Source: Pelotomaculum schinkii (GTDB lineage Bacteria > Bacillota > Desulfotomaculia > Desulfotomaculales > Pelotomaculaceae). Taken from it: a DNA stretch of 64,000 nt. The notes beneath the pieces were generated by a model, which was given only the letters and a program-made list of their open reading frames with translations, did no database searches and was not told where the DNA came from. The stretch lies in assembly GCF_004369205.1 (NCBI RefSeq), contig NZ_QFGA01000001.1, forward strand, positions 806,001 through 870,000. The letters run 5' to 3'. Positions 1 through 64,000 of this stretch are shown one piece after another (the stretch's first letter is position 1; each line of letters opens with the position of its first letter). A program made the translations under genes and the position numbers.

Positions 1-177
1 ACACTGTCTGCCATTTTGAATATCTCCCAAATAAACTTGAATTGAAAATATTAATATTAAAATAGCTTGCTTAATCACACCCGCATTAAAAAACTGACTC
101 AAAGAATTATCTTGATGTGGGTGTATAGCAAGTTGTAAAGGAATGGCTTTCTGGTCCGTACACACTATACTGACTCC
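1..177 (-). other. Unidentified open frame at the window edge
   Basis: The minus strand stays open for 59 codons from about position 177 to the window edge, just downstream of holA. The peptide has a hydrophilic first half (…HPHQDNSLSQFF…) and a hydrophobic run of Ile and Leu after it. I see no start codon with a ribosome binding site and recognise no family. It could be the start of a gene, a transposase scrap or chance. Confidence 0.15.
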
Positions 178-185
178 ACTCGCAG

Positions 186-1259
186 TCAACCGCTCTTCCT
201 CCTGCCACTGAGGGTGAGCAGGAAGGTCTCCATGGCCGGGTAAAACTCCATTTTTCCTGTCTTTACCCCCACATCCAGCTCCGAAAGCGCTGCCAGGGCG
301 CCGGTTAAGAGGGGTTTGCTGAAATTCCTGCTCTGGGCCGCCGCCTTCTTGGCTGCAAAGGGGTGAATTTTAAGCCTCTCAGGAATCTCCCTGGCCGGGC
401 AACCCCTTTCGTTCAAATCACGTACCATTAAAAGAATGCGAAACTGCCTGGCAATCATCGAAAGTATCTTGAGCGGAGGCTCCTTTGCCGCCAGCATATC
501 CTTAATGCCAGCCAGAGCTTCCCGGCAGCGCCTGTTTCCTACCGCGTCCACCACCGCAAAGATATTTTCCTCCAGTCTGGGCGGGCACAACAGGTGTACT
601 TCCTCTGTTGTGATAGCATCACGCCCGGCCGTGTAATGAATCAGTTTTTCAATTTCCAAGGAAAGCGCCTGCAGGGATGGGCCGGCTGCGTTCAACAAGG
701 CGTTTGCCGCCCCCGGCGCAAACCTCCTGCCCCCCTGTCCCGCCCGCTTGGTCACCCAGCGGCTCAAGTCCCCAGGGCTAAGATAGACAAATTCCATTTC
801 GCGGCCGTATTTTTTAATGGCCTGAAAGAGCCGTTTTCTTTTATCAACATTCTCCCCCGTGCTAAAAACCAGGCAGGTTGAAGGAGATGGATCTTTAATA
901 TACTGCAGCAGCGGCGTTTCCCGGCCGGATGGCTTGGGGCCTTCCCCCTCACCAGTTTCTTCCCCCCGCTTGGAGGCCTTGAAGAAGGAAGGGTTTTTAA
1001 CCACAACCAACCGCCTGGCAGCAAAAAAAGGGAGTGTTTCAGCCCGGGCCGCAACTTCCGCCGGGTCCGTCGCCTCTCCCTCAATCAGGTCAACATCCAG
1101 GCCAGCCTGGCCGCCCTGTTCGAAATGTTCCTTTAAACGCGCCAGAGCAAGATCGCGAAGATAGGTTTCCTCACCGTAAAACAGGTAAACCGGCGCAACA
1201 ACCCCCCGTTTCAGGCTGGCGTCAAACTCCATAAACGGGTTCACCGCGCCCCTAGACAT
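186..1259 (-). CDS. holA: DNA polymerase III delta subunit (clamp loader)
   Basis: HolA is the clamp-loader subunit that opens the beta sliding clamp so it can be placed on primed DNA. The protein is about 357 residues, normal for the family. The N-terminus carries the characteristic VYLFYGEE motif near residue 25, followed by the AAA+-like fold and the helical C-terminal collar. I chose the ATG at 1259 because GGAGG lies 9 bases upstream. It overlaps the end of the preceding gene by 8 bases, which suggests translational coupling. A longer frame from 1283 has no better start. In many Firmicutes holA sits next to comEC; here comEC is about 49 kb away, so that neighbourhood has been broken. The identification is firm. 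Confidence 0.93.
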   Translation of the reverse strand: MSRGAVNPFMEFDASLKRGVVAPVYLFYGEETYLRDLALARLKEHFEQGGQAGLDVDLIEGEATDPAEVAARAETLPFFAARRLVVVKNPSFFKASKRGEETGEGEGPKPSGRETPLLQYIKDPSPSTCLVFSTGENVDKRKRLFQAIKKYGREMEFVYLSPGDLSRWVTKRAGQGGRRFAPGAANALLNAAGPSLQALSLEIEKLIHYTAGRDAITTEEVHLLCPPRLEENIFAVVDAVGNRRCREALAGIKDMLAAKEPPLKILSMIARQFRILLMVRDLNERGCPAREIPERLKIHPFAAKKAAAQSRNFSKPLLTGALAALSELDVGVKTGKMEFYPAMETFLLTLSGRRKSG

Positions 1260-1557
1260 GAAGTCTGGCCTCCACTGCCGCAACCTTTCCGGACATGGTC
1301 AGCTTTTTATCCCTCCGGTCATCGATGCGTACGGTAGTTACGACCCTTACCGCGCCTTTTAAAAAGGGCTGTTCGTGCATTTCCCGGACCAGTTCCAGAA
1401 CAAGCCCCAGTTCACCCTCAATGATGGTGGACATGGACATCAGTTGGTAAGAAATCCCTTTCGCCTCCTGCAGCACTTTCACACATCCCGCCACATACTC
1501 ACTCAAGCCGGCAGACTGTGTGCCGACAGGCACCACAGTAACATCAACGACTGCCAC
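1252..1557 (-). CDS. MTH1187/YqgV family thiamine-binding protein
   Basis: This is a small (101 aa) protein of the MTH1187/YqgV family, whose members form ferredoxin-like-fold oligomers and, in characterised cases, bind thiamine or its pyrimidine moiety. Visible family features are the N-terminal beta strand (VVDVTVVPVGT), the VKVLQEAKG region and the SMSTIIEGELG motif. It starts with GTG at 1557 behind a GGGAGTGGG ribosome binding site. Its stop codon overlaps the start of holA. The function in this organism is unknown, and the pairing with holA may only reflect co-transcription. Confidence 0.85.
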   Translation of the reverse strand: MAVVDVTVVPVGTQSAGLSEYVAGCVKVLQEAKGISYQLMSMSTIIEGELGLVLELVREMHEQPFLKGAVRVVTTVRIDDRRDKKLTMSGKVAAVEARLHV

Positions 1558-1866
1558 TCACACCCACTCCCGCAACATTTTCTTTCCATTATATTAAATA
1601 TACACAGGCCTTACAACCAGCCTGGAATTGGCGGTATGAGAAAAGCGTATTTGTCATTTATTTAATTTAGTCTCTTCTGTAACAATTCTCTGGAGTTAAT
1701 AAGTTATCCTAATTTCCCTATGCCCTATTGTTTGGCTTTCCAAAAAAGAAAACTTTGCCTGCCAATAGAGGATTTTGTCATAAATTGCTGGAATTATACT
1801 ACATTTGTCTGCTACAATTTTTTATGATCTTTTTTCAGGAAAATTCTTAAGTTGAAGGACTGAGTT
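1558..1866. promoter_or_regulatory. Divergent intergenic region upstream of the chemosensory operon
   Basis: This 309-base AT-rich gap separates the minus-strand holA pair from the plus-strand chemosensory operon, so promoters for both should lie here. On the plus strand TTGTCA (1775-1780) is followed after only 14 bases by TATACT (1795-1800), a poorly spaced sigma-A-like pair. A second -10-like TACAAT lies at 1813-1818. I see no clear sigma-28 or sigma-54 signature and no riboswitch-like fold. The promoter assignment is weak. Confidence 0.3.
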
Positions 1867-2310
1867 ATGGACACGCCGGAAAGCTACGTGGTTTTTACAA
1901 TTGACAACCAGGGTTATGCTTTAAACCTTAATGTTGTTGAGAGAGCTGTTTGTGCTGCTGAAGTAACACCTTTGCCGGGAGCTCCCGATATGGTACTTGG
2001 TGTTGTTAATATACACGGGCGTTTAATTACCGTTATCAATACACGCAAACGCTTTAACCTGCCTGTAAGGGAATTAGACCCGAAAGACAAGTTTGTAATC
2101 TTATCAGATTCAAAACGAATCGCTGCTATAGTCGTAGACGACGTAACCGGTATTATGGAAACCGCCGCGGAGGACGTGCTCCTTGCCAAAGATGTTTTTC
2201 CAGACATTGAAAATGTGGAAGGCATAATCAAGCTGGCAGACAGCATCATCTATTGGCTAAACCATGATAACATCCTTTCTTATGACAAAGGACGTGACCA
2301 ACATTCCTGA
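1867..2310 (+). CDS. cheW: CheW-like coupling protein (WspB-like), first of two
   Basis: CheW proteins are SH3-fold adaptors that link chemoreceptors to the CheA kinase. This one is 147 residues, and the single CheW domain fills the protein. Typical strands are visible: VVFTIDNQGYAL near residue 10, then LPGAPDMVLGVVNIHGRLITVI near 40-62. It opens the operon and is followed, with overlap, by cheR. Two CheW proteins, a CheR with a TPR tail, one receptor, a hybrid CheA, a CheB and a REC-GGDEF protein together match the Wsp system, where the two CheW-like proteins are WspB and WspD. The start ATG has a modest AAGGA ribosome binding site 7 bases upstream. Confidence 0.88.
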   Translation: MDTPESYVVFTIDNQGYALNLNVVERAVCAAEVTPLPGAPDMVLGVVNIHGRLITVINTRKRFNLPVRELDPKDKFVILSDSKRIAAIVVDDVTGIMETAAEDVLLAKDVFPDIENVEGIIKLADSIIYWLNHDNILSYDKGRDQHS

Positions 2311-3835
2311 CAACCTTCCTTTTTCGCAGCTTAATGATTACCTGTCAATAAACCTTGGCTTGCATTTTCCCAAGGAACGCCGGCACGACCTGAAGCGGGG
2401 ACTCGCCGCCGCCGGTATTGAGCTCGGTTTTGATAATACGTTAACATTCACCCGCTGGCTGATAACCACACCAGCGACAAGAAAAAAAGTTGAAGTTTTG
2501 GCAAGCCACCTTACCGTGGGCGAGACGTACTTTTTCAGGGATGAAAACTGTTTCCGAACCCTGGAAGAACATATCCATGCAATTTTACGACAATCCCCAC
2601 CACCGGGAGGAAAGCGGTTAAAAATCTGGAGCGCGGGCTGCAGTACAGGAGAGGAACCCTATTCCATCGCTATCCTGCTCAGCAAATTCAGTCATTTCAT
2701 GAAAGACTGGAACGTCACAATTCTGGCCACAGACATCAACCCGCTGTCTCTCAGAAAAGCCGTCCGCGGACTGTACGGCGAGTGGTCATTCAGGGGAACT
2801 CCAGAGTGGGTCAAACAAAAATATTTCATAAAAAAAGAAAGCGGCCTTTTCGAAATACAGCCTTCCGTTAAACAAATGGTTGATTTTTCCTACCTGAACC
2901 TGGTAGAAGATAGTTATCCATCATATATTAACAACACTTGCGAGGTTGATATAATTTTTTGCCGCAACGTACTCATGTATTTTGGAGCCGCTAGAAGAAA
3001 TCTCGTGGTTCAACGGCTGCACAGCTGTCTTGCGGAGGGCGGCTGGCTGGCCGTAAGTCCAAGTGAAATGTCACCGGATCTGTTTTCACAGTTTAGCACG
3101 GTTAACCTGTCAGGTACGGTTGTATACAAGAAAGACCGGCATCAGTCCACCTCACCGGTTTGCCGGGCTACCGGCGGTATTTCACTTGACCCGGCGGCTT
3201 TTATAAAACATGGTCCCGGCAATACAAACAATGGGCCGGAAGCCGGTTTAACAGGACTGTCGTCTGCAAACCATAAAAGTCCCCAATTAGACGAACAGGT
3301 TCTTGAAGATGCAGACCGCTTATTCAAAACAGCGTTTGCTATGTTTGAGCGCTGCCGTTATGCTGATGCCGCCGAAAAATTAGCCGTTGCTTTATCCTCA
3401 ATTTCCGCAGGCGAAACGTCTTATGTGGAAAAGTCCTTGGCCCTCATGGCCCGGGCCAACGCCAATCTTGGGAAACTCCATGACGCCAAAGATTGGTGTG
3501 AGAGAGCAATTGCCTTTAATAAGCTTGACCCCTCCCTTCACTACCTGCTGGCAACTATTTTACAGGAGCAAAACCAACATGAGGAAGCTATCTCCGCTTT
3601 GAACAGAACGCTTTACCTGGACCGGGATTATTTGCTGGCACACTATGCGCTTGGCAATATTAAAAGGCAGCTGGGGAAACTGGAGGAATCAGACAAGCAT
3701 TTTGACCATGCTTTAATAATCCTGGGCTCTTATGCTCCAGGCGATCTACTGCCGGAATCAGACGGCATGACCGCCGGAAGGCTTTCGGAAATGATCATTT
3801 CCATGAAGTCCGGAGGCTTGCACGCACTTGCCTGA
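2264..3835 (+). CDS. cheR: CheR chemoreceptor methyltransferase with C-terminal TPR repeats (WspC-like)
   Basis: CheR methylates glutamates of chemoreceptors using S-adenosylmethionine. Residues about 10-290 form the CheR domain, with the SAM-binding segment WSAGCSTGEEPYS near residue 125 and the FCRNVLMYF motif near 232. After a linker, residues about 340-510 carry tetratricopeptide repeats (AMFERCRYADAAEKL, LAHYALGNIKRQLGK). CheR-TPR fusions are characteristic of Wsp/Frz-type alternative chemosensory systems, where WspC has this layout. The start is uncertain: ATG at 2264 or 2282, both inside the end of cheW and neither with a good ribosome binding site, so coupling to cheW translation is likely. 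Confidence 0.9.
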   Translation: MITSFLMTKDVTNIPDNLPFSQLNDYLSINLGLHFPKERRHDLKRGLAAAGIELGFDNTLTFTRWLITTPATRKKVEVLASHLTVGETYFFRDENCFRTLEEHIHAILRQSPPPGGKRLKIWSAGCSTGEEPYSIAILLSKFSHFMKDWNVTILATDINPLSLRKAVRGLYGEWSFRGTPEWVKQKYFIKKESGLFEIQPSVKQMVDFSYLNLVEDSYPSYINNTCEVDIIFCRNVLMYFGAARRNLVVQRLHSCLAEGGWLAVSPSEMSPDLFSQFSTVNLSGTVVYKKDRHQSTSPVCRATGGISLDPAAFIKHGPGNTNNGPEAGLTGLSSANHKSPQLDEQVLEDADRLFKTAFAMFERCRYADAAEKLAVALSSISAGETSYVEKSLALMARANANLGKLHDAKDWCERAIAFNKLDPSLHYLLATILQEQNQHEEAISALNRTLYLDRDYLLAHYALGNIKRQLGKLEESDKHFDHALIILGSYAPGDLLPESDGMTAGRLSEMIISMKSGGLHALA

Positions 3836-3863
3836 AACGCTAAAAGGCTAAGGGGGGGTTAAG

Positions 3864-4391
3864 ATAATTTCAAAAGAGGAAAAGGAAACAATTCTCAAAG
3901 CAAGAGCAAAAGAGCTTGCCCGGAAGGAAGAAACCGGCGCCGTAAATTTAGCGCAGGTGGAAGTCGTTGAGTTTTTGCTGGCTCACGAAAACTATGCTGT
4001 GGAGTCCAGGTATGTTCAAGAGATCAGCCCGTTGAAAGAACTTACGGCATTGCCGGGCACGCCGCCGTTTATTCTTGGGATTATCAACTTTCGAGGTCAT
4101 ATCCTGACAGTCATTGACCTGAGGTATTTTTTCAACCTGCCGCAAAAGGGTCTTACCGGCCTGAACAAGGTTATTATAGTACAGGCGTCAGAGACAAAAA
4201 TCGGTATCCTGGCAGATACAATTCATGGTATCAAATCTATTCCTGTTAACGAACTCCAACCGCCGCTTCCCGCCATGACCGGTATTAGGGGTGAATATAT
4301 CAAAGGCCTAACCGGCGAGCGGCTGGCTGTTCTGGATCTGGAAAAGCTCCTGTCGGATAAACGGATAATAGTACACGAAGAAGTAGATTAG
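3864..4391 (+). CDS. cheW: Second CheW-like coupling protein (WspD-like), probably with a non-canonical start codon
   Basis: The CheW domain is clear from GTG 3957 onward ([16 protein letters not shown]…[24 protein letters not shown]). The GTG at 3957 has no ribosome binding site. The reading frame continues upstream to a stop at 3849, encoding [20 protein letters not shown], a charged helix of the kind found at the N-terminus of many CheW proteins of this size. In that stretch the only codons at a proper distance from the strong AAGGGGGGG ribosome binding site (3850-3858) are ATA 3864 and ATT 3867. I therefore propose ATA or ATT initiation, giving about 175 residues. The alternatives are GTG 3957 (144 residues) or a sequence error in the start codon. 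Confidence 0.75.
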
Positions 4392-4428
4392 GGTTGCAGG
4401 ATTTTTAATAAAACAGGAGGAGCAATCT

Positions 4429-6057
4429 GTGAAATGGTTTTTTAACGCAAAAATAGGCGCAAAGATTATGACCGGCTATGTATTTGTAGGCATTATTGCT
4501 ATAGTAACATGCTATATAGGTTTACAAAGTATAAATAAAATTAGCAGGATGAACCAGGAGCTATACGAGGTCAATACGCTCTCTCAGATATACATAGATG
4601 ATGCAATAGACAAATTCAATGAAACCAGTATTTTTTTGGCTGTCAGTCTTATAGATGGGGACAAAAAAACCGGTGATATTAATTTGGCTGATATCAGCAA
4701 AAATGATGAAAAAATCAATGAAATATTGATAAATCTTGAAAATATAAACAATAACGAGGATATTAAACGGGAGATTGCACAAATTAAAACAGCAACAGCT
4801 AATCTGAAACTGTTAAATGATAACCTTTTTGACCTTATACTGGCAGGCCGGATGAACGAAGCACGGTCCACGTTTTTCAGCAACACTCCCTATGCGACTA
4901 GAATAATTGAAATGTTAAGGCATACGCATGACCTTGTTGAAACCCAGGCTAAACAGAAAGCTGAGGCGAACCTGGCTGAGGGAAAACAAGCTGCAATAGC
5001 GATGTTTTTCATTCTGGTTATAGGCCTAACCCTGTCTCTGGGGCTGGGCATCCTGATCACCCGCCGGATTACACGTCCCTTAAAAACTGCGGTGATGATT
5101 GCAGACCAAATCTCCATGCGTGATCTCAAAGTCGAAGTTCCAATAAACTATGGGCGTGACGAGGCGGGCTTGATGATCCAGGCTTTTCTTAAAATGGCGG
5201 AAAATTTACGGGGTGAAATCAAGCAAATTTTCGGCGGAGTGGATGTGCTGGTATCTTCCGCCAGTGAAATATCCGCTTCTACCATACAGTTTACGGCCAG
5301 CGCCACAGAAACAGCCGCAGCCGTGAGTGAAACAACTACTACTATTGAAGAACTTAGACAGACTGCGAAGTTATCCACACAGAAGGCAAATTATATCTCT
5401 GAAGTTACCCATAAGGCGGTGCAAGCTTCCCAAGAGGGTCAAAAAAAAGTGGAGCAAACACTCGAAGAAATGTACCGGATACGCCAGCAGATGGAGTCTA
5501 TCGCCGAAAGTGTCGTGAGACAAAGCGAGCAAAGCCAAGCTATTGGAGAAATTATATCCTCAGTGGACGATATAGCTGAACAGTCAAACCTTCTGGCTGT
5601 TAACGCATCCATCGAAGCAGCAAAGGCCGGCGAAGAAGGAAAAGGGTTTGCCGTAGTGGCGCAAGAAATCAAAAGCCTCGCCAAGCAGTCCAAACGGGCC
5701 ACGGCTCAGGTGCGAACAATCTTAAACGATATTCAAAAAGCCACCAGTTCTGCTGTTATGGCCACGGAACAGGGTAGTAAAATGGTTGAATTGGGAGTGA
5801 CGCAGTCCACCGGGGCAGGCGAGTCGATCAAGGAGATGGCCCGCAGCATTTATGAAGCGTTACAAGCGGTGACCCAGATTGCAGCATCCGCCCAGCAGCA
5901 GTTTGCCGGCACGGAGCAAACCGCCATGGCGATGGAAAACATCCGCCTGGCAAGCAATCAGAACGTTGAAGGATCAAGGAAAATAGAAACAGCGGCAAGA
6001 AATTTGGACGATTTGGGTAAAAATCTCAGGCAGTTGGCGGAGCGTTACAGCGTCTAA
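4429..6057 (+). CDS. Methyl-accepting chemotaxis protein (WspA-like receptor)
   Basis: This is a transmembrane chemoreceptor of 542 residues. A first membrane helix lies at about residues 11-32. A periplasmic-type four-helix-bundle sensor follows to about residue 185, then a second helix ([20 protein letters not shown], about 189-208). After that come a HAMP domain and a long coiled-coil signalling domain. The hairpin tip that contacts CheA/CheW is visible as [32 protein letters not shown], read here in overlapping parts near residues 380-410. The start is GTG 4429 with AGGAGG 6-7 bases upstream. It is the only receptor in the operon, as expected for a dedicated alternative-function system. 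The C-terminal CheR-tethering pentapeptide is absent. Confidence 0.93.
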
Positions 6058-6078
6058 AGGTATAAAGGGAGCAGCGAG

Positions 6079-8469
6079 ATGGGGAAAAAAGATGAGGATT
6101 TGCTGATCAGGCTTCGGACGATGTTCAAAGTTGAAGCGGGTGAACGACTCAAGGCAATTACCTCAGGGCTTATGGAACTGGAGAAAGAACTTTCTTCCGA
6201 CACGCAGGCAAAGATAATTGAGACTGTTTTTCGTGAAGCGCACAGTTTAAAAGGCGCTGCAAGGGCTGTCAACATGCAGGAAATAGAGACGGTCTGCCAG
6301 TCACTTGAGGGCGCCCTGGCACGTTTGAAGCATGGAAAAATAATGCTTTCATCCAATCTTTTAAACATTTTTCACCAAGCTGTCGACACTGTGGGCATGC
6401 TGCTTTTTTCGCCCGATAAAAATCCCGGTGAAGCTGAGGTATTGCTAAAGCAGCTTGAATCGCTTGAAAGCTGTAAAGATGTAAGCAGTACTGGATATCA
6501 GTCTTGCACTTCGTCAGAAATAAAGGAGGGACACAAGCCCCAAACCGACCCGGCAGGCTGCCCGCAAGTGAAAACCTGCCATGAAATTCCGGCAGAAGAT
6601 ACGCCCGGAAAAATGAACAGCAGCGGGAGTGTAAAGGGCATTTCGGGGAAGAGCATGGCGCCTGTGCAAGAAATCCCACCTTCTACGGAAACAGTAAGAA
6701 TTGCGACGTCTAAACTTGATTCGCTCTTACTGCAAATTGAGGAATTGCTTTCGGTAAAGCTTGCAGCAAAACAAAGCGCGGAGAATTTATTGGATTTTAA
6801 GGCCGGTATCGACCTGTGGGAAAGAGAAGGAGCAAAAATTCAACCGGAACTACTGCTGCTCAGAAAGTACCTGGAAAATGCGGGGAAACCCATAGAAATG
6901 AAGCAGGCGGGTTTGCTCTTGGCCAAAGTGCTTGATTTCATCGACTGGAATTATGCTTTTGCAAAATCACTTCAGAACAAGTTTAACGAGCAGGTAAAAA
7001 CTGCCGAAGCCGACCGGCTGACTCTTGACGGCAAGGTAAACACGCTCCTTGAAGACATGAAGAAGGCGCTAATGCTTCCCTTCTCAACTGTCCTGGAGAC
7101 ATACCCCAAAATGGTCCGCGACCTCACTTCCAGAGAGGGCAAAGAAGTGGACTTGCAGTTGCATGGTAAAGAGGTCGAGATAGACAAACGAATTCTCGAA
7201 GAGATCAAAGACCCGCTGATCCACTTGGTGCGCAATTGTGTCGACCACGGAATTGAGAAGCCGGATATACGGGAGCTAAGCCAAAAGCCGCGTCGCGGTA
7301 GAATAACGATAGCCGTTACGCAAGTTGAAGGGACCAAAGTCGAAATAGCCGTTACAGATGACGGCGCCGGTATTCATGTTGAAAAGGTAATAGAAGCTGC
7401 CGTCAAACGAGGCGTCATAACCCACAAACAGGCAGAAAACATTGGCGTGCAAGAGTCCCTGGCGCTTATCTTCAAATCGGAAGTTTCCACCAACCAGATT
7501 GTCACGGAAATCTCCGGCAGGGGGCTCGGCCTTGCTATTGCCCAGGAAAAAGTTAACAAGCTGCGCGGCAGCATGTCTGTGGAAACCAGTCCCGGGAACG
7601 GCACATCAATACGGATACTTCTTCCCGTTACCCTTACGGCCTTGAGAGGTATCATGATCAGGGCAGCCGGACAAATATTTGCATTACCCACCTCAAATGT
7701 GGAACGGGTGGTAAGGACGCGGCGAGATCAGATTAAGACGGTCGAAAACATGAAAACTGTCTTAGTTGACGGCAGAGTCATCTCCCTGGTAGGGCTTAGT
7801 GATGTCCTTGGACTGGACGGGGAAAACAATGAAGATGAAAAATCTGATTACATCAGGCTTTTGATTCTTTGTTACGCAGGGAAGAGTATTGCCTTTCAGG
7901 TCGACGAAATACTCAAGGAACAGGAAATCCTATTAAAAAGTCTTGGCAAGCCGCTTTTGCGGGTGCGCAACATTGCCGGCGCCACGATACTTGGCTCGGG
8001 CAAAGTGATCCCTGTACTGAATGTCAGCGATTTGATAAAATCCGCAGTAAATATCAATGCCAAAACAAGCGCCATGACCGTATCAACACAGGAAAACAAG
8101 CCAAAAAAACGTTCTGTTCTGGTTGTTGAAGACTCAATCACCGCAAGGGTACTTTTAAAAAATATTCTTGAATCCTCAGGGTACAGGGTGAAAACTGCTG
8201 TTGACGGAATTGACGCTTATACCAACTTAAGAACCGGTCAATTTGATTTGGTCGTATCGGATATCGAAATGCCTAGAATGAATGGGTTTGATTTAACGGC
8301 AAAAATCCGGTCGGATGATCAGTTATCTCATCTGCCCGTTGTGCTGGTAACTGGTCTGGAATCCCGCGAGGACAGGGAGCGGGGCATTGATGTAGGAGCC
8401 AACGCATACATTGCCAAAAGCAGTTTCGATCACAGCAACCTGCTGGAAACCATCCAAAAGATTATTTAA
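6079..8469 (+). CDS. cheA: Hybrid chemotaxis kinase CheA with C-terminal receiver domain (WspE-like)
   Basis: This 796-residue histidine kinase has the order Hpt, linker, dimerisation, HATPase, CheW-like and receiver. The phosphorylatable histidine is H55 in the AHSLKGAARAV motif. The kinase N box is HLVRNCVDHGIEKPD, the G1 box DDGAGI and the G2 box GRGLGLA. The P5 CheW-like domain covers about residues 520-660. The last 125 residues are a receiver with acceptor Asp in VVSDIEMPRMNGF. A CheA carrying its own receiver is the WspE/FrzE arrangement and differs from ordinary flagellar CheA. It likely phosphorylates the GGDEF response regulator encoded two genes downstream, as WspE does WspR; that link is inferred from synteny. 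Confidence 0.93.
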   Translation: MGKKDEDLLIRLRTMFKVEAGERLKAITSGLMELEKELSSDTQAKIIETVFREAHSLKGAARAVNMQEIETVCQSLEGALARLKHGKIMLSSNLLNIFHQAVDTVGMLLFSPDKNPGEAEVLLKQLESLESCKDVSSTGYQSCTSSEIKEGHKPQTDPAGCPQVKTCHEIPAEDTPGKMNSSGSVKGISGKSMAPVQEIPPSTETVRIATSKLDSLLLQIEELLSVKLAAKQSAENLLDFKAGIDLWEREGAKIQPELLLLRKYLENAGKPIEMKQAGLLLAKVLDFIDWNYAFAKSLQNKFNEQVKTAEADRLTLDGKVNTLLEDMKKALMLPFSTVLETYPKMVRDLTSREGKEVDLQLHGKEVEIDKRILEEIKDPLIHLVRNCVDHGIEKPDIRELSQKPRRGRITIAVTQVEGTKVEIAVTDDGAGIHVEKVIEAAVKRGVITHKQAENIGVQESLALIFKSEVSTNQIVTEISGRGLGLAIAQEKVNKLRGSMSVETSPGNGTSIRILLPVTLTALRGIMIRAAGQIFALPTSNVERVVRTRRDQIKTVENMKTVLVDGRVISLVGLSDVLGLDGENNEDEKSDYIRLLILCYAGKSIAFQVDEILKEQEILLKSLGKPLLRVRNIAGATILGSGKVIPVLNVSDLIKSAVNINAKTSAMTVSTQENKPKKRSVLVVEDSITARVLLKNILESSGYRVKTAVDGIDAYTNLRTGQFDLVVSDIEMPRMNGFDLTAKIRSDDQLSHLPVVLVTGLESREDRERGIDVGANAYIAKSSFDHSNLLETIQKII

Positions 8470-8484
8470 TTAGCGGAGTATAAA

Positions 8485-9531
8485 ATGATTAAAGTCCTGG
8501 TAGTTGATGACTCTCCCGTAGTACAGGCCTTGCTGATACATATTCTCAGCTCGGATCCGGAAATAAACATAGCCGGCGCCGCAAACAACGGTGAAGAGGC
8601 GCTTTATTACGTAAAAACTTATAAGCCGGATGTCGTTACCATGGATATGCACATGCCAAAAATGAATGGTTTTGAAGCCACAAGGAAGATCATGGAGACT
8701 CATCCTGTCCCTATTATTATTTTAAGCGCCAGTTGGGATCACGTGGATGTTGAACAGACATTCCAGGCTCTCGGAGCCGGAGCGGTCGCTGTTTTGGAAA
8801 AGCCTGCAGGGACTACACACCCTGATTTTGATCATATGGCCAGGGTACTGATCCAGACAGTAAAGTCGATGTCCGAAGTGAAGGTTGTTAGAAGATGGGC
8901 CAGGTTCCGGCCGGCAAGCTTAGCCGCAACACATCCTCCTGTTGTTTTTGAAAAAAATCCAGCGGAAATCAATTGCGTTGCTGTTGGCGCTTCTACCGGC
9001 GGACCAATGGCGCTTCAAACACTACTAGCCGGGATTACCAGCGATTTTCCAGCTCCATTATTAGTTGTCCAACATATCACAAAGGGCTTTCTTCAGGGCA
9101 TGGTAGAATGGTTGGCTAATTCCACAGGACTTTCTGTCAGTATTGCAACACAGGGTACCTACCCGCTTCCGGGGCATGTGTATTTTGCCCCTGACAGTTC
9201 TCATCTGGGAGTCGATAACACCGGGCGTATTTTTTTGAGCAAGAAAGAACCGGAACATGGCCTGCGACCGGCCGTGTCCTATCTTTTCCGCTCGGTTGCA
9301 GAGGTTTTCGGACCAAACGCTGCCGGTGTGCTGCTTTCCGGGATGGGTAAAGACGGCGCGGTTGAACTGAGGTTAATGAAAGAAAACGGAGCTGCAACCA
9401 TCGTCCAGGACAAGGAAAGCTCCGTTGTACACGGCATGCCGGGTGAAGCTGTCAAAATAGGCGCCGCTTCATATATTCTCCCGCCAGACGAGATCGCCTC
9501 AACCCTGTTGAGGCTGGCAGGTAAAAAGTAA
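8485..9531 (+). CDS. cheB: CheB protein-glutamate methylesterase (WspF-like)
   Basis: CheB removes methyl groups from receptors when phosphorylated, giving adaptation. The protein is 348 residues. Residues 1-125 are a receiver with acceptor Asp in VVTMDMHMPKMNG. Residues about 165-345 are the methylesterase domain with the catalytic serine in VGASTGGP, the histidine in VVQHITKGF and the aspartate in LLSGMGKDGA. It pairs with CheR in the same operon to form a complete adaptation loop. In Pseudomonas, loss of the equivalent WspF locks the system on and raises c-di-GMP. Confidence 0.93.
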   Translation: MIKVLVVDDSPVVQALLIHILSSDPEINIAGAANNGEEALYYVKTYKPDVVTMDMHMPKMNGFEATRKIMETHPVPIIILSASWDHVDVEQTFQALGAGAVAVLEKPAGTTHPDFDHMARVLIQTVKSMSEVKVVRRWARFRPASLAATHPPVVFEKNPAEINCVAVGASTGGPMALQTLLAGITSDFPAPLLVVQHITKGFLQGMVEWLANSTGLSVSIATQGTYPLPGHVYFAPDSSHLGVDNTGRIFLSKKEPEHGLRPAVSYLFRSVAEVFGPNAAGVLLSGMGKDGAVELRLMKENGAATIVQDKESSVVHGMPGEAVKIGAASYILPPDEIASTLLRLAGKK

Positions 9532-9539
9532 AACACTAC

Positions 9540-9555
9540 TTAGGGTTTACCCTAA
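9540..9555. repeat. Short palindrome between cheB and the GGDEF gene
   Basis: The gap between cheB and the response regulator contains TTAGGG-TTTA-CCCTAA, a perfect inverted repeat with a 4-base loop. It has no T-tract after it, so it is not a standard terminator. It might be an mRNA hairpin or an operator separating the output gene from the rest of the operon. Confidence 0.4.
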
Positions 9556-9599
9556 ATCATGGCTAACCATTCTGTAATGCAGGGGGGTAAAACTTAGAT

Positions 9600-10949
9600 A
9601 TGAGTCAAGATATAAAAATATTGATTGTCGAGGACAGCCCCACCCAGGCTGAACAACTTAAGGCCACTCTTGAAAAGCATGATTACAAAGTCGAAATTGC
9701 CCACAACGGCAAAGAGGCGCTTGCGAAGGTTAAACTGCAAATGCCCCTCGTTATTATCAGCGATATTATTATGCCTGAGATGGACGGCTACCAGTTCTGC
9801 GAGAAAGTCAAGGAAGACGAACGGCTAAAAAACATACCGGTTATACTTTTAACGTCCCTTTCCGAGCCCACAGATGTTATAAAGGGCTTAAAGTGCAAGG
9901 CTGACAACTTTATTATCAAGCCATATAATGAAGAGTTCTTACTCTCCCGCATCCGCCATGTTCTGATCAACTTTGAGCTGCGAAAAAACCATGCGGCGGA
10001 AATGGTTACAGAGTTTTATTTTGCCGATCAGAAGTATTTGCTTACTTCAGAACGCTTGCAGATTATTGACCTTCTCCTCTGTACATATGAAAATGCCGTG
10101 CAACAGAAATCCGAACTTGAGCAATCATACCTGCAACTTCAGAAAGCTCACGAAACCATTAAAATTTTAGAAAAAAACTATCGCACCATTCTCGAAAGCA
10201 ACGCTGACGCCATGGTGGTAGTAAACAAGGACGGTATAATCCGTTATGTTAATCCTGCGGCGGCAGCTTTATTCAGTCGCAACGCAGAGACATTCCCCGG
10301 CGAAAAGTTCGATTATCCCATAGTTGCTGGTGAAATCAAGGAAATTAACTTAACCGACAGCAATGGAGCTGTCCTTACTGCTGAAGTACGCGTGGTGGAA
10401 ACCAACTGGGAGGGTGAAAACGCCTACCTTGCTACACTCCGGGATGTTACCGATAACGTTAAGTTAAGAGAAAAGCTGAGAATGCTGTCGTTAACCGATG
10501 AACTCACCGGCCTGTACAACCGGAGAGGCTTTTTTACCCATGTCCAGCAATACCAGGATACGGTTAACGCCAGGGACGGCGGACTACTGTATATTGATAT
10601 GGATGACTTCAAACAGATTAACGACACCCTCGGTCACGATGTTGGAGACAAGGCCATTATTGAAGCTGCAAATATTATCAAAAAGAGTTTTCGTGAGTCT
10701 GATATTATAGGGCGTATTGGTGGAGACGAGTTCGCTGTTTTTGTTACCGGCGCCGGTAATATAGACTACGACGTTTTTTTGGACCGGCTTCATGAAAACC
10801 TTCAGGCCTTTAACTCTGAGAAAGATCACCAGTATAAACTTTCACTTAGTGTCGGCAAAGAATATAACAGTCCGGAAAATCCCCGCTCCCTTAACGAGTT
10901 GCTAATCCGGGCCGACCAGTCGATGTATGAACAAAAGAGGCGCAGGTAA
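9600..10949 (+). CDS. Response regulator diguanylate cyclase, REC-PAS-GGDEF (WspR-like)
   Basis: This is the probable output protein of the chemosensory operon. The receiver (residues 1-120) has acceptor D55 in ISDIIMPEMDGY. A coiled segment follows at about 130-195, then a PAS domain at about 195-285 (ILESNADAMVVVNKDGIIRYVN). The GGDEF domain occupies about residues 285-449. The active-site loop is an intact GGDEF, and an inhibitory RxxD site (RESD) stands just before it, so the enzyme should make c-di-GMP from two GTP and be feedback-inhibited. WspR lacks the PAS domain, so this protein may integrate a second signal. The stop codon lies 3 bases from the end of the convergent pepF. Confidence 0.92.
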   Translation: MSQDIKILIVEDSPTQAEQLKATLEKHDYKVEIAHNGKEALAKVKLQMPLVIISDIIMPEMDGYQFCEKVKEDERLKNIPVILLTSLSEPTDVIKGLKCKADNFIIKPYNEEFLLSRIRHVLINFELRKNHAAEMVTEFYFADQKYLLTSERLQIIDLLLCTYENAVQQKSELEQSYLQLQKAHETIKILEKNYRTILESNADAMVVVNKDGIIRYVNPAAAALFSRNAETFPGEKFDYPIVAGEIKEINLTDSNGAVLTAEVRVVETNWEGENAYLATLRDVTDNVKLREKLRMLSLTDELTGLYNRRGFFTHVQQYQDTVNARDGGLLYIDMDDFKQINDTLGHDVGDKAIIEAANIIKKSFRESDIIGRIGGDEFAVFVTGAGNIDYDVFLDRLHENLQAFNSEKDHQYKLSLSVGKEYNSPENPRSLNELLIRADQSMYEQKRRR

Positions 10950-10952
10950 AAT

Positions 10953-12755
10953 TTACATAAAGGCTTCCACCTGGTCCAGAAGGATGGTAAACAAATCCAG
11001 TCCCTCCTGTACCGGAAGAGGCGCTGAAAGGTCCACCCCGGCCGCTTTAAGCAGGTCTAGCGGGTAGCCGGAGCCACCGCTTCTTAAAAAGTCAAGGTAG
11101 CGAGCCACCGCCGGTTCACCCTCTGTCAGGATTTGCCTGCTTAAGGCAACCGCCGCAGAAAACCCGGTAGCGTACTTGTAAACGTAAAAGGCTTCATAAA
11201 AGTGCGGAATGCGCGCCCATTCCATATCTATGTCCCGGTCGACAACTATGCCGGGTCCGTAATAATCAAGGTTAAGCTGGTGATAGATCTCACCCAGCAG
11301 GTCAGGCGTAAGGGCTTCTCCTGCTTCCACCCTGGCGTGAATGATTTTCTCAAACTCGGCAAACATGGTCTGCCGGAAGACCGTCCCACGAAACTGCTCC
11401 AGGTAGTGGTTGAGCAGGTAGAGTTTTTTGTCCCTGTCGGTCACGGTCTTGAGCAGGTAATCCATGAGCAGGCACTCGTTGACGGTAGAAGCTACCTCTG
11501 CTGTGAATATTTTATAATGGGCGTAGATATAAGGCTGTGCATTAAAGGCGAAATACGAATGCATGGCGTGCCCCAACTCATGAGCCAGGGTAAAAAGGTT
11601 GCTCAGGTTATTCTGGTAGTTCATCAGGATGTACGGGTGGGTCCCGTAGGGCCCCCAGGAATAAGCGCCGCTTGACTTGCCCTTGTTTTCGTAAATATCC
11701 ACCCAGCCGGCTGCAAGTCCCCTGGCCATGATTTCCCCGTAAAAGCTTCCCAGGGGCGCCAGCGCTTGTTTGATAATTTCCACAGACTCCGCATAGGATA
11801 TATCCCAGTCTACCTCCCCGGCCAGGGATACATACAGATCATACATGTGCAGTTGATCCAGGCCCAACCTCCTCCGGCGCAGGTCAACGTAACGTTGCAT
11901 GGCCCCGTTATTGCGGCGCACCGTTTCGATGAGGTTATCGTAAACCTGCGGCTGGATGTTATCTTCAAACAGGGACGCCTGCAAAGCTGACGGGTGCCGG
12001 CGCACACGGGCGTAAAAAATATCACGCCTCACACTGGAGCTAAGCGTGGCGGCAAGGGTATTGCGAAGCTTATGATAAGAACTATACATGGAAGTAAAGG
12101 CATCGCGGCGCACCCTCCTGTCCCTGCTTTCCATGAGACGGGTATAGCGGCCGTGCGTGACCTCCACCCGCGCGCCCTTTTCGTCTTCAATGGGCTCAAA
12201 GGTGATGTCCGCGTTATTGACCATTTTAAATATGTTGGACGGAGCCTCCGTCACCTCTCCCGCCTGTGCTATGATTCTCTCCTCGGCCGGAGAAAGAGTG
12301 TGGTCCTTTTGCCGCATAATTTCTTCAAAAGCAAATTCGTACAGGTCCAGGCCGCGTTCCGCCCGCCGAAAACCGGCCAGAGTCTCTTCCGGCAGGGCCA
12401 GTATTTCAGGCAGAATAAATGACACTGCCGTCTGCGCCTCGGTGCTGAGGCTGTCGGCCCGGTCGGTCATCGCCTGGTAAATAGAGTTGGTATTGTCCTC
12501 ATCCCGCCGCATACGAGCATAAGCATAGATCTTTTCATTGAGCTGCTGGAGGCGTTCCTCAGCCCGCAAGGTTTCCAGTAAGACTCCGGGCGACTCACCC
12601 AGACGGCCTTTAAAAGCCTGGATTTCCTTGACCATTATCCGCAGCTTTTGGAAATCCCGCTCCCATTCCGCGTCTGAAGCATAAATATCTTCCAAACGCC
12701 ATTTATACTGCTCCGGTACTTCCGCCCGGGTGGGGATTTTTTCTTGTATAACCAC
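10953..12755 (-). CDS. pepF: Oligoendopeptidase F (M3 family zinc peptidase)
   Basis: PepF is a cytoplasmic zinc metallopeptidase that cleaves short oligopeptides. The catalytic zinc motif HELGHAMH is present near residue 385, with the downstream glutamate in the FTAEVAST segment. With the start at GTG 12755 the protein is 600 residues, the standard family length. I chose that start because AGGAGGG lies 6 bases upstream and the protein then begins VIQEKIPTRAEVPE, as in homologues. The frame extends 62 codons further upstream, but that part is not conserved in character. The gene is convergent with the GGDEF gene. Confidence 0.93.
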   Translation of the reverse strand: MVIQEKIPTRAEVPEQYKWRLEDIYASDAEWERDFQKLRIMVKEIQAFKGRLGESPGVLLETLRAEERLQQLNEKIYAYARMRRDEDNTNSIYQAMTDRADSLSTEAQTAVSFILPEILALPEETLAGFRRAERGLDLYEFAFEEIMRQKDHTLSPAEERIIAQAGEVTEAPSNIFKMVNNADITFEPIEDEKGARVEVTHGRYTRLMESRDRRVRRDAFTSMYSSYHKLRNTLAATLSSSVRRDIFYARVRRHPSALQASLFEDNIQPQVYDNLIETVRRNNGAMQRYVDLRRRRLGLDQLHMYDLYVSLAGEVDWDISYAESVEIIKQALAPLGSFYGEIMARGLAAGWVDIYENKGKSSGAYSWGPYGTHPYILMNYQNNLSNLFTLAHELGHAMHSYFAFNAQPYIYAHYKIFTAEVASTVNECLLMDYLLKTVTDRDKKLYLLNHYLEQFRGTVFRQTMFAEFEKIIHARVEAGEALTPDLLGEIYHQLNLDYYGPGIVVDRDIDMEWARIPHFYEAFYVYKYATGFSAAVALSRQILTEGEPAVARYLDFLRSGGSGYPLDLLKAAGVDLSAPLPVQEGLDLFTILLDQVEAFM

Positions 12756-12887
12756 TGGTAGCCCTCCTGTTTTATTTGAATCTTTTAGTGCAATATAGTA
12801 CTTTCCATCCATTATCGATATAACCTTAATCTCTTCAAGGTGTATGAATTTATACCCGATGGGGATTCTATTTTTGAGGTGATAAAA

Positions 12888-13043
12888 ATGGAACAATGGC
12901 CTTGTTTTAATTGCCAGCACTATGATACCTTTGACAGCCACGAGGAAGATGCTCTAGCCTGCAAACTGAACCGTGCCGTAACCCACATGAACTGTGATTT
13001 TCAGGAACCTTTGTCCCTGGATCCCGGCCAGACCATCCCTTGA
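12888..13043 (+). CDS. Small Cys-rich protein of unknown function
   Basis: This is a 51-residue hypothetical protein. ATG 12888 follows GAGGTGA at a 5-base distance, a good ribosome binding site; the in-frame ATG at 12840 has none. It contains four cysteines (C6, C9, C25, C36) and several histidines (H11, H18, H33), suggesting a small zinc or iron-sulfur binding fold. It is rich in acidic residues. It is divergent from pepF. I do not recognise the family by name, and the function is unknown. Confidence 0.6.
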   Translation: MEQWPCFNCQHYDTFDSHEEDALACKLNRAVTHMNCDFQEPLSLDPGQTIP

Positions 13044-13151
13044 AGTTACTTTTAAACAAATCTGGAGGACAGGCGCCCTTTCCTCGAATACTGCCTGGAG
13101 CACGAGGACAGGATGAAGACGAGGAATTGTGCGCCAGATCTGACCGCTCCC

Positions 13152-14107
13152 TCACGAATCAGTCGCGGCGGAACCAGGCTGTCCAACGGATCCTCCCTGC
13201 CGCCTTGGCCGCAACAAGGTATCCGCCTCGATAAAAATGCGGCCCACTGCCGGTACTGCAGTTTTGATGCTCCTTTCAATGCTGTCTATAGCCTGCTCGA
13301 TCTGGTCGGTTTCCAGCCCGTCTACAAAATGCACATTGATATTAACCAGGATTTCTTCGGGGCTGATGTGCATCGTCAACAACTCCATGCACTCTGAAAC
13401 TTCCGGTATGCTGTGCACAGCCGTCAAGATTTTGCTCCGGTCCGCTTCGCAGGCGCTTTCGCCAATTAGGAGGTCCTTGGACTCCCTCGCCAGGAAAAAC
13501 GCAATGCCCGCCAGCATCAGACCGATTACCATCGAGGCGGCGGAATCATAGAAGGCATTCCCTGTGATCTGGGTTAAAAAAATCCCAGTAAAGCAAGTAC
13601 AATTCCCACCATGGCGGCGGAATCCTCAAAAATGACTGTAAGCAAGGCCGGGTCCTTGGCCTCACGCAGCGAACGCCAGATACCAAACTTACGCGTAGCA
13701 GAAAACTGCTTGTAGGCAATACGCAGAGCTATACTTTCCAGGAATATGCCCAGCCCGAGTATAATGTAATTTATGGTTGGGTTTGTAATCCGGTGCGGCT
13801 GAAGAAACCCCTTCGCACCCTCATAAACAGAAAAGGTAGCTCCCACTGCAAACATGGAGATTGCCACCACAAAGGCCCAAAAAAAACGCTCCTTGCCATA
13901 ACCAAAAGGATGCTGGACGTCCGGGGGGCGCATGCTCAGGCGCTGGCCTATTAAAAGAAGCAGCTGATTGCCGCTGTCGGCCAGAGAGTGAAAAGACTCT
14001 GCCAGCATGGCCGAACTCCCGGTAATCAGCGCCGCAGCTAATTTCACCAAGCAAATAACAATATTAACGACCAAGGCCGCCCAGATTGCTTTAACCGATT
14101 CTCCCAA
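13152..14107 (-). pseudogene. Cation diffusion facilitator transporter, frameshifted
   Basis: This encodes a CDF-family divalent metal efflux protein in two frames. The first part (14107 to 13574, 177 residues) has the membrane helices and the metal site HSLAD near residue 40. The second part (about 13570 to 13152) continues with the last helix (ASMVIGLMLAGIAFFLA) and the cytoplasmic C-terminal domain. The break is at a run of seven A on the plus strand (13576-13582, T on the coding strand). One additional T restores a continuous protein through GFFLTQITGNAFYDS. This could be a real inactivation, a slippage-prone tract or a homopolymer sequencing error. The rest of the sequence looks well preserved. 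Confidence 0.85.
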
Positions 14108-14504
14108 GAGAGGACTCCCCTTATAGAAAAGACGTCCCCATTATTGTGTTATGTTTATTAGAAAATATTACACAGTAACAATCTGCGCCTTGGGAAAATT
14201 CTGTTGTTAGACTTCAAGTAATTTGCTATCTGGGATTTCTATTAAGTATGAGATCCTAAGGGTTATGAATGTTTTGTTTGCCACATCATCATCCGTATAA
14301 ACTTCAACCCGGGATCAAAGTCCGTACAGACTCTACGATTTGTATGTAGGTCCTTTTAGAACCATCTTTGTTGGTAAGAGTTTTCGTTCTAGCATACATA
14401 GCATGTACATTATACCATTCTCACATCAATCTGCTTAGTATATTTTTGACGAAAATGGCACTTCCAGTTGAAGCCTTCAAACAGTAATGCCATTATTTTT
14501 TTGA
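14108..14504. other. Intergenic region with a transposase remnant
   Basis: This nearly 400-base AT-rich stretch lies between the cation-efflux gene and the PRPP-synthetase-like gene. The only recognisable content is the 31-codon transposase start at 14304-14399 (listed separately), preceded by a TATAAT box on the minus strand. The remainder shows no reading frame of note. Confidence 0.5.
14304..14399 (-). pseudogene. N-terminal scrap of an IS4/IS1634-like transposase
   Basis: From ATG 14399 the minus strand encodes 31 residues, including TLTNKDGSKRTYIQIVES, then a TGA. That resembles the first strand pair of IS1634-type IS4-superfamily transposases, which start with a short Arg/Lys-rich segment, NKDG and a Tyr-hydrophobic strand. 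Nothing else of the element remains, so it is a relic. The family is assigned from memory of the motif only. Confidence 0.5.
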
Positions 14505-15344
14505 TTATTTGTTATAAATACTCTCTTCTATGTCATATATCTTTATCTTTTCTCTATAATACTCACTCACCGAAGAATTTCGGATTATCGAATTTGTAGT
14601 AAATACTTTTGCTATTAATCCACTATTAAATAGATCTCCCTTAAATATTGATTCTTCACAATGAGCTACAAGCAAATAAATCTCTGACGCACCAAGCCCC
14701 TTTAATTTCTTGGCGCTCCGTATAAATGTTCCACCATAGCTACAGAGATCATCAATGATAATAGCTTTAAATCCTTTTTCTCGAATATCACCCATCACTT
14801 CAAGCTGTGTTATTTCACCCGTATCAAAATCCCGTTTTTTGTAGCCTACTAACTGATGCAAATCTAACTCCTTACTATAGCGTTTTGAAGCTCCTGCATC
14901 AGGAAAGAATATAAAATCTTTATTTGCATCAAAGTCTATTTCAACCATTACTTGTCCAAGCAAATTAATAGTAGGATAAAACGATGTGCACCTATCCAGC
15001 AATGCTGGGGTAACATCTGAGTGTGGTTCAACCACATCAACACCAGAAAACTCCAAAGAATTAATCAAATTACAAACATATTTCAAAGTAAATACTGACC
15101 TATTCTCAGTCCTATCCATCCTGCTATAAGGCATGTAATAAATCAGAAGAGAAGTTAATTGCTTGTATTCATCCAAGTAACTTTTGACAAATAACAATTT
15201 AATTAGATCATCGTCATTCTCATATTTGAAAGCAATTTTATTAATGCCTTGTTTTATATTGTTGTATATTTGTTTACCATTAACTCTAGTTTCCCCATTA
15301 GGATATGTTTCAAATTCAAGCTCCACATCGTTTAGTTTAATCAT
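14505..15344 (-). CDS. Ribose-phosphate pyrophosphokinase-like protein (PRPP synthetase family)
   Basis: This is a PRPP-synthetase-type protein that would make 5-phosphoribosyl diphosphate from ribose 5-phosphate and ATP. About 279 residues are encoded, shorter than housekeeping Prs (about 315). Visible motifs are the ATP/flexible loop YMPYSRMDRTENRS near residue 77 and the PRPP loop AIIIDDLCSYGGT near residue 197. This divergent, short type is familiar from phage and plasmid NAD-salvage pairs next to a nicotinamide phosphoribosyltransferase, but no such partner lies nearby. The gene is visibly more AT-rich than its neighbours and sits beside a transposase scrap, which suggests horizontal transfer. 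The start ATG 15344 has GGAG 7 bases upstream. Confidence 0.8.
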   Translation of the reverse strand: MIKLNDVELEFETYPNGETRVNGKQIYNNIKQGINKIAFKYENDDDLIKLLFVKSYLDEYKQLTSLLIYYMPYSRMDRTENRSVFTLKYVCNLINSLEFSGVDVVEPHSDVTPALLDRCTSFYPTINLLGQVMVEIDFDANKDFIFFPDAGASKRYSKELDLHQLVGYKKRDFDTGEITQLEVMGDIREKGFKAIIIDDLCSYGGTFIRSAKKLKGLGASEIYLLVAHCEESIFKGDLFNSGLIAKVFTTNSIIRNSSVSEYYREKIKIYDIEESIYNK

Positions 15345-15493
15345 ACACAATCTCCTTCTCCAACGTTAGTGCTGCATCTTCACCCTATAGGCCTCCCTCA
15401 TCATTTTGTTAATGCAAGTATCTTGTGATGCTTTTACACAAGGTTTTCCCATTCAATCATATTTAAATTCAATTTTCCCCATACTATGGACAT

Positions 15494-15509
15494 ATTATAC
15501 CATATTATA
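15494..15509 (-). promoter_or_regulatory. Candidate promoter -10 boxes upstream of the PRPP-synthetase-like gene
   Basis: On the minus strand two TATAAT hexamers occur 10 bases apart (15504-15509 and 15494-15499), about 150 bases upstream of the coding start. No convincing -35 box stands at the right distance, so the promoter is tentative. Confidence 0.35.
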
Positions 15510-15620
15510 TCACTAGCGTTGCATAAAATTTAATCGCGGATTCAAGTCAGAGTTTTTATACATTCTTAGCCTATTGCCCCTTGAACATTGTAGGCAAGCA
15601 TCTCCGTAAGAACTTCACAG

Positions 15621-15962
15621 CTATTTCTTCAAAATCCATATTCCTGCGGCCATCAAGCTAAAACCTACCACCGCCCTACCCACCGAAAGCTTTTCGCCGA
15701 CCAGAAAGATGGTGAAAACCACAATGAAAAAATAATACGTGAAAGACTGGACCGCAGCAACCAGCGGCAGGTTTTTGACGACATCGTTGGCGCGGATAAA
15801 GGCGGTGGCCAGGGCGATATTGGCGGCCAGGATCAAGGGCAGCATCAGGACATTGTAACGGACCACCGGGTAGAACTCCGCCGGGACATGTTTGACCTGC
15901 CAGGAGAGCATAAAAGAAAGCGCCATTGATCCAAATATAAGTAAACCAGCAATTACCGCCAT
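15621..15962 (-). CDS. Small membrane protein, drug/metabolite transporter (EamA-like) superfamily
   Basis: This is a 113-residue protein made almost entirely of four membrane helices. It ends in GEKLSVGRAVVGFSLMAAG followed by a lysine pair, a signature of the drug/metabolite transporter superfamily. The length fits half-size EmrE-like or EamA-like transporters that work as dimers. The substrate cannot be told. The gene lies between the PRPP-synthetase-like gene and the penicillin-binding protein gene and is not obviously in an operon with either. Confidence 0.6.
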   Translation of the reverse strand: MAVIAGLLIFGSMALSFMLSWQVKHVPAEFYPVVRYNVLMLPLILAANIALATAFIRANDVVKNLPLVAAVQSFTYYFFIVVFTIFLVGEKLSVGRAVVGFSLMAAGIWILKK

Positions 15963-16128
15963 TTTTTAGCAGCCCCTGTCCTTTATAAGAATTGATTACC
16001 AGAAAATCTTTTTGTAAACCTGGATGCTTATCTCTGAAATAATATAAACATTTCCCCAAATACATAAACCATACCATACCGGGAACAAAAGAGCGCGGCG
16101 GTATTATCAGGAAAATATTAAATCTTTA

Positions 16129-18267
16129 TCAGTTTTTATGCTCTTCATTGTTTTCCCGTATCGGCGGTTTTGCCGGAACTTCTTCTGGTTTATCCTGCTC
16201 TTGTACTTCACCTTTTGGTGTCTCCTGCTTTTTTTCGTCACCTTTTGGTGTTTCAGTATTTTCTGGCGTTTTCTCTTCCTGCTCCTTAATCTGCTCCTGT
16301 TGGTCATCTTTTTTCGGCTCTTGTTTTTCTTTTCCCTGCGTGTCGACCTGCTTGTTTAAAGCCTCCTGTTTCTGTTCGTCTTCCTGCGCCTGGACATCTT
16401 GAAGCCTTACGGCCGGTTCCGCACTGAGCCCCATGGCGCCGGCCATTATCGTTCTGAATATATCCGCCGGCTGATTGCCGCCGTAGGAGGTCAGATAGTG
16501 ATACCTGTCCATGTCTTTCTCATCGTAGCCCATCCATACCGCGGCGGTGTAACGGGGGGTAAAACCTACAAACCAGGCGTCTTTATTGCCGCTAAGCCCT
16601 TTAAATACTGGCGTGTCAGGCAATTCGGTGGTACCCGTCTTGCCGGCAACCTCAGCGCCGCGAATCCCTGCCCTGCAGCCGGTACCCGACTCCACGGCCG
16701 TGCGCAAAACATCTCTGATAGCGTTGGCCGTGGAAGCTTTCATAACGGCAGTTCCCTCCGGGTGGCTGTAAATAATTTTACCCTCCGGATCTTGTATATA
16801 TTTGATGGCATGCGGTTTTATATATACGCCCTGATTTGCAAACGCTGCATAAGCCCCGGCCATTTGCAGCGGGGAAACCCCTCTGGTTAAGCCTCCCAGG
16901 GCCAGCGGCAGGCAACGGTCATCATCTGTTAAATTAAAACCCAGTTTACCGGCCATCTCATAACCTTTATCGACCCCAATCTGGTTCAAGAGCCGTACCG
17001 CGGCGACATTGCGCGACCATTGCACGGCTGTCCGTATACTTATCTGCCCGTAAAAACCCCCATCTGAGTTTTTCGGTTCGTAGTTACCAACTTTAAATGG
17101 GGTATCGGAAACTATTGAATCAGGGCCGTAACCCGCTTCAAATGCCGGGACATAGACTGCAACCGGCTTAAAGGCCGAGCCGGGCTGCCTGGCAAGTTGA
17201 GTCGCCCGGTTGAAACCGTGCCTTGCCACATACTTTCTTCCCCCAACCAAAGCCTTTATTTCTCCCGTGCCGTTTTCCAGCAGGGCCACCGCAGCCTCCA
17301 CTTTTGCAGAAGGAAATAAATCAGACTGTTCGAATACTTTCTCAGCCTTATGTTGTATTTCGGGATCCATTGTTGAGTAGATTTTTAGGCCGCCTTTCAG
17401 CACTTTTTCCTCGCCAACAGCGCTGATAGCTTCGTCAATTATATAATCAGTAAAATATGAGTCGTTGCTTTCAATTTCCCGGCCGTCATTTAAACTAATA
17501 GGCGCTTTAAGAGCTTCATCACCTTGTTCTGTAGTAATAAAACCCTGCGCAATCATTTTTTCGATAACAATATTGCGCCGCTGGGTGGCAAAAGCCGGGT
17601 TTAAATATGGGTCATAACTGCTGGGCGCCTGGATCAGGGCAGCGAGCAGCGTCCCCTCGGCGACAGTGAGTTGTGCAGAATCCTTATTAAAATATACCTT
17701 TGCCGCAGCTTGTATTCCGTAAGCGCCTTCCCCGAAATATGCGCGGTTTAAATATAATTCCAATACTGTATCTTTTGAGTAACGACGTTCAAACTCTACA
17801 GCCAGGACGGCCTCTTTAATTTTTCGCCACAGGCTTTGCTCCGGGGTTAAGAAGTACAGCTTCATGGTTTGCTGGGTGATAGTGCTGGCGCCCTCCGTGA
17901 TCCGGCCTTCCTTGGAGTAGTTATAAAGCGCGCGTATGATTGCTTTTGGATCTACCCCATGATGCTTGTAGAACCTTTCATCTTCAATTGCCACAAAGGC
18001 CTGTTGAACGTGTTTGGGAATTTTCTCGACCGGAACAGGGATCCGGTTTATTTCACCGTGAATTACTTTCAACAAAGTCCCATTGTTGCCGTATATAAAG
18101 GAGGTCTGGTCGAATAGAGCTGCAACAGGACTTATACCGGACAAAGTGGAAAAAACATTGTTAGCATAAAAATAACCCCAGATCGAGATGTTCAATGCTA
18201 AAAAAATAAAAACCAGGCTACTTATTATGGCGGCTCTAATAAGTGCCTTGCTCCATTCTCGGGCCAT
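16129..18267 (-). CDS. Class A penicillin-binding protein (PBP1A family)
   Basis: This bifunctional peptidoglycan synthase polymerises lipid II and cross-links stem peptides outside the membrane. It has 712 residues. An N-terminal membrane anchor lies at about residues 8-32. The glycosyltransferase-51 domain covers about 60-240 (EDERFYKHHGVD with the catalytic glutamates, then ASTITQQTMKLYFLT). The transpeptidase domain spans about 300-610 with S-x-x-K in PGSAFKP, S-x-N in SRN and K-T-G in AGKTGTTE. The last about 90 residues are a low-complexity Glu/Lys/Gln/Pro tail with repeated ETPKG units, coded by short duplicated DNA. Such disordered extracellular tails are common in Firmicute PBP1. Confidence 0.93.
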   Translation of the reverse strand: MAREWSKALIRAAIISSLVFIFLALNISIWGYFYANNVFSTLSGISPVAALFDQTSFIYGNNGTLLKVIHGEINRIPVPVEKIPKHVQQAFVAIEDERFYKHHGVDPKAIIRALYNYSKEGRITEGASTITQQTMKLYFLTPEQSLWRKIKEAVLAVEFERRYSKDTVLELYLNRAYFGEGAYGIQAAAKVYFNKDSAQLTVAEGTLLAALIQAPSSYDPYLNPAFATQRRNIVIEKMIAQGFITTEQGDEALKAPISLNDGREIESNDSYFTDYIIDEAISAVGEEKVLKGGLKIYSTMDPEIQHKAEKVFEQSDLFPSAKVEAAVALLENGTGEIKALVGGRKYVARHGFNRATQLARQPGSAFKPVAVYVPAFEAGYGPDSIVSDTPFKVGNYEPKNSDGGFYGQISIRTAVQWSRNVAAVRLLNQIGVDKGYEMAGKLGFNLTDDDRCLPLALGGLTRGVSPLQMAGAYAAFANQGVYIKPHAIKYIQDPEGKIIYSHPEGTAVMKASTANAIRDVLRTAVESGTGCRAGIRGAEVAGKTGTTELPDTPVFKGLSGNKDAWFVGFTPRYTAAVWMGYDEKDMDRYHYLTSYGGNQPADIFRTIMAGAMGLSAEPAVRLQDVQAQEDEQKQEALNKQVDTQGKEKQEPKKDDQQEQIKEQEEKTPENTETPKGDEKKQETPKGEVQEQDKPEEVPAKPPIRENNEEHKN

Positions 18268-18439
18268 GTTGAATTATCTCCTTAATTTCGATCAGTGCAA
18301 GGAATGATTACCACAGTGGAAATATTCGCCAACGGCGAGAAATATCCTACCGTGGAAAAACGAAAAAACAAATTGGATAACACTGCAGTCTAAATCCTGT
18401 TCCCGCCGGCGCAACAGAGAATAAAACAACAGTACAAGT

Positions 18440-18478
18440 TTAACATGAAATTAATGTATTTATAATCAACAGTTAATC
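18440..18478 (+). promoter_or_regulatory. PHO-box-like direct repeat array upstream of phoB
   Basis: Four hexamers related to TTAACA recur with exact 11-base spacing: TTAACA (18440), TTAATG (18451), ATAATC (18462) and TTAATC (18473). Direct repeats of TT(A/T/C)ACA with about 5-base spacers, one helical turn apart, are the known PhoP-binding pattern of Gram-positive bacteria. Position about 50-90 bases upstream of phoB fits autoregulation of the phosphate operon. Spacing is exact; the sequence match of the later repeats is loose. Confidence 0.6.
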
Positions 18479-18530
18479 GAAGGTAATATTCTTTTAACTC
18501 AACTGCTTTAAAGTATTGATTGAGGTGGTG

Positions 18531-19238
18531 ATGGAGCTGCCGCTAATCCTGGTTGTAGACGACGAAACCAACATTCTTGAACTTTTAAAGTTCAACCTGG
18601 TTAAAAACGGCTACCAGGTGGTCGGCCTGACCAATGGCCTAGATGCCATTAAGTTCATGGAAAAAGACAAGCCGGACCTCATCATTCTTGATATCATGCT
18701 GCCTTACATGGACGGTTACGAGGTCCTGCGCATCCTCAGGGCCGACCCTGAAACCACCGGTATACCCATAATAATGCTGAGCGCCAAAGACGAAGAAATC
18801 GACAAGGTCCTGGGGTTGGAGCTCGGTGCGGATGATTACGTCACCAAGCCGTTTTCACCCCGTGAGATGGTGGCCAGGGTAAAGTCGCACCTCCGCCGGA
18901 AGGCCACAGCGTCCCAGAAAATTGAGCAAAACAATGAGATTCAGGTAAAACGGCTGATAATCAAACCGGAAAAGTATGAAGCAAGTATGGATGGAAAAAA
19001 ACTTGACCTGACCCCCAAAGAATTCGAGCTTTTGCACCTGCTGGCGTTAAACCCCGGCCGCGTTTTTACCAGGGATATCCTGCTCGAGAGAATCTGGGGC
19101 TACGATCACTCCAGAGAAACACGCACAGTTGACGTTCACATCCGGTACCTGCGCCAAAAGCTCGAACGGGACCCGGCAAACCCTGAGTATATTGAAACGG
19201 TACGGGGAGTTGGTTACCGTTTTCATGAAACAAGCTAA
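18531..19238 (+). CDS. phoB: Phosphate regulon response regulator PhoB/PhoP (OmpR family)
   Basis: This is an OmpR-family transcriptional activator. The receiver domain occupies residues 1-118 with acceptor Asp in LIILDIMLPYMDGYE and the conserved lysine in ADDYVTKPFSP. The winged-helix DNA-binding domain covers about 135-235 (LTPKEFELLHLLALNPGRVFTR, then VDVHIRYLRQKLE). It lies directly upstream of pstS, so it most likely controls phosphate starvation genes. The usual sensor kinase gene phoR is absent. The start is uncertain: ATG 18531 fits the family N-terminus but GAGGTG stands only 3 bases before it; TTG 18516 is the alternative. Confidence 0.88.
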   Translation: MELPLILVVDDETNILELLKFNLVKNGYQVVGLTNGLDAIKFMEKDKPDLIILDIMLPYMDGYEVLRILRADPETTGIPIIMLSAKDEEIDKVLGLELGADDYVTKPFSPREMVARVKSHLRRKATASQKIEQNNEIQVKRLIIKPEKYEASMDGKKLDLTPKEFELLHLLALNPGRVFTRDILLERIWGYDHSRETRTVDVHIRYLRQKLERDPANPEYIETVRGVGYRFHETS

Positions 19239-19300
19239 ATACGTGGCCGTTAAGCCACTTAAAATATAAACAAACAAAATAATCTTAGGAGGAGATGCAT

Positions 19301-20200
19301 ATGCACAACAAGTTAAAGGGACTGGTAGTTGTAATTCTGTGTCTGGGAGTAGTTCTGGCCCTGGCCGGTTGCGGCGGCGGAGGCGACAGCAGCGCCAAAC
19401 CGGCTGCCGAGAGTAAATTGTCCGGCAATATCACGGCAGTTGGCTCAACTGCTATGCAACCACTGGCGGAACAAGCTGCCACGCAATTTATGGCTAAAAA
19501 CCCGGACGTGAAAATCGTGGTCCAGGGCGGCGGCAGCGGCACCGGCCTGACTCAAGCCGCACAAGGCGCGGCTCAAATCGGCAACTCCGACATCTTTGCG
19601 GAAGAAAAGAGCGGGATCGACGCGTCACAGCTGGTTGACCACCAAATCTGTGTTGTGGGCATGGCGGCGGTCGTAAACCCGTCCTTAAATATCGATAACC
19701 TTACCAGACAACAACTTGTGGACATCTTTACAGGCAAAACCACCAACTGGAAAGACGTGGGAGGATCCGACCAAAAAATAGTACTGGTGAACCGCCCGAA
19801 GGCCTCCGGAACAAGGGCTACTTTCAAAAAATACGCGCTGGGCGGGGCCGAAGAAGCTGCCGGCATTGAAGAAGACGCTTCCGGCACAGTCCGTAAAATT
19901 GTTAAAGATACCCCCGGGGCCATCGGCTACCTGGCGCTGTCCTACCTTGACGGCAGCGTTAAAGCCGTGAGCATTGACGGCGTCGCGCCAAGCAAGGAAA
20001 ACATCACCACGGGAAAATATCCGGTGTGGGCTTATATGCACAGTTATACCAAGGGCCAGCCGGACACGGCAGTGGAAGCCTTCTTAAGTTACCTGATGAC
20101 CGACGACGTCCAAAAGACCATCGTCCCCCAGCTCGGCTATATACCGGAAACAGATATGAAAATAACCAGGGACAGCGCCGGCAACATCAAGAACAAATAA
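19301..20200 (+). CDS. pstS: Phosphate ABC transporter substrate-binding lipoprotein PstS
   Basis: PstS captures inorganic phosphate outside the membrane for the PstCAB transporter. It has about 300 residues, with a lipoprotein signal peptide ending in the lipobox LAGC near residue 22 and a Gly/Ser linker after it. The phosphate-binding motifs GSTAMQPLAE, GGGSGTGLTQ and the RPKASGTRATF segment are present. I chose ATG 19301 because AGGAGG stands 8 bases upstream; the ATG at 19295 is too close to it. The gene follows phoB and precedes pstC and pstA. Confidence 0.93.
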   Translation: MHNKLKGLVVVILCLGVVLALAGCGGGGDSSAKPAAESKLSGNITAVGSTAMQPLAEQAATQFMAKNPDVKIVVQGGGSGTGLTQAAQGAAQIGNSDIFAEEKSGIDASQLVDHQICVVGMAAVVNPSLNIDNLTRQQLVDIFTGKTTNWKDVGGSDQKIVLVNRPKASGTRATFKKYALGGAEEAAGIEEDASGTVRKIVKDTPGAIGYLALSYLDGSVKAVSIDGVAPSKENITTGKYPVWAYMHSYTKGQPDTAVEAFLSYLMTDDVQKTIVPQLGYIPETDMKITRDSAGNIKNK

Positions 20201-20224
20201 TATAGAAAACAACACTATAAGCCT

Positions 20225-20250
20225 GGCGAGCCGGCCCAATCCGGCCCGCC
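20225..20250 (+). promoter_or_regulatory. GC-rich hairpin between pstS and pstC
   Basis: GGCGAGCCGG and CCGGCCCGCC can pair around a CCCAAT loop with one mismatch. There is no T-tract after it. Such hairpins after a binding-protein gene often protect the upstream mRNA and let the cell make more PstS than membrane subunits. That role is inferred. Confidence 0.5.
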
Positions 20251-20278
20251 TCCTCAACATTACAGGAGCTTCAGATTT

Positions 20279-21166
20279 ATGAAAATAAACAGTGATATGC
20301 TGGGTAAAGTTTTGACCATGGGCGCGGCGCTGCTGGCCATTGTTTCTACCATTGTAATTATCATTTTCATATCCACCAAAGGGCTGTCTACCTTTATCAA
20401 CACCGGGATCAGTGTCAAAGAATTCCTTTTCTCCACCACCTGGTTTCCCGACCGTGCGGTGGAAGACGGCGGCCCTCAGGTCGGGGTGCTGGCTTTCCTG
20501 CTTGGCTCCATTATCGTCTCCCTGCTGGCAGTTTTGGTAAGCGCCCCCTTAAGTATCGCCTGCGCGGTCTTTATTCAGGAAATTGCCCCCTTTTGGGGGC
20601 AGCGGCTGCTGCAACCAGCCATTGAAATTCTGGCCGGCATCCCTTCCGTCGTATACGGCTATATCGGCTTAAGCCTCCTGGCGCCTTTTATCCGCAACAA
20701 CATAGGCGGTCTCGGCTTCAGTGTTTTGGCTGGTTTCCTGGTGCTGTCGGTAATGATCCTGCCGACTATCGTCAGCGTCTCCACCGACACCTTGAGAGCC
20801 CTGCCCCAGGAATGGAAAGAAGCGTCTTACGCCCTGGGCTCCACCCGCTGGCAAGCCATCCGCCTGGTGCTGCTCCCGGCAGCCCGCTCCGGCTTGGTTA
20901 CCGGGATAGTCCTGGGGCTGGCCCGCGCCTTCGGCGAAGCCCTGGCCGTCCAGATGGTTATCGGCAATACCAGAAAAATTCCGTCTTCGATTCTGGATCC
21001 CGTAATCACACTCACCAGCGCCATCACTATGGACATGGGCAACACCCCCATGGGCTCCCTTTGGAATAACGCACTGTGGACAATGGGACTGCTGCTGCTC
21101 TTAATTTCCTGCTGTTTTATCCTGATTGTCAGATTTGTAGCGCGAAGAGGAGGAATCACTTCATGA
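20279..21166 (+). CDS. pstC: Phosphate ABC transporter permease PstC
   Basis: PstC is one of two membrane subunits of the high-affinity phosphate importer. It has 295 residues with about six membrane helices. The permease EAA loop that docks the ATPase is visible as EWKEASYALGSTRWQAIRLVLLPAARSG, read in parts near residues 180-207. The stop codon overlaps the start of pstA (ATGA), a sign of translational coupling. Confidence 0.93.
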   Translation: MKINSDMLGKVLTMGAALLAIVSTIVIIIFISTKGLSTFINTGISVKEFLFSTTWFPDRAVEDGGPQVGVLAFLLGSIIVSLLAVLVSAPLSIACAVFIQEIAPFWGQRLLQPAIEILAGIPSVVYGYIGLSLLAPFIRNNIGGLGFSVLAGFLVLSVMILPTIVSVSTDTLRALPQEWKEASYALGSTRWQAIRLVLLPAARSGLVTGIVLGLARAFGEALAVQMVIGNTRKIPSSILDPVITLTSAITMDMGNTPMGSLWNNALWTMGLLLLLISCCFILIVRFVARRGGITS

Positions 21167-22047
21167 GCGCACGCCTGGCTGATAAGGTTGCCACAATTGT
21201 ATTCTGGGCATGCGCCCTGATGGTGATCGTAATATTGGGGTCAATGATCGGGTACATTCTGTACCACGGTGGAAAATCAATCGACTGGGACTTCTTAACT
21301 AAACCACCCCAGGTCATCCAGGCTGGGGGCGGCATCGGCCCGCAGATTTTCAACTCCTTTTACCTGCTGGTACTTTCGATGTTGTTCACCATTCCCATTG
21401 GCCTACTGGGCGGGGTTTACCTGGCTGAATATGCCCGCAACAGCCGGCTGACCGAAATCATCCGTCTCTGCATTGAGACGCTCAACTCGTTGCCTTCTAT
21501 TGTCGTAGGACTTTTTGGGCTCCTTGTTTTTGTCAATATGACCGGTTGGGGTTATTCTCTTATGTCCGGCGCGCTGGCACTGACCGTAATTAACCTGCCG
21601 CTCATGGTCCGTTTCACTGAGGAAGCCGTACAGGGCGTGCCGGACAGCTTGCGGGAAGCCAGTGTAGCCTTGGGCGCCAACCGCTGGCAAACCATTATTA
21701 AAGTCGTGCTGCCCTGTGCTTTTCCCGGTCTGGTCAGCGGCGCCATAATTACCTCCGGACGGGTGTTTGGCGAGGCCGCGGCGCTTCTATTCACTGCCGG
21801 CATGTCCAGCCCGGCCCTTGACTTCAGCCAGTGGAACATATTCAACTCCAGTTCGCCTCTGAATCCTTTCCGCCCGGCTGAGACCCTGGCCGTTCACATC
21901 TGGAAAGTGAATACCGAGGGACTTATTCCAGACCTGCGCAGGGTAGCTGACGGGTCCGCAGCAGTGCTGATCCTGATCGTGCTGGGCTTTAACCTGTCTG
22001 CTCGCTGGCTGGGACGCAAAATTTACCGGCACATGACAGCGACCTAA
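21163..22047 (+). CDS. pstA: Phosphate ABC transporter permease PstA
   Basis: PstA is the partner membrane subunit of PstC. It is 294 residues from ATG 21163, which has AGGAGG about 8 bases upstream and overlaps the pstC stop. It has about six membrane helices, and the EAA loop reads SLREASVALGANRWQTI with LPCAFPG after it. A longer frame starting at 21076 inside pstC is not needed. The ATPase gene pstB and the regulator phoU, which normally follow, are missing; a degenerate superoxide dismutase fragment comes next. Confidence 0.93.
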   Translation: MSARLADKVATIVFWACALMVIVILGSMIGYILYHGGKSIDWDFLTKPPQVIQAGGGIGPQIFNSFYLLVLSMLFTIPIGLLGGVYLAEYARNSRLTEIIRLCIETLNSLPSIVVGLFGLLVFVNMTGWGYSLMSGALALTVINLPLMVRFTEEAVQGVPDSLREASVALGANRWQTIIKVVLPCAFPGLVSGAIITSGRVFGEAAALLFTAGMSSPALDFSQWNIFNSSSPLNPFRPAETLAVHIWKVNTEGLIPDLRRVADGSAAVLILIVLGFNLSARWLGRKIYRHMTAT

Positions 22048-22078
22048 AATACACGCTAAAACCTTAATACAGAAATAG

Positions 22079-22417
22079 TCTCTAATCAATGGCTCCTTTG
22101 GAAGTTTTTCCCTTTTTAAAGAGCAATTTACCAATGCTGCAACAGACGTAGAGGCTTCCGGCTGGGCAATTTTAGTCTGGCAGCCTGCCTGGAACCGGCT
22201 TGAAATACTGACTGCTGAGAAACATCAACATTTGACCCAATGGGGCGGTATTCCCGTACTGGTGTTAGATGTATGGGAACACGCCTATTACGTGGATTAC
22301 CAGTACCGGCGTCCCGATTACGTCAAAGCCTGGTGGAGCATCGTAAACTGGCGCGAACTGGAAAGGAGACTTCTGTTAGCAAATCAGGGACAATTACCGT
22401 TAACTCTTTCAACATAG
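22079..22417 (+). pseudogene. C-terminal remnant of Fe/Mn superoxide dismutase
   Basis: The frame encodes about 112 residues that align by eye with the C-terminal half of iron/manganese superoxide dismutases: NGSFGSFSLFKEQFTNAAT, then SGWAILVW, HQHLTQWGG, and the metal-ligand motif LDVWEHAYYVDYQ (Asp and His ligands). It ends with AWWSIVNW. An in-frame stop precedes it at 22076, and no start codon or N-terminal half (with the first two histidine ligands) is present, so it is a truncated gene. It lies where pstB would be expected, so a deletion or insertion probably joined pstA to this fragment. Confidence 0.85.
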
Positions 22418-22479
22418 TGACGGTCCGTTGGCAGATGAAAACTTAGACTGGTCTGGTCCCCAGGCAAGGTTGATATGAT

Positions 22480-23037
22480 TTATTTATTACCCCAGCGGTG
22501 AAATAACATGTTTTCCACACCAATCAGTTCCAGTGCCCGCCCGGCTGAATGGTTGACGATCTCCTGAACAGTTTCCGGACGATGGTAGAAGGCAGGCATG
22601 GGCGGCATGATCACTACCCCGATACGTGACAGTTTTAGCATATTTTCAAGGTGAATAGGGCTCAAGGGAGCTTCTCTCGGCAACAGAACCAGTCTGCGTC
22701 TTTCTTTAATAGCGACATCCGCAGCCCGGGAGATCAGGTTATCCGAATAACCGGACGCAATAGCAGCAAGGGTTTTCATACTGCAGGGAGCAATAATCAT
22801 GCCCTGGTGGTTAAAGGAACCACTGGAGACAACTGCAGCCATATCGTCTTCCGGATAGCAACAGTGGGCCAGTTCCATTACCTGCTCTACCGTATAGTCA
22901 GTTTCAAGTTCAATAGTACGTCTGGCCCAGCGGCTTAAAATGAGATGTCCTTCAATTTGACACTGCCTCAAATATTTTAGAACAGTTATCCCGTAAACAG
23001 CCCCGGAGGCTCCGGAAATTCCAACTACAACTCTCAA
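22480..23037 (-). CDS. ubiX: UbiX-type flavin prenyltransferase
   Basis: UbiX joins dimethylallyl phosphate to FMN to make prenylated FMN, the cofactor of UbiD decarboxylases. It is 185 residues, the usual length. The N-terminal FMN-binding motif VVGISGASGAVYG and the C-terminal region with PMPAFYHRPETVQEIVNH are typical. TTG 23037 is the likely start behind GGGAGAG. It is on the same strand as the catabolic cluster, 363 bases beyond its last gene, and probably supplies the cofactor to the UbiD enzyme encoded at 35.4-36.8 kb. In Bsd/Shd-type hydroxyarylate decarboxylases the UbiX homologue is called subunit B. Confidence 0.9.
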   Translation of the reverse strand: MRVVVGISGASGAVYGITVLKYLRQCQIEGHLILSRWARRTIELETDYTVEQVMELAHCCYPEDDMAAVVSSGSFNHQGMIIAPCSMKTLAAIASGYSDNLISRAADVAIKERRRLVLLPREAPLSPIHLENMLKLSRIGVVIMPPMPAFYHRPETVQEIVNHSAGRALELIGVENMLFHRWGNK

Positions 23038-23090
23038 AAAAACACTCTCCCTTTAAATTTAGTTTGAAGCAACGATTAAATATGCTGAAA

Positions 23091-23181
23091 ATGCAGGTGC
23101 GAATTCATTGGCACAAATGCAACATTGGCTGCCACAAGTTCGGCGCTGGCGCGCCGTGTGCGATTAAAATCGCACCTGCAT
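23091..23181. repeat. Inverted-repeat intergenic element (copy 1)
   Basis: ATGCAGGTGCGA (23091-23102) is an exact reverse complement of TCGCACCTGCAT (23170-23181), enclosing about 67 bases with a GC-rich CGGCGCTGGCGCGCCG core. The motif GATTAAAATCGC(A/G)CCTGCAT and the CACAAGTTC…GCTGGCGCG core recur in opposite orientation at about 53.07-53.15 kb. This looks like a small dispersed repeat family (MITE- or REP-like). It occupies part of the 363-base gap between ubiX and the lyase gene, which otherwise holds no reading frame. Confidence 0.6.
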
Positions 23182-23400
23182 CGCCGGCATTTTCATCATA
23201 CGTAGCGCCATAATAGCGGCGTGTGGAACTACCCGGTTAAGATTTAGAATAAGAAGGTGCTGTTGCCAGGAAAGAACTTGCTGACAAAAAACAGCACCAG
23301 GAAAATATAAATAAACGGGTCTAAGCCGACGACAAATTGATACCGCGGGGCAAGTATCTATTGCTTACACCAAATAAGGCTTGTCTATTTCTCTTGGGAA

Positions 23401-24267
23401 CTAACCTAAAACAAATTTATTTTCCAATTCACGGATCTCCGCCAGGCCGATAAGTTTATTAAACTCGGTAAAGGAAATCATCTGTCTCAAAATATTTTGT
23501 GTCGTACCTGTTTTCCTTAATTCTTCCATCAAATTTTTCACAGCCTGAGCTGTTATGTAAGTCGAGGAAGTCGGGAATATAACAATATGATAGCCCAAAT
23601 ATTCCAACTCCTGAGCAGGCAGGAGCGGCGTCCGGCCCCCTTCAACCATATTCGCCAAAACCGGAACCTTGAAGGTTGATGTAATCTCTTTCATTTCATC
23701 AACAGTCTCCGGCGACTCAATAAACACCACATCAGCCCCGGCTTCTTCATAAGCCCTGCCGCGGCGAATCGCCTCCTCAATCCCCAATACAGTCCTGGCA
23801 TCGGTGCGGGCAATGATAACAAGATCCGGGTTTTGGCGAGCCTCCGCAGCCGCCTTGATTTTGCCGACCATTTCTTCTATTGAAACGACTTGACGCCCCG
23901 TCATGTGTCCGCATTTTTTTGGCGCAACCTGGTCTTCCAATTGAATTGCCGCTACGCCGGCCTTTTCATATAAGCGCACAGTGCGCATTACATTGACGGC
24001 GTTGCCGAAACCGGTGTCCCCGTCAGCAATAACCGGAATATCAAGGGCACTGGCAAAATTGGCAGCCCGCTCCACCATCTCGGTCATGGTTAACAGCCCC
24101 ACATCAGGCATACCCAGATGGCTGGCCGCCTGACCGTAACCGGTCATATAAACGGCTTGAAAACCGGCTTTTTCAATAATCTTTCCTGTTAATACATCGT
24201 GGGCTCCAGGAGCAACCAGTATTTCCCTGGCTGCAAGTAGTTGTCTTAATAGTTTCCCTTTACTCAT
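23401..24267 (-). CDS. dml: 2,3-dimethylmalate lyase-like protein (isocitrate lyase/PEP mutase superfamily)
   Basis: In the nicotinate fermentation of Eubacterium barkeri this enzyme splits (2R,3S)-2,3-dimethylmalate into propionate and pyruvate. It has 288 residues. The metal-binding motif DGDTGFGN lies near residue 85 and the mobile catalytic loop with a cysteine, KKCGHMTGRQ, near 118. Methylisocitrate lyase has nearly the same motifs, so sequence alone does not settle the substrate. The neighbours (methyleneglutarate mutase, methylitaconate isomerase) point to dimethylmalate. ATG 24267 has GAGGAG 8 bases upstream. It is the last metabolic gene of the long minus-strand cluster. Confidence 0.85.
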   Translation of the reverse strand: MSKGKLLRQLLAAREILVAPGAHDVLTGKIIEKAGFQAVYMTGYGQAASHLGMPDVGLLTMTEMVERAANFASALDIPVIADGDTGFGNAVNVMRTVRLYEKAGVAAIQLEDQVAPKKCGHMTGRQVVSIEEMVGKIKAAAEARQNPDLVIIARTDARTVLGIEEAIRRGRAYEEAGADVVFIESPETVDEMKEITSTFKVPVLANMVEGGRTPLLPAQELEYLGYHIVIFPTSSTYITAQAVKNLMEELRKTGTTQNILRQMISFTEFNKLIGLAEIRELENKFVLG

Positions 24268-24288
24268 AGTTGTGACTCCTCTTGACCA

Positions 24289-25722
24289 TTAAATTTTTAT
24301 TTGCAGATTATTAAGGACCAGGCTCAGGGCATCGGCAGGGCACTCTTGGGCCAGAACGCCAACGGCATAAAGTAAATAATTTTTATCAATAAAAAAAATT
24401 GGTTCTTCCGGTAACAGGGAAATCCCGGGATCAGCAAAAGCTTTATTGAGAATCTCATAAACCTTTTCCGGTGGGGAATGGGTAAAAATACCGCCAACCC
24501 CAATAACAGACTTAACTTTGCGTAAATCCCGCCCTATCGGAGTACCGGGCACTATCCCCAGGACCGGATCAAAACTCTGGGACAAATATCCGGCGTGCCG
24601 TTTAACCGCTATTTCAATAGCAGTGATGGCCATAGCCTCGTCAAAGAGCTTCTCCTTCTCCGTAACGCTGATATGTTCCGGCTCTTTTTCCAGGTAATTG
24701 GCGTAAGCCTGAATTTCCCTCGCCAGCTCTTCTCCTTGCAGGCCCACCTTGGCCAGAACCCGGCCGACGCCGGCGGTTTCTATGATACCAGTGGCGCTAA
24801 CCCGCAAACCCAGGTTGCCCTCCACTGTCCGGTAAGAAACCTGCTTTTCGTTTAATACAACCAGCCCTTTTTCTTCAATTGTTAAATCAGCTAAATCAGG
24901 TAAAACCGAGTGGACGTCAGTCGTAGCCCCGCCAATATCAATCACCAGCACACTTCCCAGACCCTCTTGTTCCGGGGCGCCAACCGCTAAAAGTTCGGTC
25001 CCCAGCAAAACAGCTCCGGGGGTTGGCATTACCCTGGCGTCGGAGACAATCTCCAATAACTCCCCCAACCCTTTTGCATGGGTAATTTGCTTGATAAACT
25101 CCCGGTGGATGGCCTCCCGGGCAGGTTTGACTTTGAGTTCGTGAATCGTCGGCATCACATTCGGCACTCTGACGGTTCCAATTCCTGCAGCTTGAAGATC
25201 TTTTTCCACTTGGGGCTGGGCCTCAATATTACCGGCGATAATCACTACTCCCCGGGTCCTGCTTTTTACGATCACCCCGGTATTTTCAAGAAGGGATTCC
25301 GCGTCACCGCCATCAGTGCCGCCCGCCAGGAGGATAATGTCGGGCCTTATTTCCTTAAGGACCTGGATCCGGAAATCCAGCGGAGTCTCATGGGATATAA
25401 CCTCCAGCACCCTGGCCCCGGCGCTCATTGCCACCTCTTTGGCCGCCTTGGCGGTAACCCGCGGCATGTAACCCAGCGCTGCCATACGCAATCCCCCGGC
25501 AGCCGAGCTGGCCGCCAGCGTTTTGACAGAGCTGATGTCCGTGCAGCCCATTTGTTGCGTCAGGTTCTGACGGGCGTTGAGCAAGCCTGTTTCAATATTC
25601 TCTATTGTCGTCGGCGCCTGAGAACGACCGGCAAAAACCAACGCTTTACCCTTGCGGATAAAAGCAGATACCTTGGTATAGGTGCTTCCCACATCATAAA
25701 CTAGCAGATCAACCTGTGCCAT
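24289..25722 (-). CDS. MutL/GlmL-family protein, probable reactivator of the B12 mutase
   Basis: This is an ASKHA-fold ATPase-like protein of the GlmL/MutL family found beside glutamate mutase and methyleneglutarate mutase genes. It is thought to help reactivate or assemble coenzyme-B12 mutases. It has 477 residues. The phosphate-binding loops VYDVGSTYTKVSAF (N-terminus) and VIDIGGATTDVHS (near 230) and the AGGTDGGD motif are visible. It is separated by about 100 bases from the isomerase gene and lies in the same cluster as the mutase. ATG 25722 follows GGGGG by 6 bases. The name is family level; the chaperone role is inferred. Confidence 0.82.
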   Translation of the reverse strand: MAQVDLLVYDVGSTYTKVSAFIRKGKALVFAGRSQAPTTIENIETGLLNARQNLTQQMGCTDISSVKTLAASSAAGGLRMAALGYMPRVTAKAAKEVAMSAGARVLEVISHETPLDFRIQVLKEIRPDIILLAGGTDGGDAESLLENTGVIVKSRTRGVVIIAGNIEAQPQVEKDLQAAGIGTVRVPNVMPTIHELKVKPAREAIHREFIKQITHAKGLGELLEIVSDARVMPTPGAVLLGTELLAVGAPEQEGLGSVLVIDIGGATTDVHSVLPDLADLTIEEKGLVVLNEKQVSYRTVEGNLGLRVSATGIIETAGVGRVLAKVGLQGEELAREIQAYANYLEKEPEHISVTEKEKLFDEAMAITAIEIAVKRHAGYLSQSFDPVLGIVPGTPIGRDLRKVKSVIGVGGIFTHSPPEKVYEILNKAFADPGISLLPEEPIFFIDKNYLLYAVGVLAQECPADALSLVLNNLQIKI

Positions 25723-25824
25723 CAAGTTCCCCCTTAAGACAGCTGTAAAGTTGAATCAGTCTATTGTCATGTCAAAGCTTGGATATGAATTGGACATCCC
25801 TGATGAGCTGAATTTATAGGCTAG

Positions 25825-26958
25825 TTAAAGGTACACGTAACCGTCCATGATCCGGCGCGCCGTACGTCCAAAGGCCGCCCTCTCCAACCGTACCTCATGA
25901 CCTTCTGCCTGGACTTCAACCTCAATATCAATAACTCCGGCCGGATGGCCAATCCGGACCAGAGAGGATGGCATTCCAGCCATTTCGTTGACAATTGTTC
26001 CCGGGATCCTGGCTGCCACCCCTGTACAGGTGGCGCCGGTACCGGCGTAGGTCTTGTGCATAACCTGCATATACATCAGCCTTGACACCAAATCAACCTG
26101 ACCGGCTTTGATTTTGTTGCCGGTCGTAAAAGCAACGTAATCCTGGGGCCCGCTGACGAACGCAATCATCGGAAAAGCGGGAGAGCGTTGTAATGCGTCC
26201 GCCTCATTTTTGGCCATGCCAATAATGACGGCAGTCTTGCCACGGATCTGTTCCAGAAGCGCCAACATCTTTTTGTCACCGTTAATCTCAGACGGGGTTT
26301 CAATACCGGTCAGCCCCAAATCACCGGCCCGTACAAAAACCATCGGATTGGCCACATCCACAATGGATGCTTCCAACTTGCCGAACCCGGCAATATCCAG
26401 GACATCAACCAGGTTGCCGGTAGGTAAAATTTTACCGGTAGCAGCGCCCGCTGTTCCCGCAAAATCCATCATTATTTTGGCGCCGGCGCCGGGGACCCCG
26501 TCGATTTTGTAATCACCCGCCACCATGGCTTTGCCGTTACGCACAGGGACTTCGGCAACCAGAATTTTTCCGGTGTTGGTGTTGTTGATGCGCACCCTGG
26601 TGACCGGTTCTACAGCCCTTACCAGACCTTCATCAATAGCGAAGGGGCCGACTCCCGAGGATATATTGCCACAATTCCCGGAGTAATCTACCAGCGGATC
26701 TGTAATACCGACCTGTCCAAAGGTATAGTCCACGTCGGCATCCGGGCGGGAAGGCGGCCCGATAATCGCTACCTTGCTGGTTAAAGGATCGGCTCCGCCC
26801 AATCCGTCAATCTGCCGCACATCCGGACTACCAAAAATTTCCATGATTTTCCGGTCCCTTTCCCGCGGGTCATCCGGCAAATCATTTTCCTTTAAAAATA
26901 TACCTTTGCTGGTGCCAGCCCGCAAAATAGCGCAGCTAATCCTCCGTATATCAGACAT
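25825..26958 (-). CDS. mii: 3-methylitaconate isomerase (PrpF family)
   Basis: Mii moves a double bond, converting (R)-3-methylitaconate into 2,3-dimethylmaleate. It belongs to the PrpF/diaminopimelate-epimerase-like fold, and the protein here is 377 residues. The conserved GTSKGIFL motif near residue 15, [17 protein letters not shown] near 95 and [13 protein letters not shown] near 310 are seen. PrpF in methylcitrate operons is a close relative, but no methylcitrate genes are present. The partner genes favour methylitaconate. ATG 26958 overlaps the mutase stop by 8 bases and has GAGGGAG at 7 bases. Confidence 0.87.
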
Positions 26959-28807
26959 TTTCATTCTCCCTCTTGCTTAAATAGTCGGAAACCCACTTGA
27001 CAACATCCTGTGGGTTGGTTCCGGGACCAAAGAAACCATCTATACCTAAGAAACCCGTCCCTTTTGTTTTTATTTTTTCTTCGAATAAAGCATGTTCCTC
27101 TTCCTTTTCAGCAATGCGTCCGCCGCCCATGACCAGCACCTTATCCCTGATTTCCAGTTCTTTTAGGCGCCGGTCCAGCCTGGGAAACAAGCTGAGCCCC
27201 AATCCTAAAAGGTTGCTCACGCCGACCACATCCGCTTTAGTCTCGGCAGCCACCTCAGCTACCGTTTCGGGTAAATTCATGCCCCGTAAAAATATGACTT
27301 CATAACCGGACTGTTCAAACACTTCCCGGATAATATTGATACCAACCACGTGGGCGTCTGCCCCAACTGTGGCTAAAAGCACCTTTCCCTTTTGAGTAAC
27401 CTCGGGTTTAGCTTCCACAGCAACTTTTTCTCCGGTAAAGGAAAGTCTCTGTGGAGAAATGTTCACCGGGCCGTAACCAGGCACATAACGGCGAATACCA
27501 TCTTTTCCACGGTGCGTCCGCACCCCTCGCTTCAGGTCCCAACCACCCGCTCTGGGGGCATCCAGGACGCCCTTTTTACCGGCGGAAACAATCCTGTCGA
27601 TCAGCTCCTCGGCCCCGTACTTCAACCATAAACCGGGGCAGATTTCCTCCGGAGACAACTCTCCGGGCAGTTCAAGGGCGGCCGCCAGCACAGCCAATGC
27701 CTCGGTGATAATCTCAGTCTGCCTGCGTTCTATGAAAGGCTCGCTGATTTCGTACGACGCTGTGTTTTCAAAAACATTTTGGGTGGCCCAAATCGCTTTG
27801 GCCATCGAAGAGCCGGTCGGAATACCTACGTTTTCTGCAGCTTTAGGCCGGTAAAAGTTCGCTCCTCCCAGCTTGGCGCTGATGGCCATCCGGGCAAAGT
27901 GGGCTTGCTCGGCAATCAGGTCGGCCGGCGGGTTCTGGAAGGTCTCGGGCACTACAACCAGCGACTCGCTCCACATAACCTGTCTGAAGGCCCGCATCAA
28001 GGCAAGGTCGGCCAAAAGATTAATCCCCGCCACATTAATCTGAAGCGCGCTAAGGGCGCATGGCAGACCGGCATGGATGGCCAGGCCCTCGGACAATAGA
28101 CACATGGCTAAAGCCATGCCGTCGGTTCCGCCGATATTGACAAGGTGCTTGTGGGAATCAGTTTGCACGAAAATATTGTTGTCCGCGCATACCTGAAGCG
28201 CTTTATAGCCGTTTAGTACTTTGGTCCTGTAGTCATGAATACCGCGGCCCCCAAAATGGACATGGATAACCGGGCCTATATCGGTACCGTCAAATCCGGC
28301 AATGAATGAATTGATGATCGACAGATGCGGCGTATCCCCCGTGGCGTTGATCCGCATCGGGTGCTTCGAGCCTCCGCCAAGCCGGACCAATTTCCGCTCC
28401 CCGGACGGCGTAATGCCGCCTTTCCCCCTGGACTGCTCAATTAACTCCGCCCCGTCCAGGGGATCAATATGGCGGGTGGCTTCCGAATGGACAAAATGAA
28501 ACAGGGTTATGCCGAGCTCCCCGGCCGTTTTATACATTTCCAGGGACTCTTTATATGTTTCTTCTCCGGAATTACGGCCCAGGATCGGATTCTGGACGGG
28601 GATTCCGGTCATAGCCGCCCGCCTGCCCAATTCTGTAATCCGGTAACCACTGCGTTCCACCCCGCTGACAACGCGGGGATACGGCTTTGGTAAACCGCTA
28701 ACCGAGCCGTCCAGGCCGATCCTGGGCATCTCCACGCCAAATACTTTTTCGTATGCCTGAACCCTCTCATAGTCATCCAGGATGATTTTTTTAGTTCTTT
28801 CCTGCAT
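26951..28807 (-). CDS. mgm: Coenzyme B12-dependent 2-methyleneglutarate mutase
   Basis: Mgm performs the carbon-skeleton rearrangement of 2-methyleneglutarate to (R)-3-methylitaconate using adenosylcobalamin. The protein is 618 residues. The large N-terminal part is the barrel domain (for example [22 protein letters not shown] near 85-105). The last 140 residues are the B12-binding Rossmann domain with the D-x-H-x-x-G motif (ADAHVVG) that supplies the lower cobalt ligand. It is a single-chain mutase, as in E. barkeri. I chose ATG 28807, preceded by GGGAGGCGGAG. It is tightly followed by mii and then the MutL-like gene. Confidence 0.92.
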
Positions 28808-28876
28808 TATCTCCGCCTCCCAAGAAAATGGCAATCAAGTGGCTCTGTATGGAAGTGCATTAATCCAATGTAAAGC

Positions 28877-30301
28877 CTAGTCAACTAACACAATTCCCAA
28901 CCGCCTGGCTGCTTTCCGCGCCTCCTGCAGGGACGGGCTCGCGTTTTTCAGCGTCAGGCGGGCGCCGCCCCTGTTAAGGGTCTCCACCATTGCATTCTGC
29001 CCGGCAGCAAGTACAGTAACCCGTTGCATCTGGGGTTCATCCACCTGCAGGATTTCCACATTTATTTTCATTTCTCGAACCTTCTGCATAATCTTCCGGT
29101 AGGCCGCGCTGTCATCGGTGCCTACCCCTAAGACCGCCCCCATTAAAATTCCGGGAACGTTAATGCCGCGGCGGGCAAACAATTCAGGATACAACTCAAT
29201 TTTTACGCCTTTGATTTCACCTTTGGCCAAGACATGGGCAATCCGAGCGGCATTTGTGGGCGAACCCACAGCCTGGCTGCTGCCTCCAACCACGGCCTCG
29301 CCAAAAGGTTTGACAATGGAATTTGCTTTTTCCGCTAAAGCACGGGCCTCATGCAAAGCATAAGCCATGGTATCTTTAATTGTTTGCTGTTCCTGTTCTT
29401 TAATCTGGCCGTTTACATAGTAATCAACATCAAGATTTGTCTTAAAAAATGGCTGCATGTATTTAATCACTACCGGTACTATGTGTTGAGCCGATACGGG
29501 ATGAACCGCCGCCGCCATGGCGATCATCACGTCAACCGGCACGTTGACCGGAATGTTGGTATGCAGGGCCAGGTTAGCAGCCAGGTTGCCGATAAGCACT
29601 CCTCCGCCGATATGAGTGGCGCAAAGTCCCGCAACCGTTACCCGGGGAGTACACGGATTACCGATGGTGGGAGACAGGGCCAGGACCACCGCTTTAGCCA
29701 TGGCCTGGGGAGAGCCTTTACGGAGTTCCACCAGGGTTGCCGCGGCAGCAGCCGCCCCGGCGCCAAAGCCTTCCATATTGCAGCCGGTTGAAGTCTTACC
29801 GGCCCGGAAAATGGTGCCCACTTTGAGCATGACAGCTACCGCTCTGGCCAGTTCTTCCTTATCCTCAACAGTTTCTTTCAAGGCCTTGAACAACCCGGTA
29901 TAGGTACACGAATCTCCTGTTCCGGCACAGGGCTGCAGGCCGCATGAATGGTTACCCACCTGAGCGGCCAGAGTATAAACTAAAATTCTATTGATCAAAT
30001 CATCTTCAATTAAGCGTCTGGCAAAGTTTTGCTCTGCCAGTTCTTTGGCTACTTTACCGAATAAAAAGCTTGAGCCGGAGGTAATACCGACTTCAGCAGC
30101 ATAAAGATTATGAGCAAAAGCGTTTATCACAGCATTCAATACTTCTTGTTTTGTCATGGAATTCCGGAACATGGCCTCCGCCAGGACAACCTCGCTCACG
30201 GGCAGATCCAGTTCAGAGGCAATCTCAATAGTCTCGCCAAAGGTTAGACTGCCAATCCGGTACCTTTTTTTTTCAACTAGCTCCAGGATCTTATCCAACA
30301 C
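28877..30301 (-). CDS. hmd: 2-(hydroxymethyl)glutarate dehydratase ([4Fe-4S], serine dehydratase-like)
   Basis: Hmd removes water from 2-(hydroxymethyl)glutarate to give 2-methyleneglutarate. It resembles the alpha part of iron-sulfur L-serine dehydratase. The 474-residue chain carries cysteines likely to bind the cluster in GNHSCGLQPCAGTGDSC (near 130-146), STGCNMEGFG (near 185) and GNPCTPRV (near 235). An extra N-terminal segment of about 80 residues fills the role of the beta region. Placement between mgm and hgd fixes the substrate better than sequence alone, as an L-serine dehydratase could look similar. The start is GTG 30301 or TTG 30298 behind AAGGTGAT. Confidence 0.88.
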   Translation of the reverse strand: MLDKILELVEKKRYRIGSLTFGETIEIASELDLPVSEVVLAEAMFRNSMTKQEVLNAVINAFAHNLYAAEVGITSGSSFLFGKVAKELAEQNFARRLIEDDLINRILVYTLAAQVGNHSCGLQPCAGTGDSCTYTGLFKALKETVEDKEELARAVAVMLKVGTIFRAGKTSTGCNMEGFGAGAAAAAATLVELRKGSPQAMAKAVVLALSPTIGNPCTPRVTVAGLCATHIGGGVLIGNLAANLALHTNIPVNVPVDVMIAMAAAVHPVSAQHIVPVVIKYMQPFFKTNLDVDYYVNGQIKEQEQQTIKDTMAYALHEARALAEKANSIVKPFGEAVVGGSSQAVGSPTNAARIAHVLAKGEIKGVKIELYPELFARRGINVPGILMGAVLGVGTDDSAAYRKIMQKVREMKINVEILQVDEPQMQRVTVLAAGQNAMVETLNRGGARLTLKNASPSLQEARKAARRLGIVLVD

Positions 30302-30324
30302 CAATCACCTTCCGGTTAAGCGCT

Positions 30325-31215
30325 CTATAACCTTACTTCAATACCCAACAATTCCTCCAGCGGTTTAATCACGGCACAGATATCTTCCCGGCCCAGCCCG
30401 GCGGCCCGTGCCTGTTCAAAGATCTGTTGAACCGTGCAGGTCAAAAGCATCGGGACCTTAAGCTCTTTTGCTGTTTGAATCGCTAATTCCAGATCCTTGT
30501 ACTGCAGATCGACGGTAAATCCGGGAGCAAAATTTCCTTTGAAGATAAAATGCGGCATTTTTGCCGCGAGAGCATAGCTATCGCCAGAACTAGCTCTAAT
30601 TACGTCAAACAACGTCTGAGGATTTAATCCTAATTTTGTTCCCAGGACGAATCCCTCGGCCGCCGCCGCCATATTGACAGCCAGCAAAAGGTTGTTGACA
30701 AGCTTGACGGCGTCACCGGCCCCCACGTCACCCACATGGTAAATCTTCTTGCCGATAACCTCCAGCAAAGGGCGGAAACGATTCACCGTTTCCGGCGCTC
30801 CTCCCACCATGATGGTAAGGGCGCCCTCAGTCGCGCCTTTCACACCGCCGCTTACCGGCGCATCCAAGTAATTTAACTGCCGCTTGGAGGCGATTTCGGC
30901 CATTTTCCGGCTGAAGCCGGGCGCTACACTGGACATGTCGATAACTGTCGAACCGGGCTTTGCCCCGGCAAAAAAACCCTGTTCGCCTAGAAGCACTTCT
31001 TCAACAATGGGTCCGTTCGGCAGCATGGTAATCAACACATCCACCTGTCCGGCCAGCTCCTTCGGTGTGGCGGCTCTCACAGCCCCTAAAGCAACCAGTT
31101 CCTGTACCACTTTTTTATTTACGTGGGGATTGACAATCAGGCTGTATCCGCCACGCAGTATATTTATAGCCATCGGTTTACCCATGGCGCCAAGTCCGAT
31201 AAAACCTACCCTCAC
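30325..31215 (-). CDS. hgd: 2-(hydroxymethyl)glutarate dehydrogenase (beta-hydroxyacid dehydrogenase family)
   Basis: Hgd reduces 2-formylglutarate to (S)-2-(hydroxymethyl)glutarate with NADH. It has 296 residues. The N-terminal dinucleotide-binding motif FIGLGAMGKPMA, the substrate motif DAPVSGGVKGATEGALTIM near 118-136 and the catalytic lysine in GDAVKLVNNLLL near 170 are intact. 3-Hydroxyisobutyrate dehydrogenase and tartronate semialdehyde reductase share these motifs; the neighbouring pathway genes identify it. GTG 31215 follows GGGGG by 7 bases. Confidence 0.9.
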   Translation of the reverse strand: MRVGFIGLGAMGKPMAINILRGGYSLIVNPHVNKKVVQELVALGAVRAATPKELAGQVDVLITMLPNGPIVEEVLLGEQGFFAGAKPGSTVIDMSSVAPGFSRKMAEIASKRQLNYLDAPVSGGVKGATEGALTIMVGGAPETVNRFRPLLEVIGKKIYHVGDVGAGDAVKLVNNLLLAVNMAAAAEGFVLGTKLGLNPQTLFDVIRASSGDSYALAAKMPHFIFKGNFAPGFTVDLQYKDLELAIQTAKELKVPMLLTCTVQQIFEQARAAGLGREDICAVIKPLEELLGIEVRL

Positions 31216-31230
31216 CGTTTTTCCCCCTTA

Positions 31231-31809
31231 CTACCTAAGCCCGTCTTCGCCTTTTACTTCCTCCCTCTGCAATCCGCCGATACGCGCGTGGGGGCGTCCG
31301 GCATCCGTCACGACCAGAGCAACCAGTATTTCGTTACTCCGCGGGGCGTCGGCCAGCCTGACTTCCATCGCGTCATAGTGGGTACGTACAAAAGCCGCGT
31401 CTTTATAGTGAACCGGTACATCCAAAGACGTCCCTATTCCACCAAGCTTTTTGGCGGAAGGAATGATAGCTTTGCCCCCACCGACCTGTTCTCTGAAAGG
31501 CTTGCCTAAACGGGGATGAAGGATAGCGGCGGCATGTTCAAGTTCACCGTTTTCACCAACAATAGCGCCCTTGCCATAACTTTGGACATCTTCTTTTTTA
31601 ATTCCTAAAGCGCTCACGGCACGTTCGGCCAGCAACGCCCCTAATTGTTCCCCTACGACCATCAATTCGGTCAAATCTTCAATATACCGGCCGGCAAAGG
31701 GGTTTTTGATCACAGCAATGGCCGCGGCTTTACGGATTGGCCTGGCAACCTCTTTTTCTCCGTCCTTGTGAGTTTCTTCCACCACAGCGACAATTTTGCG
31801 AATCTCCAT
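31231..31809 (-). CDS. DUF1185 / 'amino acid synthesis' family protein
   Basis: This 192-residue protein belongs to the DUF1185 (AA_synth) family, despite its name of unknown function. Family features are IRKIVAVVEETHKDGEK at the start, NPFAGRYIEDL near 37 and SYGKGAIVGENGELEHAAAI near 77. Members are often found beside amidohydrolases and ring-cleavage genes. Here it lies between hgd and a UPF0280 gene, inside the pyridine cluster, with an AAGGAGG ribosome binding site. A role in ring reduction or opening, or in handling the released ammonia or formylglutarate, is possible but not shown. Confidence 0.8.
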   Translation of the reverse strand: MEIRKIVAVVEETHKDGEKEVARPIRKAAAIAVIKNPFAGRYIEDLTELMVVGEQLGALLAERAVSALGIKKEDVQSYGKGAIVGENGELEHAAAILHPRLGKPFREQVGGGKAIIPSAKKLGGIGTSLDVPVHYKDAAFVRTHYDAMEVRLADAPRSNEILVALVVTDAGRPHARIGGLQREEVKGEDGLR

Positions 31810-31825
31810 TTTCAGTCCTCCTTTA

Positions 31826-32671
31826 TTATTTTGGTTGACATAATCCTTCCGGGACCATGGCTACCCCGGTATCCAAAAAGATTACCGCCCCATAAATAAC
31901 ATCTTTGTCAACAAGCTCCTTTGCTTTAGCTAACCCGTTAGCCAGGGCTTTTTCTTTTGTCCCCGGTTTTAAATTTCCCAGGTGAACCGTAACCAGATGA
32001 CCGGGTATATCCGTGTTGGGATCTATTTTCTCCGCGGGCAATTGAATAATGCCCGGGTCCACGGCAAAGCAATGGTTGGCGACAATGGTGGCGCAGGCGT
32101 CTGCAACCCTGGCCGTATGAGCCAAAACAGTCACCGCGCCGGCAATGCCCTTGGTAAAACTGCGCCCTCCCAGACCACTGGTGGCCACCCCGCCGATACA
32201 ACCCTTGCCTGCCAGGTTAACCACATGAGTAAAGCCGGTTGAGTCGATGCCTGGCGTCAATCCGATCCTGGTCTTTTCTTCATCGCATAACCTTACGGCA
32301 ATATCACCTCCGTTATTGATCAGAACCTTTGACGCGCCCTTTGCCGCCAGCAGATCCGCAACGATATCGGCAAAGGCTCCGGCTACCGCCGCCATTGGCG
32401 TGAGGGTTTCATCACCGGCAACCTCCACTGCCTCCACCATCAACTTCAACGCCAACGGCGCTTCCGCCGGGTCAAGCCTGTTTGCCGTATTTCTTTCCTT
32501 AGCCAGGCTTTGCACTTCAGCTAATTCTTTCAGAACTTTGACGGCATAAGCCGCCGCTTGCCGTAACTCGGCGGTCATGGCGCGATCGCCGGCGCTGGCT
32601 GCCAGCAACATCTGCATGGGACCGTAATCCAGAAACACCCGGTCATTGGACAAGGTTGTAATCATGCTCAT
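31826..32671 (-). CDS. UPF0280 family protein (ApbE-like fold)
   Basis: This is a 281-residue UPF0280 protein. The family is structurally related to ApbE, the FMN transferase, but its function is unproven. Visible segments include TLSNDRVFLDYGPMQMLL at the N-terminus, AAKGASKVLINNGGDIAVR near 115 and GGVATSGLGGRSFTKGIA near 160. Its start ATG overlaps the stop of the 6-hydroxynicotinate reductase gene by 4 bases (ATGA). That coupling suggests the two proteins are made in equal amounts and may form a complex or that UPF0280 helps load a flavin. This is an inference. Confidence 0.82.
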   Translation of the reverse strand: MSMITTLSNDRVFLDYGPMQMLLAASAGDRAMTAELRQAAAYAVKVLKELAEVQSLAKERNTANRLDPAEAPLALKLMVEAVEVAGDETLTPMAAVAGAFADIVADLLAAKGASKVLINNGGDIAVRLCDEEKTRIGLTPGIDSTGFTHVVNLAGKGCIGGVATSGLGGRSFTKGIAGAVTVLAHTARVADACATIVANHCFAVDPGIIQLPAEKIDPNTDIPGHLVTVHLGNLKPGTKEKALANGLAKAKELVDKDVIYGAVIFLDTGVAMVPEGLCQPK

Positions 32672-34164
32672 TGTTCCTTCCGAGTCAACACCACTTTTGA
32701 CTCTTTAAACTCGCTCAGCCTTTTAATGGATTTTATGTGTCCGCCTATTTCTTCGTATTTTTGGCGCGTCATGGTATATTCGACCGGAGCGACGGTAGCC
32801 GGCGCAGGCACCCAGGTGAAGGCCTTCGGTACAACTTTTTGCACATCCACCATGAAATTGATGCCGCCGCCCGGAAATACAAAGGCCGGCGCTCCGCCTA
32901 TGGTTAATCTGGCGGCGCCGTTATGCACCGCCTGGGTTACTTTGATTGGATGCGCCGCCACCCCGGCCCGGGCGCTGCCGCCGGTTCCCCCCGTGTAAAG
33001 GGCCGAAACCATAGCTTTTTCGCAGTTGCCGGCAATTAGTTCAATAACTTTCCGCACGTCAGGAGTTATGGGAATTTCTTGCACCGAACCGTCGTTTCGC
33101 ACCCGGAAAAGAGCAGCTTTTTGGGCTGTAGTTTCAGTAACCAGAATCTTTATTCCCGCCTTTGCCACTGACATATCAACGGATTTTATGGCGACCTCCG
33201 GGTTTTCAATACTGGTACCGCCCCAGCCATGTCCAGGTTCACCAAAATAACGGCCGCGGGTGCTCTTTCGCGCATTCGGTATGACCCCGCTCCAGGACAT
33301 GCCCACCGCCTCGCCGGCCAGGTGTTCGGAAAGGAGCCCCACCACATGATGGTCAAGAATGATGGCTTCATCCACAACTTCTTTCAGGTGGGCCGCAAAC
33401 ATGCCGATGGTGGCGCTGCCGCAGCCGACCCGCATTTTGGTGTCTTCCACCCCGTTGATAACCGGTGGATGGCCGACTTGCAGCTCTAAAGCGCTTCCTT
33501 CCTCAACCTTGAGCTTCACCCGCTCGCCGTTGGCAATTTCCACAATGGTACGGGCAACAATGAATCCGTCTTGACCTGTTAGAAGGTTGGCTCCTCCGAC
33601 CGAAAGCATTTTTGAGCCGTACTCTTCCGTGTCAACCATACCTACTACCTTGCCTTCACGTTTAACCTTGCTGCCCTCTTCTCCAATGTAAAGATTGGTA
33701 TCGATCTTCACTTTGACGCCGCTGTAACTTAAGGGAGCCTCCGTAACCACCGTGACTACCTCAACCCCGTCAACGGTGTCCTGAACGATGTGCGGCGCCG
33801 GCCGGCAGCAGGGATAATTGGTTCCCGCTCCCACCGCGGTAATCAACGGCCCGTCCTGAGACACTTCGGTCACTAATTTCCGGTTGCGCACCAGTTGTCC
33901 GTTTACGTTCTGGTAGCGCCGGCAGGCCCCCAGGTAGCCTTCCAGAATTTCGCACTGGACCGGACAAGAGGAACACTTGACCGCTCCCTGTTTTCTTGCG
34001 CTTCTGGTCGCTGCCTGAACGGGGCAAACTCTGGTACATATTCCGCAGCTGCTGCAGTTTTCCCTGACAACAGCTTTCTTGTTTTCAATAAAGACGGCTT
34101 TATTCGGGCATTCTTTTTGGCAAATCCCGCACCCTTTGCACAACTGCAGATCGATAACAATCAT
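32668..34164 (-). CDS. hnr: 6-hydroxynicotinate reductase-like iron-sulfur enzyme
   Basis: Hnr reduces 6-hydroxynicotinate to 1,4,5,6-tetrahydro-6-oxonicotinate with reduced ferredoxin (EC 1.3.7.1). The chain is 498 residues. The first 60 residues are a two-cluster ferredoxin domain (CKGCGICQKEC and CSSCGICTRVC). They are followed by a further Cys group (CSSCPVQCE). The rest is the reductase body with glycine-rich segments such as GGTGGSARAGVAAHP and FVFPGGGINFMVD. ATG 34164 has GAGGTGG 8 bases upstream. It lies between enamidase and UPF0280. If the true substrate is a carboxylated analogue, this enzyme would act before or after UbiD. Confidence 0.87.
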   Translation of the reverse strand: MIVIDLQLCKGCGICQKECPNKAVFIENKKAVVRENCSSCGICTRVCPVQAATRSARKQGAVKCSSCPVQCEILEGYLGACRRYQNVNGQLVRNRKLVTEVSQDGPLITAVGAGTNYPCCRPAPHIVQDTVDGVEVVTVVTEAPLSYSGVKVKIDTNLYIGEEGSKVKREGKVVGMVDTEEYGSKMLSVGGANLLTGQDGFIVARTIVEIANGERVKLKVEEGSALELQVGHPPVINGVEDTKMRVGCGSATIGMFAAHLKEVVDEAIILDHHVVGLLSEHLAGEAVGMSWSGVIPNARKSTRGRYFGEPGHGWGGTSIENPEVAIKSVDMSVAKAGIKILVTETTAQKAALFRVRNDGSVQEIPITPDVRKVIELIAGNCEKAMVSALYTGGTGGSARAGVAAHPIKVTQAVHNGAARLTIGGAPAFVFPGGGINFMVDVQKVVPKAFTWVPAPATVAPVEYTMTRQKYEEIGGHIKSIKRLSEFKESKVVLTRKEQ

Positions 34165-34201
34165 TCTTTTACCCACCTCACTTTGTCATGTGGGAAGATA
34201 A

Positions 34202-35362
34202 TTATTTTACCGCGTATTTGCGATTGGGCGGTGGTGTGTTCCGGCTTTTAGTCACTTTGACCACTCCGTCCACCAGCACCATCGCTACCGCCGGCAGATC
34301 GCCGGCCGCCAGGGCCGCCAAAGCGTCAGCTCCCACCGAACCCATAGGCGCGTCCATCACTACCAGGTCCGCTTCTTTCCCTGCGGCAATGAGTCCGGTT
34401 TCAAGTCCAAAAGTCCTGGCCGTATTTCCGGTGGCCATAGCCACCACCTTTTCCGGCGGCACTTCCGACATAGAGGCAAGAAAACTCATGCTGCGTAAAA
34501 TACCCAGGGGTATAATACCGGAGCCGGAAGGGGCGTCATTACCCAAAATGACCCTGTCCAGGGCGCCTTTTTCAGCAAGCTTTCGTACTGTAAAATCAGC
34601 AATCTTTTGATTGCCGCACTGCACAATTTCCAGGGTTAAGTCCGTATCATTAATTAACTTGTCAATCTCGTCACAGGCTACCGCCGTAGGCCCGCCGTTA
34701 ACGTGGGAAACAACAGTAGGCTGAACGGCGATAACATCGCCGGCCGTTACTGTGGAGCTCCCCGGAATTGAGGTGCCGCCAGTATGCATGGCCACTTTCA
34801 TGCCGTATTTTTTGGCCCACTCCACCATCGGCGCTGCATCTTCCGGTTTTTTCACACTGCCCAGGCCGACTTCCCCAACCAGCCAGACGCCTTCTGCGGC
34901 CATTTCCGCAAAATCTTTTTCAACCAGACCCTTTTCCAGGATCACAGCCCCGCCGTGGACCTTCAAACCTGACGAATGTAAGTTGGCAAAAGATTTATGC
35001 GCCAGGATAGCCAGGGCCTTAGTGCCTGCCGGATCCTTGGGGCGGCCCGGCATGTGGGCTTCACCGGCTGAAATGAAAGTCGTCACCCCCCCGTGCACCG
35101 CGCTGTCCAGGTAATCCTGGGTCTTTTGCCGGGGCGTGTAATCACCGAGTACGGGGTGAACGTGGGAATCGATGAGGCCGGGTGTCACGGTCATGCCGCT
35201 GACGTCGATGAGCTTGTCCACAACAATATCCTTGAGTATTTCAGCCCCGCCGATACCGGCAATCCTGCCGTCCCGGATTAGGATAGTGTCGTCTTTACGC
35301 AAGGGGTTGCTAATGTCCCCTGTGACTAGCGTCCCAATGTTCGTTATCGCAATAGTTGCCAT
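34202..35362 (-). CDS. ena: Enamidase (amidohydrolase; opens tetrahydro-6-oxonicotinate)
   Basis: Ena hydrolyses 1,4,5,6-tetrahydro-6-oxonicotinate to (S)-2-formylglutarate and ammonia. It is a metal-dependent amidohydrolase of about 386 residues, close to the length known from E. barkeri. The metal motif H-x-H is in TPGLIDSHVHPVLGDYTP near residue 60. Further ligands are likely in SGLKVHGGA, HTGGTSIPGS and SHVNGG, and the last in LGNDAPSGSG near 295. ATG 35362 is supported by AAGGAGG 8 bases upstream; the frame runs further up without a ribosome binding site. It is encoded between ubiD and hnr. Confidence 0.9.
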   Translation of the reverse strand: MATIAITNIGTLVTGDISNPLRKDDTILIRDGRIAGIGGAEILKDIVVDKLIDVSGMTVTPGLIDSHVHPVLGDYTPRQKTQDYLDSAVHGGVTTFISAGEAHMPGRPKDPAGTKALAILAHKSFANLHSSGLKVHGGAVILEKGLVEKDFAEMAAEGVWLVGEVGLGSVKKPEDAAPMVEWAKKYGMKVAMHTGGTSIPGSSTVTAGDVIAVQPTVVSHVNGGPTAVACDEIDKLINDTDLTLEIVQCGNQKIADFTVRKLAEKGALDRVILGNDAPSGSGIIPLGILRSMSFLASMSEVPPEKVVAMATGNTARTFGLETGLIAAGKEADLVVMDAPMGSVGADALAALAAGDLPAVAMVLVDGVVKVTKSRNTPPPNRKYAVK

Positions 35363-35384
35363 AAGGCATACCTCCTTGGAGGGC

Positions 35385-36782
35385 TCAATATTTTTTAAAT
35401 TGGTCAAAAATTTCTTTTCCGATACTGTTAATTACACTTTCGGGTGGCTGCGCCTTCATGGCGTAAGGCTGCCCCACAGGCACGGTGGCGTTTATGATCA
35501 TAGCGGACCCCGCAATTTCTTCAGAAAGGGACGGATCCAATACCTGGCCCTGGGTCCTCTTGATAATATTGATGTCTTTGTCGGCCTGCACCCTGGTGGA
35601 CCACGCCCACATGACCTGCTTCAGGTTTCCCGGGTCGATGTCGTCGTCAACCACGATCACGTGCTTGATGAAGTTGCTCAGGCTCATTGCCGCCATGGCC
35701 GCCCTGACCGGCTCGCCCTCGGTCTTCTTGTCCATGCTGATAACCATATTTAACGGGCCGCCGGAATCAACCCAGCTGATATCCTTGACAGCCGGCATGA
35801 TATTCTTCAGGTCGTGGAATATATCGGCCTGGATGGGCATGTGGGCGTACAGGTTTTCCTGGTGCGCCCCGAAAACGCTGATGATGGCGCCACCTTTTCT
35901 GGCCGTAACAGCCTTAATCTCCACCAGCCAGGAAATGCGCTGGGGCCCCGAATAGCCGGTAAATTCACCGAAAGGCCCCTCCACCGACCTCCGTTCCGGC
36001 AGGATCAGACCTTCCAGTATGATTTCCGCATCCGCAGGAACCAGCAGCTCCCCGCCGAAAGCCTCGGACTCTACCACCCGCAGGCCTTCTCCCAGTACAC
36101 CTCCCGCCACTTCGTACTCGTCCTGGGATATCTTGGTCAAGCCGGCGCCGGCCATGAAAAACGCCGGGTGGTGGCCCAGCACTAGGGCAATAGGTAAAGC
36201 CTCTCCCCTCTGTTCGTATTTTGAAAAAGTGCTCCACAGGTGGCGCGGCGACATCCACAGTCCCAGGTGGTTTCTGTCGATCACCATCGCCCTGTTCCAG
36301 GAAATATTGTACCGCCCGCTATCACCGTCCCTGGTGACAACAATCGGCGTCAAGTAAGGTCCTCCGTCCATTTCATTGATCCTGGGGATGGGTAAAACAC
36401 CGAGCTCCACTTCCTGCTCCCGCCATACCAGCTCCTTGACAGGGGCGCCGGTATGGTTGACACGGACTACGGGTTTGGGGTTCATGGAGCCCTGGTAATA
36501 TTTTTCCATGATCAATTTTCTTACCGGCTGCTCCACCCCAAGGGCCACGGCCATTTTTTCTATGTTCGAAAAGGCGTTAAACAAAAGTTTAAAAGCTGTG
36601 TTTTCCTGTTTTAAGTTGACCAGGTTGTTAAATAAGACCAGGGGATGCCGCTCATCCCTCTCAAACAACTCCATTACGGCCGAAGCCTCATATTTATGGG
36701 GCGCCACGAGCGTATCGGTCCGCTTTATCTCATCCGGAAAGGCGGCTTCCAGCTCTTCAAGAAAAGAATTCAGGTCCTTCAT
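35385..36782 (-). CDS. UbiD family prenyl-FMN-dependent decarboxylase (BsdC/ShdC-like)
   Basis: UbiD enzymes remove (or add) carboxyl groups on aromatic or alpha,beta-unsaturated acids with prenylated FMN. It has 465 residues. The metal/cofactor segment YNISWNRAMVIDRNHLG lies near residues 157-173, MSPRHLW follows, and the catalytic glutamate motif EGPFGEFTGYSGP lies near 265. UbiD is not part of the E. barkeri nicotinate pathway. Here it sits directly upstream of enamidase and behind a small zinc-ribbon gene. This suggests that a pyridine or dihydropyridine with an extra carboxylate is decarboxylated. Its cofactor would come from UbiX at 22.5-23.0 kb. Confidence 0.9.
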   Translation of the reverse strand: MKDLNSFLEELEAAFPDEIKRTDTLVAPHKYEASAVMELFERDERHPLVLFNNLVNLKQENTAFKLLFNAFSNIEKMAVALGVEQPVRKLIMEKYYQGSMNPKPVVRVNHTGAPVKELVWREQEVELGVLPIPRINEMDGGPYLTPIVVTRDGDSGRYNISWNRAMVIDRNHLGLWMSPRHLWSTFSKYEQRGEALPIALVLGHHPAFFMAGAGLTKISQDEYEVAGGVLGEGLRVVESEAFGGELLVPADAEIILEGLILPERRSVEGPFGEFTGYSGPQRISWLVEIKAVTARKGGAIISVFGAHQENLYAHMPIQADIFHDLKNIMPAVKDISWVDSGGPLNMVISMDKKTEGEPVRAAMAAMSLSNFIKHVIVVDDDIDPGNLKQVMWAWSTRVQADKDINIIKRTQGQVLDPSLSEEIAGSAMIINATVPVGQPYAMKAQPPESVINSIGKEIFDQFKKY

Positions 36783-36805
36783 TTAAAATTAGCCTCCTTA
36801 ACCGG

Positions 36806-37033
36806 TTACTTTTTGGGAATATAGATGATATCCAGCATATTTTCCTCTGTCAGCGGCTTGTTCAGTCTGGCCAGAGTGGTATCCTTTGTGCCCTCGGAGA
36901 CTTTGACATACTCCTCGTACTGATAGTACTTGTCACATCCGGGGCAATGAATGGGCGCTTTAAGCTCGATTAAGGTATTGTCCCCGTAAAAGAACTTGCC
37001 GCACCTGGGGCAATTGAAATTAAACATTTTCAT
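36806..37033 (-). CDS. Small zinc-ribbon protein, possible decarboxylase D subunit
   Basis: This is a 75-residue protein with CPRC near residue 8 and CPGC near residue 30, a four-cysteine zinc ribbon, followed by a charged C-terminal half. Size, zinc ribbon and adjacency to ubiD recall the D subunit (BsdD/ShdD/YclD) of Bsd-type hydroxyarylate decarboxylases, made of UbiX, UbiD and a 75-80-residue protein. I did not align them; sequence identity beyond the Cys pattern is not obvious. ATG 37033 follows GGAGG by 10 bases. Confidence 0.65.
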   Translation of the reverse strand: MKMFNFNCPRCGKFFYGDNTLIELKAPIHCPGCDKYYQYEEYVKVSEGTKDTTLARLNKPLTEENMLDIIYIPKK

Positions 37034-37077
37034 TTTTCTTTAACCTCCTTCCATACCCGCAAATTGCACCCGGTTAT

Positions 37078-37959
37078 TTAAAACTCCAGCTGCGCGCCGG
37101 CATTTAAAGGCATAACCTTTTCTTTGAATTCCCGCTGCAAGCGGCACATAGCTTCAAAACCCGTGCAGTGGCCCACAACAAACTTATCAATTTCAAACCT
37201 TTTTAAATGTTCGACAGTCAGTGCCAAACGAGCCGCCGAGGCGCCGGACAGATGCAGGCCGCCCACCACAGCGAGTATGTTTTTGGCGCCAAAGCAGCTA
37301 ACAGCATGCTCGATGGTGTTGATGATCCCCGCATGCCCGCAGCCAGTTACTATAACCAGGCCGGAATCGCTGTGGATGAACAACGCCTGCTCATCTTCAA
37401 AGCCATCCCGTACAAATGTCTCTCCATCCCTTATAAAAAAGCTGCCCTCATCCTCTTCCCATGCATGAACCCTGGGGATCGGCCCGGAAAGCGCAACCCT
37501 CTCGCTCACAGCCAGTGTTTTCCTGTTAAACTTAAATACCGCGCCGGCTTCTTCCAGCTCCTTCACTGAGAAAGGAACACCGATGTAATTCATCCGGGAT
37601 CCGTTTTTCCCGTATTTTTCATCAAAAATGCCCGGGTGGCAAAAAACTTCTGTTTTTCCTCTGGACTGCAACAGGGGCAGCAGCGCTCCGGTATGATCCT
37701 TGTGGCCGTGGCTAATCACTACCTTTTCGATATTCTCAGCCCTGTGTCCGGATTGCTCGATATTACCCAGCAGGGTGCGTCCCCTTCCGGTATCGTATAG
37801 TATTTGCTCTCTCCCGTTGTCAATCAGCACGGCCAGGCCGTGCTCGCCCAGCAGTCCCTGCAAGTTGCCGGGCAAAAACGGAAAGGCCACGCTGTTTTCA
37901 ACAAGAACCGTAAGCTGGATTTTATTCCCCTGAAGATGCTCAACCCCGGCAGTCGTCAT
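37078..37959 (-). CDS. MBL-fold metallohydrolase (methanopterin-synthase-like subgroup)
   Basis: This is a metallo-beta-lactamase-fold protein of about 293 residues. The metal motif H-x-H-x-D-H is present (SHGHKDHTG near residue 78), with later histidines in TGCGHAGIINT and VGGLHLSG and a C-terminal VGHCTG. That pattern marks the subgroup usually annotated as beta-ribofuranosylaminobenzene 5'-phosphate synthase-like. Here, in a catabolic operon, it may instead hydrolyse or oxidise a pathway compound. ATG 37959 has AAGGTGA 7 bases upstream. The substrate is unknown. Confidence 0.82.
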   Translation of the reverse strand: MTTAGVEHLQGNKIQLTVLVENSVAFPFLPGNLQGLLGEHGLAVLIDNGREQILYDTGRGRTLLGNIEQSGHRAENIEKVVISHGHKDHTGALLPLLQSRGKTEVFCHPGIFDEKYGKNGSRMNYIGVPFSVKELEEAGAVFKFNRKTLAVSERVALSGPIPRVHAWEEDEGSFFIRDGETFVRDGFEDEQALFIHSDSGLVIVTGCGHAGIINTIEHAVSCFGAKNILAVVGGLHLSGASAARLALTVEHLKRFEIDKFVVGHCTGFEAMCRLQREFKEKVMPLNAGAQLEF

Positions 37960-38137
37960 ATTCAATTCACCTTCCCTTCTTTTTTTGCCGGCAGTTCAAA
38001 CGTAAAACCATTTCGAAACTGGGCATGGCCTATTACCAACAGATTGCGGCCGGTCAACCAGCCGCAATCTAAAAAAACCGGCCCGTTACCTTGTCTTTCC
38101 CGGCTTATATAACTAACTATACAATGGGCGCCTGCCG

Positions 38138-39154
38138 CTACTTGATCCAGCCTTGTTCTTTGTAGTACTTCAGGGCGCCGGGATGATAGGGTATGCCCAT
38201 ATCCCTGCCCATTTCCTCTTTTTTAGCCAGAGACATAGCGCTGGCAACTGTGGGATAGCGGTCAAAATTCTCTGCTATGGTCTTGACAATGCTGTAGGCA
38301 ACGTCGTCGGGCATATCCTCACGGACGATAATGTTGCAGAGGGTTGCGATGCCATTGACAGGGTAATCCACACCTTTATAGGTTCCCGCGGGTATAGTGT
38401 AGGGAATTGTGCCTGTATTGGACTTGACTATTTGATCAATCGCGGAGTCTGACAGGGACAATAATTTTATCTGCTTTTGTGAGTTGACGTTTACGATATT
38501 GGGCGCCGGACAAATCATCGCGCCGTAAAGAATAGAGTCTATGTGCCCGTCGAGCATTTGCTGGGCTGCCTCGTCAAAACTTATCATCTGGCTCTGAAAG
38601 TCATTATAGGTCAAGCCATAGGCGTCCAGTACCCGCTTGGTGTCCTGTTCCACAGCCGAACCTTTTGGCCCGGGGGTTATCCGCTTGCCCTTCAGCTGCT
38701 CAATAGAGTTGACGCCTGAATCAGCCAGAACTGTTATATGTGTCGGCTCAGGGAAAAGCGTGGCCAAAATACGGAAATTTTTCAACTCACCTCTCTCCTC
38801 AAAAGGCCCTTTGCCTTCCCAGGCATCTCCTGTGGTGGCGGACAGGGAAAAGGCTACCTGCAGTTTCCCTTCGGATACTCCGATAACGTTGGCAAAGCCT
38901 CCTATAGGAGAGGTGGAACCACTAATGTTTGGATTGGCCTTGGTCACATCCTCAAGCATGGCCGTCCCGATTACCTGCCAGGCCCCACCAGCGGGAGCTG
39001 TTCCCCAGGCAACCTGATATTTCTCCGAATTCGCGCCTGACTGTGCTTTTTGCTCTGTTTCCTGCTGAGCGCCCTGGCCGCCGCATCCGGCCATAAGAAA
39101 AATACCCAGCGCTAAAACCGCTATAATGCTATAAATCTTTGTCCTCTTAAACAT
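38138..39154 (-). CDS. TRAP transporter TAXI-family solute-binding lipoprotein
   Basis: This is the extracytoplasmic solute receptor of a TRAP-TAXI importer. It has 338 residues, with a lipoprotein signal peptide ending in the lipobox LMAGC near residue 22. The mature part shows family segments: QVAWGTAPAGGAWQVIGTAMLEDV (read in parts), TGDAWEGKGPF and GKRITPGPKGSAVE near 145. ATG 39154 has GGGAGG 6 bases upstream; the frame extends 30 codons further without support. It is followed downstream by the catabolic genes and preceded by its permease. The ligand is probably the aromatic acid degraded by the cluster. Confidence 0.9.
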   Translation of the reverse strand: MFKRTKIYSIIAVLALGIFLMAGCGGQGAQQETEQKAQSGANSEKYQVAWGTAPAGGAWQVIGTAMLEDVTKANPNISGSTSPIGGFANVIGVSEGKLQVAFSLSATTGDAWEGKGPFEERGELKNFRILATLFPEPTHITVLADSGVNSIEQLKGKRITPGPKGSAVEQDTKRVLDAYGLTYNDFQSQMISFDEAAQQMLDGHIDSILYGAMICPAPNIVNVNSQKQIKLLSLSDSAIDQIVKSNTGTIPYTIPAGTYKGVDYPVNGIATLCNIIVREDMPDDVAYSIVKTIAENFDRYPTVASAMSLAKKEEMGRDMGIPYHPGALKYYKEQGWIK

Positions 39155-39253
39155 TTTTAACCTCCCGGCATTATTTAAATTTAACCATCCGACTTCCTCA
39201 ACACGTACACACAAGCTGGCTTTTAAAACATGGTTATTGATCAACCTCCCTAA

Positions 39254-41152
39254 TTAATATTTATCTCGCTTTGCGCAATCTCTCGCCGGTGCGTAAACTG
39301 CAGCCAAAAGGACGCCCGCCATCAGGACCATACCTATGGAACTCAACCACCAGGACGGCACAATTAATAAAATTGCGGCAATCCCGGCTACAATCCGCTC
39401 CGGCAAGTTTAAATCACGCTTAAAATAGCCTTCACAGGATACGGCCAGGCAAAATACGCCCATACAAGCGGTAATCACGCTTACAATAACATTACCGGCG
39501 GAGCCAAGCAGCAAAAGTGACTGGTCATAAGCAAACATGAAGGGAACGATATAGGCCACCAGCCCCAGACGGGCGGCCACCCAGCCTGTTTTCCAGCCAT
39601 CGGACCCGGCGATGGCAGACGCGGTATATGATGCGGCGGCTACCGGCGGGGTAATCAGGGACAGGCAGGAATAGTAGAAGGCAAACATATGGGCGGCGAT
39701 CGGGGGAAGTCCCAGGGCAATCAAGGCGGGAATAACAGTGGCCACCTGGATAATGTACGCCGGGGTGGTAGGCAGCCCCATGCCCAGGAGCATGGCAATC
39801 AGCATGGCCAGGAACAAACCGATCAGCAAATTCCCGCCGGCCAGGCTGATAAAGGCGGCGCCAAGCCGCTGGCCCAGCCCGGTCAGGTCCACCGACCCCA
39901 CGATTATGCCGGCTGTGGCACAGGAAACTATCACCACCAGCATGCCCATGGCGCCGCTTTCCAGGGCGGAGAGGATGGTCGGCAGGTTTAAACGGGTGGA
40001 CGGACGAAGTTGGCAGGCAACCAGGGCGGTGACGATACCAAGACCGCCGGCCAGCCTGGGTGTGTAGCCGACAAGAAGTAAATAAACCAGGACAAGGATG
40101 GGAATAATCATATGTCCGAAATTCTTCATTGTCTCCTTGATGGTCATTTCCGGCTTCGAGCCTGACAGCTTCAGGCGCCTGGCCTCCAAATCCACGGTTA
40201 CAAAAAGGCTCAGGTAGTAAAGTACGGCCGGGAAAATGGCGTAAATAATGATATCCGAATAAGCAATACCACTGAAAGCGGACATTACAAAGGCGGCCGC
40301 GCCCATGATGGGGGGCATGATCTGCCCTCCGGTGGATGACACGGCCTCCACGGCGGCAGCAAAGCTGTCTTTATAGCCCGCCTTCTTCATCATGGGGATG
40401 GTCACGCTGCCAATAGTGGCCACGTTGGCCGTCGCGCTGCCTGAAATAGTCCCCATGAGCGAACTGGCCACCACGGCCACCTTGGCCGGCCCGCCTACCG
40501 ACCGTCCCGAAAAAGCCGAAGCCACGTTGCTGATTAAAAAGCTCCCGCCGCTACGCACCAAAATCGCCCCAAAGATAATAAACAGGGCTATGTCCGTGGC
40601 CGACACGCCCAGGGGAATGCCGAAAATGCCGCCCAGGGAAAGATAATTAAAATCCAGGACCGCCGTCCAGTGCGACGGCGTCGAATACAGTACTCCGGGC
40701 AGATAAGGAGCCACAAAGGGATATAGCAAAAACACCACACCAATACCGGCTAACCCATTTCCCACAACCCTGCGCGTTGACTCCAATACCAGTATGATGG
40801 CTGCTATGGCGAGGATTATTTCATACCAGCTGAGGGAACTGATCATGGTGAAGCGTTCCGCTGTGACCCAGTCATAAAAGGCAAAAAGATAAGCGACTAC
40901 AGCTGCCAGGGCAATTAACAGCAAAAGGTCAATCCAGCTCACCCCAGCCTTTTTTTCCCCTCTGGAATAGACTAAAAAAACAAGCGCCAAGCCAAGACCC
41001 AGGTGGATGGTCCTCTGCGCCAGGACGTCCAGGCAGCCAAACAGGGAGGTGTATATGTGAAAAAGGGACAAAATCACCCCAATGATCGCTCCCACCCTCT
41101 GGTAGACCGGCCGGTCATGCCAAAACTCATTCCAGGTAGTTAAAGTTACCAA
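39254..41152 (-). CDS. TRAP transporter fused permease (DctQ-DctM fusion)
   Basis: This is the membrane component of the TRAP-TAXI system, with the small and large subunits fused. It has 632 residues and about 16-17 membrane helices. The conserved large-subunit motifs SGSATANVATIGSVTIPMMKKAGY near 235-258 and GMGLPTTPAYI near 455 are visible. It uses a TTG start at 41152 with GGAGG 10 bases upstream, inside the end of the hydroxylase gene, so translation is probably coupled. It would import the substrate with sodium or protons. Confidence 0.92.
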   Translation of the reverse strand: MVTLTTWNEFWHDRPVYQRVGAIIGVILSLFHIYTSLFGCLDVLAQRTIHLGLGLALVFLVYSRGEKKAGVSWIDLLLLIALAAVVAYLFAFYDWVTAERFTMISSLSWYEIILAIAAIILVLESTRRVVGNGLAGIGVVFLLYPFVAPYLPGVLYSTPSHWTAVLDFNYLSLGGIFGIPLGVSATDIALFIIFGAILVRSGGSFLISNVASAFSGRSVGGPAKVAVVASSLMGTISGSATANVATIGSVTIPMMKKAGYKDSFAAAVEAVSSTGGQIMPPIMGAAAFVMSAFSGIAYSDIIIYAIFPAVLYYLSLFVTVDLEARRLKLSGSKPEMTIKETMKNFGHMIIPILVLVYLLLVGYTPRLAGGLGIVTALVACQLRPSTRLNLPTILSALESGAMGMLVVIVSCATAGIIVGSVDLTGLGQRLGAAFISLAGGNLLIGLFLAMLIAMLLGMGLPTTPAYIIQVATVIPALIALGLPPIAAHMFAFYYSCLSLITPPVAAASYTASAIAGSDGWKTGWVAARLGLVAYIVPFMFAYDQSLLLLGSAGNVIVSVITACMGVFCLAVSCEGYFKRDLNLPERIVAGIAAILLIVPSWWLSSIGMVLMAGVLLAAVYAPARDCAKRDKY

Positions 41153-43431
41153 TTTTTTCGGACCTCCGTGTTCTTAGTTCTCAATTCCTTTGTTTTATGG
41201 ACTATGTCTTCCGGCCTTAACGGCAGGTTAAAAAACTGCGCTCCCACGGCCCGGGAAACGGCGTTGGCAATGGCAGCCGCGACCGAAATGGTGGCAGGCT
41301 CCCCTATTCCCACCGCGCCGTAGGGGCCTTTCTGGTCGTTAAGGGGCAGTACAACGCATTCAACCGGCGGGATGTCAAGGGAAGTAAGCAGAAGATAACT
41401 GCTGAATCTGGGGTTTAGCACCTTTCCTTCTTTTAATTTTATCTCCTCTGTCAGGGCGTAACCTGCACCCATGGATACCCCCCCTGCCACCTGCCCTTCC
41501 AGTAAAATTGGGTTGATGGGCCGGCCGATGTTTAAAACGCTGACAAGTTTTTTTAAATGAACTTTCCCGGTACACGCATCGACGCTTAGCCCGGCCAGTT
41601 GCACCCCGTAGGTATAAACGCCATAAGGACTACCCTGACCATTTTCCGGGTCCAGAGATGTTGTCGCATACGTGTGACTTTTGGTGACCTCAAGGTTGAT
41701 AGCCCGGGCCCGGGTCTCCCTGTATATCTCCCTGAAACCAAGATACCCCCTGGAACTGACCAGCCTGGGTTCCCCTGTGCTGGAATCAAACCGCAGATCT
41801 TCCACAGGCACCCCCAAAATGGTTGCCGCCGTCAGGAGCATTAGCCCTCGCCATTCTTCAGCGCCATCCTTGACGGCCTTACCCACTACGGCGGTGAGCC
41901 TGGTGCCCGAAGTGGTGCCTGAATCCAGGGTCTGTCTGGTATCGGCTGAGACAAAACTTACCTGGTCTATTTCCAGCCCCAGGCCTTCCGCCGCTATCTG
42001 TACCAGAACGGTGCCGGAGCCCTGGCCGATGTCGGGCGATCCTACAGCCACCTGCACCCTGCCGTCCTCCAGGAGACGGAAGGTGGCCACCCCTTCATCC
42101 CCCATGCCGGTTCTGCCGTTCCCGTAATAGAAGCAGGCCAATCCCCAGGCCGCTTTTTCCTCCGGATGGCTTGGTGATGGCGGAAAGGCGGCCATTATTT
42201 CCCTTGCTTTGAGCAGCCCTTCTTTCAAGCCGGGCTCATGGTCCACCGCCTGACCGGTGGTAAAAATGTCACCTTTTTTCAAAACATTTTTCATCCTTAA
42301 CTCAACCGGGTCAATACCGAGCTTCCCGGCCAGGCGATCCATCTGTCGCTCACAGGCAAAGGCCACCTGGGGCGTCCCAAAGCCGCGCATGGCCCCGCAC
42401 ACCGGGTTATTGGTCAACACTCCCCATCCTTCCAGCCAGACGTTTGGCACCCGGTACGGCCCCGCCCCATGGATAATCATCCTCTGCATGACCGAAGCGG
42501 TATAGTCTACATACCCCCCGGCGTCACCGATTGCCTCCATTCTTACTGCGATGAGCCTTCCCTGGGCGTCTGCCGCGTGGATATACCTTAATACACAGGC
42601 ATGCCTCTTAGTAGTTGTTTGGATGCTTTCTTCCCTTTCAAGAGTCATTGAAACCGGCCGCCCCGTCTTCCAGCAGAGCAGGGACGCCATACAGTTCAAG
42701 GGCAGGTCGGACTTTCCGCCGAAACTCCCCCCGATATAGGCGGCTGTTACTTGCACCCGTTCCAGCGGCCAGCCCAGGATCCTTGCAATCTCCCTGCGGT
42801 CCAGGTGAACGCTTTTAGTGGAAGACCAGACCAGAATTCCGTCATCCACAGGTTCGGCCAGCACTGCCTCGGGTTCTAGATAGGCGTGTTCCACCCTCGG
42901 GGTGCGGTATTCCCCTCTAACTACCGCGGCTGCCTCCTCTACAGCCGCCGCCCAGTCGCCACGCACCACTTTCTTGTGCCAGCAAAGGTTTCCCTCGGGA
43001 GAAATCTTTACAGCACCGTCCCAAAGCCCCTGTTCGGGTGTTTCAATCACCGGCAGCGCCTGGTATTTTACCGCTACCCGGCCCGCCGCCTCCTCCGCCG
43101 CTTCCTGTGTTTCGGCCGCCACTACAGCCACTGCCTCTCCCAGGAAACGGACCTTCTCTTCCGCCAGGACAAGCTGGTCCTTGATTCCGGTCATGCCCAC
43201 ATGATTTTCACCGGGAATATCACGTGCGGTCAAAACCGCCTGTACTCCCGGAATATCCAGCGCCGGTCCGGTGTCGATTGACAGGATCAGGGCGTGGGCA
43301 TAGGGACTGCGAACAGCTTTCCCAAAGAGCATACCGGGCCTTTTCAGATCTCCCGCGTAAAGGGCCTGCCCGGTAACCTTATCGTAAGCGTCGGGCTTGA
43401 CTATGTTTTTCCCAACCACCCTCAGGGTCAT
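41146..43431 (-). CDS. Xanthine dehydrogenase-family molybdopterin-binding hydroxylase subunit
   Basis: This is the large catalytic subunit of a molybdenum hydroxylase that inserts water-derived oxygen into N-heteroaromatic rings. It has 761 residues from ATG 43431, preceded by AGAGGTGA. The N-terminal hammerhead domain (DAYDKVTGQALYAGD) is followed by Mo-cofactor segments: GGSFGGKSD near 250, AMRGFGTPQ near 365, DIGQGSGT near 470. The catalytic glutamate motif GAVGIGEPAT lies near 725. It is one chain, whereas E. barkeri nicotinate dehydrogenase has this part split in two. The FAD and [2Fe-2S] subunits are not encoded in the window. It is the first gene after the sigma-54 promoter, so it probably starts the pathway by ring hydroxylation. 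Confidence 0.9.
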   Translation of the reverse strand: MTLRVVGKNIVKPDAYDKVTGQALYAGDLKRPGMLFGKAVRSPYAHALILSIDTGPALDIPGVQAVLTARDIPGENHVGMTGIKDQLVLAEEKVRFLGEAVAVVAAETQEAAEEAAGRVAVKYQALPVIETPEQGLWDGAVKISPEGNLCWHKKVVRGDWAAAVEEAAAVVRGEYRTPRVEHAYLEPEAVLAEPVDDGILVWSSTKSVHLDRREIARILGWPLERVQVTAAYIGGSFGGKSDLPLNCMASLLCWKTGRPVSMTLEREESIQTTTKRHACVLRYIHAADAQGRLIAVRMEAIGDAGGYVDYTASVMQRMIIHGAGPYRVPNVWLEGWGVLTNNPVCGAMRGFGTPQVAFACERQMDRLAGKLGIDPVELRMKNVLKKGDIFTTGQAVDHEPGLKEGLLKAREIMAAFPPSPSHPEEKAAWGLACFYYGNGRTGMGDEGVATFRLLEDGRVQVAVGSPDIGQGSGTVLVQIAAEGLGLEIDQVSFVSADTRQTLDSGTTSGTRLTAVVGKAVKDGAEEWRGLMLLTAATILGVPVEDLRFDSSTGEPRLVSSRGYLGFREIYRETRARAINLEVTKSHTYATTSLDPENGQGSPYGVYTYGVQLAGLSVDACTGKVHLKKLVSVLNIGRPINPILLEGQVAGGVSMGAGYALTEEIKLKEGKVLNPRFSSYLLLTSLDIPPVECVVLPLNDQKGPYGAVGIGEPATISVAAAIANAVSRAVGAQFFNLPLRPEDIVHKTKELRTKNTEVRKNW

Positions 43432-43663
43432 TTCACCATCACCTCTTCTTTGAAAAACCATCAACGCATTTCTCTGAAATGATATTTTTTGCCCGTTCAT
43501 ACTTACTTCCGATCATAGTTGATCGAGCAAACTCATCCGGCTCACCCCCCTTAATTGAGAAAAAAGTACATATTTATTCATTATCATAGTGAAAGGAGCT
43601 GTTAACTGCGCCATTGCAGTTCAAGCACGATATCTCCAACTGCTAAGGCCTTATAAACACAAA

Positions 43664-43710
43664 GAGACCATCATTTCGTTCATTCCAGTCTTGAACGAAA
43701 TGATAGTCTC
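43664..43710 (-). promoter_or_regulatory. Long hairpin in the 5' leader of the catabolic operon
   Basis: Two 19-base arms (43664-43682 and 43692-43710) pair around a 9-base loop with a single mismatch that becomes a G-U wobble in the minus-strand RNA. The hairpin lies about 90-135 bases downstream of the predicted transcription start and about 230 bases before the first gene. After it the RNA reads TTTGTGTTTATAAG, a weak T-rich tail. It may be an attenuator, an operator or an RNA-stability element; a terminator-like role is possible but weak. Confidence 0.6.
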
Positions 43711-43809
43711 CATCGACTAAAAAAAGGTCATCCTTAATTTAAACTTCACTGTTTATGTATAACTCGATCGAACAGTGATCTTTTAACGCAAGTTATTATT
43801 TTAATTACT

Positions 43810-43825
43810 AGCAAATACTGTGCCA
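43810..43825 (-). promoter_or_regulatory. Sigma-54 (-24/-12) promoter of the catabolic operon
   Basis: On the minus strand the sequence reads TGGCAC-AGTAT-TTGCT, an essentially perfect match to the sigma-54 consensus TGGCAC-N5-TTGC(A/T). Transcription should begin near 43798 and run into the molybdenum hydroxylase gene 370 bases downstream. A sigma-54 activator gene lies immediately upstream. This is the best promoter assignment in the window. Confidence 0.85.
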
Positions 43826-43986
43826 AAGGAAAAACCGGCTTTATATTGTGTCATAATCCTGTAATAGCCAGAAAAGAACAACCTTTAATCAATTTGCCTG
43901 TAAATGCAAAACAACCTTTTGATTTCAATTTTGCAATAGTCAGCTCATATCCCCACAAAAACACCCAATCTCAGGAGAAAAGCAAT

Positions 43987-44023
43987 ATTACAATATTGAA
44001 ATATTTAGTTTCAATATTGTAAT
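43987..44023. promoter_or_regulatory. AT-rich palindrome, probable upstream activator site
   Basis: ATTACAATATTGAAA and its exact reverse complement TTTCAATATTGTAAT are separated by 7 bases. The palindrome lies about 165-200 bases upstream of the sigma-54 promoter, the usual enhancer distance for an activator of this class, and just downstream of the activator gene. It lacks the GC stem and T-tract of a terminator. I propose it as a binding site for the adjacent regulator. Confidence 0.6.
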
Positions 44024-44063
44024 AGAATACTCCATAATTCATATAATTGTCCCGGAGTCTCAA

Positions 44064-45680
44064 TCACTCCGCCTCTTTTTCCAGTCCATACTCGGCTATC
44101 TTACGCCATAAGGTAGTGGTGCTGATACCTAACACTTGGGCTACCTTTACTTTTTTATATTTTTCGACCTCCAGGGTTCTTTTGATCACAGCCCTCTCAG
44201 TTTCACGTAAAGCTTCGTTTAAATTATTTCCCCCGGTCTGGATCTCTACTACTACAGATTCTTTGGCGCCCCCTGCTCCCGATCGCAGATATGCAGGCAA
44301 ATGCTTTGGTGAAAGAATTTTTTCCTCATGCTTTACCATATTCATAGCGTACTCAATACAGTTCTGCAGTTCCCTTATATTCCCCGGCCAATGGTGGCTC
44401 TGCAGTATCTTCATGGTCTCAATGGCTATATCTTCAATAAATTTACCAAAGGTTTTATTGTATTGCTGTACAAAATGACTTGCCAGTAAAGCGATATCCT
44501 CAACCCTCTCCCTTAAAGGAGGGACTTTTATTTGGATTACGTTCAGCCGGTAAAACAAATCCTCACGGAACTTCCCCTCAGAAATCAAGTAATTTATTTC
44601 TTTATTAGTCGAAGCGATAACTCGCACGTCAACCTTAATAGGTTTGCCGCCCCCGATACGTACAACCTCTCTTTCCTGAAGAACACGCAACAATTTAGTC
44701 TGAAGGCTGATTTCCATTTCACTGATTTCGTCAAGGAAAATAGTGCCGCCATTTGCTTGCTCAAAAACACCGGTGCTGCCACCTTTTTTCGCCCCAGTAA
44801 AAGCGCCTTCCTCATAACCAAAAAGATTGCTTTCAATTAAAGAGGCCGGCAAGGCCCCACAGTTCAGCGCCACAAAAGGCCGGCAACAGCGTTCACTGGC
44901 ATTATGAATCGACTGGGCAAACATTTCCTTACCCGTACCCGTTTCACCGTAAAGAAGAATTGAGGAGAAACCATCTGCCACAAATTTAGCCATATGTTTA
45001 GCTTTAACTATGGCTTCAGTTTCCCCGATGATATCGTCAAAAGTAAAGCGGGTTTGCTGCAGTCTTTTAACTTCTTCATAAAGCTTTTGCTGCTGGCGAG
45101 TTGACTTTTCATTGTTAAAGCCAAGACCAAAGTTCTCGGTGATGGGGATACGGACCGCCATAGCGCCACTGATTGAAAAAGATTTGCCGACTTCCGGCTC
45201 AAAGGCTTCAATGGCCTGGCGGGCTTGCTGACTCGTCTTGCCTTTATATTGAATCCGTTCCGTTCCTTCAGCGTTATAGACAAATAACCTCTCGCCCTTC
45301 TCATTAAATAGTACCGCTTCACCCCCGGCCACACGGGCTATCATCGGCAAAGCCCTCTCCAGGGAAGCCCGCAGTTTATGCTCTTTTTTAACCCGTTCGT
45401 CGTTGCTGCAAGTCAATATATAGTTCCCAATCGGAAAAGCCCAGTCTCCTGCCCGATCCACAATTCGGGACAGGCCGGCCAAAGGCCGGCCGGCTTGCGC
45501 CGCCTCCCTGGCTAATTCACATACTTGTCCAGCCAGTTCTCCAACCTCCTGACCATTTGCGTCTACCATACATATTCTTCGCCCTGAAAAGTCTGTAACA
45601 GACGCAAAACCACCGGTCAACCTGGCAAGAAAGGGTAACATTGAGACAAGTTGCTCTAATTCCATATTGTTTTTTTCCAT
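44064..45680 (-). CDS. Sigma-54-dependent transcriptional activator of the catabolic operon
   Basis: This is a 538-residue enhancer-binding protein. Residues about 1-200 are a sensor region I cannot match confidently; it has cysteines at RRICMVD, GQVCELA and LTCSND. The AAA+ domain follows with Walker A GETGTGKE near 245, the sigma-54 contact loop GAFTGA near 300 and Walker B GGTIFLDEI. The C-terminal Fis-type helix-turn-helix is VAQVLGISTTTLWRKIAEYGL. Its position upstream of a strong -24/-12 promoter and palindrome makes it the likely substrate-responsive activator of the hydroxylase-to-lyase operon. ATG 45680 has AGAGGG at 7 bases. Confidence 0.9.
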   Translation of the reverse strand: MEKNNMELEQLVSMLPFLARLTGGFASVTDFSGRRICMVDANGQEVGELAGQVCELAREAAQAGRPLAGLSRIVDRAGDWAFPIGNYILTCSNDERVKKEHKLRASLERALPMIARVAGGEAVLFNEKGERLFVYNAEGTERIQYKGKTSQQARQAIEAFEPEVGKSFSISGAMAVRIPITENFGLGFNNEKSTRQQQKLYEEVKRLQQTRFTFDDIIGETEAIVKAKHMAKFVADGFSSILLYGETGTGKEMFAQSIHNASERCCRPFVALNCGALPASLIESNLFGYEEGAFTGAKKGGSTGVFEQANGGTIFLDEISEMEISLQTKLLRVLQEREVVRIGGGKPIKVDVRVIASTNKEINYLISEGKFREDLFYRLNVIQIKVPPLRERVEDIALLASHFVQQYNKTFGKFIEDIAIETMKILQSHHWPGNIRELQNCIEYAMNMVKHEEKILSPKHLPAYLRSGAGGAKESVVVEIQTGGNNLNEALRETERAVIKRTLEVEKYKKVKVAQVLGISTTTLWRKIAEYGLEKEAE

Positions 45681-45834
45681 AAAATTACCCTCTTCTCAAG
45701 TTTTTTTGATATCGCCTAGCTAGAGATAATGCTATATTACTGTCTTTGGACTATGGCCTCCGGAAGAACTTTACCCTGGTCGAAGAACACCCTCTATGAT
45801 TTCATAAACAACAAACTCTCCTTTTAATTTCCTG

Positions 45835-45871
45835 AAAAATAAAAACGCCAGTGATCAAGTGCGTCACTGGC
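45835..45871 (-). terminator. Rho-independent terminator upstream of the sigma-54 activator
   Basis: On the minus strand GCCAGTGA and TCACTGGC form an 8-base stem followed by GTTTTTATTTTT. It would stop transcription coming from the small membrane-protein gene before the activator gene. The remaining 345-base gap (45681-46025) shows no reading frame. Confidence 0.75.
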
Positions 45872-46025
45872 ATCTTTGCCGTTTGTAAGGTCAAATACAA
45901 CAACGTATATCAATATTTGGATTGAATTTATCTTATAACAAGGCTTTGAAAAATGTCAATCAAAAGCCGCTATAAAATTGTTCCTTTTTTTCACCAAACC
46001 TGTTTCAATCCATACTTTTCCAGTT

Positions 46026-46100
46026 TCAACTCTTTTTCCCTGTCTCAACCTCAATATTGCTACCATCCGTTTCTATTTTCTCCACCTGTACTGCTCTACC
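46026..46100 (-). pseudogene. Duplicated tail of comEC
   Basis: The minus strand encodes …EKIETDGSNIEVETGKKS and a stop, nearly the same as the last residues of the full comEC gene (…METDGNRIEVKTGKKSS, ending at 50376). Only about 24 codons remain. It marks an old duplication, or a second comEC copy, that was almost wholly deleted. Confidence 0.6.
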
Positions 46101-46158
46101 TGTGCTTATATCGTCCTTGAAATAAAAAATATATACGTACAAGCTTCCATAGTAATAA

Positions 46159-46184
46159 GCCCGGCTGTCGTATAACAGCCGGGC
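46159..46184 (-). terminator. Terminator-like hairpin after the small membrane-protein gene
   Basis: GCCCGGCTGT and ACAGCCGGGC form a perfect 10-base stem with a 6-base loop; the minus-strand RNA continues with UUAUUACU. It stands 44 bases downstream of the stop of the 46228-46497 gene and probably ends that transcript. Confidence 0.7.
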
Positions 46185-46227
46185 CTTCACCATTGCCGCA
46201 ACTTGAAACCATATAATTCTTCCGCTG

Positions 46228-46497
46228 TTAGAGGACATTCAAAATTTTGACGACTACGATGGACACAAAAACCATCAACAGTGGTATGATACCAACATTC
46301 AAGACCCTATCCAGCGCACCAGGCAGGATAAGTTCCGGAGCGGATGAATTCACCGCGGCCACCCCCGCCAGCTCCTTAGTGATAAGCATTGCGATCAAAG
46401 TTATCGTGGCAATCACGCCAACCCCGGACACTAAGGATGTGGCTGTGGCAGCCGTGCTCGCGGCAGCCGTTGTTACGGTGCTTACTGTGGAAATCAT
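46228..46497 (-). CDS. Small hydrophobic membrane protein of unknown function
   Basis: This is an 89-residue protein starting at ATG 46497 behind a strong GGGGGGGAG ribosome binding site. It begins with a Ser/Thr/Ala-rich stretch (STVSTVTTAAASTAATATS), has a membrane helix (GVGVIATITLIAMLI), a short loop and a second helix (IIPLLMVFVSIVVVKIL). No family is recognised. It is monocistronic between its own terminator and AT-rich upstream DNA. Strong translation signals suggest a real, possibly abundant, small membrane protein. Confidence 0.65.
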   Translation of the reverse strand: MISTVSTVTTAAASTAATATSLVSGVGVIATITLIAMLITKELAGVAAVNSSAPELILPGALDRVLNVGIIPLLMVFVSIVVVKILNVL

Positions 46498-46775
46498 GGT
46501 TTCTCCCCCCCCTTTATGCAGCATATCGTTCACCCTGATTCCTTTGATTGCTGGAACAAGAAAACCTTATTGTTTTATTAACTTATATCTCACCTCCCTC
46601 CCTAATATAACATACATTATTTTTACCTAATTTATTGAATCAACAATTAGTGAACATTGAGTATCTCGGAAAAAGTTAAAAAGCACCAGGTAAAAGGCGG
46701 TGAACATTCCATTTAACGTATTTACAGGAAAAGAAGCACAGCAGGAGGGTGAAGAAGAGACAAAGAGATTTCACA
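46498..46775. other. AT-rich intergenic region, no gene
   Basis: This region upstream of the small membrane-protein gene should contain its promoter. On the minus strand TTGATT is followed after 17 bases by ATAATG, a weak candidate. No open frame or structured RNA was seen. Confidence 0.3.
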
Positions 46776-47933
46776 GGTAAATAATACCATCTAAAAATGG
46801 CAATAAAAAACCAGGCCTTTAAAAAGATACATTTTTAAAGGTAAATGGGCTTGAGAGGAAGCTTTGCAAACAAGCTTTCAAGCTGCTTTCAGCGAGGCGC
46901 CCAGTGCCTCAAGCCAGATATCAAAATCCTGATTTTCATATTGCTCCACCCAGGCATCAAGGTGTTGATTAATGGCAGCGAAGTGGGTCCGCCAATACCA
47001 TGCCTTAAGGCTCCTTACCCGGCAGCGTTCCAGGTCATAGTCCTTCTTTTTGCGGGAGAAGGAACGTTCCGAGCCGGAACGCAGCTTATAAACAGACTTC
47101 CACGCCTCAGAGCCGCGGGGAGTGGCGGTAAAAAAGCGCAGGTCGCCATGCGGCTTGGTGTAAACCGTGCGGCCGTAGGCGGATGGCGAACACGGCTCAT
47201 CACAACAAGCCTGGTCTTAACAAGCCTTTTGCCGGCAACCTTGGGGCAGTGCCACTTTAAGCGGTTACGGTTTTTTTTGGCAGCCCCAGAAAACCATAGG
47301 AAAGCCCTTGGGGCCCAAAGCAACGCCAAAGACCTCCTGGATCAACCTCTCAGGGCGGGCGGGAAAAGGCTCGCGGCCATCCATAGCCTGTTCAACAAGC
47401 TTATCCACTACCCTGGGATGTTTTACCGGCAACTTTTCACCGGCCTTAAGCTTTTTAGACGGTTTTCTAGAGGGCTTTCTCAGCCGCTTACGCCGTTCAG
47501 CCTGACTGGTATCATCCTCAAGCCAGAAGCGGTCAATAAAGTCATAGAAAGTGCCGACACCAGGAGTTTTGCCGGGATCGAAACCCGAGAGGACAGCCAA
47601 TAATTTATCAGAACGCAGCTTGTCAACCCATTCAGTAATACCAAAAACCTTCATATCGCTCATTAATATAAGAGAGCGCAGGAGATCGACAGGTTCAAAC
47701 TCGACAGGCCTTCCAAAACTCGGGTACTTTTGCGAAAGCAGTGGTATGGCAGGGTCCAGATCCAGTAGCCAGACCTTGGTCAAAGGTTCTGCAAACGACT
47801 CAACCCTGCATGGATCCCCGGCCCAAAGCAGCGGGATCCACCCGCGGAGGAATTGTTGGTACTGGTAGTGAGAGCGACAAGATAAAAGCATAGAAAAAAC
47901 CCCCAATCAGAATTAATGGTAAATAATACCATC
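46776..47933 (-). mobile_element. Decayed insertion sequence flanked by 16-base direct repeats
   Basis: The same 16 bases, GGTAAATAATACCATC, occur at 46776-46791 and 47918-47933, bracketing a broken transposase gene. The repeat contains a small palindrome (GGTA…TACC). It may be the target-site duplication or the inner part of the element ends; I could not define terminal inverted repeats with confidence. The element is inactive. Confidence 0.65.
46878..47891 (-). pseudogene. Transposase, IS4-like, with at least two frameshifts
   Basis: The gene reads in three successive frames. ATG 47891 to about 47280 gives the N-terminal region (FEPVDLLRSLILMSDMKVFG, TPGVGTFYDFIDRFW). A shift at a run of eight T (47271-47278) leads into KKNRNRLKWHCPKVAGKR, and a second shift near 47180 leads into YGRTVYTKPHGDLRFFT, RGSEAWKSVYKLRSGSERSFSRKKKDYDLERCR, read in parts, ending LGASLKAA. 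The Y-to-C-terminal pattern (SERSFSRKK…) is typical of DDE transposases of the IS4 superfamily. The total is shorter than expected, so an internal deletion is likely. Confidence 0.8.
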
Positions 47934-48079
47934 ACTTTGATTTTGGGGACCTTTCAGAAAAGTCAATAGTTATATTTGCTTATTTTTAGCCAATGAAAAT
48001 AAATATGTAAATATATCTAGCAATTACTAATAATATCAACTATTTTCGCTCCCATTGCTTTAGGGGGTGAAAAAATAAT

Positions 48080-48097
48080 AGCCCTCGCTGGAGGGCT
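48080..48097 (-). terminator. Rho-independent terminator after dapL
   Basis: On the minus strand AGCCCTC-CAGC-GAGGGCT is followed by ATTATTTTTT. It stands about 140 bases after the dapL stop. The 306 bases between the decayed insertion sequence and dapL contain this terminator and no gene. Confidence 0.75.
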
Positions 48098-48239
48098 TGG
48101 GGATAGTCAATTATGACTTTCCGAAAACATTCAACATTATTTAAGGAGAGTATTTTTCCACAAGAAAATCTCCATCTCTTTCGTTATAAAAATAATCAAG
48201 TACCGAATATAAAGTTTCGGACCATTAATAAGATCGAGA

Positions 48240-49478
48240 TTAAAACTCGAACTCCACATCTGAAAACCTGTCTCTTATCTCGTCAATAACCCTTTTCTCT
48301 TCCTCGATACCGTTTGCTATAAAGGTTACTGAGAAGCGGACATAACTGCCGGCGTCATCCCAAGGGACGGTTGAGATAAGTTTTTCGGTGATAAGGTACT
48401 GCGAAAAGTCTTCGGCGTTATCGAACCTTCTGCCACCCTTTATGCCTTTGGGTGCTTTTACATAAAGATAAAATGATCCTTTTGGCTTTCTGGCATTAAA
48501 TCCAACTTCATTCAATGCTGATACCAACATATTATGCCTTCTGGAGTACTTCTCGCTGATTTTTTCTGTAATCTCGGGGTGCTCGAGGGCGTAAATCCCA
48601 GCTTTCTGTATAGCGGCGAACTGGCCGGAGTCGTTGTTGTCCTTTACGGCGCCAAATCCTTTTATAATCAACTCGTTCCCGGCGACCGCCGCCAGCCTCC
48701 AGCCGGTCATGTTGAACGCCTTGGACAAGGAGAACAGTTCAACCCCCACATCCCTGGCCCCTTCAACCGACAGGAAAGACAGAGGTTTCTCCCCGTCGAA
48801 CGTCAACCCGGCGTAAGCGGCGTCATGAACTACTATGATGTTTTTTTCCTTGGCAAACCGCACTACCTTTTCGAAAAACTCTCTGGTTGCGCTTGCCCCG
48901 GTAGGATTGTTGGGATAATTCAGGTACAACAGCTTGGCCCTTCTACAGGTTTCCTCATCGAGAGACTCTATATCGGGTAGAAACTCGTTCTCCGGCGTTA
49001 TCGGAAGGTTGACCACCTGGCCGCCAAACCACCTGGTCAGAGTTCCCAGCACCGGATAATTAGGCACCGGCATTATAGTAATGTCACCGTGGTTTATAAA
49101 CACTGCCGGGAGCATCGCCAGCACCGGTTTTGAACCGATACCGTGTATTATTTCCGTTTCGGGATTCAAACCTTTTACGCCGTAGACCTTCTCGATGTAT
49201 TTGGCCGCCGCTACTTTAAACGCCTGGATCCCATTATCGGAATATCCCCGGTTCTCAGGCCTTGCGGCCTCTTCCGCCAACTTGTCCACAATTCCCATAT
49301 CAGCCATTTCATCGGGTTCCCCTACTCCCAAATCGATTATTTCCACACCTGGATGAGCTTTTCTGGCTGCATCTTTAGCGCGTTTAATCTTTTCGAACTT
49401 GTAAATAACCGTATCCTTACCGAAGTTCGAGCCCCCGATCCTTTCAGCAAACATTTCCTGAATAAAACTTTCCGACAC
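48240..49478 (-). CDS. dapL: LL-diaminopimelate aminotransferase (DapL)
   Basis: DapL converts tetrahydrodipicolinate directly to LL-diaminopimelate with glutamate as amino donor, a lysine and peptidoglycan precursor route found in Clostridia, plants and chlamydiae. It is a fold-type I PLP enzyme of 412 residues. The PLP-binding lysine is in FSLSKAFNMTGWR near residue 247. The family segments DLGVGEPDE near 50, GYSDNGIQAFK near 80, HGIGSKPVLAMLP near 112 and NYPNNPTGA near 185 are present. GTG 49478 follows AAAGGGGGA. It appears monocistronic. A general aminotransferase of the same subgroup remains possible. Confidence 0.85.
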   Translation of the reverse strand: MSESFIQEMFAERIGGSNFGKDTVIYKFEKIKRAKDAARKAHPGVEIIDLGVGEPDEMADMGIVDKLAEEAARPENRGYSDNGIQAFKVAAAKYIEKVYGVKGLNPETEIIHGIGSKPVLAMLPAVFINHGDITIMPVPNYPVLGTLTRWFGGQVVNLPITPENEFLPDIESLDEETCRRAKLLYLNYPNNPTGASATREFFEKVVRFAKEKNIIVVHDAAYAGLTFDGEKPLSFLSVEGARDVGVELFSLSKAFNMTGWRLAAVAGNELIIKGFGAVKDNNDSGQFAAIQKAGIYALEHPEITEKISEKYSRRHNMLVSALNEVGFNARKPKGSFYLYVKAPKGIKGGRRFDNAEDFSQYLITEKLISTVPWDDAGSYVRFSVTFIANGIEEEKRVIDEIRDRFSDVEFEF

Positions 49479-49545
49479 GACTTATCCCCCTTTTATCCAC
49501 ATATATTTGAATTGTGAGTACCATCTATTTTTCAATCAGGCAATA

Positions 49546-50096
49546 TCAATCTCCTTGTAATAAAAGTCTTTTTGGCTTGCGGGCTCTTTTATGGTAATCG
49601 TCTTTTATAGTTATACCAATTAACCCCGCCAACAGAGGAAATAGTACCAATAGATGTATAATCGTGTTAATCCCCCAGTATTCAACGGGTAATCCTATCA
49701 AAGCCACTCCCAGTCCCCCAAGGCCGATTGTAAAGCCCAGCATTAAACCGCCATTGCCTTATTTTCTTTTAATATGTCCTGAGCTAATACAACGGTCACT
49801 GAAAAAGAAGACAGGAGAAACGTACCAGCCAGAATCACTAAAAAATAACTTAAAGCTCCGCTGCTGTTCAAGTAAAGGTATAACAGTGGGGTAGCCAGAA
49901 TTAATGAGTCAACAATTACCGGCTTGCGCCCAATAATATCAGAAATATATCCGCCAATCAACCCTCCCACAGCACCGGCAAAAAGCATCAGAGACAAGTA
50001 ATGACTTCCGGCAATCAAAGATATATTTTGTTGCTGATAATAAAGGGGAAGGAACGCCACCAGTCCAAAGTAGCAAAATGAGCGGAAAGCGACCAT
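49546..50096 (-). pseudogene. MFS transporter, C-terminal half, frameshifted (fosmidomycin-resistance-like)
   Basis: Two overlapping frames (50096-49743 and 49743-49546) encode the second half of a major facilitator transporter: AFRSFCYFGLVAFLPLYYQ, then GGLIGGYISDIIGRKPVIV (the typical loop motif), and after a one-base shift near 49745-49755, GFTIGLGGLGVALIGLP. The style recalls Fsr-type fosmidomycin-resistance exporters. The frame can be read upstream to about 50190, but the N-terminal six helices are missing and an unrelated-looking open frame (50111-50347) occupies the place. The gene is not functional as it stands. Confidence 0.75.
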
Positions 50097-50375
50097 TACA
50101 ATGATCCTTATCAGGTTGCTTTGCTTGGCCGGACTGCTCCCCGCGAACCGGTCGCTGTTGACCAGGCGGCCTTTCCGTATACCGCATCCACTGCGAGCAT
50201 CATCAGCAGGGACAGGCTCCCAAGCCTGGTGAGGTCTCGCTGGCCTATCATGGGGTAGCTTGGCTTAGCAAAACCGAGTAGCTCAGAAACAGAAATGCAC
50301 GGTTCACTGCCTGACAAAAAATTCTTACATATCATGTAGCATCCCATAATAAAACCTTATTCCGTCTACAAAGCT

Positions 50376-52850
50376 TTAGCTGCTCTTTTTCCCCGTCTTA
50401 ACCTCAATCCTGTTCCCGTCCGTTTCCATAATCACCGCGCCGTCCTGGTCGGTGCGGTAAATCGTGACGCCTTCCTGGTACAACAGGTCCACGGTGGATG
50501 GCGCAGGGTGGCCGAAGGTGTTGTGGGCTCCTACGGTTATAACGGCAATGTACGGATTTACCTTGTCAACCAGTTCAGGCAACAGGGAGCGGCTGCCATG
50601 GTGAGGCAGTTTGAACACATCCGACTTCAGGCCCTCGCCACTGAGAAGCATTTTCTGCTGGGCTTCCAATTCTATATCACCGGTAAAAATAAACGAGCTG
50701 TGGCCATAGGTCAACCTTAAAACCAGGGAGGCGTTGTTTAATTCGGCCCCTCCTATGGACCCATTTTCTTCCGGCCACAGCACTTCTATATATATCTCCG
50801 GGTCAAGCCGCAATATATCCCCTGACCCGGCCGCCTGCACCTGGATTCCGCTTGCGATCATCTTTTTCAACAATGCGATGTAGGCTGGAGGTGCCTCCTC
50901 GCCTGTTTTCTTTGTGCCGTTAGCAACGCCGCCAGCTGGTTGGTCAGTTGACGCGGGTTCACCATCCAAGGTCCCGCCACCTACAGGCGATACCAGCGCC
51001 AGGTCCACGGGAAAGTTGTTAATCAGATATGCCGCTCCCCCGCAGTGGTCCTCATGCGGGTGGGTCAGCACGAGCGCATCAAGCCGGTTCACCCCTATCT
51101 TCCTCAAGTAGGGCGCCACTACCTGGTCACCAGTGCCGGTACCGGTCTGGAATTCCTCCCGCCTGCCGCCGGTATCAATCAGCATATTTTTACCGCCGGG
51201 CGTCTGCACCAGAATGCTGTCACCCTGCCCCACGTCAATGAAATGCACCACCATCCTTTTGCCGCCCGGCCAGGGCCACCAGATTATGAGCAGGACCAAA
51301 ACCAGAGCGGCGCCTGCCGGAGCCCAGCTTTTCAGCCTCTGCCGTGCCGGAGAACCGGATTCAGTGTAAGCGGCACCGGCCGCATAAAGGAGCCCGCCAT
51401 ACCAGGCCACGGCCAAAAGAGCCGGCGGCGTAGCCAGATATACTACCGCACCGGGCAACTGCTGTAAGAATTGCACCAAACCCAGGAACAGGTCCACCAC
51501 AATGACGGTACCAGCGTTGACCAGACCGGCCAGCGGCAGCCAGACCTGGCCCAGTCCCGCCGCCAGCAGCCCGAGGGCCAGGATCAATCCGACCAGGGGG
51601 ACGGCCAGCAGGTTGGCCGGGATGGAAACGGGTGAGATAAGGTTGTAATACCAGGCCACCAGCGGTATGGTAGCAAGCTGCGCCGCCAGGGGAATAGCGA
51701 TACCCTGGGCCGCAGCCCGCGCAATTGTTGGAGAAATTCCTTTAAACAGTTCTATGAAAAATTTCGCAAGCAGCGGGCTCAGATAAAGTAAACCCCAGGT
51801 CGCCGCAAAAGAGAGCTGAAAGCCTGGGTGGTAAATCTGTAAGGGGTTCCAGAGCAAGATAACCAGTGCGGCCAAAGCGAGAGTGGTGGGCCAATCCTGA
51901 TCGCGGCCCAGGTGGCGCGCCCAAAGAAAAAGCAGCGCCATCAGGGTGGCGCGCATAACGGCCGGATTGATACCTGTCATAATAGCGTAAAAAAGTAAAA
52001 CCGGGGTGGCCAGAGGCGCGGTCAGGCCCGGCGAAATCTTCAGCATGCCGAAAAGAGAAACCAGACCGGCCAGCAACAGGCCCACATGCAGGCCGGAAAC
52101 GCTCAGGATGTGCACTATACCTGTTTCATTAAAAGCTTCCCGTGTTTCCCTGTCTATCAGCCCCTGGGTTCCGAAAACCACTCCGTTTAAAACCGCCGCT
52201 TCAGAGGGCGGGAGTGTATAGGTTGCAGCGGTCGAAAGCTTCTGCTTGACCCACAGGGCGAACCGCCCCACCAGATTACCTCCGTCCTCGCCAATTTTCT
52301 CTACGGAATTCTTGTTGTTGACGGAAAGGGTAACCCAGACACCCTGTCGCTCCAGGTAGGTCCGGTAATTGAAAGCGCCGGGGTTGCCGGGGGGATCCGG
52401 GCGATACAACAGGCCGGTGATTCTAAGCAGATCACCGTAGCTATATAACTGCTCGACGTCCTTTACGGACAGGCGCACCTGTCCGCAGACCGGTTTCCGC
52501 TCACCCCCTTTAACCAATTCCCTGGCCTCGCAAAGATAAAAGACCTTATCGCTTCTTAAATCCGCTCCGGAGACCAAACGACCGATCAAAGTTACCTGCT
52601 GTCCCGCGTAATCAACCAGGGGGGTCCTGCTCTCTTCGATGGAAAGCCGGGAAAAAGCCAGTCCTAACAGAAGAAAAAGCGCTAAAATAACCCCCGGGTT
52701 GTACCGCCAGGCGAAAGTATAACCTGCCACAGCAACCAGGAAGCAGCCAACAGCCAGGGCTAAGGCGACTGAAACCTTGAAACCGGTCAAATCACCCAGC
52801 AAAACACCTGCCATATATAAGGCGGTAAAAATCACCAGGGGCCTTTGCAT
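50376..52850 (-). CDS. comEC: DNA internalization competence protein ComEC/Rec2
   Basis: ComEC forms the membrane channel that brings single-stranded DNA into the cell during transformation. It has 824 residues from ATG 52850, which has GGAG 6 bases upstream (the frame extends 49 codons further without support). An N-terminal DUF4131-like region and a beta-barrel segment are followed by the multi-helix Competence domain (HILSVSGLHVGLLLAG near 235) and a C-terminal metallo-beta-lactamase domain (FIDVGQGDSILVQTPGG near 540, THPHEDHCGGA near 600, LPHHGSR near 745). With comEA downstream it suggests DNA-uptake ability. The C-terminal tail was duplicated at 46026-46100. Confidence 0.93.
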   Translation of the reverse strand: MQRPLVIFTALYMAGVLLGDLTGFKVSVALALAVGCFLVAVAGYTFAWRYNPGVILALFLLLGLAFSRLSIEESRTPLVDYAGQQVTLIGRLVSGADLRSDKVFYLCEARELVKGGERKPVCGQVRLSVKDVEQLYSYGDLLRITGLLYRPDPPGNPGAFNYRTYLERQGVWVTLSVNNKNSVEKIGEDGGNLVGRFALWVKQKLSTAATYTLPPSEAAVLNGVVFGTQGLIDRETREAFNETGIVHILSVSGLHVGLLLAGLVSLFGMLKISPGLTAPLATPVLLFYAIMTGINPAVMRATLMALLFLWARHLGRDQDWPTTLALAALVILLWNPLQIYHPGFQLSFAATWGLLYLSPLLAKFFIELFKGISPTIARAAAQGIAIPLAAQLATIPLVAWYYNLISPVSIPANLLAVPLVGLILALGLLAAGLGQVWLPLAGLVNAGTVIVVDLFLGLVQFLQQLPGAVVYLATPPALLAVAWYGGLLYAAGAAYTESGSPARQRLKSWAPAGAALVLVLLIIWWPWPGGKRMVVHFIDVGQGDSILVQTPGGKNMLIDTGGRREEFQTGTGTGDQVVAPYLRKIGVNRLDALVLTHPHEDHCGGAAYLINNFPVDLALVSPVGGGTLDGEPASTDQPAGGVANGTKKTGEEAPPAYIALLKKMIASGIQVQAAGSGDILRLDPEIYIEVLWPEENGSIGGAELNNASLVLRLTYGHSSFIFTGDIELEAQQKMLLSGEGLKSDVFKLPHHGSRSLLPELVDKVNPYIAVITVGAHNTFGHPAPSTVDLLYQEGVTIYRTDQDGAVIMETDGNRIEVKTGKKSS

Positions 52851-53070
52851 TGCACACTCCGTTTTGCAGTTGGATTCATATAAGCTAATTCTATGTCCTC
52901 CACACATAATCCTACCATGAAATGCACAAGGTTCATAATTATGTAAATTAAGGCCCTGCTGCTTTTCACAAAAATGTGAGGCGCAAATTCTTCGCACCCA
53001 CCCATTGAAAAAGCTTTATTAGATTGGAGGATTTAATAAAAATCCCTTAAACTGCTCCACAGTGTTAGTA

Positions 53071-53146
53071 TGATTAAAATCGCGCCTGCATTGGCTCAAG
53101 TTGTTATTCTCTGCCGGCGCCGCGCCAGCAGACCGTGGAACTTGTG
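53071..53146. repeat. Intergenic repeat element (copy 2)
   Basis: GATTAAAATCGCGCCTGCATTGG and the downstream CCGGCGCCGCGCCAGCAG…GAACTTGTGCGG match, in opposite orientation and with changes, the element at 23.09-23.18 kb (GATTAAAATCGCACCTGCAT and CACAAGTTCGGCGCTGGCGCG). It lies about 220 bases upstream of comEC, next to decayed DNA. Confidence 0.5.
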
Positions 53147-53270
53147 CGGGTAATTATTGTTAACTACGAAACCGCTTCAATCAAATCTGCATTACTTGAT
53201 ATACAGCCTCCCCCACCTCTTCACTGCCGTATAAGTAATTACACATCTACATGGGTTCGAGAAGATTGGT

Positions 53271-54365
53271 TCATAGAGCTGTGGCATTCTTTCTTTTACA
53301 CGACGGTAAATTTCGAGAGGTCCTGGGTTGCAAGCAAATTAAACAGTAATAAATCTGTTCAAAGGGTTCTTCATTGGCATTTCCACAATATCCTATGAGA
53401 TCACTGGAATTGACTTCCGCATCGCCGAAACAGCAGCAAGCATAAATACATCCGTTTGGGGTAATGGTCGGGGTCAATATCACAAAGGGGCAACTTCCGT
53501 TGAAATACTGTTCATACTGTGTATCAATATAGTTTTCTAAACGGATGGCCTGAGCTGCGCGTCCTAATCTTAAAGGCCAATATCAAATTATTCTGCATAT
53601 CCGCTGGAGAAAGCGCTAGTAAATTGGGAATATCATTTTTGCATATGGAGCCATCTTTGGTAACAACGGTATTGACGGTAACAGAAATACCAAGCTCAAA
53701 CCACCCTGCGGATTGATTCTACCGGAACATACTTCAGATGAAAGCTGTCGCAGTTACCATCATTGAGCGCAGTCCGCTATGGTACAGCTCCGTCATAATT
53801 TGTTTTACTATTTCTCTGGAATTTGCCCAGAAACAGTCGTAACAACTCCCCCGAAAATTCCATATTGCTGATATGTATAATCAGTCAACTCCCGTACCAT
53901 GTCATACAGGAGGCATGTGCTGTTTGGCCCTGCCGGAAAGAACCGGACTGGATTCCCTGAGCCAGGCCTTATTTACGTCTTCCAGTTCATCTTTGGAAAT
54001 GCCCAATACTTTATGAACATTCTCCTTTGTGACCCCGCTGTTTCGGCTCATCAGCAGATTGACGCCTGCCCTGATTTGCAGTTTAATAACTGTCTTTTAA
54101 TGATGTCGTTGGCAAGCTCCGGGAGAGTATTGGCAGTATCCACATTCACCCTTAATTTAGTATGAATCCTGTTTGCTTGCAGTACTCTGCTGATTGAATC
54201 CATTAATTCTTCGTATTTACTCCCAATTCTTCTTTTGTCATGGACCTCATAGGGTCCATCGACGGTTACCTGGATCTCGTCAACAGGGAACTCTTCAAAT
54301 ATCCACATATAGTCATTCAAGCAGACTCCATTGGTAGTTATTTGCGTATACCATTTTTTCCACAA
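53271..54365 (-). pseudogene. Degenerate radical SAM/SPASM protein gene
   Basis: The best-preserved piece, 54365-54051, encodes QITTNGVCLNDYMWIF and VDEIQVTVDGPYEVHDKRR, the core beta strands of radical SAM proteins that carry a SPASM domain. Another frame (near 54045-53900) gives SRNSGVTKENVHKVLG. The piece 53483-53271 encodes TITPNGCIYACCCFGDAEV and GNANEEPFEQIYYC, which looks like the Cys-rich C-terminal cluster domain. The N-terminal CxxxCxxC motif is not found and several stops and shifts separate the parts. Such enzymes modify peptides or sulfatases; no precursor peptide is evident nearby. Confidence 0.65.
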
Positions 54366-54428
54366 GTCCTGATTTTACCATGCCATTAGTCCTATTTTTT
54401 ATGACCTTTGTCCTGAAAACAATAAACA

Positions 54429-54448
54429 ATCCCGGCCAATACCGGGAT
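54429..54448 (-). terminator. Rho-independent terminator after ymaF
   Basis: On the minus strand ATCCCGG-TATTGG-CCGGGAT is followed by TGTTTATTGTTTTC. It stands about 70 bases downstream of the ymaF stop and separates it from the degenerate radical SAM gene. Confidence 0.75.
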
Positions 54449-54514
54449 TTCAGAACCTTTAACGGATCGAACCTTTTCGCTCAGCAGTCGTCATAATGAT
54501 CACTTCACCAATCG

Positions 54515-54838
54515 CTAATAATAATAGCCGATTGGTGGTGATGTAACTCTTTCGAAACGGTGACGATGCTTTGGCCTGCCATTTAAGCTCGTTTTAGTGC
54601 TTATCCGGTGATAATGCCCATGTTTATTATAAATGGCAGGGCCGGTCATTATTTCTATTACGTGGTCATGACCATGGGGTCTATCCTTTACAACTATAAC
54701 AATGATGCGGTGATAATGGCTATGACCCGATTCGTAAGACAACTCGGTATATCCTGAACATTGATGCGAGTGATCAAACTCGAAAGATGTAGACCCGGCA
54801 TACCAATGACGATGTTCCTTTTCAAGCAATTGCCTCAC
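54515..54838 (-). CDS. YmaF family His-rich protein
   Basis: This is a 107-residue protein with about 20 histidines placed in repeated blocks: HRHWYAGSTSFEFDHSHQ, SGHSHYHRI, RPHGHDHVIEI, GHYHRISTKT and KHRHRFE. The spacing of H-x-H motifs between beta-strand-like segments is that of the YmaF family (known from Bacillus, function unknown). Metal binding is plausible from the histidines but unproven. It has its own terminator and no obvious operon partner. Confidence 0.78.
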   Translation of the reverse strand: MRQLLEKEHRHWYAGSTSFEFDHSHQCSGYTELSYESGHSHYHRIIVIVVKDRPHGHDHVIEIMTGPAIYNKHGHYHRISTKTSLNGRPKHRHRFERVTSPPIGYYY

Positions 54839-54916
54839 CCTTTTTCATCATCATATACAAACGGGTCCCCGGTTGCCACATGAAAAGGGAGTTTTTTTGC
54901 CATCGTCCCCACTTTT

Positions 54917-55564
54917 TCACTGAACCGTGATCAGGTCTTTCAACTGCTCAAACCGTTTATCCCCGATCCCGGATACCTGTTTGATGTCCTCAATGGTTTG
55001 AAAAGGACCGTTAATCTCCCTGTATTGAATTATCCGTTGGGCATACGCCGGTCCAACCCCCGGCAGCGTGTCCAGCTGAGCCTGGTCGGCTGTATTTATG
55101 TTCACCTTTCCACCGGCCTGTTGAGCCCTATTTCCCGCCCCTGCTGAAGACGCCGCAACGGGCGAAACAGCAGCCGCCGCTGATGGATTCGTTGACCCTA
55201 CTGCTCCAGGCTGGCCTGCCGCTCCCTTAACCGGCACATAGATGGTCTGCCCGTCGGTTACCGGCGTCGCCAGCTTTAAAACATCCAGGTCGGCCTCACC
55301 AGTGGGGCCGGCCTTATTTACCGCGTCGATGATCCTCGAACCCGCAGGTAACTGGTAGACACCGGGCTTTACCACAGCTCCTGTGACGTGGATTAACAGA
55401 TCCTTGGTTTTGCTGTCATCCGCCACCTCTTCCCGGTCAAGGGCGGCTTTGTTTTCCTCGGCGGCACGTTCTTTCATTTGGGCAAACCGGTAACCCCCGC
55501 CGAAGATAATTATGCTCACCAGCACCAGGATTACCAGCTGTTGTTTGCGATCCAGCTGCAACAT
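54917..55564 (-). CDS. comEA: Competence DNA-binding protein ComEA
   Basis: ComEA binds double-stranded DNA outside the membrane and hands it to ComEC. It has 215 residues from ATG 55564, with GGGAGGAG directly upstream. An N-terminal membrane anchor (LVILVLVSIIIFGGGY) is followed by a SLBB domain (LLIHVTGAVVKPGVYQLPAGSRIIDAV). After an Ala/Gly/Ser-rich linker comes the C-terminal double helix-hairpin-helix domain (VNINTADQAQLDTLPGVGPAYAQRII, VSGIGDKRFEQLKDLI, each read in parts). It is about 2 kb away from comEC, separated by decayed DNA. Confidence 0.93.
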   Translation of the reverse strand: MLQLDRKQQLVILVLVSIIIFGGGYRFAQMKERAAEENKAALDREEVADDSKTKDLLIHVTGAVVKPGVYQLPAGSRIIDAVNKAGPTGEADLDVLKLATPVTDGQTIYVPVKGAAGQPGAVGSTNPSAAAAVSPVAASSAGAGNRAQQAGGKVNINTADQAQLDTLPGVGPAYAQRIIQYREINGPFQTIEDIKQVSGIGDKRFEQLKDLITVQ

Positions 55565-55644
55565 GCGCTCCTCCCGCCTGTCCAAGGGCAAACCCTTTAA
55601 GAGTATTTTTAGGTTAATTCTACCAAGAGCGACTATTTCCTCCT

Positions 55645-56316
55645 TTATTTTTTGCTGACAAACAGGCGGCCGTCGGTCCCGAGGGTGGCCAGCAGGACTT
55701 TTCGCGGGGTCAGTTCACGCTTCTTTAAGGCCTCTGTCAGCCACTTCTCATCCAGTTCGATATCCTGTAAATTTTTGCGCATGATATTGCCGTCCATAAC
55801 CAATACCGTGGGCAGTCCTTCGTAGGGTGTTTGGATCCCGAGATCAGCGGGGATTACCGGACGGTACTGGGACTTTGGTATAATGCTGAGTTTACCGGAA
55901 GTTTCCAGGACTGCAAATTCCACCTCGGACGGGTCGACGATTCCTTTATCGCGCATTTGAGCCAGCAGGTCATCAAGGTTGTAGCGGGCCTTGCGCATCT
56001 CCCCCCGTAAAAGTTCCCCATTTTTAATAATCACCTGGGGGGCGCCGCAAATAATACTGCGCAGGGTATGGCTGAAAAGGGTCGCATACGAGACCACAAC
56101 TTCTAAAGCCCCCAACATGGCCAGAGGGAGGATGCTGTGCCACAGCGGCGCCTCTTTGGCCTCCAACGGTATGACCGCCAGTTCCGCAATAATGATGGCG
56201 ACAACAAAGTCAAATGGAGAAAGCTGACCGATTTCCCGCTTTCCCATTAACCTGATTACCAACAGGACCACAAAATATACGAAAACCGTACGGTATACAT
56301 ATTCCCATATCAGCAT
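55645..56316 (-). CDS. DUF421/YetF family membrane protein
   Basis: This is a membrane protein of the YetF (DUF421) family, 223 residues from ATG 56316. Three N-terminal helices are followed by a cytoplasmic domain. The family motif RLMGKREIGQLSPFDFVVAIIIAELA (in parts) lies near residue 25 and YNLDDLLAQMRDKGI near 115. The function is unknown; related proteins are linked to spore germination and sporulation in Bacillus. No strong ribosome binding site is present; the frame extends 13 codons further to a TTG at 56355, also without one. Confidence 0.85.
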   Translation of the reverse strand: MLIWEYVYRTVFVYFVVLLVIRLMGKREIGQLSPFDFVVAIIIAELAVIPLEAKEAPLWHSILPLAMLGALEVVVSYATLFSHTLRSIICGAPQVIIKNGELLRGEMRKARYNLDDLLAQMRDKGIVDPSEVEFAVLETSGKLSIIPKSQYRPVIPADLGIQTPYEGLPTVLVMDGNIMRKNLQDIELDEKWLTEALKKRELTPRKVLLATLGTDGRLFVSKK

Positions 56317-56588
56317 TTGGACACCGGTCTTTCGAATTGATTTATATTTATACAAATTTATGAATTGCCGCTTTTAATAAAAATTATTACTTTACAATGT
56401 GTTAAAAACGAGTAAAATATTTATAAGGATGCTCACTTGTATTAAAATGAGATATATCTCAAAATAAGACAGTATTAATTCTCCTTGTCTGAAACACAGT
56501 TCATCTCATATTGCTACATAAAAAACCATGTCTGTTGAATGTAAAAGACCTTTAAACTTTATACAACTAGACAACGGAGGTAAGGACA

Positions 56589-56807
56589 GTGTCAGAAACA
56601 ATGCCCCACCGCAATCCCAAAAATATTCAAATAAATAAGAGTTGGTGCAAGGGTTGCGGGATTTGCGCCGGACTCTGCTCCAAGGTTTTGGCCATGGACG
56701 GCGGCGGCAAGGTTTTCGCGGCGAACCCTTCCCTCTGTACCGCTTGCCGCATTTGTGAGACCCACTGCCCCGACTTTGCCATATCAATTGGAGTGGATGT
56801 GAATTAA
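56589..56807 (+). CDS. korD: 2-oxoacid:ferredoxin oxidoreductase delta subunit (ferredoxin)
   Basis: This is a 72-residue ferredoxin-like electron-transfer subunit. Cysteine motifs CKGCGICAGLC and CTACRICETHC indicate two [4Fe-4S] clusters. It starts with GTG behind GGAGG and opens a four-gene operon whose other members are the alpha, beta and gamma subunits of a 2-oxoacid oxidoreductase. It passes electrons from the TPP-bound intermediate to ferredoxin. Confidence 0.9.
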   Translation: MSETMPHRNPKNIQINKSWCKGCGICAGLCSKVLAMDGGGKVFAANPSLCTACRICETHCPDFAISIGVDVN

Positions 56808-56808
56808 T

Positions 56809-57948
56809 ATGAATGATGTTGCTCAGCTGGCCCGTTTAATGCAGGGTAATGAAGCTATTGTGGAGGGCGCGCTGGCCGCCGGCCTCCGCTTCTTTGCAGG
56901 GTATCCCATTACCCCGTCCACTGAGATTTCAGAACTATTAGCTGCCAGATTACCTCTCTATGGGGGCAGGTTTATCCAGATGGAAGACGAGATGGCCAGC
57001 ATGGCTGCCATCATCGGCGCCTCCCTGGCTGGATTGAAGTCACTTACCGCTACCAGCGGTCCCGGCTTTTCACTTAAACAAGAGAACATCGGCTTTGCCT
57101 CGATGGCTGAGGTGCCCTGCGTGGTGGTCAATGTACAGCGTCACGGACCAAGTACCGGTATTCCCACCGCCCCGGCTCAGGGGGACGTTATGCAGGCGCG
57201 CTGGGGCACCCATGGCGACCACCCGGCAATCGCGCTCTGTCCTGCTTCCGTACAGGAATCATATTCGCTGACCGTGGAAGCTTTTAATTTTGCAGAAAAA
57301 TACAGGACACCGGTAATTCTTCTTACCGATGAGGTCATCGGCCACATGAGGGAAAGGGTGATCCTGCCCCAACCGGATAAACTGAATGTGATCGACCGCA
57401 AAAAACCACCGGCCGGTCTTGAAAAATACTATCCCTACAGGCCTGGCGAAGACGGCGTTCCAGCTATGGCTGATTTTTGTGAAAATTACCGCTTTCACGT
57501 AACCGGTCTGGTACACGACGAAAGCGGCTTCCCCACTACCGACGCGGATGTTGCCGAAAAATTAATCAGACGCTTAAACAATAAAATTATGGATAACTTG
57601 GACGATATTGTCCTGAGTGAGTCCTGGCTGACTAAAGACGCGGACATTATTATCGTAGCCTACGGCGCCGTCTCACGTTCAGCCAAGAAAGCGATCAAAG
57701 AAGCGCGCGTGGCTGGTTTTAAGGTTGGCCTGTTCCGCCCCATCACCATCTGGCCGTTTCCGGAAAAAGAAATCGCTGTCCTGTCCCGGCAGGCTCACAC
57801 CATGATAGTACCCGAGATGAACCTGGGCCAGCTCAAATTGGAAGTTGAGCGTGCCGCCTCGGGCAGGTCCAGGGTTATTGGAGTCAATAAGGTCAACGGT
57901 GAATTGATTACTCCCGGCGAAATTTTAGACGCAATCATAAAACAGTAA
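56809..57948 (+). CDS. korA: 2-oxoacid:ferredoxin oxidoreductase alpha subunit
   Basis: Alpha subunit of an enzyme that decarboxylates a 2-oxoacid to an acyl-CoA while reducing ferredoxin, or runs in the reductive direction. It has 379 residues. The N-terminal pyrimidine-binding domain contains FAGYPITPSTEISELLA near 30 and DEMASMAAIIGASLAG near 65. The TSGPGFSLKQENIG segment near 85 and the C-terminal transketolase-like domain (VGLFRPITIWPFPEKEI) are present. Two-gene order alpha-beta with gamma last and separate ferredoxin is typical of the 2-oxoglutarate or branched-chain (Vor) types. The exact substrate is not decided by sequence. Confidence 0.9.
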   Translation: MNDVAQLARLMQGNEAIVEGALAAGLRFFAGYPITPSTEISELLAARLPLYGGRFIQMEDEMASMAAIIGASLAGLKSLTATSGPGFSLKQENIGFASMAEVPCVVVNVQRHGPSTGIPTAPAQGDVMQARWGTHGDHPAIALCPASVQESYSLTVEAFNFAEKYRTPVILLTDEVIGHMRERVILPQPDKLNVIDRKKPPAGLEKYYPYRPGEDGVPAMADFCENYRFHVTGLVHDESGFPTTDADVAEKLIRRLNNKIMDNLDDIVLSESWLTKDADIIIVAYGAVSRSAKKAIKEARVAGFKVGLFRPITIWPFPEKEIAVLSRQAHTMIVPEMNLGQLKLEVERAASGRSRVIGVNKVNGELITPGEILDAIIKQ

Positions 57949-57961
57949 AGTCGGTGAATCA

Positions 57962-58810
57962 TTGGTGCAAAATAATGTTAATAAATATTTGCGCTCTGAA
58001 AAGCTCCCTCATATCTGGTGTCCCGGCTGCGGCAACGGGATTGTATTGGGCGCCATAACCCGTGCTTTCGGCCTTTTAGACTGCGACCAGGACAATACCG
58101 TCGTTGTTTCCGGGATCGGCTGTTCTTCCAGGGCCACCGGTTATCTTGATTTCTGCACCCTGCACACCACCCATGGCAGGGCCCTGGCCTTCGCCACCGG
58201 GATCAAAATGGCCCGGCCGGAGCTTAAGGTGTTTGTTTTAATGGGTGACGGCGACAGCACCGGTATTGGCGGCAACCACTTTATCCACGCTGCCAGGCGC
58301 AACATCGACCTTACTGCCATTATTTTCAATAACAGTATCTATGGTATGACCGGGGGGCAATCCTCCCCTCTCTCACCGCTCAACTCAAGGGCAACCACCG
58401 CTCCCCAGGGGACGTTTGAACGACCCTTTGACCTGGCGGAACTGGCGCGGGGAGCGGGGGCCACTTACGTGGCAAGAGGCACCACCTACCATGCCAACAT
58501 GCTGACCCAGTTAATCAGGAACGGAGCTGACCACAAAGGCTTCAGCGTCGTGGAAGCTGTCACCGCCTGCCCGATCTCTTACGGCCGGCGTAATAAGATG
58601 GGTAACGGCTACGACATGCTGCTCTGGCAGAAAGAGCACAGCGTCCCTGTTGAAAAAGCCAGAAAGCTGACGCCGTTAGAAATGGAAGGAAAGTTTGCAA
58701 TTGGTGAACTGTATAAAGCAGATGCTCCCGAGTTCACTGACATTTATGAGCGTTTCATAGAGGAGAAGCAAAAAAAGAACGAGGAGGAGCGGCATCGTGG
58801 CGTTAACTAG
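57962..58810 (+). CDS. korB: 2-oxoacid:ferredoxin oxidoreductase beta subunit (TPP-binding)
   Basis: Beta subunit with the thiamine diphosphate site. It has 282 residues. WCPGCGNGIV near the N-terminus and GIGCSSRATGYLDF near 48 bind the cluster region. The TPP/Mg motif is MGDGDSTGIGGNHFIHAARRN near 98, ending with NNSIYGMTGGQSSP. Start TTG 57962 or GTG 57965, both weakly supported. The end overlaps the gamma gene by 14 bases. Confidence 0.92.
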   Translation: MVQNNVNKYLRSEKLPHIWCPGCGNGIVLGAITRAFGLLDCDQDNTVVVSGIGCSSRATGYLDFCTLHTTHGRALAFATGIKMARPELKVFVLMGDGDSTGIGGNHFIHAARRNIDLTAIIFNNSIYGMTGGQSSPLSPLNSRATTAPQGTFERPFDLAELARGAGATYVARGTTYHANMLTQLIRNGADHKGFSVVEAVTACPISYGRRNKMGNGYDMLLWQKEHSVPVEKARKLTPLEMEGKFAIGELYKADAPEFTDIYERFIEEKQKKNEEERHRGVN

Positions 58811-59342
58811 TGAAATTATACTAAGCGGCACAGGTGGTCAGGGGTTGATCCTGGCGGGACAAATCCTGGCGGACGCCGTGATCAGAGACGGTAAGAATAC
58901 TGTCCAGACACAATCTTACGGGCCGGAAGCCCGTGGCGGGGCCAGTAGAGCAGAAGTCATTATCAGCGACGGAGAAATTGATTACCCCAAAGTCACCAAA
59001 CCCGACATTTTGCTTGTTATGAGCAGGGAAGCTCTTAAAAAATATGCGGGCAGCATCAGCGAAAACGGGACATTGATCATCGACGACACTTATATTACGG
59101 ACCAGCTCCCAATAGGCGCCAATGTTTTCGCCGTACCTTACACCCGCATCGCCAGGGAAAACCTCGGCAAGGAAATGTTCGCCAACGTGGTGGCGCTGGG
59201 CGCTCTGGCCGCAATTACAGGTATAGTTACCAAGGAATCACTACAGTTGGCTCTGATGTCCCGGATACCACCGGGGTCGGAAGCTTTAAATAAAAAGGCG
59301 CTGGAACTCGGCTGGAAAAGCGCACACCAGGCCGCGGCCTAA
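58797..59342 (+). CDS. korC: 2-oxoacid:ferredoxin oxidoreductase gamma subunit
   Basis: Gamma subunit of the same enzyme, 181 residues. The N-terminal GTGGQGLILAGQILA motif near residue 10 and the SYGPEARGGASRAEVI segment near 40 are characteristic and bind the CoA moiety in homologues. It starts with GTG behind GGAGGAG, inside the end of korB, so translation is coupled. It completes the delta-alpha-beta-gamma set. Confidence 0.92.
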   Translation: MALTSEIILSGTGGQGLILAGQILADAVIRDGKNTVQTQSYGPEARGGASRAEVIISDGEIDYPKVTKPDILLVMSREALKKYAGSISENGTLIIDDTYITDQLPIGANVFAVPYTRIARENLGKEMFANVVALGALAAITGIVTKESLQLALMSRIPPGSEALNKKALELGWKSAHQAAA

Positions 59343-59629
59343 CAGTTTGGTCGTAGGTGGTTAGGCATAGGGCGCAAGGTATATTCTGTATTTCTTTGGG
59401 TCGAAGTAAATCACCTCTATTTGGTGGGAATAAACGGTTTTGATTTGAGTTAGCAGTTGTTGTTTTTTGGCGTCTAAAACACCCGCTTGGGGGTTGCAGG
59501 CGCTTTCATATTATATTGCGCTTGCGGCAAACGATTGATTTTGTTTGAAACCCTGGTAGGAATTAATTAGAAGTTAAAGAATAATATTACTAACCGCCCC
59601 AAGAGTTTATAGTATGGGAGTACTAATCA
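59343..59629. other. Intergenic region after korC, with a possible gene remnant
   Basis: The minus strand from 59510 to 59361 is open for 49 codons and ends …IEVIYFDPKKYRIYLAPYA before a TAA. It has no start codon and is preceded by a stop. The peptide looks coding in composition but I do not recognise it; a gene remnant is possible. No clear terminator for korDABC and no clear -24/-12 promoter were seen. Confidence 0.25.
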
Positions 59630-61420
59630 ATGACAAGACTCGCCCAGGTCAGTGAAAGTGGCCAGAAAGTAGCCGAGGCCATTGCCACGGTGCTAAAAGT
59701 CGATGTAGAAATAATCGATACCGATCTGGTCCGCGTGGCCGGCACAGGTATAATTCGTTACGATGTCGGAACCAGGCTGTTGCGCGGCTTTGTCAATAAA
59801 CACGTCCTGCAGACCGGTAACCATATTTTCATCAGGGAGGCCGGTTTTCATGAGATTTGCCTGTCCTGTCCCCTGACCGGGCAGTGCTTTTACAAGGCTT
59901 CCATTGTTTATCCCATCACCGCAGGCTCGGAAACTATCGGGACTATCAGCTTGATTGCCTTTAATGAAGAACAAAAGGAAACCCTCGGGACCAACTCCGA
60001 TTCTTTGATCGAATTCATCGGCCGCATGGCGGACTTAATAAGCAGCAAGGCCCTGGAAAGCGAGATTTTAACAGAACGCATGGTAATGTCAAACCACCTT
60101 GAAGCTGTTGTCGACTCTGTTGACGAATGCGTTATCGCCGTCAATAGCGAAGGCTTTATCACCCACTTCAACCGTTCTGCGGAGCGTGTCTTCGGCACCA
60201 GGAAGAAACAGATCCTTGGCAAGGACTCCAAACAAATCCTGCCCACCCTGCCCTTTTGGGAGGTGCTGCAAGAAGGCAAGGGCTTCAACTCGCGCGAGGT
60301 TTTCATTGCTTATGAAGGGCGCAAGCTCCATCTGTTGAGCACGCTCAAGCCAATCAAGCTGGACAGCGGACAGGTAGTCGGTGTTGTGGGCACCTTCCGG
60401 GACTTTAAAGAAACACAAAAACTCGCTTACGAAATCATGAGCAACCAGGAAATGATCGTTTTTGAAGACATCGTGGGGATCAGCAGGCCGATGCTGGAGA
60501 TAAAGGCCAAGGCCCAGAAAGTAGCAGCCAGCAACTCGACCGTCTTAATTGTGGGAGAAAGCGGCACCGGCAAAGAAATCTTTGCCAGGGCAATTCATGC
60601 TGCCGGGCCACACGGTCACCGGCCTTTTATCTCCATTAACTGCGCTGCCATGCCGGAAAACCTCCTGGAAATAGAGCTTTTTGGGTATAACGAGGGCGCC
60701 TTCAGCGGAGCGCGGCGCGGGGGCAAACAGGGCAAATTTGAGTTGGGCGCCGGAGGCACTATTTTCCTGGAAGAAATCGGCAATATGTCCCTGTACCTGC
60801 AAACAAAGCTCCTGAAAGTCCTCAAAGAGAAAGGGATTGAGCGGGTTGGCGGCACGCGGGTAATCCCGGTGGATGTCAGGGTCATTGCCGCAACCAACAC
60901 TGACCTGCGGGAACTGGTAAGGAAAAATATCTTCAGGGACGACCTCTACTACCAGCTGAGCGTCATTCCCCTGGTGATACCCCCACTGCGGGTACGGCAG
61001 GAAGATATCCCGATCCTTCTGGACTTTTACATGAAACGGTTCAGCAAGCTACTGGGCAAAGAAATCAAGGGTTTTGACGACGAGGCGCTGAACTCCTGTA
61101 TAAAATATTACTGGCCAGGCAATGTTCGGGAGCTGGTCTACGCTGTGGAATACGCCATCAATCTGGAGGAAAACGACTTGATTACCATGGAGAGCCTGCC
61201 TCAGGCCTTGCGCGAGTCGGTCAAAAAAGGAACATCCGCCGGCATTACCGGTGACGGTAAGCTGATGCCCCTGGCTCAGTTGGAAAAAGAGGCCATTATA
61301 ACTGCCCTGGACCAATTTGGTTGGACTGATGAAGGCAAAACCAGGGCCGCCAGAGTCCTCGGGATCAGCCGGGCGACCATCTACCGAAAAATTCAGAGGT
61401 ACGACCTGGCGCCCGCTTGA
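59630..61420 (+). CDS. Sigma-54-dependent activator with Cys-bearing sensor and PAS domain
   Basis: This 596-residue enhancer-binding protein has three parts. Residues 1-140 form a GAF-like sensor with cysteines in CLSCPLTGQC near residue 80, a possible redox or metal site. Residues about 145-260 form a PAS domain (VVDSVDECVIAVNSEGFITHFN). The AAA+ domain covers about 275-510, with Walker A GESGTGKE, the sigma-54 loop as GAFSGA (serine in place of the usual threonine) and a C-terminal Fis-type helix-turn-helix (AARVLGISRATIYRKIQRY). Position after korDABC suggests control of that operon or of the KaiC-like genes. No -24/-12 promoter was found at either, so the target is unknown. Confidence 0.9.
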   Translation: MTRLAQVSESGQKVAEAIATVLKVDVEIIDTDLVRVAGTGIIRYDVGTRLLRGFVNKHVLQTGNHIFIREAGFHEICLSCPLTGQCFYKASIVYPITAGSETIGTISLIAFNEEQKETLGTNSDSLIEFIGRMADLISSKALESEILTERMVMSNHLEAVVDSVDECVIAVNSEGFITHFNRSAERVFGTRKKQILGKDSKQILPTLPFWEVLQEGKGFNSREVFIAYEGRKLHLLSTLKPIKLDSGQVVGVVGTFRDFKETQKLAYEIMSNQEMIVFEDIVGISRPMLEIKAKAQKVAASNSTVLIVGESGTGKEIFARAIHAAGPHGHRPFISINCAAMPENLLEIELFGYNEGAFSGARRGGKQGKFELGAGGTIFLEEIGNMSLYLQTKLLKVLKEKGIERVGGTRVIPVDVRVIAATNTDLRELVRKNIFRDDLYYQLSVIPLVIPPLRVRQEDIPILLDFYMKRFSKLLGKEIKGFDDEALNSCIKYYWPGNVRELVYAVEYAINLEENDLITMESLPQALRESVKKGTSAGITGDGKLMPLAQLEKEAIITALDQFGWTDEGKTRAARVLGISRATIYRKIQRYDLAPA

Positions 61421-61441
61421 AGAACACATAAGACTTCGCCT

Positions 61442-61470
61442 AAACCCGCTGCCTTTATTGGAGCGGGTTT
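61442..61470 (+). terminator. Rho-independent terminator after the second sigma-54 activator
   Basis: AAACCCGCT and AGCGGGTTT form a 9-base stem with an 11-base loop, followed by TGTTATATT. It stands about 20 bases after the stop of the 59630-61420 gene and separates it from the KaiC-like operon. Confidence 0.8.
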
Positions 61471-61634
61471 TGTTATATTATATGACTGTTGCCCAGTATA
61501 ACCAGAGAAACTAAAATTTTCATATTAAGATAAATTACACCGTTTTCCACAAGGAAATTTCCAATTGATGTCGAAAACTGAACAGTCACAACAATCCAAA
61601 AAATGTTCATTATGAGAAAGGAGGAAATTCCTTT

Positions 61635-63020
61635 TTGGATAAAGCACCTACCGGAATAAAGGGCTTTGACGAATTGTTGTACGGCGGAATTATACGTGGC
61701 AATACTGTTCTACTGGAGGGAGTCCCCGGCGCCGGTAAAACCACTTTTGGTATAGAGTTCATCTACCACGGGATCACCGAATTTAATGAGCACGGGGTAA
61801 TTGTTACATGCGAGGAATTACCCGAATCAATATACCGTGACGCTCTTAACTTTGGCTGGGACCTGAAGGATCTGGAGAAGGCCAACAAACTGCGAATCCT
61901 ATGCACCTCTCCGGAAGTACTGGTGGATCCTGATGTTAACCTTATAGAAACTGTTGTTCGCGAGGTTGGCGCCAGGAGAATCCTGGTCGACAGTATCAGC
62001 CATTTTCAAAATGTTATTAATAACCCGCTGTTCCTGCGTAAATCAGTTTATAGTTTTTGCAACGGTTTGCGCCGTCTGGGCTTGACAGCCTTTTTGGTTA
62101 AGGAGCGGGTTAGCGATGGGACCCGGGATTACGCATTTGAAGAATACGTGGTTGACGCGGTAATCCATCTGGAAAACAGGGAACGTCCGGGCCTGCACCG
62201 GCACCGGGTGATGGAAATAACCAAAACCCGGGGCCAGGAGCACATCCCCGGGAAACAGACCTTTCGCATTACTAATGAAGGGATTAAAGTTTTTCCTCTG
62301 GTTGGTTCAGTGGACATTGGTGTCGTGGAACACCAGGAAAACGGGCTGCTGCATACAGGTGTGCCGGGGCTCGACGAATTATTGCAGGGTGGGTTACCCA
62401 GGGGTTTTAGCGTAGCGGTTGCCGGCAGTTCCGGAACCGGTAAAACAGCATTGGGTATGCAGTATCTGGTTAAGGGAGCCCAGAACTTCGGCGACAAAGG
62501 GTTATTTCTGTCTCTCGAGGAAACCCCGCAGCAATTAATGGCCAACGCCCGGCGCTTTGACTGGGATATGTCCGCCCTTCAAGAACAAGGACAGCTTCGA
62601 GTTTTGTATATGCCTCTTTCCAAGATGGAAATAGATGAGACTATTATCAAGCTGGGCGAGATGGCAAAATCATTTGGAGCCCGCCGGCTGGTAATAGACT
62701 CCATTTATGTTTTTCTTTCGCGTATTGACAACGCAGCTGTCCTGCATGAAAAATTCTATAGCCTGGTCACCTATTTAAACAGCCTTAACTGCACCACTTT
62801 ATTAATCAGCCCGGCCTGGGAACTGGCAGACAACGGCAAAATTGAAGTAATTCATTCAGTAGTCCAGGGAACCATCCTGCTTAAGTCAATTCTATCGCAA
62901 AATCGCCGGGTCAGGCAGTTGGAGCTATATAAAATGCGGGGAGTCAACCATGCCATGGGCAACCACTTGTTGGAAATCAATTCTTCGGGTATACAGGTAT
63001 TCCCCCGGCTAGGAGGATAG
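61635..63020 (+). CDS. KaiC-like double-domain RecA-superfamily ATPase
   Basis: This is a two-domain KaiC/RAD55-type ATPase of 461 residues. Domain 1 has Walker A GVPGAGKTTFG near residue 30, the KaiC-style acidic pair in VTCEELPES near 60 and Walker B in RRILVDS near 117. Domain 2 has Walker A GSSGTGKTALG near 275, LSLEETPQQ near 303 and Walker B RRLVIDS near 355. It lacks the long C-terminal tail of cyanobacterial KaiC, and no KaiA or KaiB is encoded, so it is not a clock. The start is TTG with GGAGG about 11 bases upstream, the latter inside a small palindrome (AAAGGA…TCCTTT, 61617-61634) that may limit translation. Confidence 0.85.
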   Translation: MDKAPTGIKGFDELLYGGIIRGNTVLLEGVPGAGKTTFGIEFIYHGITEFNEHGVIVTCEELPESIYRDALNFGWDLKDLEKANKLRILCTSPEVLVDPDVNLIETVVREVGARRILVDSISHFQNVINNPLFLRKSVYSFCNGLRRLGLTAFLVKERVSDGTRDYAFEEYVVDAVIHLENRERPGLHRHRVMEITKTRGQEHIPGKQTFRITNEGIKVFPLVGSVDIGVVEHQENGLLHTGVPGLDELLQGGLPRGFSVAVAGSSGTGKTALGMQYLVKGAQNFGDKGLFLSLEETPQQLMANARRFDWDMSALQEQGQLRVLYMPLSKMEIDETIIKLGEMAKSFGARRLVIDSIYVFLSRIDNAAVLHEKFYSLVTYLNSLNCTTLLISPAWELADNGKIEVIHSVVQGTILLKSILSQNRRVRQLELYKMRGVNHAMGNHLLEINSSGIQVFPRLGG

Positions 63021-63026
63021 TTTCAG

Positions 63027-63749
63027 ATGAGTAAAAGAGCTTATTTTGGAGTGGAAGGTCTGGATCGCAACCTTGAGAAAGGCTTGTTGTATGGTTCCCA
63101 GATTATGGTGGAGGGCGATTCCGGTATTGGTAAAACCGTGCTGGCGGGGGAATTTATTAAAGAGGGTTTGCGATGCGGCGATACTTGTGTCTATGTAGCC
63201 TGTGATGAGCCTCCCATGGCGATGCGCGAGCATTTACTGAACTTCAAAGTCGGCACCCCTGCTTATGAAGAAACGGGCAGGTTAATCTTTGTCGACGCCT
63301 ATGAAGAAGGAGAAAGCCTGGAAAAATACGCCCTTTCGGATCTTCGCAACCTGGATAAGTATTTTGCCCTGGAAACAGAAGTACTGCGTGGCAGCGCCGG
63401 TCGCAGGGTGAGGTTGGTGGTAGACAGTTTGAGCACCCTATTTACTTCCATAGATCCCGCTGATATTTTGGATTTTCACAGGGCCCGGATTAAACATCTC
63501 CGGAAAAAAGGGATCCTGGCTATGGATATATTTGTAAGCGGGGTCCTGGAACCCAAGCTGGTAACCATCACCGGTCATCTCTATAATTTTATGCTGAAGA
63601 TGAGTTTCAGCGGCAACAGGCATAATCCTGTGCGCCTATTGCAGATTGGCAAGGTAAAAAGCCAGCAATTTGTATCCACTCGCCACATATTTACAATAAG
63701 TCCTGTGTACGGCATCCTTGTGCCCGCTGATATGGGGGTGATCGTATGA
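63027..63749 (+). CDS. RAD55/KaiC-like single-domain ATPase
   Basis: This is a 240-residue RecA-fold ATPase with one domain: Walker A GDSGIGKTVLAGEF near residue 32, ACDEPPMAMREH near 60 and Walker B in LVVDSLSTLF near 133. It is encoded 6 bases after the double-domain protein and overlaps the next gene by 4 bases (ATGA), so the three form one operon. Signalling ATPases of this sort occur in archaea and in anaerobic Firmicutes; none of the partners is characterised to my knowledge. Confidence 0.85.
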   Translation: MSKRAYFGVEGLDRNLEKGLLYGSQIMVEGDSGIGKTVLAGEFIKEGLRCGDTCVYVACDEPPMAMREHLLNFKVGTPAYEETGRLIFVDAYEEGESLEKYALSDLRNLDKYFALETEVLRGSAGRRVRLVVDSLSTLFTSIDPADILDFHRARIKHLRKKGILAMDIFVSGVLEPKLVTITGHLYNFMLKMSFSGNRHNPVRLLQIGKVKSQQFVSTRHIFTISPVYGILVPADMGVIV

Positions 63750-64000
63750 AAGATGACGTAATTTCCAAGGAAATAATCAACTATTTGTATATGAGCATAT
63801 GTAAGACACTCAAAAATGTTCCCTTCAGCAACCGCTATTGGGTGGAGCAGATTATGATGGGACCGGCCCGATATATCCTCGAAGAGTACGATGATGAGCT
63901 GCATTTTACATCAAAGGACCCCGTAGAGGTTTGTATAACCTTTCTCGACTTTCTGGAAAGCAAGGGTTTTTTGCTTAGTGAGGATTACCACATGGAAGAA
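63746..64000 (+). CDS. Third gene of the KaiC-like operon (partial at window end)
   Basis: The start ATG 63746 overlaps the preceding stop. The first 85 residues are visible: SKEIINYLYMSICKTLKNV, then WVEQIMMGPARYILEEYDD and TFLDFLESKGFLLSED. They look like a helical, soluble domain. I do not recognise the family; helical ligand-sensing (V4R-like) or partner domains are possible. The gene continues beyond the window. Confidence 0.7.
   Translation, partial: MKDDVISKEIINYLYMSICKTLKNVPFSNRYWVEQIMMGPARYILEEYDDELHFTSKDPVEVCITFLDFLESKGFLLSEDYHMEE

Follow-up and report, generated by a model that had tools for sequence, protein, structure and literature searches.

A putative pyridine dicarboxylate pathway in Pelotomaculum schinkii that joins a UbiD-family enzyme and a molybdenum hydroxylase to nicotinate-fermentation genes

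The nicotinate pathway of Eubacterium barkeri involves hnr, ena, hgd, hmd, mgm, mii, dmdAB, dml and ndhFSLM. Cultures are known in which pyridine dicarboxylates are degraded anaerobically, and a literature search uncovered neither genes described for this process nor a paper joining UbiD with the nicotinate pathway. In the aerobe Alcaligenes UK21, quinolinate is acted upon by quinolinate dehydrogenase and then by 6-hydroxyquinolinate decarboxylase, yielding 6-hydroxypicolinate. As for the UbiD family, relevant described systems include VdcBCD, the vanillate/4-hydroxybenzoate decarboxylase of Sedimentibacter and Bacillus, HmfF, the furan-2,5-dicarboxylate decarboxylase, and HudA (PA0254), the pyrrole-2-carboxylate decarboxylase, for which we know of no zinc ribbon or molybdenum (Mo) partner. 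In VdcCD, the ribbon serves as an allosteric activator (PMC8379154).

Examination of the window, namely, the whole 64,000-nucleotide stretch of P. schinkii DNA analyzed here, revealed 17 genes similarly oriented on the minus strand, running from position 43500 to 22480 downstream of an exact match to the sigma-54 promoter consensus (TGGCAC-N5-TTGCT; 43810..43825, minus strand). This exact match is unique within the window, with approximately 0.06 being expected by chance according to our own arithmetic, and its first base corresponds to the upper limit (43825) of the region originally singled out. In order, the genes encode a Mo-hydroxylase large subunit, a TRAP permease, a TAXI protein, a metallo-hydrolase, a zinc ribbon, UbiD, Ena, Hnr, a UPF0280 protein, a DUF1185 protein, Hgd, Hmd, Mgm, Mii, MutL, Dml and, lastly, UbiX. 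Intergenic gaps are mostly shorter than 100 bp and several genes overlap, with UbiX being set off from the rest by 363 bp. Upstream of the promoter lie a perfect inverted repeat with 16-bp arms and a 7-bp loop (43986..44024), a candidate upstream activator site, and a gene encoding a PrdR/PrpR-type sigma-54 enhancer-binding regulator (44064..45680, minus strand; NCBIfam TF_PrdR, 388 bits, below the cut-off of 795). Similar regulators adjoin canonical nicotinate clusters, and this protein is the likely activator of the operon. Between the promoter and the first gene, a further inverted repeat with 13-bp arms (43670..43704, minus strand) possibly forms a leader hairpin.

The original prediction that homologues of hnr, ena, hgd, hmd, mgm, mutL, mii and dml lie together on one strand was borne out, as all were located at the stated positions. 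The eight products share approximately 47-78% identity with their counterparts from other Bacillota nicotinate clusters. All are encoded on the minus strand, namely, the enamidase Ena, an amidohydrolase (34202..35407; PF01979; 61-69% identity to Ena of most nicotinate clusters); 6-hydroxynicotinate reductase, Hnr (32668..34176), which contains an N-terminal ferredoxin domain, is mostly 54-71% identical to other Bacillota Hnr proteins and is single-copy in the genome; 2-(hydroxymethyl)glutarate dehydrogenase, Hgd (30325..31215); 2-(hydroxymethyl)glutarate dehydratase, Hmd (28877..30304); the B12-dependent 2-methyleneglutarate mutase, Mgm (26951..28834; B12-binding C-terminus; 69-73% identity to canonical Mgm); 3-methylitaconate isomerase, Mii, of the PrpF family (25825..26964; PF04303); a MutL/GlmL-type mutase reactivation protein (24289..25725; TIGR01319, 318 bits, cut-off 204); and 2,3-dimethylmalate lyase, Dml, of the PrpB family (23401..24267; PF13714; 63-78% identity to canonical Dml). 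The usual Hnr companions, a UPF0280 protein (31826..32671, minus strand) and a DUF1185/AA_synth protein (31231..31809, minus strand; PF06684), are likewise shared with the E. barkeri system. Unlike that system, no ndhFSLM was found in the genome and no dmdAB in the cluster; elsewhere in the genome, the search for this dimethylmaleate hydratase returned only LeuC-like (43-48%) and aconitase-like genes. The dmdAB genes are also missing from some other nicotinate clusters.

Beyond the E. barkeri gene set, the operon encodes UbiD, the zinc ribbon, UbiX, an unsplit Mo subunit, a metallo-hydrolase and a TRAP-TAXI transporter. The original prediction had named the first three of these and read the locus as a candidate pathway for a pyridine dicarboxylate; the Mo large subunit, the TRAP-TAXI transporter, the metallo-beta-lactamase-fold protein and the UPF0280 and DUF1185 proteins are added here. 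Because the nicotinate genes are joined to a Mo hydroxylase-UbiD pair and a transporter of their own, the operon may well handle a pyridine acid distinct from nicotinate, with quinolinate being one possibility. With a probability of roughly 0.52, we propose that it comprises a sigma-54-controlled pathway for such a pyridine carboxylic acid, most likely a dicarboxylate, that is fed to Hnr as 6-hydroxynicotinate. In this pathway, the TRAP-TAXI transporter would import the pyridine dicarboxylate anion, and the Mo hydroxylase, with electron-transfer subunits borrowed from elsewhere, would oxygenate the ring next to the nitrogen. UbiD, activated by the zinc ribbon and using prenyl-FMN from UbiX, would then strip the extra carboxylate as CO2, generating 6-hydroxynicotinate. 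Hnr would reduce the ring of this compound and Ena would open it, after which Hgd, Hmd, Mgm together with MutL, Mii, a further hydratase and Dml would give rise to propionate and pyruvate. This scheme resembles that of Alcaligenes UK21 in that hydroxylation precedes decarboxylation of a pyridine dicarboxylate, a likeness by description rather than by sequence, yet differs in the product, i.e., 6-hydroxynicotinate as opposed to 6-hydroxypicolinate.

The presence of UbiD, the 75-residue zinc ribbon and UbiX in the same run of genes was readily confirmed. The UbiD-family prFMN-dependent (de)carboxylase (35385..36782, minus strand; TIGR00148, 283 bits, cut-off 245) is assigned to this family on the basis of all three domains (PF20695, PF01977 and PF20696), the R164/E268/E273 catalytic triad and its partner UbiX, a flavin prenyltransferase (22480..23037, minus strand; TIGR00421, 259 bits, cut-off 109). 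As UbiD and UbiX were each found only once in the genome, the pair does not represent duplicates of a housekeeping pair. Assignment of UbiD as a housekeeping or menaquinone decarboxylase was rejected based on scores (PRK10922, 106 of 788 bits; TIGR03701, 156 of 496 bits) and on the phylogenetic tree, as was that of a phenolic acid decarboxylase (VdcC model, 260 bits versus a cut-off of 650). In that tree, UbiD falls within a supported clade of ten entries (SH-aLRT 100) that excludes VdcC, HmfF and E. coli UbiD, such that the original expectation of a subgroup outside the housekeeping and phenolic acid decarboxylases held. A short two-CxxC ribbon encoded together with UbiX and UbiD is shared with VdcBCD, and the ribbon (36806..37033, minus strand) is predicted to be the activating subunit of UbiD, in the manner of VdcCD-like two-subunit enzymes. 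It is, nonetheless, not supported as a VdcD homologue, given no match to the VdcD model and an hhalign probability of 5.5%. A family HMM of the ribbon returned matches beside nearly all UbiD sequences of the wider group, none in the VdcC group and none at the HmfF locus considered.

Heteroaromatic acid decarboxylases, namely HmfF and HudA, are the nearest solved structures to UbiD, with HmfF being closest in both sequence and fold, although differences in structural Z-scores among the relatives are small. HudA, only approximately 25% identical to UbiD, nonetheless shows high fold similarity (Z 37.9). At the ring-contact site, UbiD N310 aligns with H296/H297 of HmfF and with N318 of HudA, which contacts the ring nitrogen of a bound inhibitor. 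A role for UbiD in the lower pathway, with an unsaturated acid (methyleneglutarate or dimethylmaleate) as its substrate, was judged unlikely, since the UbiD-Mo set also occurs unlinked to that pathway.

The direction of the UbiD reaction that we infer, i.e., decarboxylation, could be reversed. The Mo enzyme would then convert pyridine to 2-hydroxypyridine, to which UbiD would add CO2 para to the hydroxyl, yielding 6-hydroxynicotinate. Such a route would account for hnr, UbiD and the Mo subunit within a single series of steps; by our own reasoning, position 5 of 2-pyridone is nucleophilic, as in the para-carboxylation of phenols, and passages in PMC5852087 and PMC7500099 mention UbiD-type carboxylases, either reported or assumed, acting on benzene and aniline in anaerobic organisms. 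We consider this route distinctly unlikely, as the closest solved relatives of UbiD are decarboxylases, the cluster includes no genes for an activating kinase or synthetase, and the conserved transporter points to an anionic substrate. This transporter comprises a fused TRAP permease (39254..41152, minus strand; TIGR02123, 620 bits, cut-off 321) and a TAXI-family solute-binding protein (38138..39244, minus strand; TIGR02122, 246 bits, cut-off 84), and is followed by the metallo-beta-lactamase-fold hydrolase (37078..37965, minus strand; PF00753), also conserved in the UbiD-Mo-TRAP module.

The first gene of the operon (41146..43500, minus strand) encodes a complete, unsplit Mo-hydroxylase large subunit related to NdhL plus NdhM (PDB matches 3hrd_A, 300 bits; 3hrd_B, 202 bits; 1rm6, 308 bits). 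Mo subunits encoded next to UbiD fall into a clade (97/97) separate from nicotinate dehydrogenases, and the topology of this clade matches that of the UbiD tree; together with hnr-adjacent Mo subunits, they are set apart from all others (100/99). The operon's UbiD thus appears, from sequence, to be paired with a dedicated Mo subunit distinct from nicotinate dehydrogenase. FAD and FeS partners are not encoded beside the gene, and none were clearly matched elsewhere in the genome. A hidden FeS subunit was sought in all frames of the upstream region (43351-44120) and none was seen, while an orphan FAD gene at another genomic site (C2, 0.88 Mb) was dismissed as fragmentary and standing alone. Among the genome's 16 Mo subunits, no canonical nicotinate dehydrogenase was identified, those of 919-980 codons being judged by size only. 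The only other split Mo enzyme (C2, 0.99 Mb) was rejected in this role, given 33-36% identity, including 33% to canonical NdhL. As such, nicotinate may not even be a substrate for this operon, and the dicarboxylate reading is refined by UbiD having its own Mo subunit.

Decarboxylation could instead come first, with UbiD converting a pyridine dicarboxylate, pyridine-2,5-dicarboxylate included, to nicotinate and the Mo enzyme acting as nicotinate dehydrogenase. Although the best PDB matches include 3hrd, a nicotinate dehydrogenase, and no other nicotinate-dehydrogenase-like Mo subunit was seen in the genome, we deem this order very unlikely. The unhydroxylated pyridine ring is electron-poor and so, by our reasoning, a poor UbiD substrate, and a genome of the same order but a different family (G032) and several Desulfarculales encode both UbiD-paired and separate hnr-adjacent Mo subunits, which would be redundant; in G032, the latter is a canonical-type nicotinate dehydrogenase. 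With hydroxylation coming first, as we infer, ring geometry dictates that only the 2,3-, 3,4- and 3,5-dicarboxylates (quinolinate, cinchomeronate and dinicotinate) would yield 6-hydroxynicotinate; pyridine-2,5-dicarboxylate, one of the substrates originally suggested, is ruled out by the same reasoning. Of these, quinolinate is the one known as a common natural product. Against the proposed pathway, we reason that decarboxylation of 6-hydroxyquinolinate at C2 would not involve the chemically most favorable position of a pyridone.

In G032, genes encoding UbiD, the zinc ribbon, the Mo subunit, TRAP, TAXI, the metallo-hydrolase, Ena, Hnr and UbiX again occur together, in an order different from that in the P. 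schinkii operon, such that their grouping reflects more than chance. In two genera, the module is hence intermingled with the ena and hnr genes, which, together with a nearest characterized relative acting on a heteroaromatic dicarboxylate, speaks for the dicarboxylate reading. The original prediction also implied that this UbiD subgroup would co-occur with hnr. This was so in the organism's own order (3/3 versus 7/110) but not in the Desulfarculales (6/7 versus 8/14; p 0.21), where hnr is present in 14/21 genomes overall; co-occurrence was accordingly dropped as a general proof. Of two further genomes of the genus, one encodes both UbiD and Hnr (G097) and one neither (G098).

The module also stands alone in Moorella stamsii, in Nitrospirae and in most Desulfarculales. 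It could accordingly function on its own in the catabolism of a different heteroaromatic acid, such as a pyrrole carboxylate, having been recruited to a site beside the nicotinate genes, with which it would share only its regulation and not a supply of substrate to Hnr. The missing hnr association in Desulfarculales, the Moorella module lying beside fumarate hydratase and aspartase-like genes rather than hnr, and the asparagine shared with HudA would fit this possibility. We nevertheless regard it as rather unlikely, since the UbiD and ena frames abut or overlap, the interleaving recurs in two genera, the module directly adjoins hnr at another locus (L065), the Mo subunit groups with nicotinate dehydrogenases and, were the module discounted, the genome would have no apparent 6-hydroxynicotinate-forming enzyme. 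For the proposed pathway feeding Hnr, support thus comes from the operon with its promoter, activator gene and palindrome, the G032 linkage, the UbiD and Mo clades, the likeness to HmfF and HudA, and N310; it is weakened by the UbiD set in hnr-less genomes, the Desulfarculales background, the want of clearly matched FAD/FeS partners and the lack of dmdAB in the cluster.

Together, these genes suggest a UbiD-Mo front end to nicotinate fermentation that would represent an undescribed route, and provide named candidates for the transport, hydroxylation and decarboxylation of a pyridine dicarboxylate. They also define a subgroup of UbiD proteins for which a specific activating subunit is predicted and which is inherited along with a Mo hydroxylase, a combination of use in studying prFMN biochemistry on N-heterocycles. 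More tentatively, and at somewhat less than even odds, the Mo hydroxylase and the zinc-ribbon UbiD may comprise a fixed pair that acts on a pyridine dicarboxylate feeding Hnr here and, in Moorella, Nitrospirae and Desulfarculales, on heteroaromatic acids of a related kind. The UbiD-zinc ribbon set was detected without hnr in a Bacillota MAG (L056) and, accompanied by the Mo subunit, in M. stamsii and a Nitrospirae MAG; all three carry an ArgE/DapE-type deacylase in place of hnr.

Examination of the minus strand between 45680 and 22480 revealed a run of similarly oriented genes that opens, in order of transcription, with a PrdR-like sigma-54 activator, followed by a molybdenum-hydroxylase large (Mo) subunit, a TRAP fused permease, a TAXI binding protein, a metallo-beta-lactamase-fold protein, a 75-residue zinc ribbon protein and UbiD, and then by enamidase (Ena), 6-hydroxynicotinate reductase (Hnr), UPF0280, DUF1185, Hgd, Hmd, Mgm, Mii, MutL and Dml; UbiX, 363 bp past Dml, is the last gene. 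The gap that separates the activator gene from the operon contains a perfect palindrome with 16-bp arms (44024-43986), and an exact sigma-54 promoter is found at 43825-43810. The operon is real and was correctly read, in both coordinates and gene calls, by the original prediction, in which nicotinate-fermentation genes joined to UbiD, a zinc ribbon and UbiX (22480-43825) were taken to serve a pyridine dicarboxylate pathway. Between hmd and mgm (26951-30304), dmdAB are missing, as at loci L169 and L170, and no dimethylmaleate hydratase for this pathway was identified in the cluster or the genome. Elsewhere in the window (59630-63020), a KaiC-type protein is encoded after another PrdR-like sigma-54 regulator, and 2-oxoacid:acceptor oxidoreductase genes that begin at 56809 adjoin the two.

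Hnr is present in 15 of 398 sampled Bacillota and in 10 of 113 genomes of the same order as P. schinkii. Clusters in these genomes usually hold Ena, Hnr, UPF0280 and DUF1185 and frequently Hgd, Hmd, DmdAB, Mgm, Mii, MutL and Dml, together with a nicotinate dehydrogenase in which two genes, as a rule, encode the split Mo subunit. As UPF0280 and DUF1185 (31231-32671) accompany nearly every Hnr of such canonical clusters (L136-L178), their presence in the window is ordinary. By contrast, UbiD, the zinc ribbon, UbiX, TRAP-TAXI, the metallo-hydrolase and an unsplit, UbiD-type Mo subunit are additions. The operon is most aptly viewed as a known pathway fitted with a new front end. UPF0280, which is similar to ApbE flavin transferases, may be the flavinylation factor of Hnr, given that Hnr has been reported with covalent flavin. 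In the Hnr cluster of a 'Desulfovirgula' MAG from another family of the order (G032), a CoA-acylating aldehyde dehydrogenase of the methylmalonate-semialdehyde type (L022:4173-5801; TIGR01722, above cut-off) was seen, as were similar ORFs, recognised from their N-termini only, in the Hnr clusters L162, L165, L172, L176 and L195. Because 2-formylglutarate is a malonate-semialdehyde derivative, such enzymes could convert it to glutaryl-CoA and CO2, replacing the Hgd-Hmd-Mgm route.

A scan using one genome per species revealed ten loci with a UbiD 48-83% identical to that of the window, namely, L056, MAG 'Pelotomaculum sp. UBA10960' (L057), Moorella stamsii (L058), G032 (L060), a Nitrospirae genome (L061), and Desulfarculales and other delta MAGs (L059, L062-L065). 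The zinc ribbon and Mo subunit adjoin UbiD in every locus with enough flank, with TRAP, TAXI and metallo-hydrolase genes also present at most. The G032 genes run from Ena and Hnr through Mo, TRAP, TAXI, metallo-hydrolase and zinc ribbon to UbiD (77%) and UbiX, after which comes a nicotinate dehydrogenase of the canonical FAD-FeS-split-Mo kind. In L065, Hnr and UPF0280 are the immediate neighbours of the module. In UBA10960, which belongs to the same genus as P. schinkii, UbiD and Hnr are on two contigs, the break falling between UbiD and Ena. Neither the module UbiD nor Hnr was found in G098, a genome of the same genus as the window.

In a tree of 123 UbiDs, the window protein and those of G032, L056, L058, L059 and L061-L065 form a clade of ten (SH-aLRT 100) lying outside the 29-row group with the phenolic acid decarboxylase VdcC of S. 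hydroxybenzoicus, outside the furan-2,5-dicarboxylate decarboxylase HmfF (L010) and outside E. coli UbiD; grouping with housekeeping or phenolic acid decarboxylases, which by the original prediction would have refuted the dicarboxylate idea, was thus not observed. When 36 Mo subunits were placed in a tree, the nine UbiD-adjacent sequences likewise formed one clade (97/97), separate from the Hnr-adjacent ones although G032 and Desulfarculales genomes contain both; the two sets jointly branch apart (100/99) from the remaining Mo subunits encoded by the window genome. Since the Mo clade shows the same branching order as the UbiDs, these trees indicate that UbiD and its Mo subunit are co-inherited as a pair. 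The paired Mo subunit is retained even where a genome has its own Hnr-adjacent enzyme as well, so the pair probably acts on a substrate other than nicotinate, with hydroxylation preceding decarboxylation. This co-inherited set of Mo hydroxylase, UbiD and zinc ribbon is a new and stronger point than the dicarboxylate idea.

Co-occurrence of UbiD and hnr held in the order of P. schinkii, where physical linkage is seen and Hnr is present in 3/3 genomes with UbiD versus 7/110 without (p 0.0005; 0.006 with two same-genus genomes counted once), but not in Desulfarculales, where Hnr showed no significant enrichment with UbiD. Hnr is common there (14/21), and its presence in seven of the ten UbiD-clade genomes was accordingly dropped as support. 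Hnr was not found in the L056, Moorella and L061 genomes, in which an ArgE/DapE-type deacylase lies inside the UbiD cluster; the UbiD-Mo pair therefore does not always feed Hnr. At the Moorella locus (L058 2-20310), the module is accompanied by genes for aspartase/fumarase and class I fumarate hydratase, a CdaR/PucR-like regulator, the deacylase, a cytosine-deaminase-like gene and two TRAP-TAXI systems; this set suggests another N-heterocycle pathway, with fumarate as its end product.

The AlphaFold model of the window UbiD (pLDDT 82; weak at 272-280 and 398-441) matched HmfF best (Z 40.8), then the pyrrole-2-carboxylate decarboxylase HudA (Z 37.9), VdcC and Fdc, with small gaps in Z. The catalytic triad is intact. 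At the position of HmfF H297 and HudA N318, reported to be decisive for heteroaromatic substrates (PMC7976604), the alignment shows Asn in the window, G032, L056 and Moorella and His in the delta and Nitrospirae members; 3-4 residues beyond, the clade has an Ala-His motif where other UbiDs mostly have Gly. These residues would fit an N-H ring (pyridone or pyrrole), without naming the substrate.

Almost all UbiDs of the wider, large and uncharacterised group (the window clade and the ~40% group, e.g., L066-L095) have a zinc-ribbon gene of ~50-75 codons as a neighbour, and these ribbons apparently represent an undescribed activating-subunit family. The corresponding profile found no match at VdcC loci, where VdcD, an allosteric activator bound next to the active site (PMC8379154), occupies the equivalent place. 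By analogy, the window ribbon is predicted to be a UbiD activator, sharing position with VdcD, although the comparison does not establish common descent.

By our own reasoning from ring geometry, the Hnr substrate must have a C3 carboxylate and a C6 oxygen. As C6 must be unoccupied if hydroxylated first, the lost carboxylate would be at C2, C4 or C5, giving quinolinate, cinchomeronate or dinicotinate; pyridine-2,5-dicarboxylate could fit only were decarboxylation first. To our knowledge, quinolinate is the only common metabolite of the three, and dinicotinate would be chemically easiest. A pyridine dicarboxylate is the best, if unproven, reading of the operon substrate.

The window genome (4.4 Mb, 8 contigs, completeness rated 100%) encodes single copies of UbiD, UbiX and Hnr and 16 Mo large subunits. 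The window Mo subunit is 48% identical to canonical NdhL, the Mo-subunit part of nicotinate dehydrogenase, as against ≤39% for the other Mo subunits compared; no FAD/FeS partner subunits for it were identified in this genome. A lone FAD-subunit-like gene with no Mo subunit close by was seen on contig C2 at 880 kb (L200 9575-10237). Finally, a tandem pair of 920-codon Mo-hydroxylase genes with identical match statistics (C4:323855-329829; L193 2926-10943) and a repeated 416-codon gene at L192 are recent duplications.
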